Assembly (NCBI RefSeq): GCF_937127095.1 | Contig: NZ_CAKZLP010000014.1 | Location: 1 to 37,377, forward strand | Source: an uncultured Amphritea sp. | GTDB lineage: Bacteria; Pseudomonadota; Gammaproteobacteria; Pseudomonadales; Balneatricaceae | Length of the DNA stretch: 37,377 bases | Direction: 5' to 3' | Shown: piece by piece, positions 1 through 37,377 of the stretch | Layout: every line of letters begins with the position of its first letter | How positions within the stretch are numbered: the stretch's first letter is position 1 | The notes under the pieces: model-generated | Seen by the model: only the letters and a program-made list of their open reading frames with translations | Databases searched by the model: none | What the model was told of the DNA's origin: nothing | Position numbers and translations under genes: made by a program

Positions 1-49
1 AAATGATTCCTGATGGCCCTGTCTCTGACTGTATTCTTAAATCACACCC

Positions 50-67
50 GTCGGATGGAAGTCCGAC
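50..67. repeat. Short hairpin abutting a CTAG palindromic repeat
   Basis: GTCGGA (50-55) pairs with TCCGAC (62-67) around a 6-base loop. It lies directly before the CTAG-framed element at 74-103 and is preceded by CC-C-G like the outer bases of that family, so it may be a decayed member. Nothing else is visible in 1-49. Confidence 0.45.
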
Positions 68-73
68 AGGCTG

Positions 74-103
74 CTAGACGGAAAACTGCGTTTTCCTTGC
101 TAG
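74..103. repeat. CTAG-framed palindromic repeat, forward orientation
   Basis: The element reads CTAG, AC, then stem GGAAAAC (80-86), loop tgc, stem GTTTTCC (90-96), then TTGCTAG. It is one copy of the dispersed family seen again at 25805, 27446, 30352 and 32719. The same GGAAAAC stem recurs in inverted orientation at 27453-27469. Confidence 0.8.
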
Positions 104-117
104 AAACAGCAGACCAG

Positions 118-142
118 AAAACCGCCTAAAGAGGCGGTTTTT
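118..142. terminator. Rho-independent terminator, bidirectional
   Basis: AAAACCGCC (118-126) pairs perfectly with GGCGGTTTT (133-141) across a 6-base loop. A-tract on the left and T-tract on the right allow it to work for both strands. It can serve the minus-strand operon ending at 196 and a plus-strand gene lying before the window. Confidence 0.8.
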
Positions 143-173
143 ATGTTTCAGGGGGCTTGTTTAGTCCTGTGTT

Positions 174-197
174 AACCCGGATGTTGCGGGTTTTTTT
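174..197 (+). terminator. Second terminator-like hairpin with T run
   Basis: AACCCG (174-179) pairs with CGGGTT (187-192), followed by a seven-T run (191-197). The T run points to plus-strand termination, implying a plus-strand transcript entering from the left edge. Its T run overlaps the stop codon of the minus-strand gene at 196. Confidence 0.55.
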
Positions 198-1602
198 AGT
201 GATAACCGAACATCAATAGCTGAATGACATAACCGACGCCCTCGGCTGTTTCTTTGGTGTCTGACCAGCCGCGTTTTGCCTGACGGAAGAAATCGCTGAC
301 AGGGTTCGATCGGTATCCATGCGCTTTTAAAAGAGCGATCATCTCTTTATTCCGGTGTTCCCGGGCATAACCCAACGCCCCCAGTTTGTCCTGCTCATCT
401 TTAAAGTCACGGTACTCTGGCAGCTTGAATGCTTCAAACATCGCCTTCATAACCGACGTATTGTTGTATTTAGCGGTTAGCCAGATTAAACGGCTGATAT
501 CATTGTTGTTGTAGTCTGTTCGGGGCAGTGAGTCGAATAGTGCTCCCAGCATCGCGCCGTCCTGATACTGGATCGCTAATGCCATATAAAACATCATGCA
601 GTCGTCATTGCAGCTGTTAAGGCCTGACGCCAGATCCCGTATCAGTGTATATGTTGTCCGGCGCTGCTCTAGATCGTAAACAGTGAGATCATGAACAATA
701 GCGGCTGCCAGACTATCCTGGTAAATATTCAGCTCGCGATAGTCATCGGTATAGTGGAAGATATCCAGGCCTGTATCGCGTAACTGCTGAATCTCTTTCA
801 TTGTGCCGGACTTACTGTAGTTGAAACTAGTGCTGAGAAAGAAAAATGTGTAGGGGTTGCCCTGATAGTTCTGCAACAGAATCGGTTGGTAGCGCTCGAT
901 CTGACGATAACGTCTGGTCGCAACAAGAATGTCTAATAGCTGGGATATTTTATACTGGCTGTTTTCAAACGGCGAAACAAACTGGCGGCTACTGTTGACC
1001 TTAAAAAAGGCTGGCATCAGCGGCGGGTTGTCCCAGATCAGAAAATCGTCCTGGGTCAGGTTGTCCTTGCCCGCTAACAGGGCGAACAAAAAATAGCTTT
1101 TGTCATCCAGTCTTTGTTTTAACTCAGCGTTGTAGTGTTGGTAGATATAATCCAGCTGCGTGGCAGTATCGCGGTTTAAATACATATCCAGGAGTGAGAA
1201 TTCAAGGCCTTGATCGATGGACCAGTTGCCATCGTTGTAAGTGATTTTTCGCGGCTGGTCTAACAGTGACATGCCATGGACAGACCCGGTTGCCGTAAAG
1301 AACGCTTCAAGAGCCTGAATGTCCAGTGTTTGCCACGAGGCAGTCATCACGATATCGGTAAAAGCTGTGGCCGCATCAGTCATCTCACTGGTGCTGGTGT
1401 CCACTCTGTATCCCGGGTCGTCGCACCGGGATATTTCGAAGCTGTTCTGCTTTTGTGCTTTGCGCATCTGTTCCAGTCGGGTTACCGGGTAGTGCTCACA
1501 GGCTATGACAAGGTCGGAACCCGCAGCATACAGCGTCGCAGATGCAGGCCAGAGTCCGGCCAACAACAGTCGTGTGATGATAAACAATCCTTGTCGTTTC
1601 AT
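196..1602 (-). CDS. Exported protein of unknown function, ankyrin-like C-terminus
   Basis: 468 residues; I do not recognise a named family. The N-terminus has a basic start and a hydrophobic stretch ending in an Ala-rich site near residue 27, consistent with a Sec signal peptide and a periplasmic location. Two close cysteine pairs (around residues 35/60, and a C-x3-C in 'NSCNDDCMM') would fit disulphides in an oxidising compartment. The last 120 residues show helix-turn-helix pairs of ankyrin type ('ALGYAREHRNKEMIALLKAHGY' pattern), weakly scoring by eye. It is the last gene of a four-gene minus-strand operon, 29 bases after the lipoprotein gene. GAGG lies about 12 bases before the ATG. Function not assigned. 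Confidence 0.75.
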   Translation of the reverse strand: MKRQGLFIITRLLLAGLWPASATLYAAGSDLVIACEHYPVTRLEQMRKAQKQNSFEISRCDDPGYRVDTSTSEMTDAATAFTDIVMTASWQTLDIQALEAFFTATGSVHGMSLLDQPRKITYNDGNWSIDQGLEFSLLDMYLNRDTATQLDYIYQHYNAELKQRLDDKSYFLFALLAGKDNLTQDDFLIWDNPPLMPAFFKVNSSRQFVSPFENSQYKISQLLDILVATRRYRQIERYQPILLQNYQGNPYTFFFLSTSFNYSKSGTMKEIQQLRDTGLDIFHYTDDYRELNIYQDSLAAAIVHDLTVYDLEQRRTTYTLIRDLASGLNSCNDDCMMFYMALAIQYQDGAMLGALFDSLPRTDYNNNDISRLIWLTAKYNNTSVMKAMFEAFKLPEYRDFKDEQDKLGALGYAREHRNKEMIALLKAHGYRSNPVSDFFRQAKRGWSDTKETAEGVGYVIQLLMFGYH

Positions 1603-1631
1603 GTTGGATGAATGCCTCAGTGGATGATTAG

Positions 1632-2462
1632 CTACTCTGCCGCTCTTGATTCCCGGTTGACATAAAGTTCAAGCATCGCCTCACTATGTTGAATGCCATT
1701 GAGTATTTCGCCGGGCAGCTGGGTGCTGAACTCCACTTTAGCGTAGGTGAGCCTGGCGCTGAGAGGCTTTCTGCCGCTTATCTCTATATGGCGGTTATGT
1801 GCTTTCATTAACGGCTTCAGCAGATCGATACTCCCTTTCGCTTTAATATGCCAGGGGGTAAGACTGCCGGAAAACAACTCATCTGCGGCGAGTGTCGACT
1901 CGGCAACGCTGATCTGATCAAGCGGCTGAATGCCCTCCCAGCTGACAGTCAGGGACTGATCTTTGAGTAATCTGTCTGGCCAATGGATACCCTGCAGATT
2001 TACGTGGGGTGGATGGTCGAAGTGCGCCAGACTAACCGGTGGGCGTCCTGGTAAGACCAGACTGACATCAATGCCCTCTTCGTTTATTGGAATATCATCG
2101 CCGGTATAATAGGTTTTCTGGCCGTACCATGCCCGGGATTGATCCCAGCGCGACAAGCGCACACCGTTGACGAGCAGATAGGCCTGTTGCAGCAGAATAA
2201 ATGCGCCTCCCTCGGTTAAGAGTTCCACGGAGATATCTTCTATGATCTGCGGATTGTCCAGATTGTCGCGAACGGTGATAGACATGCTCAAACTATCGGG
2301 GTCGAAAGGCTGAGTTTCGTCAAACAGTGTTAGCGTGTTGTTTGTCTTTTCCCGGTTGTTGGTGTTGTCTGTTTGTTCACTGCAGCCACAGAGGGTTGCG
2401 CAGAGGAATATGACCATCAGCAGTGTTAATGGCGTTACTGTCTTTTGACATTGGCTACTCAC
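1632..2462 (-). CDS. Putative lipoprotein of unknown function
   Basis: 276 residues. The N-terminus is a hydrophobic segment followed by a lipobox-like L-C-G-C near residues 24-27 and a polar Asn/Thr-rich linker, so it is probably lipid-anchored in the envelope; a cysteine at -2 is slightly unusual. The body is rich in beta-strand-like stretches and matches nothing I recognise. It starts at GTG: the GTGA at 2459-2462 overlaps the stop of the upstream 510-residue gene, a classic translational-coupling arrangement, and no other in-frame Met lies before the hydrophobic core. Third gene of the envelope operon. Confidence 0.75.
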   Translation of the reverse strand: MSSQCQKTVTPLTLLMVIFLCATLCGCSEQTDNTNNREKTNNTLTLFDETQPFDPDSLSMSITVRDNLDNPQIIEDISVELLTEGGAFILLQQAYLLVNGVRLSRWDQSRAWYGQKTYYTGDDIPINEEGIDVSLVLPGRPPVSLAHFDHPPHVNLQGIHWPDRLLKDQSLTVSWEGIQPLDQISVAESTLAADELFSGSLTPWHIKAKGSIDLLKPLMKAHNRHIEISGRKPLSARLTYAKVEFSTQLPGEILNGIQHSEAMLELYVNRESRAAE

Positions 2463-3991
2463 TCTTTTCCCCCAGCCTGATCATCAGGGCCCGGTTGTCC
2501 GGAAAGCTCGCTGGTGGTTGCAAATTCCCCCTGGTGCAGCTGGTATCCGGGAAGATCTTTATCCCATTGCAGGTATACCAATGATGAACCTGTCAGCAGG
2601 CAGCGATCTTCACAGAATGGTTCTGTTTGTTTATCCCGCAGCAGAAGGTTGAAGTCATGATCAAGCAGATAATATTGCTGTTGTTCGTTGTTTTTTAACC
2701 GCTCTATCAGGATCAGACTATCAGGGGCGTTGCTGCCGGTGAAACCGTGCTGTTGGCTCTCCTGTTCCGGGTCGATCAGATTGATCAGTTCGCCTTTGTT
2801 GGTGAGCACCGCATTGAAGGGTGTCCCCCGCTCGCTAATACGCCTGCGCATATCACGGAGTAAATCGTTGTAAACGCCCCGTAATAACGGGTTGTCAATC
2901 ATGCGTTGATAAGCGGGTGTGAGTTCCAGACCGGGAGTGGTCGGCATGGTCACACTTTGCAGGTAGTTGAGCTGTATCTCGGCGATGTGGCTCTTTTCCC
3001 TACCATAGAAACCCAGGAGTATCAGGTTTTTATCGGCGTCCCGGTAAAACGCGTTGATATAATAGTCTGTATAAGACTCAAGGTCGGGGCTTAGCCGGGT
3101 CTGCTGTATGGGGTCGCCGGATTTGTGGATGATGAAAACAGAGTCACCCCCACTCAGAATAAAGGCGTCATCGTACTCTTTCGCCAGGCTGAGGGCTTTG
3201 TAAACCAGAGCAATACCCGGGGACTTTGCCAGAAGGATCTGGCGTTGTTTGCTGCCTTCCCTATCAAGAAAATAAGCGTACTGTCGAAACGTCATGTAGT
3301 CCTTACCCGGGGGTATTTCTCTCCGAACCACTCCCGCCATGACCTGCCCGTCGGTTGTTATCATGAGTGAATTAATCAGCTCATTGTGAAACTCCTGGCG
3401 ACGTAAAATCTGCCCTTCAGCTGAGATGTAAAACAGGAAAGAGGAGAAACTGTTTTCCTCATCAATTATTAACGGGCTCATCGCCAGCAGAATCCGGCCA
3501 TCAGGCAGGCGCACCATGGGGCCCGAAGACACCAGGTCGTTATCAAACCGGTTAACCCAGAGCACAGAACCATCCGGGGCAAGATGAAACAGGCTTACGG
3601 CGATCTTCCGGCCGGTGCTGGTGGAAAACAGGTCCATCTCGGTTGAGCCATGACTGGACGGGCTGCGGAGCAGGTCGTCGATCGCACCGCGATCAAAATG
3701 GACCTCGATATCGTCCGAATGCAGGGTGGTGCCGGCAATGTAATAACCGGAATCATCGGCAGTTATTGCGCTAACGTGATTAATGTTCTGCAGCGGATGT
3801 TGCCAGCCCGGCACATATTTCCGGCTGTTGCGTGATGGCAATGTATCCAGCTCCAGGCTGGGATAGGCCTGGAGTCCGTCCAGCGGCTGCATACGCAGAT
3901 GATGCATCAGGTTATCAGGAATGGTGTTGCTGCTTGCCCAAAGGCAGGGGGCGAGCAGGATCATGGCGGTAAGGGTAAGCGTGCGCATCAT
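2459..3991 (-). CDS. Exported protein, probable beta-propeller-like
   Basis: About 510 residues from the ATG at 3991, whose ATGA overlaps the upstream stop codon; a start three codons further upstream (TTG) is less likely. A signal peptide is clear (two Met, Arg, hydrophobic core, 'LWA-SS' site). The body carries repeated units of the form 'G..LW..RF.....' and 'DG.ILLA', with pairs such as 'FHLAPDGSVLWVNRF' and 'YISAEGQILRRQEF' that resemble blades of a beta-propeller; similar units appear in the C-terminal half of the gene upstream. No catalytic motif is visible. Likely periplasmic or surface protein working with its operon partners; function unknown. Confidence 0.75.
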   Translation of the reverse strand: MMRTLTLTAMILLAPCLWASSNTIPDNLMHHLRMQPLDGLQAYPSLELDTLPSRNSRKYVPGWQHPLQNINHVSAITADDSGYYIAGTTLHSDDIEVHFDRGAIDDLLRSPSSHGSTEMDLFSTSTGRKIAVSLFHLAPDGSVLWVNRFDNDLVSSGPMVRLPDGRILLAMSPLIIDEENSFSSFLFYISAEGQILRRQEFHNELINSLMITTDGQVMAGVVRREIPPGKDYMTFRQYAYFLDREGSKQRQILLAKSPGIALVYKALSLAKEYDDAFILSGGDSVFIIHKSGDPIQQTRLSPDLESYTDYYINAFYRDADKNLILLGFYGREKSHIAEIQLNYLQSVTMPTTPGLELTPAYQRMIDNPLLRGVYNDLLRDMRRRISERGTPFNAVLTNKGELINLIDPEQESQQHGFTGSNAPDSLILIERLKNNEQQQYYLLDHDFNLLLRDKQTEPFCEDRCLLTGSSLVYLQWDKDLPGYQLHQGEFATTSELSGQPGPDDQAGGKE

Positions 3992-6936
3992 GGTTTCCAA
4001 TCGAAATATATCTGACAGCTGTCGGCATCAATCCGGGCAAGTACGGCGTTACTGTTGGCCGAACTGTCAGCATCCTTTATATAGGCAGCGACCAGTCCGT
4101 CCTTCCAGGGGGCGGCGGCTGCAATTATGTCTCCGGCGTCACCGATTAAGCTGGTGCTGAAGCTGGCTTCATCTGGCGAGAGACAGAAGAGCACCGGTTG
4201 ATTGATCTTGTCGTACTGGCTGTTACCGTAGCGTTGTTCCTGTCTGCCGAGACCGATGATGCGGCCTTGTGGTGTTTGCAATAGCCGCTCCAGTCCTGGA
4301 ATACTTTTCAGCTGACTGATGAGACTGCCATCCTGAAGGGATAGTTTGGCAAGGGTCTCTTCGCTGTCAATGGTGTAGAACAGATGATGAGTGGGGTCGG
4401 TTAACAGACCCTGCATGCTGTCCATATCGTGATATATCCGGCTCCAGATCTGTTCTCCCTGTGGCGATAGCAAGGCGGCAAAGGTCCGGAAAAAGTCGTT
4501 GTACTGGTTGAGGTGCCCTGTTACCAGCAGTGTGCCGTCCGGCAGTTGCTGCATCGCATTGATTGTCGACCGGACATAGCCAAAATCGAGTTGATAATGA
4601 CCCAGCAGATCGCCATTGCTATCCAGCACTTCATAGGCGGCATCCATCCCGTGAGTACCGTAGGCATAGAGTTTGCCCTCCGCGCCGGATAGCAGACCCT
4701 CTGTGTGATCCAGCAGAATGGTATCGCCTTTGGCAAATGGCTGAGCTTCTTTGAACAGGAGTTGATGGGTGCCTGACACAAAGTCCTGCTCTCCATTGCG
4801 TGCTACTAGCCAGCCTGGCCTATCCTCTGTTTCATGGCGGATATTAGTGGTCGAAAACGTCTTCTGACCGGTGCCAGGGATTGTGCGGATCAGTGCCAGC
4901 ATGTTATCGGCCTCGCCCAGAATAGTGCAGCCAGCGGTATCGCAGGACATGCTGTCAACGGTGGTGCTGAAGGGAGATTGGTCCAGGTCCAGGTAGTGGA
5001 AGGTTTTGATCTCGAAGTTATCTGAACGTTTTTGAATCACGACCTGTTCAGGGCCCGCAAGGATGATATACGCATGACTGTCGCTGACCGCATAGTCGAT
5101 CGGTGGCAGATCTCCGCTGCCAATTAACGCGGTATTTGACATCTCGCCATCGGTGCTCAGGATCGATGCAAGATAACGTGAAACTAAGCGGGGTGGTTCG
5201 GATGAGGAGAGATATATTTCCGGGCGGAAGAGGATCATCGTCCGGTCAGGATAGTAGTCCTGTTTTTGTAGATCGTAAGTGAAAAAACGGTGGAAGGTTT
5301 TTTTGCCGACGGTTGCAACGGGCACCGCGGGAACAAAAGCCTCAGGACGAGTGGCGATATTGCCCACCGGGGTGAGTGAATTATCGTATGCAACGGTTGT
5401 TCGGCTGGTGGTCAATGCATAGCCTTCGGAATGTATCACCAGTGATTCGAATACACCCAGAATATCGGTTTGCTGCAGTGGCTCTCCATGCTCACTGAAT
5501 AGCGTTAGCCGGGTCTTCTGTCGACCATCAAGAAAACGATTTTGCGCTAAGAGCAGTTTACCGTTGTTGAAGTACAGCCCTGCGGGATTATCGAGAATAT
5601 TAAAAAATCGTTCCTGATCTAACGTCTGCTCCCAGAGAATGGTGCCGGTGGTGTCTTGTCGGGACAGCTGGTAGCGTTTTTCTGTGTTTGAATACAACAG
5701 AACATAGAGATCGTCCTGAGGCGAGGCTGCCAGCTTGAGTGGCAGGTTAGGGTAGGGCAAATAGTGGTTGAACCGGCTGCCCAATGAATAGGCCATAGTG
5801 TAAAAACGGTTGATCTGTTCCTGAGTGGCCGCGCCGTTATCGATCAGCAATTTGGCCATTTCAAGGTGCTCATCTGAGGTATGTTCCAGCATCCTTTCCA
5901 TCACCGTGATGCCATAGTACAGAGCTGTCTGGGGATTTATCCCGCTATCAATGTAACGCTGCACCAGTGCATAGTTGTATTCACCCACCGCCTCACCAAA
6001 AGGGTTCTCACTGGCGCAGGGGATGCCCTGATCGAAAAGTACGACGGCTGTCGGGTCATCAGAATCGCAATACTGGTCAACGTATCCTGGGCCGAATATG
6101 GCATAGTCCGGATGGGTAATAACCAGATCGTAGGGCAGTTTTTTCAGCATGTCGAAAAAGTCCCAGCTATCGTCCTCTGTATAGCGAACAGACGAGAACA
6201 GCGCTTCGGTTAACAGGCGCTGGCGGGGTGACGCGCTGGCAAAGTCGATGGGGTTGAGCAGATTTTCGACATTTTCTTGCGAGAACTGTTCAGGGTAGAG
6301 GCTATAGAGTTGGAAGAGGGCATCACCACTGAGATATTCCTGCAGCATGTTGGTGGCCTCTGCCTGGGTCGGGCGATATCCGGCAGCAAGAATCTCACTT
6401 GTCTGAGAACTATCGGAAGGGTCGTAGGCGGCTTGCAATATTTGTGGATCGGCGAAGGGCAGGTTGTTTCTTAACCACCAGACCATTTCGTCTGTATCGT
6501 CGGGTTTTAGTGTTGCCGATAAACGCTTAAACGCCTCATGATCGATCAGTGCGCCACGTTCTATCAGGTCACTTGCTAATGAGTGCTGACCGCCAGCAAC
6601 GGCCGCGACCAGTGCATTGTCGCCGTTACTGTCAGGCTTACTGAAGTTGTGTGGTGTTGTCTGTAGGTAAAGCTGTTCGAGACGCTCACGATCACCCTCA
6701 AAGGCCGCCTGGGTCATGGCGTTTCTGCCATTCGAAAGTGGGGCATAAGGCTCTTTGTAAGCGTCAGCGGGGTGGGGTGTGTAACTGTGTAGGCCAGATT
6801 TTTTGACTTTTTCAGGCGGAGTGGCGTTTGCTGTTTCCGGACTGAACGATGAGGGGCGCTTATCGGGATTGATCGTTACTGCGATGAAGATCAGGGAGCT
6901 GATAACAGCGACGAATAAGAGTGTTTTTTTAAACAT
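3988..6936 (-). CDS. Large envelope protein: signal anchor, ankyrin-like repeats, propeller-like C-terminus
   Basis: 982 residues from the ATG at 6936, chosen because a basic residue pair and a hydrophobic segment (residues 2-21, signal anchor or uncleaved signal) follow it immediately; the frame stays open 18 codons further upstream. Residues about 45-130 look like ankyrin repeats ('NGRNAMTQAAFEGDRERLEQL', 'NGDNALVAAVAGGQHSLASDL') and a second ankyrin-like pair lies near residues 315-385. From about 400 on, repeating 'G..L......DG..' units suggest one or two beta-propellers. First gene of the four-gene operon; the next gene starts in its stop codon. No named homologue recognised. Confidence 0.75.
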   Translation of the reverse strand: MFKKTLLFVAVISSLIFIAVTINPDKRPSSFSPETANATPPEKVKKSGLHSYTPHPADAYKEPYAPLSNGRNAMTQAAFEGDRERLEQLYLQTTPHNFSKPDSNGDNALVAAVAGGQHSLASDLIERGALIDHEAFKRLSATLKPDDTDEMVWWLRNNLPFADPQILQAAYDPSDSSQTSEILAAGYRPTQAEATNMLQEYLSGDALFQLYSLYPEQFSQENVENLLNPIDFASASPRQRLLTEALFSSVRYTEDDSWDFFDMLKKLPYDLVITHPDYAIFGPGYVDQYCDSDDPTAVVLFDQGIPCASENPFGEAVGEYNYALVQRYIDSGINPQTALYYGITVMERMLEHTSDEHLEMAKLLIDNGAATQEQINRFYTMAYSLGSRFNHYLPYPNLPLKLAASPQDDLYVLLYSNTEKRYQLSRQDTTGTILWEQTLDQERFFNILDNPAGLYFNNGKLLLAQNRFLDGRQKTRLTLFSEHGEPLQQTDILGVFESLVIHSEGYALTTSRTTVAYDNSLTPVGNIATRPEAFVPAVPVATVGKKTFHRFFTYDLQKQDYYPDRTMILFRPEIYLSSSEPPRLVSRYLASILSTDGEMSNTALIGSGDLPPIDYAVSDSHAYIILAGPEQVVIQKRSDNFEIKTFHYLDLDQSPFSTTVDSMSCDTAGCTILGEADNMLALIRTIPGTGQKTFSTTNIRHETEDRPGWLVARNGEQDFVSGTHQLLFKEAQPFAKGDTILLDHTEGLLSGAEGKLYAYGTHGMDAAYEVLDSNGDLLGHYQLDFGYVRSTINAMQQLPDGTLLVTGHLNQYNDFFRTFAALLSPQGEQIWSRIYHDMDSMQGLLTDPTHHLFYTIDSEETLAKLSLQDGSLISQLKSIPGLERLLQTPQGRIIGLGRQEQRYGNSQYDKINQPVLFCLSPDEASFSTSLIGDAGDIIAAAAPWKDGLVAAYIKDADSSANSNAVLARIDADSCQIYFDWKP

Positions 6937-7039
6937 GTAATTACTTAATGGCCATCCGTGGGAGGAAAATAATACCCCGGATAGCCGCACTTTTCATGTC
7001 AGTCAGGGCGCAAACCAGCGACCTGTATCAAACAAAAAG

Positions 7040-7606
7040 TCACTTTATTTCATTTAGCAGTGTTTCAGTGCTATCAATCCGGGCATAGGCAAATCCCAGC
7101 GCCGCCATAAATGAAGCGTGTACCTGCTCGGCGGGGACGGTGATGCCGTTGAATGCCTGATCTCTTGTGGCGCAGGCATCCTGAGCGACGGTGACGTTGT
7201 AGCCCAGATCGGCTGCGGCACGAACGCCAGCATCGATACACAGATGGCTCATCGCCCCGGCCACGATCAGATTTTCAATGTTTAAGGTCTCGAGAACCTG
7301 TTTCAGGTTGGTCTCTTTAAAACTGTTTGCTGAGTGTTTCAAAATAACCGGTTCATCGTTTACCGCGGCAACGGTGCTGTGAATCTGTGCACCTTGCGAT
7401 CCGGGCTTAAAGAAGGGAGCCTCATCGGTTTTAAATTCATGGCGTACATGGATAACCAGCATCTGTTTTTCACGAAAAGCGGCCAGTAGTTTTGCGCCGT
7501 TATCCGCAGCACGCTGAGTGTTATTCAGTTCCCATTTACCGCCCGGAAAATAGTCATTCTGAAAATCGATTAACAGCAGTGCTGTATTCGGCTGAACCTG
7601 TGTCAT
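7040..7606 (-). CDS. Isochorismatase-family cysteine hydrolase
   Basis: 188 residues from the ATG at 7606; AGAGG sits about 8 bases before it, whereas the 31-codon upstream extension has no family similarity. The family triad is visible: Asp14 in 'LLIDFQND', Lys90 in 'VILKHSANSF' and the nucleophile Cys123 in 'SHLCIDAGVRAA'. Members hydrolyse amides or isochorismate-like substrates (nicotinamidase, ureidoacrylate and similar); the substrate cannot be told from sequence. It is divergent from the GlxA-type regulator at 7736, a pairing common for this family, which suggests that regulator controls it. Cytoplasmic, soluble. Confidence 0.9.
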   Translation of the reverse strand: MTQVQPNTALLLIDFQNDYFPGGKWELNNTQRAADNGAKLLAAFREKQMLVIHVRHEFKTDEAPFFKPGSQGAQIHSTVAAVNDEPVILKHSANSFKETNLKQVLETLNIENLIVAGAMSHLCIDAGVRAAADLGYNVTVAQDACATRDQAFNGITVPAEQVHASFMAALGFAYARIDSTETLLNEIK

Positions 7607-7735
7607 AGCGATACCTCTATCAGTAGTATTGGTTGATATGGCTATTATCCGCTGACTCAGTTCTCTATACTGGAGTCGTTTTTGACATATTAAGAGCAAT
7701 AAGTGACATATAAGTAATATATAGCGTCGGTGTTT

Positions 7736-8680
7736 ATGAAAACAATCAACATTGCGGTTATCGACTATCCCGGGGGGATGAAATCCGCCATCGAAGGGTT
7801 ATCTGAGCTGTTTGGCATGGCCAATCGTTTGAGTCTGGAGCGGCCAGAGGGAGTGCATTTTGAGATCCGGGTGTTGTCGAGTGGGGAGTTAGCCGATCTG
7901 TCAGCGCCCGTTATAACCGATGTTCCGCAAGTGATTATTTTGCCCCCTTGCATTGTTGGTAGTTTCTATACCGACGAACAACCGATTCTGAGTGAATGGC
8001 TGAAGGCGATGCATGCTTCAGGCGTGTTGCTCTGTTCTGTCTGTGCCGGGGCTTTTATTCTGGCGCAGACGGGCCTGTTGAATCAGCGAGCGGCGACGAC
8101 CCACTGGATGCTGGCTGAGCAACTGGCCCAGCGATTTCCCGACATCAGAGTGGATGACAGTAAAATACTGATTAATGATGGGGATCTGATTACTGCGGGT
8201 GGCCTGATGGCCTGGCTGGATCTAGGACTGGAGTTGGTGGCACAGTTCGGCAGTCCGGCACTGATGCGCCAGTTAGGCAAGCACCTCGTGGTTGATACCG
8301 CCCCCCGTCAGCAACGTTACTATCGCTGCTTTATGCCACCATTTGATCATGGCGACCGGGCTGTTCTGAAGAGTCAGCACTATTTACAAAGTCATAGCCA
8401 CACCAGCGTGACGGTGAAGCAACTGGCGGAAGACTGTCACCTGACCGAGCGGACCTTTCTGCGCCGTTTTGTCCGCGCAACCGGGTATAAACCAAAAGAG
8501 TACATCCAGCAGTTGCGTATCAGTAAAGCCTGCGAAGCGCTGGAAGGCTCAACGGAGAGTATTGAGGCGATCTCGCTGAATAGCGGATACGACGATGTCA
8601 GTGCCTTCAGAAAAGTGTTTATTAAAATTATCGGGCTGACGCCGCGCGAGTTTCGGCGACGTTTTAGTGCTGAAACCTGA
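7736..8680 (+). CDS. GlxA-type AraC-family transcriptional regulator (DJ-1/PfpI + HTH)
   Basis: About 314 residues from the ATG at 7736; a GTG two codons earlier (7730) is also possible and neither has a strong ribosome binding site. Residues 1-170 form a DJ-1/PfpI-like sensor domain with the nucleophile-elbow cysteine at 103 ('SVCAGAFILAQTGLL'). Residues about 215-310 are an AraC-type double helix-turn-helix ('VTVKQLAEDCHLTERTFLRRF' region and 'SGYDDVSAFRKVF'). Such proteins are DNA-binding activators, often of the gene beside them; here the divergent isochorismatase is the natural target. Ligand unknown. Confidence 0.9.
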   Translation: MKTINIAVIDYPGGMKSAIEGLSELFGMANRLSLERPEGVHFEIRVLSSGELADLSAPVITDVPQVIILPPCIVGSFYTDEQPILSEWLKAMHASGVLLCSVCAGAFILAQTGLLNQRAATTHWMLAEQLAQRFPDIRVDDSKILINDGDLITAGGLMAWLDLGLELVAQFGSPALMRQLGKHLVVDTAPRQQRYYRCFMPPFDHGDRAVLKSQHYLQSHSHTSVTVKQLAEDCHLTERTFLRRFVRATGYKPKEYIQQLRISKACEALEGSTESIEAISLNSGYDDVSAFRKVFIKIIGLTPREFRRRFSAET

Positions 8681-8817
8681 TGCAGATGCTTAAAACGGCA
8701 GATAGTCTGGTTGTTGAAGGTCGAATAAATCGGCCAGATACGTTAGCCTGCGATATTCATTGAGTGTGTACATAGTCAGATGTACGAAATGTATCCCTGC
8801 ATATCAGGAGGATAGCG

Positions 8818-9294
8818 ATGTTATATAAGGGAGTTTTACTGGGTTTGCTGTTGGTTTCTCAACTGACGTTTGCTGACTCATCGGAGATCTATCTTCTCGG
8901 TGAGTTTACCTATAAAGGCACGCCGATCAGTAAAGCGGTATTGCTGGAAGATAAGCGGGTAACGGAACTGGAGCAGTGCCGTGATTTTGTACATTATCAG
9001 ATACGTGGCACTGAGCGGGGTAAAAACTACTACCGTCACTATATCCGGGCGCAGAAAACCGGCGTGAACATCGTTCCCCGTTATACCTGTATTCAAACCC
9101 GTATGAAGGTCAGTGAATGGAATGACCATGATTTCTACGACAAGGTGTATCTGATCGATCTGCGTGATGGTCTGCAGTTTACCCGGTTTGAAGATACCAA
9201 CAGCTGCTGGGCTGAAATTCGCAAAGACCCTGATAAACATACCAAGCAATTGTTCTGCGCTAAAATGAGTCAGACGGTGTCTGCTGCAAAATAA
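8818..9294 (+). CDS. Small exported protein of unknown function
   Basis: 158 residues with a cleavable signal peptide (hydrophobic core 'GVLLGLLLVSQ', Ala-Asp cleavage site near residue 19). Four cysteines follow in the mature part, consistent with two disulphides in the periplasm. A strong AGGAGG lies about 6 bases before the ATG. It stands alone between the regulator and the ribosomal cluster. The 137 bases before it hold no recognisable site. I do not recognise the family. Confidence 0.8.
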   Translation: MLYKGVLLGLLLVSQLTFADSSEIYLLGEFTYKGTPISKAVLLEDKRVTELEQCRDFVHYQIRGTERGKNYYRHYIRAQKTGVNIVPRYTCIQTRMKVSEWNDHDFYDKVYLIDLRDGLQFTRFEDTNSCWAEIRKDPDKHTKQLFCAKMSQTVSAAK

Positions 9295-9304
9295 GATAGA
9301 TTTG

Positions 9305-9333
9305 TTTGTGTTTTGTCTGTCTTCGCGTATAAT
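9305..9333 (+). promoter_or_regulatory. Probable sigma-70 promoter of the rpsF cluster
   Basis: A perfect -10 TATAAT lies at 9328-9333. The best -35 at a 17-base spacing is TTTGTG (9305-9310), which is weak. It is the only such match in the 143-base gap before rpsF, giving a leader of roughly 95-100 bases. Confidence 0.6.
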
Positions 9334-9339
9334 TTCGCC

Positions 9340-9437
9340 TCCCGTTGGCTATGCCATAGAGGAAACTAACTCTAACTCCTTGCTTTCTACCGTTTTTCGA
9401 TGCGGCTGAAGGCTGTATAAACCGTAAGGAGCAATTA
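9340..9437 (+). promoter_or_regulatory. rpsF leader, possible S6:S18 autoregulatory site
   Basis: This is the untranslated leader between the probable promoter and rpsF. Many bacteria fold this leader into a hairpin with an unpaired CCG that binds the S6:S18 dimer. Here ACCG at about 9389 and AACCG at about 9420 flank a GC-containing stretch that could form such a structure, but I cannot confirm the fold by eye. Confidence 0.3.
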
Positions 9438-9881
9438 ATGCGTCATTACGAAATCGTTTTTCTGGTTCACCCGAATCAGAGTGAACAGGTTCCAGCTATG
9501 GTTGAACGTTACACCAAGCTAATTGAAGAATCTGAAGGTAAAATTCACCGTCTGGAAGATTGGGGCCGTCGTCACCTGGCTTACCCAATCAACAAAATCC
9601 ATAAAGCTCACTACGTTCTGATGAACGTTGAATGTGCTCAGGAAACTCTGGACGAGCTAACCAACATTTTCCGTTACAACGATGCGGTTATCCGTAACAT
9701 GGTTGTACGTCGTAAAGCTGCGGTTACTGATGTGTCTCCTATTAAAGCTGCTGAAGGCCGTGAAGAGCGTCGTCCACGTCGCGAAGAACGTTCTGAAAAG
9801 CCTGCTGAAGTGACTGAAGCGCCTGCTACAGAAACTCCTGCTGCTGAAGCGCCAGCTGCTGAAGAAGCTGCTGCCGAGTAA
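9438..9881 (+). CDS. rpsF: 30S ribosomal protein S6
   Basis: 147 residues. The first ~100 residues carry the typical S6 fold ('[21 protein letters not shown]', '[12 protein letters not shown]', 'YVLMNVEC'). S6 pairs with S18 on the 30S platform. After residue 103 comes a long low-complexity tail of Arg/Glu then Ala/Pro/Glu, longer than in E. coli (131-135 residues); in E. coli the C-terminus receives extra glutamates from RimK, and an acidic tail ending in AAAE is compatible with that. AAGGAG lies about 8 bases before the ATG. First gene of rpsF-rpsR-rplI. Codon use is strongly biased, as expected of ribosomal genes. Confidence 0.98.
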
Positions 9882-9913
9882 TCGGTTTAACCCATATTTA
9901 GAGGAGATATACC

Positions 9914-10141
9914 ATGGCTCGTTTTTTCCGTCGTAGAAAATTCTGCCGTTTTACCGCTGAAGGTGTTGTTGAGATCGATTACAAAGATCTGGATACCCTG
10001 AAAGGTTACATTACTGAAACCGGTAAAATCGTTCCTAGCCGTATCACTGGTACTAAAGCTCGTTACCAGCGTCAGCTGGCGACTGCTATCAAGCGTGCTC
10101 GTTACGTTGCACTGCTGCCATACACTGACAGCCACCAGTAA
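9914..10141 (+). CDS. rpsR: 30S ribosomal protein S18
   Basis: 75 residues, the usual length. The family signature is plain: basic N-terminus '[12 protein letters not shown]', '[15 protein letters not shown]', '[19 protein letters not shown]' and '[13 protein letters not shown]'. It binds S6 and 16S rRNA on the platform of the small subunit. The gene follows rpsF by 32 bases with a very strong GAGGAG ribosome binding site 7 bases before the ATG. It is transcribed together with rpsF, rplI and possibly dnaB. Confidence 0.98.
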
Positions 10142-10150
10142 TAACGGTTA

Positions 10151-10185
10151 ACCTGCTGCACCTATTTCACGATAGGTAAGCAGGT
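10151..10185 (+). other. Two-part hairpin between rpsR and rplI
   Basis: ACCTGCT (10151-10157) pairs with AGCAGGT (10179-10185), and inside it CCTAT (10161-10165) pairs with ATAGG (10172-10176). No T run follows, so it is more likely a processing or stability element than a full terminator between the two ribosomal genes. Confidence 0.5.
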
Positions 10186-10253
10186 GATTAAACAAGTTTC
10201 AGTCTGCCGGTGTTATACATCGATAGGCGAGAGTAAAAATAGAGGTTTGCGAG

Positions 10254-10700
10254 ATGGAAGTTATCCTGCTCGAGAAAATTGGCAAACTGGGTAGCCTGGG
10301 TGACAAGGTAACCGTTAAGCGTGGTTACGGTCGTAACTACCTGCTTCCTTTTGGGAAGGCGGTTCCTGCTACTGCGACTAACCTGGAAGCATTTGAAGCA
10401 CGTCGTGCTGAACTGGAATCTGCTGCATCTGAGAAGTTGAACTCTGCTCAGGCACGTGCGGCACAGCTGAACGAAATCGAACTGTCTATCGTTGCCAAAG
10501 CTGGCGAAGAAGGCAAACTGTTCGGTTCTATCGGTACTGCTGATATCGCTGATGCGATCACAGCTTCTGGTATCGAAGTGGCTAAGCATGAAGTTCGTCT
10601 GCCAGAAGGCGCTCTGCGTACTACTGGTGAGTTCGAAGTTGCTATTCAGCTGCACCCTGAAGTGACTGCTACTGTTGGCATCGTTGTTGTTGGCGAGTAA
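10254..10700 (+). CDS. rplI: 50S ribosomal protein L9
   Basis: 148 residues, against 149 in E. coli. The N-terminal RNA-binding domain is clear ('[13 protein letters not shown]', '[21 protein letters not shown]'), followed by the long connecting helix rich in Glu/Ala/Arg and the C-terminal domain ('[18 protein letters not shown]', '[15 protein letters not shown]'). L9 sits at the base of the L1 stalk and helps keep the reading frame. AGAGG precedes the ATG by about 9 bases. A strong terminator follows at 10744. Confidence 0.98.
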
Positions 10701-10710
10701 GCATTGCTTT

Positions 10711-10731
10711 TGATCTGAAATTTTCAGATCA
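10711..10731 (+). other. Small hairpin after rplI
   Basis: TGATCTGAAA pairs with TTTTCAGATCA nearly without a loop. It lies between the rplI stop and the main terminator and may protect the 3' end of the mRNA. Confidence 0.4.
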
Positions 10732-10743
10732 GGGTGAGTTAAG

Positions 10744-10782
10744 AAGCACTGCGTAGTATTATACTGCGCAGTGCTTTTTTCG
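10744..10782 (+). terminator. Rho-independent terminator of the rpsF-rpsR-rplI operon
   Basis: AAGCACTGCG (10744-10753) pairs with CGCAGTGCTT, followed by a six-T run. The long GC-containing stem and T run make it the clearest terminator in the window; it separates the ribosomal genes from dnaB. Confidence 0.9.
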
Positions 10783-10839
10783 TTTTAGACCAGTCGATTT
10801 TTTTAAACTGGTATCCTGTGTGTCGAGGTATAAGGTTTT

Positions 10840-12222
10840 ATGGATTATCTGGATCCCAATTCAGCCGATATGGAGGGTGTAAAAGTCCCTCCCCATTCTC
10901 AGGAAGCTGAGCAGTCGGTGCTCGGCGGTTTGATGCTGGATAATAATGCCTGGGATGCCGTTTCAGAGATTGTGCTGGAAGATCAGTTCTATCGCCACGA
11001 TCACCGGCTGATCTTCCGTACGATCGAGAAGCTGGTTAACAACATGCAGCCGATCGATGTGGTGACCATCTCTGAAGAGCTGGACCGCACCGGGAATCTG
11101 GATGCTGCCGGAGGGCTGGATTATCTGGTCGAACTGGCCCGGAACACCCCCAGTGCCTCGAATATTCGCGCCTATGCAGAGATCGTTCGTGACCGGGCGT
11201 TGCTGCGTAAGATGATCACCGTGGCTCACGAGATTGCTGAAAGTGCCTTTATGCCGGAAGGGCGTGCGGGTGCTGACATTCTCAGTGAAGCGGAACAGAA
11301 GATTTTTCAGATCGCCGAAGACCGACCCAATGAGGGTGGCCCTGTCGGGGTCAATCCACTGCTGAAAAAGGCGGTGGATAAGATTGATGAGTTGTTCAAT
11401 TCCGAAGGTGCGATGACCGGTGTCACCACCGGTTTTGATGAGCTGGATAAAGCGACCGGCGGCATGCAGCCTTCCGATCTGATTATCGTTGCCGCCCGTC
11501 CATCGATGGGTAAAACCACTTTTGCCATGAACCTGGTTGAAAATGCGCTAATGGCACAGGATAAACCGGTACTGGTATTCAGTCTCGAGATGCCTGCCGA
11601 TCAGCTGGTCACGCGTATGCTCTCCTCTCTTGGACGGATCAACCAGACCCGGGTGCGTTCCGGTAAGCTGGAAGAGGACGACTGGCCCCGTCTGACCACT
11701 GCCGTCAATATGCTCAGAGATAAACCGCTGTTTATTGATGATACGGCCGGTATCAGCCCGACAGAGATGCGCAACCGAGCCCGACGTATCGTTCGGGAAC
11801 ATGGTGATATTGCTATGATCATGGTGGATTACCTTCAGCTGATGCAGATAAAGGGCGGTAATAGTGAAGGCCGTACGGCGGAGATCTCTGAGATCTCCCG
11901 CTCGCTCAAAGCGCTGGCGAAAGAGCTGGAATGTCCGGTTATCGCCCTGTCGCAGCTTAACCGTGCGCTGGAGCAGCGGCCGAACAAGCGCCCGGTAAAC
12001 TCCGACCTGCGGGAATCCGGTGCGATCGAGCAGGATGCCGATGTGATCATGTTTATCTACCGGGATGAGGTTTATAACGAAGACTCTCCGGATAAGGGCA
12101 TTGCTGAGATTATCATTGGTAAGCAGCGTAATGGCCCGATAGGTAGCAACCGTCTGGCCTTTATCGGTCAGTTCACCAAGTTTGAAAACCTTGCGCCGAT
12201 GTCCTACCAGGACTATGAATAA
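10840..12222 (+). CDS. dnaB: Replicative DNA helicase DnaB
   Basis: 460 residues (E. coli 471). The N-terminal primase-interacting domain starts 'VPPHSQEAEQSVLGGLMLD'; a linker follows near residue 175; the RecA-like motor domain carries Walker A 'RPSMGKTT' near residues 218-226, 'VFSLEMPADQL' and Walker B 'IAMIMVDYLQLM', then 'ALSQLNRALEQRPNKRP.NSDLRESG.IEQDAD'. It forms the ring hexamer that unwinds DNA at the fork. No intein interrupts it. It follows rplI in the order conserved in gammaproteobacteria, but a terminator lies between, so it probably has its own promoter within 10783-10839 (none obvious). Confidence 0.98.
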   Translation: MDYLDPNSADMEGVKVPPHSQEAEQSVLGGLMLDNNAWDAVSEIVLEDQFYRHDHRLIFRTIEKLVNNMQPIDVVTISEELDRTGNLDAAGGLDYLVELARNTPSASNIRAYAEIVRDRALLRKMITVAHEIAESAFMPEGRAGADILSEAEQKIFQIAEDRPNEGGPVGVNPLLKKAVDKIDELFNSEGAMTGVTTGFDELDKATGGMQPSDLIIVAARPSMGKTTFAMNLVENALMAQDKPVLVFSLEMPADQLVTRMLSSLGRINQTRVRSGKLEEDDWPRLTTAVNMLRDKPLFIDDTAGISPTEMRNRARRIVREHGDIAMIMVDYLQLMQIKGGNSEGRTAEISEISRSLKALAKELECPVIALSQLNRALEQRPNKRPVNSDLRESGAIEQDADVIMFIYRDEVYNEDSPDKGIAEIIIGKQRNGPIGSNRLAFIGQFTKFENLAPMSYQDYE

Positions 12223-12264
12223 GTCTGAGTTATCGGTTCGGGTTTAGACCCAGAAATCGCAGAT

Positions 12265-12295
12265 AAAAAAAACCGCCACATCAGGCGGTTTTTTT
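12265..12295. terminator. Bidirectional terminator between dnaB and dauA
   Basis: An A-rich arm plus ACCGCC pairs with GGCGGTTTTTTT over the loop ACATCA. With A and T tracts on both sides it can stop dnaB (plus) and dauA (minus), which converge here. Confidence 0.9.
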
Positions 12296-12330
12296 GCTTG
12301 GAGACGAGTGTTGAGGCTTTATTAAAGTCT

Positions 12331-14103
12331 TTACTGGGCGGGAATCGGTGTGGCTTGTCCGTCTTTCGCAGTACTGGCTATCGCTTTAGAACCGGCTATT
12401 TCAAGCGCCTCAGCCAGCGTTGGCGTAAAGGCTAGCTTCTGTTCAATGGGCCTCAGGCCTGCTTTAGCGACATTCTTCAGCGGCTGAAACTGCAGGTCGG
12501 CAACGATCACAAAACTTCCCTTTTTGAATTTATCATCGAGGAAGTGATTGAGGGCTGATAACCCGCCGGCATCCAGAATCGGCACGGCATCCATGTAAAG
12601 AATAACGCAACGTTTCTCTGCTGAGATGAACGAAATCTCTGAGAAAATCCGGTCGGCCGCGGCAAAAAACAGCGGGCCGCTAATCTTATAGACCCCCCAC
12701 TCTGCAGGCAGAGCCTCGGGAACCTGTTTACGGCTGTCGCTGACGTCGGTGACCTTGGTCATCTGGGCGATATCGCGCATGAACAGCAGTGATGCCAGCA
12801 CAATACCGAAGGAGATTGCCACCACCATATCGATCAGAACGGTGAGTGAAAAGCAGGTTAGCAGTACCAGGATGTCGCCGGTTGGGGCTTTTTTTAACAG
12901 CTCCATTACCTTCGGTGCCTCGCTCATATTCCAGGCAACCATCAGCAGCATCGCCGCCATTGACGCCATCGGAATATAGGCCAGCCACGGGGCCAGGATC
13001 AGCAGGCTGGCAAGGACTACCAAACCATGGATAACTGCGGCAATGGGCGATTGTGCGCCTGCCCGGTAGTTTGCCGCTGAGCGTGCAAGTGCAGCGGTTG
13101 CAGTAATGCCGCCAAACCAGGGGGCTACAAGATTACCAACGCCCTGGCCCAGTAGCTCAACATTGGAGTGGTGCCGTTTGCCGCTCATGCTATCCAGCAC
13201 GACTGCACATAACAGAGATTCAATCGCTCCCAGCATCGCAATGGAGAACGCGATAGGTACCAGCTGGGCCAGCTTGTGGAAATCCCACTCTATCGGATTG
13301 CCGTCCGGGCCTGGCTGTAACCATGGCCAGTTGAACTCCGGTAGTACCGGAGGGATGCCCTGACCGGAGGTGCCATCAGGCAACAGATAATGAAAACGTG
13401 AACCGATGGTGTCGACATCAAAGCCGAAGGTTGTTAGCAGCAGAGAGAGAATGACGCCGGTCGCCACTGCGGGCAGGTGGCCGGGCACTGGCACTCGCAA
13501 GCGGGGCCATACAATCAGTACAGCGAGGGTGAGCGCGCCTATTGCAACCTCCGGGAGGAGATAGCTGGGAAGCGCATGACTGAGGGCTAAGATTTTATCG
13601 ATGTATTTTTCCGGCATCTCCTCCAGCTGCAGACCGAGAAAGTCTTTCATCTGCAGGGTTGCAATCACCACCGCAATACCTGAAGTAAAGCCCAGCGTCA
13701 CCGGTTCAGGGATATACTCAATCAGCCGCCCGAGGCGGGTAAGCGCCATACCAATCAGCATGACGCCTGCCATCAGCGAGGCGATTAGCAGTCCGCTCAG
13801 GCCGAACTGTTGGGCTACAGGAAATAGAATAACCACGAACGCTGCGGTTGGTCCGGAGATACTGTAGCGTGATCCGCCGGTTAGTGGGATCAGAATTCCG
13901 GCAATAATGGCAGTATAAAGCCCGTATTGAGGAGGCACACCACTGGCGATTGCCAGGGCCATCGACAAGGGGATAGCGATAATGCCGACGGTGATACCGG
14001 CCATGATATCGCGATAAAGTTTAGCCGCACTATAACCCTCTTTAAACGTTTCGCGCAGGGCGCTGAACAGTTGAAGGCTGTGTAAATGCAATCGTTGTGA
14101 CAT
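12331..14103 (-). CDS. dauA: SulP-family anion transporter with STAS domain, DauA-like
   Basis: 590 residues. About a dozen hydrophobic segments span residues 30-440, with the SulP signatures 'AGITVGIIAIPLSMALAIASG', 'GLYTAIIAG', 'GGSRYSISGPTAAFV' and 'GFTSGIAV'. Residues about 460-570 form a STAS domain ('YKISGPLFFAAADRIF', 'CVILYMDAVPILDAGGLSALN'). The sequence follows E. coli DauA (YchM), an aerobic C4-dicarboxylate (succinate, aspartate) carrier of the inner membrane, closely enough throughout to use that name, though substrate may differ (sulphate or bicarbonate carriers share the fold). A single-gene transcript ending at the terminator at 12265-12295; inverted repeats sit just upstream. 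Confidence 0.88.
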   Translation of the reverse strand: MSQRLHLHSLQLFSALRETFKEGYSAAKLYRDIMAGITVGIIAIPLSMALAIASGVPPQYGLYTAIIAGILIPLTGGSRYSISGPTAAFVVILFPVAQQFGLSGLLIASLMAGVMLIGMALTRLGRLIEYIPEPVTLGFTSGIAVVIATLQMKDFLGLQLEEMPEKYIDKILALSHALPSYLLPEVAIGALTLAVLIVWPRLRVPVPGHLPAVATGVILSLLLTTFGFDVDTIGSRFHYLLPDGTSGQGIPPVLPEFNWPWLQPGPDGNPIEWDFHKLAQLVPIAFSIAMLGAIESLLCAVVLDSMSGKRHHSNVELLGQGVGNLVAPWFGGITATAALARSAANYRAGAQSPIAAVIHGLVVLASLLILAPWLAYIPMASMAAMLLMVAWNMSEAPKVMELLKKAPTGDILVLLTCFSLTVLIDMVVAISFGIVLASLLFMRDIAQMTKVTDVSDSRKQVPEALPAEWGVYKISGPLFFAAADRIFSEISFISAEKRCVILYMDAVPILDAGGLSALNHFLDDKFKKGSFVIVADLQFQPLKNVAKAGLRPIEQKLAFTPTLAEALEIAGSKAIASTAKDGQATPIPAQ

Positions 14104-14174
14104 GGTTAATCACTCTGGGTTAGGACGAGGACAATGTGAAAATCATCGCCAGGCTATTAGTGCAGGCGTGTTTT

Positions 14175-14202
14175 TAACCTTATCGGAGAAATCTTAAGGT
14201 TA
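14175..14202. promoter_or_regulatory. Inverted repeat upstream of dauA
   Basis: TAACCTTA (14175-14182) is mirrored by TAAGGTTA (14195-14202) across 12 bases. It lies about 72 bases before the dauA start in the shared control region with the small ribbon-helix-helix gene. Could be a regulator site or an mRNA hairpin. Confidence 0.35.
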
Positions 14203-14251
14203 TAGTTATCAATACAGTGTTACATTACATGTTCATCATGGTCTAAATCAA

Positions 14252-14268
14252 TGTTAATATGATTAACA
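14252..14268. promoter_or_regulatory. Candidate operator for the adjacent ribbon-helix-helix protein
   Basis: Perfect palindrome TGTTAAT-atg-ATTAACA, 22 bases before the start of the small DNA-binding protein at 14291. Position and symmetry fit autorepression by a dimeric ribbon-helix-helix protein. This is inference. Confidence 0.5.
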
Positions 14269-14290
14269 TAAACTTAAGTAAGGTACCGCA

Positions 14291-14479
14291 ATGGAGCAGA
14301 GAACTGCACGTTTGACACTACTGATTGACCCTAAGAAGAAGGCAACTTTTGAGAAGTTATGCAGTGCTGAAGATGTCACCGCTTCACAGATGGTGAGAAA
14401 ATTTATCCGTGAGTACATTGAAGAAAAGCTTGGGCCTGAGTGGCGTGATGAGGTGTTCAGTGGTGAAAAGTCGGATTAA
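14291..14479 (+). CDS. Small ribbon-helix-helix DNA-binding protein
   Basis: 62 residues. The pattern 'TARLTLLIDPKKKATFEKLCSAEDVTASQMVRKFIREYIEEKL' is a beta-strand with alternating Arg/Thr/Leu followed by two helices, the ribbon-helix-helix fold of Arc/CopG/ParD-type repressors. TAAGG precedes the ATG by 8 bases. It is divergent from dauA and preceded by a perfect 7-bp palindrome. No toxin-like partner gene follows within the next 300 bases, so it does not look like an antitoxin of a classic pair; an autonomous repressor is more likely. Its target is unknown. Confidence 0.8.
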   Translation: MEQRTARLTLLIDPKKKATFEKLCSAEDVTASQMVRKFIREYIEEKLGPEWRDEVFSGEKSD

Positions 14480-14808
14480 TGCCTCGGCCTCACTGATATT
14501 GATATCCCTGTAAGCTTGTTTGTTCTGGTAGTGGCAGTGATAGTGACTGTGACAAGAACTGCGGTATTGAGCGACTAGTTATAAACAGAAACAGTGCCAC
14601 AAAGCTGTGCGTAACTCTTGGATAACTACTTGAAAGCCCCATTGTACGGGGCTTTGTGGCGGTGGGTTAAAATCCGTTCAGTCACCGTTTTCTGGTTTTT
14701 TTCTGTATGATTTTCAATCAGTTATCACTGTATATTTGAGTATTTTTTGAACACTTAAAATGTGTTTAGCTAATAGCTGAATGAATCCTCACGGGTGGCT
14801 AAGCCTCG
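14480..14808. other. Gene-free stretch with one hairpin
   Basis: No credible reading frame. The only clear structure is AAAGCCCC (14633-14640) pairing with GGGGCTTT (14648-14655), a terminator-like hairpin without a T run, about 150 bases after the ribbon-helix-helix gene. Confidence 0.5.
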
Positions 14809-15243
14809 TTAGTCGGCAATCTTTATGATCTGACTTTTAAACCCTTCTGGTACGGTGATCACCTTTCTTTCGTTGTAGTCGAAGAAGACGATGCCGGTCT
14901 TAACATGAGCAATCTCTACGGCTGTTTTCTTATTACTCAGCAGATAATAGATATCGCAGCCATATTTATTAAAATCACCGACCGCTACGTCAATCTGTAC
15001 CTGGTCTCCATAAAACCCCTCAGCCTTATATACAATGGCAGAGTCAGTCATAATGAGACTGGCGCCCTCAATATCCATTTCGGTGTAGTTAAAAGAGTTG
15101 AGGTAACGCAGACGGGCTTCATGTACAAATGTCAGAACAGCATCGTTGCTGAGATGGCCACCATAGTTAATATCACTGATTCGAATAGGCATTTCGGTGC
15201 TAAAACTATAGTTTTCCGGCATATCAATTTTGATACGTGCCAT
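14809..15243 (-). CDS. Hotdog-fold acyl-CoA thioesterase-like protein
   Basis: 144 residues, typical for the single-hotdog 4HBT/FcbC-YbgC group. 'RISDINYGGHLSNDAVLTFVHEARLRYL' holds the conserved D-x-N-Y-G-G-H-L-S-N loop where the catalytic Asp/Asn lies, followed by the long hotdog helix; strands 'IVYKAEGFYGDQVQIDVAV' and 'TGIVFFDYNERKVITVPEGF' follow. Probably hydrolyses an acyl-CoA thioester in the cytoplasm; substrate unknown. GGAG lies 9 bases before the ATG. It diverges from the methyltransferase gene at 15310. Confidence 0.85.
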   Translation of the reverse strand: MARIKIDMPENYSFSTEMPIRISDINYGGHLSNDAVLTFVHEARLRYLNSFNYTEMDIEGASLIMTDSAIVYKAEGFYGDQVQIDVAVGDFNKYGCDIYYLLSNKKTAVEIAHVKTGIVFFDYNERKVITVPEGFKSQIIKIAD

Positions 15244-15309
15244 GGGTAAAACTCCTGAAAAACAGAATAAAGTATTGATTACAATACACAGAATAGTGGA
15301 AGCAGAGTG

Positions 15310-15948
15310 ATGAGTCTACGCGGATTCAACCCCTATTATCGCTGGGTGTTTCCCTGGTTGCTGGATCGGGTATCAAAAGTGGTAGCCACGGAACGTGATC
15401 AACTGCTATCGCAGGCAAAAGGGGTTGTTCTGGAGGTGGGGGCAGGTACCGGTACCAGCTTTCAGTGTTATCAGGATGATGTGACCAGCGTTGTTGCCCT
15501 GGAGCCTGATGTGGGTGTAATGCACAGAGCCCGCAAGGTATTGTCTTGTCTGCCTGACGCGCAGCGGGATAAGGTTGAGTTAGTGATTGCCGATGCGATG
15601 GATATCCCTCTGGCGGATAACAGTGTCGATACGGTTGTCTGCTTTCTTGTGCTATGTTCTGTGCCGAAGCCTGATCGGGCATTAGAAGAGATTTCACGGG
15701 TGCTAAAACCAGGCGGCCAACTACTTTTCTTTGAACATGTGTTATCAGATACTGAAGCGGTGCAGCGCTGGCAGCATCGCCTTAACCCATTTTGGCATCG
15801 TTGTGCTGGAGGGTGCCAACTGAACCGGCAAACCGAAGCGATAATTGCACAGGCAGGTTTTGATCTGCAGGTGGTCAGACGTTATCAACATGCATCATTT
15901 CCTGTGCTGGTCAGGCAATTGGTGACCGGCATCGGGGTAAGGCGCTGA
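15310..15948 (+). CDS. Class I SAM-dependent methyltransferase
   Basis: 212 residues from the ATG at 15310 (a GTG immediately before it is also in frame). Motif I 'VLEVGAGTGTSF' (residues 40-51), the acidic 'ALEPD' at the end of strand 2, 'VIADAMDIPLADNSVDTVVC' and 'VLKPGGQLLFFEHV' define the SAM-binding Rossmann fold of the Methyltransf_11/UbiE type. The C-terminal 'CAGGCQLNRQTEAIIAQAGF' matches the METTL7-like subgroup. Substrate unknown, probably a small molecule or lipid. Followed after 65 bases by the EthD-like gene; the pair may be cotranscribed. Confidence 0.88.
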   Translation: MSLRGFNPYYRWVFPWLLDRVSKVVATERDQLLSQAKGVVLEVGAGTGTSFQCYQDDVTSVVALEPDVGVMHRARKVLSCLPDAQRDKVELVIADAMDIPLADNSVDTVVCFLVLCSVPKPDRALEEISRVLKPGGQLLFFEHVLSDTEAVQRWQHRLNPFWHRCAGGCQLNRQTEAIIAQAGFDLQVVRRYQHASFPVLVRQLVTGIGVRR

Positions 15949-16013
15949 AGCTCCCTGCATGTAGGGCTTAACACCTTTTCTGATATCGATGAGAATACAA
16001 GCGAGGATTGCAG

Positions 16014-16325
16014 ATGATTAAAGTGAGCGTGATGTACCCGAACTCAGTCGGTGTCACCTTTGATATTGATTACTACTGTCACACCCACTTTCCGCTGGTG
16101 GCAACGTTATTGGGTGACGCACTGAAAAGTGTTGCGGTGGAATACGGTTTAACTGGTGCTACACCGGAAGAGGAGCCTGCTTTTATCGCGATGGGGCATA
16201 TGACATTCGACTCAGTCGAGGCTTTTAAAACCGCTTACGGGCTAAATATTGTCGAGATAAAGGCAGATATTCCGAACTTTACCAATGTTAAGTCGGTTAT
16301 TCAGATCAGCGAAATTAAGATCTAG
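16014..16325 (+). CDS. EthD-family protein
   Basis: 103 residues from the ATG at 16014, with GCGAGG 7 bases before it. 'VSVMYPNSVGVTFDIDYYCHTHFPLVATLLG' matches the EthD start (a ferredoxin-like alpha/beta barrel dimer); the second half 'FIAMGHMTFDSVEAFKTAY' and 'IPNFTNVKSVIQISEI' also fits. EthD was named from ether degradation clusters, but most members have no known reaction and should not be called ether-degrading. Cytoplasmic. Stands after a methyltransferase gene. Confidence 0.85.
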   Translation: MIKVSVMYPNSVGVTFDIDYYCHTHFPLVATLLGDALKSVAVEYGLTGATPEEEPAFIAMGHMTFDSVEAFKTAYGLNIVEIKADIPNFTNVKSVIQISEIKI

Positions 16326-16620
16326 TGGACAGGTTTTGTGCGCTCAATCTTCTGACGGCAGATTGATGCCGTTAATCACCTTTTTTGCCTCTGAGTAGTA
16401 ATGAAAGTCTGTTTTTCTATTAACTGATCTCTGACGAGAGTCTGGAATCACTTTGAACTTACTCGCTATTGAAGGTCTGAAATACTAAAATGATCCGCTG
16501 TATGTGCTTCCGCTTCATAATTGTTTAGCCCTGCGATTGTTTTTAATGAGGTATCCCGCAGGGTGCGGATAGCGATAGTTCTGGGCATCAGCTAGGTAAA
16601 AAAAGGAGCGGCGTAGCGCT
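16326..16620. other. Gene-free region upstream of relA
   Basis: 295 bases with no credible gene. A weak hairpin ACGGC/GCCGT lies at 16355-16372. A purine-rich AAAAAAAGGAG at about 16598-16608 serves as the relA ribosome binding site. No clear promoter could be picked by eye. Confidence 0.5.
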
Positions 16621-18876
16621 GTGGTAAAAGTACGCGAAGATCATCCAATACATGCTGACGGCAGTGTCGATCTGGATCTGTGGCTGCAACGATTGCAGGA
16701 GCAGGTCGAAGTAAAGGATATTGATACAGTCCGCCAGGCCTGTCTGTATGCTAAACAGTTAAAAGAGGAGGCAGAGACCACCGAAGATTCCTGGAAGGAC
16801 AGCGATAGCTATCTCACCGGCCTGGAGATGGCTCAGATTCTAATTGAGCTGAATCAGGATCAGGACGCTCTGGTCGCGGCTATTCTCTATCGCAGCGTGC
16901 GAGAAAAACGCACCACGCTGGAGGATATCCGTCGCCGCTTTGGTCAGACCATCGCCACCCTGATCGATGGTGTGTTGCAGATGGCGGCTATCGGCAGTCG
17001 TCAGAACCCCCGACGTGAGAATGTATTGGGTCAGAGCGGTAATCCGCTCGACAACGTACGTAAAATGCTGGTCTCGATGATCGATGATGTGCGGGTTGTA
17101 CTGATCAAGATTGCCGAGCGTACCTGTGCCATTCGGCGTGTTAAAGGGGATTCCCGCAAAAAACGCTATCTGGTGGCGCGGGAGGTGTTTGATGTGTATG
17201 CCCCGCTGGCGCACCGACTGGGTATCGGTCATATCAAATGGGAACTGGAAGATCTTTCCTTCCGTTATCTCAAACCCAACGATTATAAACAGATCGCTTC
17301 ACTGCTGGATGAGAAGCGTCTTGACCGGCAACAGTTTATCGAAGATTCGGTCAGCATTCTGAATGCTGAGCTGAGCAAGGTTAACATTGATGGCGATGTG
17401 ATGGGCCGGGCCAAACACATCTACAGTATCTGGCGCAAAATGCAGCGGAAAAATATCGCCTTTAATCAGGTTTATGATATTCGTGCGGTGCGGATTCTGG
17501 TGCCGGAAATTCGTGACTGCTATACCGTGCTGGGTATTGTGCATGGCTTGTGGCGCAACATCCCCCACGAATTTGATGACTATATCGCCTCGCCTAAGCC
17601 TAATGGTTACCGTTCACTGCATACCGCCGTATTTGGCCCTTCCGGTAAAGTGCTGGAAATTCAGATCCGTACTTTCTCTATGCATGAAGAGGCCGAGTTG
17701 GGCGTTTGCGCCCACTGGCTTTATAAAGGCACTGACACCCACTCGCAAAGTTCCAGCTACGAAGAGAAGATCGCCTGGTTGCGGCAGGTACTCGAGTGGA
17801 CCGAAGATCTGGGCGGAACCGAAGAGTTCTCTGAAGTTATCGGTGGTGATGTCACCCATGACCGGGTTTATGTGTTTACGCCGGAAGGCCATGTGGTGGA
17901 TATGCCGGTGGGATCGACACCGGTGGATTTTGCCTACCGGGTGCATACCGAAGTGGGGCACCGTTGTCGGGGGGCTAAACTCAATGGCCGTATCGTGCCG
18001 CTGACCCGTCAGCTGCAGACCGGTGATCAGGTTGAGATTCTCACCGCCAATGAGGAGCATCCACGGCGTGACTGGCTTAACCCTAACCTGGGTTATATCA
18101 CCAGCGCCCGCTCCCGCGCCAAGATACAGCACTGGTTTAAACTTCAGGACAAAGATAAAAACGCCGCCGCCGGTAAGAAGATTATCGAGCGGGAGTTCCG
18201 CCGTCTGGCACTGGAAAATACCGACCTTGATTTCGCGCTGATGGCGAAAGCGGTGAATCACCGCTCCGCCGAGGATATGTATGCGGCACTGGGGGCCGGT
18301 GATATTCGTCTGTCTCAGGTAATCAACGCTGCGCAACAGCAGGTTGAGACTGATCATCATGATGAACAGCTGGATCTGGGCTTGCCGGGCAGTGGTTCAC
18401 GTGCTCAGCCTGATTATGACGGCATTAAAATTCGCGGTGTCGGTAATCTGCTGACGACGATTGCGCCTTGCTGTAAGCCGGTGCCAGGTGATCCGATTAT
18501 CGGTTATATCACCAAGAGTCGCGGAGTCTCTATCCATCGGGATGACTGTACCAATGCGTTTCAGCTGCGTCAGCAAGAACGCGAACGGATGGTTGAAGTC
18601 AGCTGGGGTGAAGAGGGTGAGTCAACTTATCCTGTGGATATCTATGTTGAAGCCTTCGACCGTGCCGGTCTGCTGCGCGACCTGATGATGGTGATGGCCA
18701 ACGAGAATGTTAACCTGATCGCCGCCAATACCCAGTCCGATAAGAAGAGCAATATCGCTTACCTGTCGCTGACTATTGAGATCAGTCGTCTTGAGCTGCT
18801 GGGTAAAATTATGGATAAGATTAACCAGATTCCAAACGTTACCGAAGTACATCGTCAACGCAGTGGAACCCGTTAA
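16621..18876 (+). CDS. relA: GTP pyrophosphokinase RelA, ribosome-associated (p)ppGpp synthetase
   Basis: 751 residues (E. coli 744), starting at GTG with AAGGAG about 12 bases upstream. The N-terminal hydrolase domain (about 60-170) has lost the HD pair of SpoT: the region reads 'AAILYRSVREKR' instead of an HDxxED motif, so it should be synthesis-only. The synthetase domain holds 'EFDDYIASPKPNGYRSLHT' near residue 316, with the RelA-type acidic signature. TGS starts near 415 ('VYVFTPEGHVVDMPVGSTPVDFAYRVH'), the zinc-finger/conserved-Cys region near 615 ('APCCKPVPGDPIIGY', 'IHRDDC') and a C-terminal ACT near 670-750. Senses uncharged tRNA on stalled ribosomes. mazG begins in its stop codon. 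Confidence 0.97.
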   Translation: MVKVREDHPIHADGSVDLDLWLQRLQEQVEVKDIDTVRQACLYAKQLKEEAETTEDSWKDSDSYLTGLEMAQILIELNQDQDALVAAILYRSVREKRTTLEDIRRRFGQTIATLIDGVLQMAAIGSRQNPRRENVLGQSGNPLDNVRKMLVSMIDDVRVVLIKIAERTCAIRRVKGDSRKKRYLVAREVFDVYAPLAHRLGIGHIKWELEDLSFRYLKPNDYKQIASLLDEKRLDRQQFIEDSVSILNAELSKVNIDGDVMGRAKHIYSIWRKMQRKNIAFNQVYDIRAVRILVPEIRDCYTVLGIVHGLWRNIPHEFDDYIASPKPNGYRSLHTAVFGPSGKVLEIQIRTFSMHEEAELGVCAHWLYKGTDTHSQSSSYEEKIAWLRQVLEWTEDLGGTEEFSEVIGGDVTHDRVYVFTPEGHVVDMPVGSTPVDFAYRVHTEVGHRCRGAKLNGRIVPLTRQLQTGDQVEILTANEEHPRRDWLNPNLGYITSARSRAKIQHWFKLQDKDKNAAAGKKIIEREFRRLALENTDLDFALMAKAVNHRSAEDMYAALGAGDIRLSQVINAAQQQVETDHHDEQLDLGLPGSGSRAQPDYDGIKIRGVGNLLTTIAPCCKPVPGDPIIGYITKSRGVSIHRDDCTNAFQLRQQERERMVEVSWGEEGESTYPVDIYVEAFDRAGLLRDLMMVMANENVNLIAANTQSDKKSNIAYLSLTIEISRLELLGKIMDKINQIPNVTEVHRQRSGTR

Positions 18877-19688
18877 TGAGCTATACGCTGGATGATTTAA
18901 AGTCGTTGATGGCAAGGTTGCGAGACCCAGAGGATGGTTGCCCCTGGGACTTGAAACAGGATTTTGCCAGTATCGTTCCGCATACCCTCGAAGAGGCGTA
19001 TGAAGTGGCGGATACTATCGAGCGGCAGGACTGGGATCACCTGCAAGGGGAGTTAGGTGATCTGCTGTTTCAGGTGATCTTCTACGCCCGCCTCGCGGAG
19101 GAAGAACAACGTTTCGGCTTTGACGATATTGTTGATACCCTGGTGACCAAACTGATTCGCCGCCATCCCCACGTTTTTCCTGAGGGCACCCTGGCCAGTC
19201 GGCGCAGCGCAGCCCCGTTGAATGAGCAGCAGATCAAAGAGACCTGGGAAGCGATAAAGGCTGATGAACGGGGTGAGAAACCTCATCAGGAGCCGCGGGT
19301 TCTGGATGATATTCCCATGGCGTTGCCAGCGCTGAATCGCGCTGAAAAATTGCAGAAACGCGCTGCCCGGGTTGGTTTTGACTGGGGTGATGTGCTACCG
19401 GTGCTGGATAAAATCGAGGAGGAGATCGCCGAACTTCGTGAAGCGATCGCTGCCGGTGATCAGCTGGAGATGGAGCATGAACTGGGCGATCTGCTGTTTG
19501 CTCAGGTTAATCTGGCCCGCCATATGGGCGTTAATCCGGAAACGTCCCTGCGTTATACCAATCAGAAATTCACCAACCGTTTTAACTATATCGAAGACCA
19601 GGTAACGGGTTCGTCAAAGGATTGGCAGGATTACACCCTGGATGAGCTGGATCACTGGTGGAACGAAGCCAAACGTAAAGGGCTATAG
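18876..19688 (+). CDS. mazG: Nucleoside triphosphate pyrophosphohydrolase MazG
   Basis: 270 residues (E. coli 263). Two tandem MazG domains: 'LMARLRDPEDGCPWDLKQ' and 'HTLEEAYEVADTIE...LQGELGDLLFQVIFYA' with the EExxE/ExxD metal-binding helices in the first, and 'VLDKIEEEIAELREAI...MEHELGDLLFAQVNLARH' in the second, where the catalytic site lies in E. coli. It hydrolyses (d)NTPs to NMP and pyrophosphate and in E. coli lowers ppGpp effects. The ATG shares its first base with the relA stop codon (TAATG), so both are translated in step. Confidence 0.97.
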   Translation: MSYTLDDLKSLMARLRDPEDGCPWDLKQDFASIVPHTLEEAYEVADTIERQDWDHLQGELGDLLFQVIFYARLAEEEQRFGFDDIVDTLVTKLIRRHPHVFPEGTLASRRSAAPLNEQQIKETWEAIKADERGEKPHQEPRVLDDIPMALPALNRAEKLQKRAARVGFDWGDVLPVLDKIEEEIAELREAIAAGDQLEMEHELGDLLFAQVNLARHMGVNPETSLRYTNQKFTNRFNYIEDQVTGSSKDWQDYTLDELDHWWNEAKRKGL

Positions 19689-19712
19689 CTGCACACCGCA
19701 CGGAGATAAGCG

Positions 19713-20099
19713 ATGGGATCATTTCAATGGTTTATTCTGGCGGTCATTATCATGGCCGGGCTGGGTTACTGGAACTATCAGCGTATTGATGGCCAGCGTA
19801 AAGAGCTGTTAAGCGCAGGATTTCAAATCTCTGATGATCTCAAGGGCAATCCCGGCCTCGTAGTCAGCACCTCACAGAGACAGGTGGCGGTATTGATTCC
19901 GACGGGTTACCTGCGCGTCAGTTTCGACCAGATACAGCATGCAGAGATCCGTTCCCGTGATACGGCCGAGGCCGAAACCGATTTTCGTATCGCGCTATTA
20001 TTGGATGGGGCGCCGGTGCCGGAGGTCGAGATCGGTTACCAGAATGTTCACAGTGTTGAGATTGCCCTGAAAAAACTGCGTCAGCTGACCGGCCATTAA
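19713..20099 (+). CDS. Small membrane-anchored protein of unknown function
   Basis: 128 residues. A single hydrophobic segment at residues 4-18 anchors it in the membrane; the rest is soluble and strand-rich ('LVVSTSQRQVAVLIPTGYLRVSFDQIQHAEI', 'FRIALLLDG'), resembling a small PH-like or beta-sandwich domain, which I cannot confirm. CGGAGA lies 6 bases before the ATG. Follows mazG by 24 bases and is probably the last gene of relA-mazG. Confidence 0.75.
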   Translation: MGSFQWFILAVIIMAGLGYWNYQRIDGQRKELLSAGFQISDDLKGNPGLVVSTSQRQVAVLIPTGYLRVSFDQIQHAEIRSRDTAEAETDFRIALLLDGAPVPEVEIGYQNVHSVEIALKKLRQLTGH

Positions 20100-20115
20100 A
20101 CCGGCGATATCTAAA

Positions 20116-20163
20116 TTGATACTAAGATAGTATTTGTGCTTTGCACAAATTGTGTAGTATCAA
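20116..20163. other. Long two-tier hairpin upstream of ppc
   Basis: Outer stem TTGATACTA (20116-20124) with TAGTATCAA (20155-20163), and inner stem ATTTGTGC (20132-20139) with GCACAAAT (20143-20150) around a TTT loop. There is no T run. It lies 33 bases before the ppc start, so it may fold in the ppc leader or mark a regulator site or terminator for the gene before. Confidence 0.55.
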
Positions 20164-20195
20164 TAGTACTTTGCAGAAATCACAGGGGACGCCGA

Positions 20196-22802
20196 ATGAC
20201 AACGCTTCACGAAGACTTGCGGGATGATGTGCGGATGCTGGGTGACTGTCTCGGACAGACAATTGCTGAGCATAAAGGGCAGGCGTTCCTAGACAAGATC
20301 GAAACCATCAGAGCCCTTTCGAAGTCGGGCCGTTCCTCAGGCAAGCCGGTCGATGACGAGTTGTTAAAAGCGCTCAGTGAATTGAGTGATGATGAACTGC
20401 TACCAGTTGCCCGGGCATTTACTCAGTTTCTCAATCTCTCCAATATTGCTGAAGAACATCACCGGGTTCGCCGCCGCTCCGGCGTCATGGATGTGTGTAC
20501 CAGTGATTCCTTCTGTGGTTTGCTTGGGCGACTGCAGCAGCAGGGTTTAACCAAACAACAGATTGCTGCAGCGGTGCAGGATATGGATGTTGAGCTGGTG
20601 CTGACCGCCCATCCGACCGAGGTCAACCGGCGCACCTTGATTCAGAAGTTTGATGCGATTACCGAATGTCTGCAACGGATCGACCGTGGTGAAGATCTGC
20701 GTCACCGATTGCATGAGCTGATCAGCCAGGACTGGCACACCGATGCCATCCGTAAACAGAGACCGACCCCGATTGATGAAGCGAAATGGGGCTTTGCGGT
20801 GATCGAAAACTCCCTCTGGGATGCCGTGCCAGTGTTTTTGCGGCACATCGACCAGCAGCTGTTTGATGCGACTGGCGAACATCTGCCGCTGAGTAGCTCG
20901 CCGGTGCGCTTTGCCTCCTGGATGGGCGGTGATCGTGATGGCAATCCGAATGTGACCTCTGTAACCACCGAGAAAGTGCTGTTGCTGTCCCGCTGGATGG
21001 CGGCGGATCTCTATATCAAAGATATTGACCGGCTGCGCAGTGAGTTGTCGATGAACCGCTGTAGCGCTGAGATGCGCGCCCTGGTCGGTGATCACCCGGA
21101 ACCGTATCGTGAGCTGCTGCGTGAGGTCGAAGCGCATCTGATTAAAACCAAATTCTGGACCACTGAGCGGCTTGAAGGCCGTCCGGTGGATAAAGAGGGG
21201 GTCTATATTGTTCCCCAACAACTGCTTGAACCTCTACTGCTGATCGATGCTTCACTGCGCAGTTGCGATATGGGGGTTATTGCCGATGGCCTGTTATCCG
21301 ATACGATTCGCCGGGTGGCCTGCTTTGGCATGACCCTGGTGAATCTGGATATTCGTCAGAATGCGGATCGTCATGCCGAAGTGTTTGATGAACTCACCGG
21401 TTATTATGGTATTGGTTGCTACAGCGAGTGGAGCGAAACCAATAAGCAGATGTTTCTGCTAAAAGAGTTGCAGGAAAAACGTCCCCTGTTGCCTCGCGAA
21501 TGGCAGCCCTCCGCCGATGTCCAGGAGGTGCTGGATACTTTTAGTGTCGTAGCCCGGGAAGAACAAAACTCACTGGGGTCCTATGTGATCTCCATGGCCA
21601 GTCAGCCATCGGATGTACTGGCGGTTATCCTGTTGCTGAAAGAGAGCGGTATTCGCCACAATATGCGGGTAGCGCCCCTGTTTGAAACCCTGGATGACCT
21701 GGATAATTCGGAAAACTGTATCCGCCAGTTGCTGGCGATCCCCTGGTATAAGACTTATACCGAGGGCCATCAGGAGGTCATGATCGGCTATTCCGATTCG
21801 TCTAAGGATGCCGGACAGCTGGCGGCGGCCTGGGGGCAGTATCGGGCTCAGGAAGTGCTGACTAAGGTATGTAAAGAATATGGCGTACATCTGACCCTGT
21901 TTCACGGTCGAGGCGGTACGGTTGGCCGGGGTGGTGGCCCAAGCCACACCGCGATTCTGGCACAACCTCCGGGTTCTGTGGCCGGCAGCCTGCGGGTGAC
22001 TGAGCAGGGCGAGATGATCCGCTTCAAATTTGGCATCCCTGAAATAGCGGTGCGTAATCTCGAGCTATATACCTCAGCGACGCTTGAAGCAACCCTGGCA
22101 CCCGCTCCCGGGCCGAAGTCGGAGTGGCGTCAGCTGATGGATGAGATGTCCCTGACCGGTCTGACCGCCTATCGCGAGGTGGTGCGTTTTGACCCGCAGT
22201 TTGTACCCTATTTCCGCTCGGCCACGCCAGAGCAGGAACTGGCAAAATTGCCATTGGGAAGCCGTCCGGCAAAGCGTAAAGCGGATGGTGGCGTTGAAAG
22301 TCTGCGGGCGATCCCCTGGATCTTCGCCTGGACGCAGATCCGCCTGATGCTGCCCGCCTGGCTGGGCAGTGATGTTGCCCTGCAGGAGACCCTGGATAAA
22401 GGCCAGTTTGAACTGGTGCAGACGATGCGCAGAGACTGGCCGTTCTTCCGCTCTTACATGGACATGCTGGAGATGGTGATGGCTAAGTCAGATGGCAATA
22501 TCGCTGCCTATTATGAAAAGCGGTTGGTATCTGAAGAGCTGGCAGTGCTGGGCGCGGATCTGCGCTGTCGACTGGCGAATACCATTCAGCTGGTGAAAAA
22601 GATTAAGCAGCAGGAGACTCTGCTTGAGCATAGCCCGGTGATTCGCCAGTCAATTGAAGTGCGCAACCCCTATATTGATCCACTGCACTTTCTGCAGGCG
22701 GAACTGCTCTATCGGGACCGCAATCAACCGGATGAGCGACTGGAGCAGGCGCTGATGATTACCATGGCGGGGATCTCGGCGGGGATGCGCAATACTGGCT
22801 GA
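20196..22802 (+). CDS. ppc: Phosphoenolpyruvate carboxylase
   Basis: 868 residues from the ATG at 20196, chosen over an open 20-codon extension because AGGGGA lies 8 bases before it and the family begins here. Catalytic His139 is in 'VLTAHPTEVNRRT'; the second active-site loop 'FHGRGGTVGRGGGPSH' lies near residue 568, with 'GYSDSSKDAGQLAAAW' before it and 'IPWIFAWTQIRLMLPAWLG' after it. It ends in the usual ...NTG. Carboxylates phosphoenolpyruvate to oxaloacetate, the main refill of the citric acid cycle. Length is a little short of E. coli's 883. Monocistronic by context. Confidence 0.97.
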   Translation: MTTLHEDLRDDVRMLGDCLGQTIAEHKGQAFLDKIETIRALSKSGRSSGKPVDDELLKALSELSDDELLPVARAFTQFLNLSNIAEEHHRVRRRSGVMDVCTSDSFCGLLGRLQQQGLTKQQIAAAVQDMDVELVLTAHPTEVNRRTLIQKFDAITECLQRIDRGEDLRHRLHELISQDWHTDAIRKQRPTPIDEAKWGFAVIENSLWDAVPVFLRHIDQQLFDATGEHLPLSSSPVRFASWMGGDRDGNPNVTSVTTEKVLLLSRWMAADLYIKDIDRLRSELSMNRCSAEMRALVGDHPEPYRELLREVEAHLIKTKFWTTERLEGRPVDKEGVYIVPQQLLEPLLLIDASLRSCDMGVIADGLLSDTIRRVACFGMTLVNLDIRQNADRHAEVFDELTGYYGIGCYSEWSETNKQMFLLKELQEKRPLLPREWQPSADVQEVLDTFSVVAREEQNSLGSYVISMASQPSDVLAVILLLKESGIRHNMRVAPLFETLDDLDNSENCIRQLLAIPWYKTYTEGHQEVMIGYSDSSKDAGQLAAAWGQYRAQEVLTKVCKEYGVHLTLFHGRGGTVGRGGGPSHTAILAQPPGSVAGSLRVTEQGEMIRFKFGIPEIAVRNLELYTSATLEATLAPAPGPKSEWRQLMDEMSLTGLTAYREVVRFDPQFVPYFRSATPEQELAKLPLGSRPAKRKADGGVESLRAIPWIFAWTQIRLMLPAWLGSDVALQETLDKGQFELVQTMRRDWPFFRSYMDMLEMVMAKSDGNIAAYYEKRLVSEELAVLGADLRCRLANTIQLVKKIKQQETLLEHSPVIRQSIEVRNPYIDPLHFLQAELLYRDRNQPDERLEQALMITMAGISAGMRNTG

Positions 22803-23878
<1,076 letters not shown>

Positions 23879-23895
23879 CCCCCGGTTGTTAATGT

Positions 23896-23939
23896 AAAAA
23901 ACCGCTGCTTTGATGTAAGAGTCAAAACAGCGGTTTTTT
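23896..23939 (+). terminator. Rho-independent terminator after adk
   Basis: AAAAACCGCTG pairs with CAGCGGTTTTT across a 20-base loop, followed by T's. Separates adk from hemH. Confidence 0.85.
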
Positions 23940-23992
23940 ATTGTCCGTTATTCCGCGATAATAGCGCTTTGTTTTGAAATGGAACTACACTG

Positions 23993-25057
23993 ATGTCTCA
24001 GCCCAAAACCGCCGTGTTGCTGGTTAATTTAGGCTCACCGGATCAACCCACTCCCGCAGCAGTGCGCCGTTACCTTAAAGAGTTTCTCTCTGATCGCCGG
24101 GTCGTTGAGGGTGATGGGATTATGCGGCTGGTCTGGTTGACGGTGCTTAACTGCATTATTCTGACGTTTCGTCCGCGCAAGGTGGCAAAGCTGTACGCAT
24201 CGATCTGGGATCAGGATTCGCCCCTGCGTCTGGTACTGAACCAACAGGTTGCTGCGTTGCAACTGGCGCTGCAGCAACAGCTGCCGCAGCGGGATATTCA
24301 GGTGTTTTCCGCCATGACCTATGGTAATCCTGGCCTGACAGCACGTTTAGACGAGCTGACCCAGGCGGGCTATCGTAAAATTCTGGTGCTGCCACTCTAT
24401 CCCCAATATTCGGCCACCACGACAGCACCGATCTATGATCTGATCTCCCGTTTTCAGCAGAAGACCCGTGACTTTCCCGATATCCGGGTGGTGCATGACT
24501 ACCATGATCACCCACTCTACATCAGCGCACTGGCACAATCGGTGAAGGCGTTTCGGGCGGATAATCCGCAGAGCGATAAGCTGGTGCTGTCCTATCATGG
24601 CATCCCACAGGAATATGCGGATAAAGGTGACCCTTACCCACTGCACTGCCATCGCACCTCTGAACTGCTGGCAAAACAGCTGGGACTGACCTCTGATCAG
24701 TGGCAGACCACCTTTCAGTCCCGTTTCGGGCCGAAGGCATGGTTGCAGCCCTATACGGATAAAACCCTTGAAAAACTACCAGAGAGCGGCGTAAAGCGGG
24801 TCGATATTATCTGTCCGGCCTTTTCGGCCGACTGTCTGGAAACCCTGGAAGAGATTGCCGTTGAAAACCGTGATGTATTCATGGAAGCCGGGGGCGAGCA
24901 GTATCACTATATTCCGGCGTTGAATGCTGAGCCGGGAATGGTCAGCCTGATGGTCGCGCTGGTGAAACAGAATAGCTGCGGCTGGTTTTGCCAGAGCTGC
25001 AATAACTGCAATACCTGTAATACTAACGAACAGAATGAGATAAACGATGCGTCCTGA
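23993..25057 (+). CDS. hemH: Ferrochelatase with a cysteine-rich C-terminus
   Basis: 354 residues; inserts ferrous iron into protoporphyrin IX, the last step of haem synthesis. '[28 protein letters not shown]' opens the family; the catalytic His lies near 202 in '[11 protein letters not shown]', with '[17 protein letters not shown]' and '[15 protein letters not shown]' after it. After the usual end come five cysteines (329, 333, 336, 339, 342; spacing x3, x2, x2, x2), absent in E. coli HemH and reminiscent of the [2Fe-2S] C-terminus of some ferrochelatases. Its last 11 bases overlap rlmB. Confidence 0.97.
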
Positions 25058-25787
25058 ATATATCTTTGGTATCCACGCCGCCACTACCACCCTGCAACGT
25101 GATAGCAAGCGGGTTAAAGGGATGTGGGTACTGAAAGGGCGGGTCGACGCGCGGATGCAGACGTTGCTGGACCTGGCCGCTGAAAAGAGTGTCCGGGTCG
25201 AGTGGAGCGGACGGAAAGAGCTGGATGAGATGGCTGAAAACGGCGTGCATCAGGGTGTGGTGGTGGCCTGTGAACCGATTCAGGCCAAGACCGAGCAGTT
25301 TCTTGATGCGCTGCTGGAAAAACTGGAAGAACCTGCTTTCCTGTTGGTGCTGGATGGCGTGACCGATCCTCACAACCTGGGTGCCTGTTTGCGTACCGCC
25401 GACGCCGCCGGTGTCCATGCGGTGATCGCCCCCAAAGACAAATCAGCGCCGCTCAACGCGACCGTCAGCAAAGTCGCCTGTGGTGCCGCAGAAGTGGTGC
25501 CCTACGTACTGGTCACCAACCTCGCCCGCACCCTGAAAGACCTGCAACAGCGCGGTATCTGGATCACCGGCACCGCTGGCGAAGCCGACACCCTGATCTA
25601 CAATGCCGACCTGAAAGGCCCGATGGCACTGGTGATGGGCGCCGAAGGCCAGGGCATGCGCCGCCTCACCCGCGAACACTGCGACTTCCTGGTGAAAATC
25701 GATATGGCAGGGGAGGTCTCTTCCCTTAACGTATCGGTGGCGACGGGGGTGTGTTTGTTTGAGGCGGTAAGACAAAGAAAAGCTTAA
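25047..25787 (+). CDS. rlmB: 23S rRNA (guanosine-2251-2'-O)-methyltransferase RlmB
   Basis: 246 residues, as in E. coli (243). The N-terminal substrate-binding domain opens '[13 protein letters not shown]'; the SpoU/TrmH knotted methyltransferase domain starts near residue 95 with '[28 protein letters not shown]' and carries '[18 protein letters not shown]', '[13 protein letters not shown]' and '[14 protein letters not shown]' (motifs 1-3). It methylates G2251 in the peptidyl-transferase P loop. The ATG lies inside the end of hemH, so the two are coupled. Confidence 0.96.
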
Positions 25788-25804
25788 GAGCCGTTGCTAG
25801 TGGT

Positions 25805-25855
25805 TAGATGGGGAGCAAGCTCCCCTTGCTAGAACGTCACTTCGTGACTTGCTAG
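25805..25855. repeat. Two tandem CTAG-framed palindromic repeats
   Basis: Unit 1 (25805-25832): stem GGGGAGC-aa-GCTCCCC then TTGCTAG. Unit 2 (25829-25855) shares that CTAG: AAC, stem GTCAC-ttc-GTGAC, TTGCTAG. Both forward. They start right after rlmB. The rest of 25788-26153 shows no gene or other structure. Confidence 0.8.
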
Positions 25856-26153
25856 AAAAAGCGGGGAGGTTCTGTAGGAGGCGCGCTGGGATGCCCTCTG
25901 GGTACCTCGCGGTTACGTTAACCGGCTAAGCAATTGCCTTGCACAGCACTTTGTTGCACACTCAGTTTATGGATAATTTAGCCAAGGCTAGATAAACACA
26001 CTGATCAATGAGCCCATTCATCATCAGGGATGAGAATGCAGTAGCTGCCGTTTAGCTTTTCTCTTTATCACAGCGGACCTTGTAAAACGATAAAGCTTGC
26101 AAGCTATAGAGCCTTGTAAGGTCGGATTAATAGAGTTGTTAAGTGGCTTACGT

Positions 26154-27170
26154 ATGAAGATAATCAGCGATTTCTTAGGTGAAATGAAGCGCCAATCGGA
26201 GCGCAGCCGATGTCTGCATTTCGAGCACGGCTCTCGCTGTACAGAGCATATTTCTGCCCACTCTATTCAAAATAGTGGTCAGCTGACAGAAATTTCCGAA
26301 AATGGACACGTTTACAAAATAAACGGACACTTTTCGACCCTGAAGAAAACCGGAGGGAAACCCGCACCCAAGAAGATAGGCCGAAATGATGCTTCTACAT
26401 TTCTCGGTTTTTGTGGCACTCACGATACACAGCTTTTCCGGCCCATTGATACTATTCCACTCAAACCAACTTACGAACAAGTTGCCCTTTATGCTTACCG
26501 TTCACTTTGTCGAGAGTACTTCGTTAAGGAAAACGCAGTACGAACGCTAGAGAATCTAAAGGGGCATGAGGCCCTTACGAAGGAAAAATCAGAGTTTCTT
26601 GAGGCCGCACTAAAAGGCTTTGGTATCGGCTTTGAGGGTTTAATACATCACAAGCGACACTATGATAACGCCATTTCTAATGGCAAGTTTCATGAGTTTA
26701 AATATACCGTTTTTATAGCACATTCCAGGCAGGACTTAGCTTTTTCCGGGGTGCTGTACCCACATTTTGATTTTCTTGGGCGCCAGCTTCAGGATCTAGG
26801 AGTGGAAGGAGTCCCTCTTGACCTGATTACTTTTTTTTCTGCTCCAGCTGAAGAGGGTTGGGCCATCGGTATTGCGTGGCACGAGTCAAGTGATCGATAT
26901 TGTAGAGAGTTTCTTAGGTCGCTCGCAACGCATGTCTACGAGGGAGCATCACTTGATGACGCAATACTTCGGTTTGTTTTTTCATGCTGTGAAAATCATG
27001 CCATTCGAATGTCATGGTGGGATGGTCTTAAAGAAAAGAGTCAGTCTTCCATTTTAGAGCGAGTGCGATTTATGACAAGCCTAGAATGTGGTTATGATCC
27101 GCGCCACTTGTGTGTAGTGCTTGAAGGTATTGCGAAATGGGAGTTTGGACATGTTTTGTCCAGCGACTGA
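26154..27170 (+). CDS. Unrecognised Cys/His-rich protein in a repeat-flanked accessory patch
   Basis: 338 residues from the ATG at 26154; an upstream in-frame TTG is unlikely. The N-terminus has a dense Cys/His pattern: C20, H22, H25, C29, H32, H36 within 'CLHFEHGSRCTEHISAHSIQ', then 'NGHVY', and later 'FCGTHD' with C87 and H90. Two such clusters split by about 50 residues look like a metal-binding site of the treble-clef/HNH sort, but no HNH catalytic motif is certain. 'HSIQ' and 'LFRPID' look like conserved signatures of an uncharacterised family. The body is soluble with no membrane segment. It has no strong ribosome binding site and lies alone between two repeat blocks, compatible with a transferred or defence-type gene; that is a guess. 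Confidence 0.7.
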   Translation: MKIISDFLGEMKRQSERSRCLHFEHGSRCTEHISAHSIQNSGQLTEISENGHVYKINGHFSTLKKTGGKPAPKKIGRNDASTFLGFCGTHDTQLFRPIDTIPLKPTYEQVALYAYRSLCREYFVKENAVRTLENLKGHEALTKEKSEFLEAALKGFGIGFEGLIHHKRHYDNAISNGKFHEFKYTVFIAHSRQDLAFSGVLYPHFDFLGRQLQDLGVEGVPLDLITFFSAPAEEGWAIGIAWHESSDRYCREFLRSLATHVYEGASLDDAILRFVFSCCENHAIRMSWWDGLKEKSQSSILERVRFMTSLECGYDPRHLCVVLEGIAKWEFGHVLSSD

Positions 27171-27244
27171 CCCGCGACCTAACAAATTGGTCTGAAGCGT
27201 TTGTAAAACGAAACTAAGGTTGATATGGCATTATTCGAGTTATC

Positions 27245-27278
27245 TCGTACCCACGCTCCCGCGTGGGAATGCATACGG
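27245..27278. repeat. Widespread palindrome CCCACGC-GCGTGGG
   Basis: CCCACGC (27250-27256) mirrors GCGTGGG (27261-27267) around TCCC, followed by AATGCA. This motif resembles an extragenic palindrome met in many proteobacteria. It is unlike the CTAG-framed family. Confidence 0.65.
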
Positions 27279-27445
27279 AACTTTAATAATGGGTAGAAGC
27301 TGTTACAAAATTGTGTTGGACAGGCGGCAGTTAGATTTCACTTAGCCACAAAGAAGATGAGACTGTTCTTGTTTTTCGATCCTGTTAACGGGGATGTTGG
27401 GCTTCTCCTCAAAGGAAGACCAAATGCTTTCTTGCTCTGTCTTTT

Positions 27446-27534
27446 CTAGCAAGGAAAACGAAGTTTTCCGTCTAGCTACTCGCCACTAGCAAGTTGCGAA
27501 GCAACGTCTGATCAGCCGCGAAGCGGCGGTCTAG
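27446..27534. repeat. Three CTAG-framed palindromic repeats, inverted orientation
   Basis: Unit 1 (27446-27475): CTAGCAA, stem GGAAAAC-gaa-GTTTTCC, GTCTAG. Unit 2 (27486-27510): CTAGCAA, GTTGC-gaa-GCAAC, GTCTG. Unit 3 (27511-27534): ATCA, GCCGC-gaa-GCGGC, GGTCTAG. The last CTAG overlaps the stop codon of the minus-strand GGDEF-EAL gene. The rest of 27171-27445 holds only the palindrome at 27245. Confidence 0.85.
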
Positions 27535-30122
27535 CTGCCACTGCTCTTTTCCATCAACCGCCGAAACGCTTCCTCCGGTACTGGTCTTGAAAACAGATAC
27601 CCCTGCAGTTCTTCGCACTGTTCCTCTTTGAGAAATTGTAGTTGGTTTTCAGTTTCAACGCCTTCGGCAATGACGGTCATTTTCAGGCTTTTGCCCAAGG
27701 CGATGATCGCGCGGGTGATCGCTCTGTCGTTTTCGTCGACCTCAATATCACGGATGAATGCGCGGTCGATTTTTAGTTTGCTGATGGGGAACTGTTTCAG
27801 ATAACTCAGTGAGGAGTACCCCTGTCCGAAGTCGTCAATTGATAGGCTGATGCCCATCTGATGCAAGGCCTGCAACACTTTGCGGGATAGCTCAGGATTC
27901 TCCATCAGCGCGCTTTCAGTGATTTCAAACTCGATACTGGAGGCATCGGCGTCGGAGCACTGGAGCATCTCAGCCACCTCATCTACGATCAGATCGCTGA
28001 TCTGCTGGGTTGAGAAGTTAACCGCGACCTTCGGTATGGTGTAACCCATTGCGTGCCAACGGCTTATATCCCGGAGGGCTTGTTCGATCACCCATCGGCC
28101 GATAGGGGCGATGAGACCGCTTTCTTCGGCGTAGGGGATGAACTGATCGGGTGCAAGTAGCCCCCTTTCTGGGTGATTCCAGCGAATCAGAGCTTCAGCC
28201 GCGACAATCCGGCCTGTCTCAGTGTTTACCTGAGGTTGATAATAGAGTTCAAACTGATCATTTTTGAGTGCTTCATTGAGCTGCTCTAAGAGATTAAATC
28301 GCCTGGAGGCGGCTTCCGTCATCGACGAGTCGTAGAAGCAGTAACCATTTCTGCCGTTGTGTTTTGCCTGATACATTGCTGAGTCGCCATTGCACAGAAT
28401 CATGTCAGGGGTGCTGGCATCTTTAGGGAACAGGCAGATACCTATACTGGCGGTAACACGAAACGAGTGCGCCTGAATCTCAAATGGACGCTGTAGCTGA
28501 CCGAGTAGTTTACGGGCGATTGTTTCAGCTTCATCATCGTTCAACAGGCCGGTAATCACAGTAAACTCGTCGCCCCCCAGTCGCGCAACCAGATCCTCGC
28601 TGCGTAGCACCTGGGTGAACCGTACAGAGACCTGGCGTAATAACTCATCGCCTGCGCTATGTCCCAGGGTATCGTTAATCTCTTTAAAATGATCAAGGTC
28701 GATAAACATCAGCGCTGCATTCAGAGGCTGGCCCTGAGATCGGTCGAGCATCTCCTTTAACTGTTGCCAGACATAGCGTCGATTCGGCAGAGCGGTGAGG
28801 TGGTCATGCAGAGTACTGTGGCGCAGTTCTGCCGATTGCTGGTTGAGTCCGGAAATCATTTTGTTGACACTGTCACTGACCAGTTTGAACTCATTAAAGT
28901 GAATCTCTTCAGGGTTCAGATGGGTCAGGTTGTCGACGGATCTTTCAAGGTTGGAACGGAACACCTTTAAGTTCTGCGATAGCTTGCGCATCATGATATA
29001 GAGCAGGAAGCCAATTACGGCCATGGTGACCAGAATTATTTTCAGCGTATTGAAGACTTCCTGCTGAAACTCTTTTTTACGGGCATCAATATGCAGGGCA
29101 ATCTTGTTTTTGACTGTATCAGTGTAAAAACCTGTGCCGATGAATATTTTCCATTCTTCCATTCCCAGAATGAAGGCGACCTTTTCTGATTTTTCACCGC
29201 TGTTCTTTTCCCACACATAGCTGCTGAACGCGCCTTCTGGATTTTCCCGGGCTAAGCGTGAGTTCTCCTGCACGACTTTGGTTCCCCGGGCGTCGACGAT
29301 ATCCCAGATATTTTTCTGGCCACCATGATATTCGCCATTGGTGACATAGAGGTCGCCATCGTAGGAGTTTATAAAATAGTAACCTTCTTTATTCGGGCCG
29401 AAAGAGATATTGGCAATCCGTTGAAAAACTTCATCTTTGAGTTGTTTTTCAAATAGCTCTAGATAGTCCCCGGTACCGATCACGAGGCTGTAGGGTTTGA
29501 ATAACCTGAGATAACTGTATTTGTTTTGTGACTCTTTTCCATTGGGTAATAGCCATTGGTAACTGATAAACGCTTCTTGCTGATTGTGTAAGCGCGCGAG
29601 TGTTTTGCTCACCACTTCCCTTTCAGCCGGAGGGAAAACCTGGGTGAAATGACTTTTCTCTAAGGAGGGTTTGGGCGGATAGAGGTTTAGTACACCATCG
29701 AGTGTATAGATAAAGTAGTAGCCTCTGCCCTGATTAAATCTGAGATCGCGCAGCGCGGCGTAAATCATATCCTGAATCTCTGCATCAGGAAGTTTGCCTT
29801 GCTGGTTAAGATAGATCGATTCTGCTATTTGATAGGCCTGGTCAACTCTCTGTTTCAGTTCTGTATTGAGTTTGTTATTCGCCAGTCTGCTCTCGCTCTG
29901 CAGGTAGTGCTTTATCGAGTGAACCCGGGCTTCAATCTCTTGTTTCTGCAGGGTGAGGTACTCTTGCGCAAAATGTTCGCCATCCCGCTCAAGGTATTGA
30001 TACTGATTGCTGATCCACAGATAACCAATAAAGCAGCAGGCCAGAATAAACACGGTAATGGTTGCAAAAAAATAGCCAACGACGCTGAACGTAATCGGTT
30101 GTCTTAAACGGCTATTATTCAA
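27531..30122 (-). CDS. Membrane c-di-GMP enzyme: double Cache, GGDEF and EAL domains
   Basis: 863 residues. Membrane segment 1 at about 13-37; periplasmic sensor at 50-345 with two Cache-type repeats ('GRGYYFIYTLDGVLNLYPP' near 132 and 'KEGYYFINSYDGDLYV' near 245, each ending in 'VIGTGDY/FIGTGFY'); membrane segment 2 at about 362-378; short linker; GGDEF domain with 'LARLGGDEF'-like signature at 515-520 intact and the inhibitory site RSED at 507-510; EAL domain from about 610 with 'AAEALIRWNHP' at 641-651 and downstream 'DDFGQGYSSLSYL' intact. Both cyclase and phosphodiesterase sites look functional, so net direction is unknown. sCache-type sensors often bind small organic acids. The stop codon TAG lies inside a CTAG repeat. 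Confidence 0.95.
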   Translation of the reverse strand: MNNSRLRQPITFSVVGYFFATITVFILACCFIGYLWISNQYQYLERDGEHFAQEYLTLQKQEIEARVHSIKHYLQSESRLANNKLNTELKQRVDQAYQIAESIYLNQQGKLPDAEIQDMIYAALRDLRFNQGRGYYFIYTLDGVLNLYPPKPSLEKSHFTQVFPPAEREVVSKTLARLHNQQEAFISYQWLLPNGKESQNKYSYLRLFKPYSLVIGTGDYLELFEKQLKDEVFQRIANISFGPNKEGYYFINSYDGDLYVTNGEYHGGQKNIWDIVDARGTKVVQENSRLARENPEGAFSSYVWEKNSGEKSEKVAFILGMEEWKIFIGTGFYTDTVKNKIALHIDARKKEFQQEVFNTLKIILVTMAVIGFLLYIMMRKLSQNLKVFRSNLERSVDNLTHLNPEEIHFNEFKLVSDSVNKMISGLNQQSAELRHSTLHDHLTALPNRRYVWQQLKEMLDRSQGQPLNAALMFIDLDHFKEINDTLGHSAGDELLRQVSVRFTQVLRSEDLVARLGGDEFTVITGLLNDDEAETIARKLLGQLQRPFEIQAHSFRVTASIGICLFPKDASTPDMILCNGDSAMYQAKHNGRNGYCFYDSSMTEAASRRFNLLEQLNEALKNDQFELYYQPQVNTETGRIVAAEALIRWNHPERGLLAPDQFIPYAEESGLIAPIGRWVIEQALRDISRWHAMGYTIPKVAVNFSTQQISDLIVDEVAEMLQCSDADASSIEFEITESALMENPELSRKVLQALHQMGISLSIDDFGQGYSSLSYLKQFPISKLKIDRAFIRDIEVDENDRAITRAIIALGKSLKMTVIAEGVETENQLQFLKEEQCEELQGYLFSRPVPEEAFRRLMEKSSGS

Positions 30123-30295
30123 CGTTCTGTCCTTAATGATTTGTCAGGGAGAAACAGAAGTGCCGGGAAAACCAACGATGTAAAAAGAGATCAAATTTAC
30201 ACGGGCTACCCAGATTTAAATCTACAACATCAGAAACGTTTTGTCGCTTTGGGTGTGTGCATTTTGGTGAGACTGGCGAAATGTATTATTGCGAT

Positions 30296-30324
30296 AAAAA
30301 AGAGAACCAAAGGCTCTCTTTTTT
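30296..30324. terminator. Terminator between GGDEF-EAL gene and ackA
   Basis: AAAAAAGAGA (30296-30305) pairs with TCTCTTTTTT (30315-30324) across a 9-base loop. A and T tracts at both sides make it bidirectional; on the minus strand it ends pta-ackA. Confidence 0.75.
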
Positions 30325-30351
30325 ACGTTTTTTCCAGCTACTAACTAACCA

Positions 30352-30377
30352 CTAGCAAGTTGCGCAGCAACGTCTAG
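30352..30377. repeat. CTAG-framed palindromic repeat, inverted orientation
   Basis: CTAGCAA, stem GTTGC-gca-GCAAC, GTCTAG. It has the same stem as the copy at 27493 but loop gca in place of gaa. It sits 8 bases after the ackA stop. Confidence 0.85.
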
Positions 30378-30384
30378 CTACTTT

Positions 30385-31569
30385 CTAAGCCAAAACCTCT
30401 TGCGCATGCAGGGCGATCATCGCCTCCTCGTTGGTGGGAATTACCCGAACCAGCACTTTAGCGCTGGCTTTGCTAATGATCGCTTCACCCTCTTTGTTGG
30501 CGCTTTTGTTCAGTTTAACACCCAGCCATTCGAGTTGGTCGCAGATACGTTTGCGCAGTTTACTGTCGTTTTCGCCGACGCCACCGGTAAACACCAGTTG
30601 CTCTAAACCTTGCAATGCTGCGGATAAACGTCCGATCTCCAGCGCTGCACGGTAGGCGAACATGGCGATCGCTTCTTCCGCTTCTGGCTGGTCTGATTGT
30701 TCCAGTTCCAGCATATCGGAACTGATACCAGAAACTCCCAGCCAGCCACTCTCTTTGTAGAGGAAGTTTTCCAACTGGTCGGTATCCATGTGGTAGTGGC
30801 GTTGCAGGTAGAGCAGTACGCCGGGGTCGATGTTGCCGGTACGGCTGCCCATTGGCAGGCCGTCAACCGCAGTAAAGCCCATGGAGGAGGCGATCGATTT
30901 TCCTTTCTTGACTGCGCACATGCTAGCGCCCGCGCCGAGGTGACAGATCACGGTTTTTTCGCTTTCGGCACCCTTGCCAATTTTTTCCAGTGAACGCTGT
31001 ATGAACTCATAAGAGAGCCCATGGAAACCATACTTATGCACTCCAGCTTCGGTGTATTTGCGGGGGATGGCGTAATGGCGCTCAATGTCGGGCTGGCCGA
31101 TATGGAACATGGTATCAAAGCAAGCGATCTGCGGCAGTTCAGGCTCCAGTCGCTGACAGGCGCGGATCAGCTTGAGATTGTAGGGTTGATGCAGTGGGGC
31201 CAGGGGAATCAGCTCTTCCAGTCTGAGGAGAATCTTCTCATTGATCTTCACCGGGTCACTGAAGCTTTGGCCGCCATGCACGACTCGATGGCCAAAGGCG
31301 CTGATGCGACTGTCGGGCATCTGCTTACGCACCCACTGGATAACCTGATCCAGACAGGCCTGGTGGCGGTCTTCGGTGTCGATCGCGCTCATATCCGGTT
31401 GATGTTGCTCCAGTGTTTCACCACGGCTGGAGATGACTTTCATCACCGGAGCGTTGAGAATATTGCTTAGTTTAAACTGATAGAGACACTCAGTACTCTC
31501 GGCCTGCGGTGCAAACAGGGCACATTTCAGGCTGGAAGATCCACCATTAACGGTCAGAACCAGACTCAT
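30385..31569 (-). CDS. ackA: Acetate kinase
   Basis: 394 residues (E. coli 400). 'VLTVNGGSSSLKCALF' binds phosphate at the N-terminus; 'GHRVVHGGQSFSDPV', 'CFDTMFH', 'KYGFHGLSYEFI', 'CHLGAGASMCAV' and 'VDGLPMGSRTGNIDPG' follow, and 'LVFTGGVGEND' closes the ATP site. Converts acetyl phosphate + ADP to acetate + ATP, and the reverse. The start codon lies two bases after the pta stop with GGGAG inside the end of pta, so both are read from one mRNA. Confidence 0.97.
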   Translation of the reverse strand: MSLVLTVNGGSSSLKCALFAPQAESTECLYQFKLSNILNAPVMKVISSRGETLEQHQPDMSAIDTEDRHQACLDQVIQWVRKQMPDSRISAFGHRVVHGGQSFSDPVKINEKILLRLEELIPLAPLHQPYNLKLIRACQRLEPELPQIACFDTMFHIGQPDIERHYAIPRKYTEAGVHKYGFHGLSYEFIQRSLEKIGKGAESEKTVICHLGAGASMCAVKKGKSIASSMGFTAVDGLPMGSRTGNIDPGVLLYLQRHYHMDTDQLENFLYKESGWLGVSGISSDMLELEQSDQPEAEEAIAMFAYRAALEIGRLSAALQGLEQLVFTGGVGENDSKLRKRICDQLEWLGVKLNKSANKEGEAIISKASAKVLVRVIPTNEEAMIALHAQEVLA

Positions 31570-31570
31570 C

Positions 31571-32512
31571 TTACTTTACTCCCTGTGGGTGCAGAACCAT
31601 GTGAGATGCCAGGGCGCAGGAGGCCAGGCGTGCCAGCGTGCCGTCAGAACGGCTGTTGAGGATAATCGGGGCGCGGGCACCGAGTGCCAGACCGGCTGAT
31701 TTTGCATCTGCCAAGTAGATCAGTTGCTTAGCGATCATATTCGCGGACTCAAGGTCCGGGGCCAGCAGAATGTCAGCATCTCCGGATACTGCAGAGGTAA
31801 TGTGCTTATCAATGGCGGCTTGCAGGGATATGGCGTTATCAAACGCCAGCGGCCCATCCAGAATCGCGCCGGTGATCTGACCCCGGTCAGCCATTTTACA
31901 CAGGGCTGCGGCGTCGATAGTGCTCTGCATCGATGGCTTAACTTTCTCTACCGCCGCCAGAATAGCCACTTTAGGCTCTTTCATTCCCAACGCATGGCAG
32001 AAATCTATCGCATTTTGCACGATATCCCGTTTGGTTAGCAGGTCGGGGGCAACATTGATTGCCGCGTCGGTGATCATCAGTGGTTTATGATAGTTCGGCA
32101 CGTCCAGTACAAAGATGTGGCTCAGGCGACGTTCGGTGCGAATCCCCAGTGTTTTATGAATTACGGCACTGAGCAGTTCTGACGTGCCCAGGTCGCCCTT
32201 CATCAGGGTTTCTGCCCGGGCTTCACGAATCAGTCGTACGGCTTGTTCAGCAGCGGCATGGCTGTGTTCTACATCGATCAGCTCATAGTTATCGATATTC
32301 AGTTCATATTTATCAGCTGCCGCTCTGATCTTGGCTGAAGGGCCTACCAGAATTGGAGTTATCAGGCCGCGTTCAGCCGCTTCGATGGCACCCATCAGAC
32401 CGTTGTGTTCAACCGGATGAACCACTGCTGTGGTGACAGGACGGGCTTTAACCGCTTCATCAATAAAGAATTCCAGCTGGTTATGGATGGGGGGCTTTTC
32501 TGAAAGAATCAT
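31571..32512 (-). CDS. pta: Short-form phosphate acetyl/butyryltransferase
   Basis: 313 residues from the ATG at 32512, chosen because TGGAG lies 8 bases before it and the 20-codon extension has no family character. It is the short Pta/Ptb type (PTA_PTB domain only), lacking the N-terminal DRTGG/AAA domains of E. coli Pta. Signatures: 'LMKGDLGTSELLSAVIHK', 'SHIFVLDVPNYHKPLMITDAAINVAPDL', 'VAILAAVEKVKPSMQSTIDAAAL', 'GDADILLAPDLESANMI' and a Ser/Arg-rich end. Moves the acetyl (or acyl) group between CoA and phosphate. First gene of pta-ackA. The acyl specificity cannot be told. Confidence 0.92.
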   Translation of the reverse strand: MILSEKPPIHNQLEFFIDEAVKARPVTTAVVHPVEHNGLMGAIEAAERGLITPILVGPSAKIRAAADKYELNIDNYELIDVEHSHAAAEQAVRLIREARAETLMKGDLGTSELLSAVIHKTLGIRTERRLSHIFVLDVPNYHKPLMITDAAINVAPDLLTKRDIVQNAIDFCHALGMKEPKVAILAAVEKVKPSMQSTIDAAALCKMADRGQITGAILDGPLAFDNAISLQAAIDKHITSAVSGDADILLAPDLESANMIAKQLIYLADAKSAGLALGARAPIILNSRSDGTLARLASCALASHMVLHPQGVK

Positions 32513-32718
32513 TTTACTGCTCCAGGTATTCAACGGTTGATAACGCCGGGTGACCGCGTTAAACCTATACATTTGGTACGATCAGCTTTTACATTTACTC
32601 TATGACAAGAGTATGACCTTCTTATGACGCAGTGCAACATGCAGGTTAGTTAAAATGAGTAGTTTTTGTGTAAACCGATGATTAACTGATATATCGTATT
32701 TGCTAAATTTAATAGGGG

Positions 32719-32775
32719 CTAGAACGTAGCTGCGCGACTGCTAGTTGTTAGACGGAAACTTCGTTTCCTTGCTAG
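32719..32775. repeat. Two CTAG-framed palindromic repeats, forward
   Basis: Unit 1 (32719-32744): AAC, stem GTAGC-tgc-GCGAC with one mismatched position, TG, CTAG. Unit 2 (32748-32775): TTAG, AC, GGAAAC-ttc-GTTTCC, TTGCTAG. Part of a larger block to 32947 upstream of pta. Confidence 0.75.
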
Positions 32776-32829
32776 AAAAAGTAATAAAAGACAGTAGCTA
32801 GATGTGAACAACGTATCTGAAATCTACAG

Positions 32830-32947
32830 CTAGACGTCGCATCGCCGCTGGCTCGTGGCTAGCTAGCTAGCAAGTAAAACGAAGTTTTACGTCTAACCAC
32901 TAGCAAGACACGAAGTGTCGTCTAGCGAGTCGCTCAGCGACGTTCTG
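32830..32947. repeat. Cluster of one decayed and three intact CTAG-framed repeats, inverted
   Basis: A decayed forward unit at 32830-32850 (CTAGAC, GTCGC-atc-GC...), then CTAGCTAGCTAG, then unit E4 (32867-32895): GTAAAAC-gaa-GTTTTAC; E5 (32900-32925): GACAC-gaa-GTGTC, GTCTAG; E6 (32922-32947): CTAGCGA, GTCGC-tca-GCGAC, GTTCTG, sharing CTAG with E5. It is the densest block of the family. No gene fits between 32513 and 33021. Confidence 0.8.
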
Positions 32948-32972
32948 TTCCCGGATACTTGCTATCCGGGAA
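32948..32972. other. Perfect 10-bp hairpin before hinT
   Basis: TTCCCGGATA (32948-32957) mirrors TATCCGGGAA (32963-32972) around CTTGC. It lies 49 bases before the hinT start, at the end of the repeat cluster, without a T run. It could be another relative of the repeat family or the terminator-like end of a short transcript. Confidence 0.55.
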
Positions 32973-33021
32973 GCGCTGCGGTGTAATCCAATAAACAATT
33001 TATAGCACGAGGGTTGGTTCA

Positions 33022-33387
33022 ATGGATTGTCTGTTTTGTAAAATTCTGAATAACGAGATTCCGGCGGATATCATTTATGAGGACGATAAGGTTATCGCTT
33101 TTAATGATATCAGCCCTCAGGCGCCAACCCATGCTCTGATTATTCCCCGTAAACATATTGCGACGCTGAATGATATTGACGCCGACGACTGTGGTCTGGT
33201 TGGTCATATGGTGATGGTGGCGGGTAAGATCGCTGAACAGCAGGGGTTTGATGCCGACGGCTATCGGACGGTGTTTAACTGTAACAGCCACGGTGGACAG
33301 ACGGTTTATCATATCCATCTACACTTGCTGGGTGGTAAGCCGATGGGCTGGCCACCGTATCAGGACAAACTGAAAACCCCGGTTTGA
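33022..33387 (+). CDS. hinT: HIT-family purine nucleoside phosphoramidase HinT
   Basis: 121 residues. Opens 'CLFCKILNNEIPADIIYEDD' with a C-x2-C near residues 3-6, then 'APTHALIIPRKHIATL', and the histidine triad H97-I-H-L-H101-L-L-G-G with the nucleophile His. It hydrolyses nucleoside phosphoramidates and related adenylates in the cytoplasm. AGGGTTGG precedes the ATG by about 8 bases. Bidirectional terminator just after; the gene converges on spoVR. Confidence 0.96.
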   Translation: MDCLFCKILNNEIPADIIYEDDKVIAFNDISPQAPTHALIIPRKHIATLNDIDADDCGLVGHMVMVAGKIAEQQGFDADGYRTVFNCNSHGGQTVYHIHLHLLGGKPMGWPPYQDKLKTPV

Positions 33388-33411
33388 TTCGAGAGCCGCA
33401 TAGCCAAAAAG

Positions 33412-33436
33412 AAACCGCCATTACGGCGGTTTTTTG
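33412..33436. terminator. Bidirectional terminator between hinT and spoVR
   Basis: AAACCGCC (33412-33419) pairs with GGCGGTTT around ATTAC, followed by T's; A's precede it. It stops both convergent transcripts. Confidence 0.9.
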
Positions 33437-33459
33437 CGGTGGTCCAGCTGCTAAGCGTT

Positions 33460-34977
33460 TCAGGCAACCTCTTCGGCCTGGGGTTTTGGCGGACAGTGGA
33501 GTTCATCGATAATCTCTCCAGCGGGCGAGACCGATTCCAGATGCACATCAAAGCCCCACAGCCGGTGAAGATGTTTGAGCACTTCATCGGTATCGTCACC
33601 CAGGGGTTGTTCATTGTGCATATAATGGCGCAATGTCAGTGACCGGTCACCTCTGATGTTGACGTTGTAGATCTGAATATTGGGTTCCCGGTTGCCAATG
33701 TTATAGCTGGCCGCCAGGTTTTCCCGGACTTGCTGATAGCCATCATCATCATGTATGGCGCTGATCTGCATGGTGCTCAGGGTTGAGTTATCGGTGATGG
33801 TAAATAGTTTCAGCTCACGGATCATGTGGGGTGACAGGTATTGCAAGATAAAACTTTCATCCTTGTAGTTGCGCATCGCATGCTGCAAGGTTTCATTCCA
33901 GTCGCTGCCGGCTATATCGGGGAACCATTTATAGTCCTCTTCGGTGGGGTTTTCACAGATACGACGAATATCCCGCATCATGCCGTAACCCAGTGCGTAA
34001 GGGTTGATACCGTTGAAATAGGGCGCGTCAAACGGCGGCTGAAACACCACACTGGTGTGGGAGTGGAGAAACTCCATGATAAAACCATCGGTGACCAGGC
34101 CTTCATCATGCAGATGGTGCAACAGAGTGTAGTGCCAGAAGCACGCCCAGCCCTCGTTCATCACCTGAGTTTGCCGTTGTGGATAATAGTATTGAGCAAT
34201 TTTTCGCACGATGCGCACAATTTCCCGCTGCCACGGTTCCAGTAGTGGCGCATTTTTTTCAATGAAGTAGAGGATATTTTCCTCCGGGTCTTTGGGGAAA
34301 CGGGGAGCTTTATCTTTTTTAATTTCGTCTTTCTTAGGAATAGTATTCCACAGCTGGTTGAGGTGTCGCTGGATATACTCTTCGCGATCCATCAGGCGGT
34401 TTTTTTCCTCTTCCGGGGTAATCGGCTGCGGGCGAAGGTAACGGTTAACGCCGTAGTTCATCAGCGCGTGACAGGAGTCCAGCATCTGTTCGACGGCATC
34501 GACACCGTGGCGCTCTTCACATTTGGCAATATAGTTTTTCGCGAACAGCAGATAATCAATGATGGCCGAAGCATCGGTCCAGGTGCGGAACAGGTAGTTG
34601 CCTTTAAAAAATGAGTTGTGACCATAGCAGGCATGGGCGATCACCAGTGCCTGCATAGTCATGGTGTTCTCCTCCATCAGGTAGGAGATACAGGGGTTTG
34701 AGTTGATGACGATCTCATAGGCCAGTCCCATCTGGCCGCGTTTATACTGCTGCTCGGTGGAGACAAACTGTTTGCCAAAGGACCAGTGGTTGTAATTCAG
34801 CGGCATACCCACGGATGAGTAAGCATCCATCATCTGTTCAGAGGTGATAACTTCGATCTGGTTAGGATAGGTATCCAGACCATAATGCTCTGCTACCCGG
34901 GCGATCTCCTTATCGTATCGCTGGATCAGGTCGAAGGTCCATTCTGACCCGGTGGAAATCGGCTCACGCTTTTTCAT
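33460..34977 (-). CDS. SpoVR-family protein (YcgB-like)
   Basis: 505 residues from the ATG at 34977; AAGGAG lies 9 bases before it and the 37-codon extension upstream would run into yeaH. Family motifs: 'MQALVIAHACYGHNSFFKGNYLF', 'DAVEQMLDSCHALMNYGVNRY', 'RQTQVMNEGWACFWHYTLLHHL', 'SVVFQPPF...NGINPYALGYGMM', 'LSPHMIRELKLF'. E. coli YcgB has about 510 residues and stands with yeaG (PrkA kinase) and yeaH in a stress- and nitrogen-starvation-linked set. Four bases separate it from yeaH. Confidence 0.93.
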   Translation of the reverse strand: MKKREPISTGSEWTFDLIQRYDKEIARVAEHYGLDTYPNQIEVITSEQMMDAYSSVGMPLNYNHWSFGKQFVSTEQQYKRGQMGLAYEIVINSNPCISYLMEENTMTMQALVIAHACYGHNSFFKGNYLFRTWTDASAIIDYLLFAKNYIAKCEERHGVDAVEQMLDSCHALMNYGVNRYLRPQPITPEEEKNRLMDREEYIQRHLNQLWNTIPKKDEIKKDKAPRFPKDPEENILYFIEKNAPLLEPWQREIVRIVRKIAQYYYPQRQTQVMNEGWACFWHYTLLHHLHDEGLVTDGFIMEFLHSHTSVVFQPPFDAPYFNGINPYALGYGMMRDIRRICENPTEEDYKWFPDIAGSDWNETLQHAMRNYKDESFILQYLSPHMIRELKLFTITDNSTLSTMQISAIHDDDGYQQVRENLAASYNIGNREPNIQIYNVNIRGDRSLTLRHYMHNEQPLGDDTDEVLKHLHRLWGFDVHLESVSPAGEIIDELHCPPKPQAEEVA

Positions 34978-34981
34978 AGGG

Positions 34982-35983
34982 TCACTCCTTTTTCTCAAAC
35001 AGTTTTCTGAACACCGGGTAGATATCCGAGGGGTCAATGATGGTCTGCATGGCAAAGGTTTCACCGAACTTTTCGCGAATCTGCTCATACTCCAGCCACA
35101 GGTTCTGATGTGGCCCGGTGGTTATCTCCACATAGGCAAAGTATTGCACCAGTGGCAGAATCTGCTGTTCGAGTACTTGACGGCAGACGTGTGAATCGCC
35201 ATCCCAGTTATCCCCGTCAGACGCTTGAGCAACATAGACATTCCAGTCGCCGGGAGGATAACGCTCACGGATAATCTCTGCACTTAGATTTAGGGCGCTG
35301 GAGACGATGGTGCCACCGGTTTCCCGGGAATAGAAAAACTCCTCTTCGTCGACCTCTTTTGCATGGGTGTGGTGGCGCACAAACACCACCTCAATTTTTT
35401 TATAGCTACGGGTGAGAAACAGATAGAGCAGGATAAAGAAACGCTTGGCGATATCCTTAATCGATTGGGTCATTGAACCGGATACATCCATCACGCAAAA
35501 CATCACGGCTTTGGAACTGGGCACCGGGGTGCGGATCAGGTTGTTATATTTAAGATCAAACTCGTCGATAAACGGCATCCGTTTGATCCGCTTGTTCAGG
35601 GTTTTAATCTCTTCGTTAAGGGCTGCGATCTGTAGCACGGCTTCCTGATTGGGCAGCCGCCCCTCCAGGGTTTTAATCTCCGCTTTGAGTTCCCGAATTT
35701 TGCGGCGTTCTTTGCCTGACAGGGCTATTCGCCGGGCGTTAGCCGCCCGCAACGAGCGGACAACATTGAGCTTATCGGGCGAACCGACACTGGTAAAACC
35801 GGCGCGGCGTACTTCAAAGCTGGTGGCGTCGCGCAGCTGCTTTTTAATCATGTTGGGCAGTTCAAGATCCTCAAACATAAAGTCGAGAAACTCTTCCTGA
35901 TTGATCTGGAAGGTAAACTCGTCTTCACCTTCCCCCTGATTGCTGGCTTTCCCCTGGCCGGAACCACCGCCACCACCGCCTCC
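34982..35983 (-). CDS. yeaH: DUF444/YeaH-family VWA protein, N-terminus missing
   Basis: About 333 residues of the real protein, from the Gly-rich run to the normal end '[17 protein letters not shown]'. After the glycines come '[26 protein letters not shown]', '[24 protein letters not shown]' and the VWA core '[31 protein letters not shown]' with a MIDAS-like DxSxS. E. coli YeaH (427 residues) has about 90 more at its start, before the Gly run. Here those are replaced by a coiled coil unlike any YeaH; see the junction at 35960-35990. The real prkA gene usually found before yeaH is absent for the same reason. Partner of spoVR. Confidence 0.88.
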
Positions 35984-35990
35984 TGCTTGA
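35960..35990. other. Probable chimeric junction 1: yeaH to coiled coil
   Basis: The Gly run of YeaH (seven GGN codons, 35963-35983) meets an unrelated coiled-coil reading frame. The GGN stretch is a low-complexity sequence likely to join two unrelated templates during assembly. Confidence 0.6.
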
Positions 35991-36712
35991 TTGTCTTTGT
36001 TGCCTTCTAGCTCCTTGGCCCATTTTCTAAGTTGCTCAGCCCATTGTTTTGACTGAGTGATGGCTGCGAATGAGAGGTTTGCGGCGACGCGGGTGGAGAG
36101 GATTTCCATGGCTTCATCAATGCGCGACTCCTTCATCGCCTCGACCAGATTTTTGTGCTCCTCCTTCTGCGTCCGGGCATAGTAGTGAGAGAGGTCTTCC
36201 TGAATCCAGCGCACATCGGCTGCCGTCTGGCGTTGCTGATCGGAGGAGGCCTTGATGGCGCGCTGCTCGACGGGATCAAGCTCTTCAAACGAGCTGCCGA
36301 TGACCTTATCGATGATGTCGATGAATGCGGAGGCTATTCCATCTTGCTCGCTGGCGGCGCGCTTGAGCCGATTCACAAAGGTGCTGGCTTCGAAGTTTTG
36401 GTTGGCCTCGTTCGCATCCTTGAGAGCTTGCTTCATTTTCTCCAAGGCCTTCCTCTGCTCCTCGACGGCTTCCTTCAGGTCCTTTTTAGATTTTTCCTCG
36501 GTATTGCGCTGGCTTTGTGCATCTTCGAGTTTTTTCTCCACCTTGGGTAGATCCTCCTTGGAAAGTTCGCGCATCGCTTGTAGCGCCTTGGACATCTTTT
36601 TCAGAGCTTCTTTATCGATTTCACCATTGCGTAAGGCATCTTTGAACAGCTCTTCCATTTTCTTAGTTAGAGCTTTCATACGCTCTTTGTTTTCACGCTC
36701 GGCATCCTGTTG
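35984..36712 (-). CDS. Coiled-coil protein fragment, foreign to its neighbours
   Basis: About 243 residues, Lys/Glu-rich, with no start codon or stop of its own. Heptad-like helices ('[13 protein letters not shown]', '[14 protein letters not shown]', '[19 protein letters not shown]') are followed by a more globular helical part ('[21 protein letters not shown]', '[36 protein letters not shown]'). It resembles long coiled-coil proteins found in planctomycete/verrucomicrobial genomes, from memory and unproven. Flanked by rpoC and yeaH pieces and open at both ends, so it is most likely a piece of another organism. Confidence 0.5.
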
Positions 36713-36725
36713 TTTTTGAAGTTTC
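36700..36725. other. Probable chimeric junction 2: coiled coil to rpoC
   Basis: The RpoC frame is normal up to '[10 protein letters not shown]', where the family continues with 'DITGGLPRV'; instead it ends within six codons. The coiled-coil frame starts in the same bases (around AACTTCAAAAACA on the minus strand), which suggests a join at a short identical stretch. Confidence 0.65.
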
Positions 36726-37377
36726 TTGCGGGATACGTGCCAACGCATCACCAATACCTACTTTAGCACCTTCAGCTAAACCTAAATTGGCATTTACAGG
36801 CAAGAAGTACTGTGCTGGCATATTAGAGCCAGGCAAGAATACATCTTTACCTTTGTCATCAACTAATTTAATCATTGGACGCAACTCTTTACTGCTCGCG
36901 CCACGTTGTTTAGCATCCGTAATCAAGGTGCTGGTTAAACCGGTAACATCATCCGTTTGCTTAGTAACAGATACGCCATCAATCATGTCAATTAATTTCA
37001 CGTAGCCATCTACTTCTGAAATAATTGGATGCATATGAGGATCCCAGTTTGCCACCACGTGACCACGCTCAACATTATCACCTTCCTTCACAGACAATAC
37101 TGCACCATAAGGTACCTTATAACGTTCACGCTCACGACCGTATTCATCCGAAACGGTGATTGCACCAGAACGAGAAACGGTAACAGAATGCCCTTTAGAA
37201 TGTTGAACAGTCTTCATATTTTGGAAGCTGATCATACCACCATTACGCACTTCAATTTTGTTTTCAGCTGTTGCTCGAGATGCCGCGCCACCAATATGGA
37301 AAGTACGCATGGTTAACTGTGTTCCTGGCTCACCAATAGACTGAGCTGCAATAACACCAGTTGCCTCACCCACATTC
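36711..37377 (-). CDS. rpoC: RNA polymerase beta' subunit, internal fragment
   Basis: About 222 residues, cut at both ends: it enters open at the window edge and stops at the junction. '[30 protein letters not shown]' is the invariant bridge-helix/trigger-loop region (about residues 913-945 of E. coli RpoC), followed by '[13 protein letters not shown]', '[28 protein letters not shown]' and '[31 protein letters not shown]'. Gamma- or betaproteobacterial in type. Its codons are more AT-rich than the rest of the window. rpoC normally sits with rpoB, and nothing of that cluster is here, so this piece probably belongs elsewhere. Confidence 0.9.

Follow-up and report, generated by a model that had tools for sequence, protein, structure and literature searches.

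Hairpin repeats with a CTAGCNA heptamer in Amphritea, possibly a REP-like DNA element copied without a resident RAYT

The window is the whole stretch of DNA that was analysed, 37,377 nucleotides of an uncultured Amphritea sp. Small hairpin units lie in it beside several genes, among them a SpoU-type methylase gene (named rlmB in our analysis), an EAL/GGDEF gene and an acetate kinase gene. The units are given below, mostly as left arm, loop and right arm.

74..103, minus strand: CTAGCAA-GGAAAAC-GCA-GTTTTCC-GTCTAG, perfect stem, 3' of a minus-strand gene ending at 196 and of a terminator-like hairpin
25804..25832, minus strand: stem GGGGAG, loop CTTG, end ATCTAA, sharing a CTAG with the unit at 25830..25855
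25830..25855, minus strand: GTCAC-GAA-GTGAC, followed directly by AAAAAGC, reading from the rlmB gene
27446..27475, plus strand: GGAAAAC-GAA-GTTTTCC, with convergent genes on either side
27486..27511, plus strand: GTTGC-GAA-GCAAC, end GTCTGA
27508..27533, plus strand: GCCGC-GAA-GCGGC, frame CTGATCA...GGTCTA
30352..30377, plus strand: GTTGC-GCA-GCAAC, adjoining the acetate kinase stop at 30385
32720..32744, minus strand: stem GTCGC/GCTAC with one mismatch, loop GCA
32748..32775, minus strand: GGAAAC-GAA-GTTTCC, then AAAAAG
32830..32855, minus strand: degenerate thirteenth copy, three mismatches to the pattern
32867..32896, plus strand: GTAAAAC-GAA-GTTTTAC, with CTAGCTAGCTAG just before it
32900..32925, plus strand: GACAC-GAA-GTGTC
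32922..32947, plus strand: CTAGCGA-GTCGC-TCA-GCGAC-GTTCTG, sharing a CTAG with the unit at 32900..32925

All twelve elements listed in the earlier note were located; 11 are perfectly paired, and the one at 32720-32744 has a single mismatch. The fixed CTAG frame described for them is imperfect in some units: 27508 starts with CTGATCA, 25804 ends with ATCTAA, and 32922 starts with CTAGCGA and has the loop TCA. The CTAG of unit 27508..27533 shares bases with the stop codon that closes the EAL/GGDEF gene at 27531. A pattern search tolerating up to three mismatches gave 4 matches in the window and none in 100 dinucleotide shuffles, and 8 framed GNA hairpins were counted where each of 20 Markov controls had 0. 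CTAG itself occurs 38 times where composition predicts about 145, and 21 of the 38 fall inside 461 array bases, the array limits being drawn by hand. No Rfam 15 family matched the window at the gathering score, and the matches in 14 further loci were rRNA, tRNA and group II introns only.

The repeat unit consists of a heptamer, CTAGCNA, a stem of 2-7 bp capped by C(GNA)G, and GT. CTAG had been taken for a swapped REP tetramer; it is rather part of this heptamer, copies of which flank the hairpin as direct repeats. In a census fixing only the CTAGCAA and GT(T)C frame, 261 of 336 CTAGCAA sites were framed, with G and C as the outermost stem letters in 247 and a stem of at least 2 bp in 238. Among these 238 stemmed sites, the loop measured 3 nt in 220 and was GNA in 217, the closing pair was C-G in 225, and the stem was 5 bp long in 162, 5-7 bp in 185 and 2-4 bp in 53. 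Among 369 framed hairpins, returned by a finder that demands pairing, the left tetramer is CTAG in 283 and the right one in 219. Several predicted folds pair CTAG with CTAG as an outer stem. We rejected this candidate: among the 55 units in which both flanks have diverged from CTAG, the two flanks are identical in direct orientation in 20 and in inverted orientation in 3, so that the outer CTAG stem is not the conserved feature.

As the earlier note had proposed, what is conserved is the pairing of the arms, not their sequence: with three stem pairs left free in the search, 65 of 69 sites are fully paired. Watson-Crick pairing at all three free pairs was found in 252 of 286 cases, compared with 42 when the arms were shuffled among units. 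The covariation score is 0.627 against 0.192, and none of 500 shuffles reached it; related copies are not independent events in these counts. All statements on covariation, loops and mismatches come exclusively from searches without a pairing requirement; the finders behind the placement, stem-type and CTAG-flank counts demand pairing, of which the placement finder allows one mismatch. With a finder demanding pairing, 373 units display 28 stems, and the five commonest account for 236 of the 373; such a small set of recurring types is expected if units are copied. Neighbouring units had identical stems in 2 of 122 cases, where 10 would be expected, although these cases are not independent, some stem pairs recurring as composites (one pair in 17 copies).

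A scan of the window's own genome found 46 strict copies and none for the reversed pattern, consistent with the repeat family suggested earlier. Among 84,980 species genomes, the exact pattern gave 62 matching stretches, confined to seven assemblies, of which six carry the name Amphritea. A search of the genus identified 10 carriers among 17 Amphritea genomes, the reversed-pattern control giving 2 matches in the 17 (one each in G005 and G010). The covariance model recovered the same ten carriers, with up to at least 68 units per genome; these counts are lower bounds, with about 66 candidates scored per genome under stricter filters. The pattern had 0 matches in 99 other genomes of the family outside Amphritea. 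In a protein tree of rlmB and ackA, the ten carriers group together, beside three non-carriers. As far as searched, the hairpin family is restricted to one clade of one genus, and we found no report of it in the open-access literature searched. A phage or plasmid source was rejected, with 0 matches in viral contigs for two patterns, 0 phage records and one plasmid, of Amphritea japonica. The same applies to a general association with rRNA: arrays lie near rRNA genes in two loci of genome G003 (L125, L127) and do not neighbour such genes in the other eight loci compared.

The arrays are mostly intergenic, in line with the earlier proposal (145 of 169, with 5 genic and 19 at locus edges), and 85 of the 169 hold at least two units. 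Units within an array commonly run on the same strand, and arrays mostly stand behind stop codons, often beside terminators. Gaps between convergent genes hold 64 of the 145 intergenic arrays, while across those loci such gaps make up 69 of the 326 intergenic regions; a gene end faces the array's 3' side in 102 of the 145. Divergent-gene gaps hold 21, including the window's 32720-32947. A terminator-like site within 130 nt that reads away from the array was found on the 5' side in 43 of 169 cases and on the 3' side in 7, and one reading toward it in 40 and 10, respectively; shuffling gave 2 and 7. IS200/IS605-type single-strand transposition tends to leave a replichore-dependent strand bias. 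No such bias appears in the G003 list, in which units counted by hand along contig C1 are on the plus strand in 9 of 27 (first half) and 6 of 15 (second half), with the contig start taken as origin. An integron attC site, suggested by the resemblance of GTCTAAC to the attC motif RYYYAAC, was set aside, as the dense G003 region carries genes that look by eye like ordinary core genes.

We tentatively favor, with slightly less than even confidence, the reading that the Amphritea CTAG hairpins represent a new non-autonomous DNA element of REP-like type, which would fold as a single strand and be recognised and copied in that form by some enzyme that is not one of the resident RAYTs. The recognised form would be the single-stranded DNA hairpin, because its GNA cap is a known, very stable DNA loop and G.T pairs show no clear preference over other mismatches. 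Arrays may grow and shrink through recombination or slippage between the direct-repeat heptamers. The arms may be kept matched either by selection or by arm-templated copying; the underlying process could be re-copying after a template switch or a stem requirement of the copying enzyme. Present-day arrays probably serve as plain 3'-end spacers, a role shared by many REPs.

GNA-loop mini-hairpins such as GCGAAGC are described as extraordinarily stable in DNA (PMC4686876). The exact sequence GCGAAGC is present in the shortest repeat unit, and most of the units finish with C(GNA)G; the likeness is to a biophysical motif, not to a genomic repeat family. With DNA folding parameters, three units gave -3.5, -5.1 and -5.4 kcal/mol for the GNA strand against -2.9, -5.7 and -4.8 kcal/mol for the complement, no consistent advantage of the GNA strand.

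The hairpins might instead act in RNA, as transcript structures between stop codon and terminator that protect mRNA 3' ends or aid termination, with selection on the RNA keeping the pairing. We judge this unlikely, though the least unlikely of the rival readings. The arrays lie behind stop codons, often by terminators and in a preferred orientation; REPs elsewhere have been argued to act as RNA partly from their 3'-end position (PMC3733652). RNA folding parameters make both strands of the three tested units stable. They favor the GNA strand in all three, whereas the transcript in the usual array orientation carries the TNC-loop strand. Wobble pairs tell against an RNA role in the 5-bp units, whose 48 non-Watson-Crick cells comprise 9 G.T, 7 A.C and 32 others, compared with 8:8:32 at random. 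In stems of 6-7 bp, 4 of 5 mismatches are G.T, and over all stems pooled 13 of 53 are (about 9 expected), so there may be a modest wobble excess; GTAG REPs of the same loci have 9 of 22, all small numbers. The 21 of 145 arrays between divergent genes also fit an RNA role poorly.

Somewhat less credible to us is a third tagged REP-like class without a transposase of a known kind, whose arms would be rewritten pairwise by arm-templated copying while only the heptamer and the ultra-stable GNA cap are kept, and which would maintain itself through its single-stranded DNA fold.

We give a still lower probability to palindromes that template themselves with no enzyme, one arm being copied from the other at stalled replication so that changes come in pairs, and spread following from segment duplication and heptamer slippage. 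Template switching is reported to turn imperfect quasipalindromes into perfect or more perfect ones (PMC7202029). Comparison of 41 corresponding unit pairs, some of them from multi-copy regions and not independent, agrees with this in part: 10 have two-sided changes at one to three pairs, 25 retain the same stem and 6 changed on one side only. At a multi-copy locus, L027 differs from L128 and L129 by a symmetric three bases per arm (GTCGC/GCGAC versus GC/GC), and array-bearing segments duplicate in tandem; one further pair from the comparison that gave this difference, at window 22109, is a coding-sequence false positive. This reading leaves two things unexplained: the constancy of the GNA cap, of the G-C first pair and of the heptamer alongside while the inner stem changes, and the spread of units to dozens of separate intergenic sites within one clade. 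Against the reading we favor, the carriers mostly have their arrays in corresponding positions at the two loci for which species were compared, giving no sign of recent movement. A GGGGAGC-type hairpin stands in G011 and G009 at the position of window unit 25804..25832, and the G001 counterpart of unit 30352..30377 has the loop GAA instead of GCA. Also against the favored reading, we found no clean case of an empty site or target duplication, the intergenic stretch of array-free relatives being too different; automatic empty-site labels were kept out of the counts, as diverged CGAG arrays were labelled empty.

A RAYT-mobilised REP family, in which CTAG replaces GTAG and the RAYT has been lost or acts from a distance, looks improbable. 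Its architecture and location are REP-like, and a group 3 TnpA-REP can bind a substrate mutated to CTAG and cut it, at lower activity (PMC8266576). The earlier note proposed looking for a linked transposase of the Y1/RAYT kind. Our search of the window's own genome and the 17 Amphritea genomes does not support such linkage: a CTAG-type unit occurs at only 2 of 26 PF01797 loci (flanks up to 1.5 kb), namely a single unit some 120 bp downstream of the gene in L031 and a two-unit array about 1 kb from the Y1 gene in L097. Instead, 13 of 15 RAYT-like genes sit amid GTAG REPs. Six of eight loci of the 152-aa RAYT-like type hold 6 to 24 GTAGGA(A/G) motifs (L113 holds 1 and L114 holds 2), and in all seven loci of the E. 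coli-like RAYT type there are 3 to 13 GTAGG(T/G) motifs. Nor does any RAYT type track the repeat among the 17 genomes, and the carrier G004 has no PF01797 hit. Two other mobilisers were tried and rejected. Reverse transcriptases occur in 4 of the 17 genomes, of which three are carriers and one falls below the family cut-off, and IS110 is present among carriers (7 of 10) and non-carriers (5 of 7) alike; no gene among Y1, reverse transcriptase and IS110 follows the repeat. Of the introns inspected, three in G003 and one in G000, none sits within an array.

Membership of a gammaproteobacterial branch in the CGTC-tagged REP superfamily is very improbable: the hairpin's last C with GTC spells CGTC, and CGTC REPs (including Neisseria dRS3) are likewise palindromic, intergenic and described without a dedicated transposase, but they have 8-9 bp stems almost always A-T first, 4-5 nt loops and rare clusters (PMC3733652), whereas Amphritea stems are mostly 5 bp (162 of 238) and G-C first (outermost G/C in 247 of 261), the loop is a 3-nt GNA (3 nt in 220 of 238), arrays are frequently multi-unit (85 of 169), and the C of CGTC lies within the stem. 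Described CGTC REPs carry an unpaired CGTC at one end and a short CCA-like tail at the other; in the Amphritea unit, GTC comes after the stem and CTAGCNA occupies the opposite side.

The earlier note named REP/RAYT elements as the nearest idea. REP is indeed the right nearest kind; the RAYT half fails on the locus counts above. Like GTAG REPs, the Amphritea unit is a small intergenic palindrome with a conserved tetramer motif adjacent, present in many copies mostly at gene 3' ends, its stems vary with pairing kept, and the TAG of the tag can provide a stop codon. GTAG REPs have a stem of 5-13 bp and a loop of 2-20 nt (PMC3733652), a range that includes most Amphritea units (185 of 238 stems) but not the 53 with stems of 2-4 bp. 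The differences are that CTAG lies inside a two-sided direct-repeat heptamer, with GTAG in neither list of end tetramers, and that the units have a GNA triloop, frequent same-strand arrays and no RAYT linkage. Mitochondrial genomes also contain small, possibly mobile intergenic hairpins, the repetitive hairpin-forming or double-hairpin elements; these belong to organelles and are likened by description, not sequence.

Orthodox GTAG REPs coexist with the CTAG hairpins in Amphritea. The usual explanation of REP elements invokes RAYT transposases. The Amphritea hairpins add a further transposase-orphan repeat family beside the puzzling CGTC superfamily, and their coexistence with ordinary GTAG REPs offers an internal control on what copies such repeats and on whether matched arms originate from selection or template switching.

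All twelve CTAG-framed palindromes listed in the earlier note were found in the window, eleven of them pairing perfectly and one with a mismatch, and shuffled and Markov control sequences held no such hairpin. CTAG is about fourfold depleted in the window (38 observed, 145 predicted from composition), and the array DNA, 461 bases of runs of such hairpins, contains 21 of the 38. The window also contains the following features.

196-6990, minus strand: four adjacent ORFs (468, 276, 513 and 1000 aa)
26097-27170, plus strand: 357-aa ORF between two arrays
32830-32855: degenerate thirteenth copy of the hairpin

The four ORFs gave no NCBIfam or PADLOC match and no Pfam match above the cut-off; the last has a weak ankyrin match. 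The 357-aa ORF matched nothing in Pfam, NCBIfam or PADLOC.

In a census starting from CTAGCAA alone, a GT(T)C frame lies downstream of 261 of 336 sites. G and C stand outermost in 247 of these framed sites, and 238 form a stem of at least two pairs, from 2 to 7 bp long and most often 5 bp (162 sites). Of these 238 hairpins, 225 close with a C-G pair, and 220 carry a three-nucleotide loop, which reads GNA in 217. An excerpt of PMC4686876 describes mini-hairpins with GNA loops and G-C pairs as exceptionally stable in DNA. When three units were folded with standard DNA parameters, the GNA strand was not consistently preferred.

The earlier note proposed that pairing is kept while the stems change, and our data bear this out. 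In the clean test, a pattern search that set no pairing requirement, the three free positions all paired in 65 of 69 sites, which between them show 11 distinct paired stems; the chance of full pairing is about 1 in 64 per site. For the 24 distinct sequences, 96.7% of cells were paired and the covariation score was 0.627, a value reached in 0 of 500 shuffles (shuffled score, 0.192). Slid versions of the alignment scored at most 0.170. With a wider frame, full pairing occurred in 252 of 286 units, compared with 42 when arms were shuffled among units. The units counted in these tests are related by descent and so do not represent independent events. Template switching at quasipalindromes, treated in part of PMC7202029, is a serious rival, which could yield matched arms without selection. 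Comparing 41 corresponding unit pairs, we found the stem kept in 25, one to three pairs altered on both sides in 10, and one-sided changes only in 6. At a multi-copy locus, the unit of the window's own genome and that of genome G001 differ symmetrically, by three bases in each arm.

Of 122 linkers between same-strand neighbours, 121 measure 9, 2, 10 or 3 nt; in the arrays inspected they read GT(T), alone or together with one heptamer CTARCNA. When the tetramers on both flanks have diverged from CTAG, they are direct copies in 20 of 55 cases versus inverted in only 3, so the frame is a direct-repeat heptamer rather than an outer stem. The 5' ends of arrays are often T-rich, with TTTT no more than 25 nt from the 5' side of 109 of 169 arrays, versus from the 3' side of 36. 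The arrays at loci L123 and L119 also contain hairpins of a second type (CTCGCG-TTCTTT-GCGAG, pyrimidine-rich loop), and in some CTAG units GNA is replaced by a GCTCTTT-like loop.

The scan of the genome and its relatives proposed in the earlier note gave 46 strict copies in the 5.1-Mb own genome (reversed-pattern control, 0) and strict copies in 10 of 17 Amphritea genomes (reversed control, 2 matches over all 17). A covariance model recovered the same ten carriers and gave no match in any of 99 further genomes from the family, in a search that scored about 66 candidates per genome under stricter filters and thus misses weak or many copies. In a protein tree of rlmB and ackA the ten carriers form one group, adjoining three non-carriers (G002, G008, G014), with a distant group of four besides. 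Across 84,980 species genomes, a pattern that kept the frame constant but let three stem pairs vary found 62 stretches, spread over seven assemblies, six Amphritea by name and one 'Oceanospirillales bacterium', a count from which the own genome's records may be absent; viral contigs gave no match to it. In genome G003, very dense arrays stand among ordinary-looking genes (L119 and L120; contig C1, 348000-384000), where segments of about 210 bp are tandemly repeated with one array each; 0.6 to 3.0 Mb of this contig contains only 4 of 42 strict copies.

The palindromes are mostly intergenic: with genes taken as long ORFs, 145 of 169 arrays lie between genes, 5 within genes and 19 at the edge of a locus. 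Flanking genes are convergent for 64 of the 145 and divergent for 21; in the same loci, many of them fetched because they bear the repeat, 69 of 326 intergenic regions of at least 60 bp are convergent. For 102 of the 145, the neighbouring gene on the 3' side of the array ends toward it, 45 of these within 30 bp. Terminator-like sites reading away within 130 nt occur on the 5' side of 43 of 169 arrays and on the 3' side of 7 (shuffled, 2 and 7), and those reading toward the array number 40 and 10. Behind the acetate kinase gene in four genomes (own, G001, G010, G009), the stop codon is followed by a reversed array, an A-run and a terminator, and an A. japonica plasmid with annotation has an array that is flanked by convergent genes and runs into the end of a gene of the YciC family. 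The usual order is therefore stop codon, array (with the TNC-loop strand in the message), then a terminator where one is found. The plasmid (NZ_AP025762.1, pJCM14782; 94 kb) carries pnp and rsuA, which are usually chromosomal, and one CTAG array. At seven loci (L125-L129, L131, L132) arrays of opposite orientation lie about 100-200 bp apart, in several cases flanking a bidirectional terminator-like hairpin; L125 and L127 adjoin rRNA genes.

The linked Y1/RAYT transposase that the earlier note suggested looking for did not emerge. A CTAG-type unit occurs in just 2 of 26 loci with the Y1 profile PF01797, one unit about 120 bp behind the gene (L031) and an array of two units at a distance of about 1 kb (L097), compared with 17 of 34 rlmB and ackA loci. 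The distributions also differ: 12 of the 17 Amphritea genomes contain PF01797, among them non-carriers G002, G008 and G014, and it was not found in carrier G004. Nor does the occurrence of reverse transcriptases or of IS110 transposases follow that of the repeat. Near-identical group II introns (L170, L172, L173; 1.9 kb, 94.9-99.8% identity) lie outside arrays in G003 and G000. Two RAYT types in Amphritea adjoin orthodox GTAG repeats (GTAGGAG... and GTAGGT/GTAGGG...; L099-L102, L109, L110 and L033, L103-L106, L111, L118), in L100 as one repeat in ten copies spaced mostly about 70 bp. Six of eight loci of a 152-aa RAYT-like protein hold 6 to 24 GTAGGA(A/G) motifs (L113 has 1, L114 has 2), and all seven E. 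coli-like RAYT loci hold 3 to 13 GTAGG(T/G) motifs.

REP elements, named at the outset as the nearest kind, do share location and size with the CTAG repeat. According to part of PMC3733652, most REPs fall into the GTAG and CGTC superfamilies, the latter apparently without a dedicated transposase. The CTAG repeat differs from GTAG REPs in its tag and in its relation to RAYTs, and from CGTC REPs, as far as that part describes them, in stem and loop. We file it as a REP-kind variant outside both superfamilies; the open-access literature searched yielded no description of it. PMC8266576 reports binding of a CTAG-changed substrate by a group 3 TnpA-REP, with cleavage at reduced activity, which makes cross-mobilisation conceivable.

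Mismatched cells in 5-bp CTAG units are G.T in 9 of 48, the same as random, versus 9 of 22 in GTAG REPs of the same loci, which weakly favours DNA over RNA; the few longer CTAG stems, by contrast, add G.T in 4 of 5. With its architecture, covariation, location and clade established, the CTAG family is best read as a REP-like, non-autonomous repeat that would function as single-stranded DNA in its folded form. The GNA strand would be the recognised form, some trans-acting enzyme would have copied the repeat, and the direct-repeat heptamers may let arrays change length.
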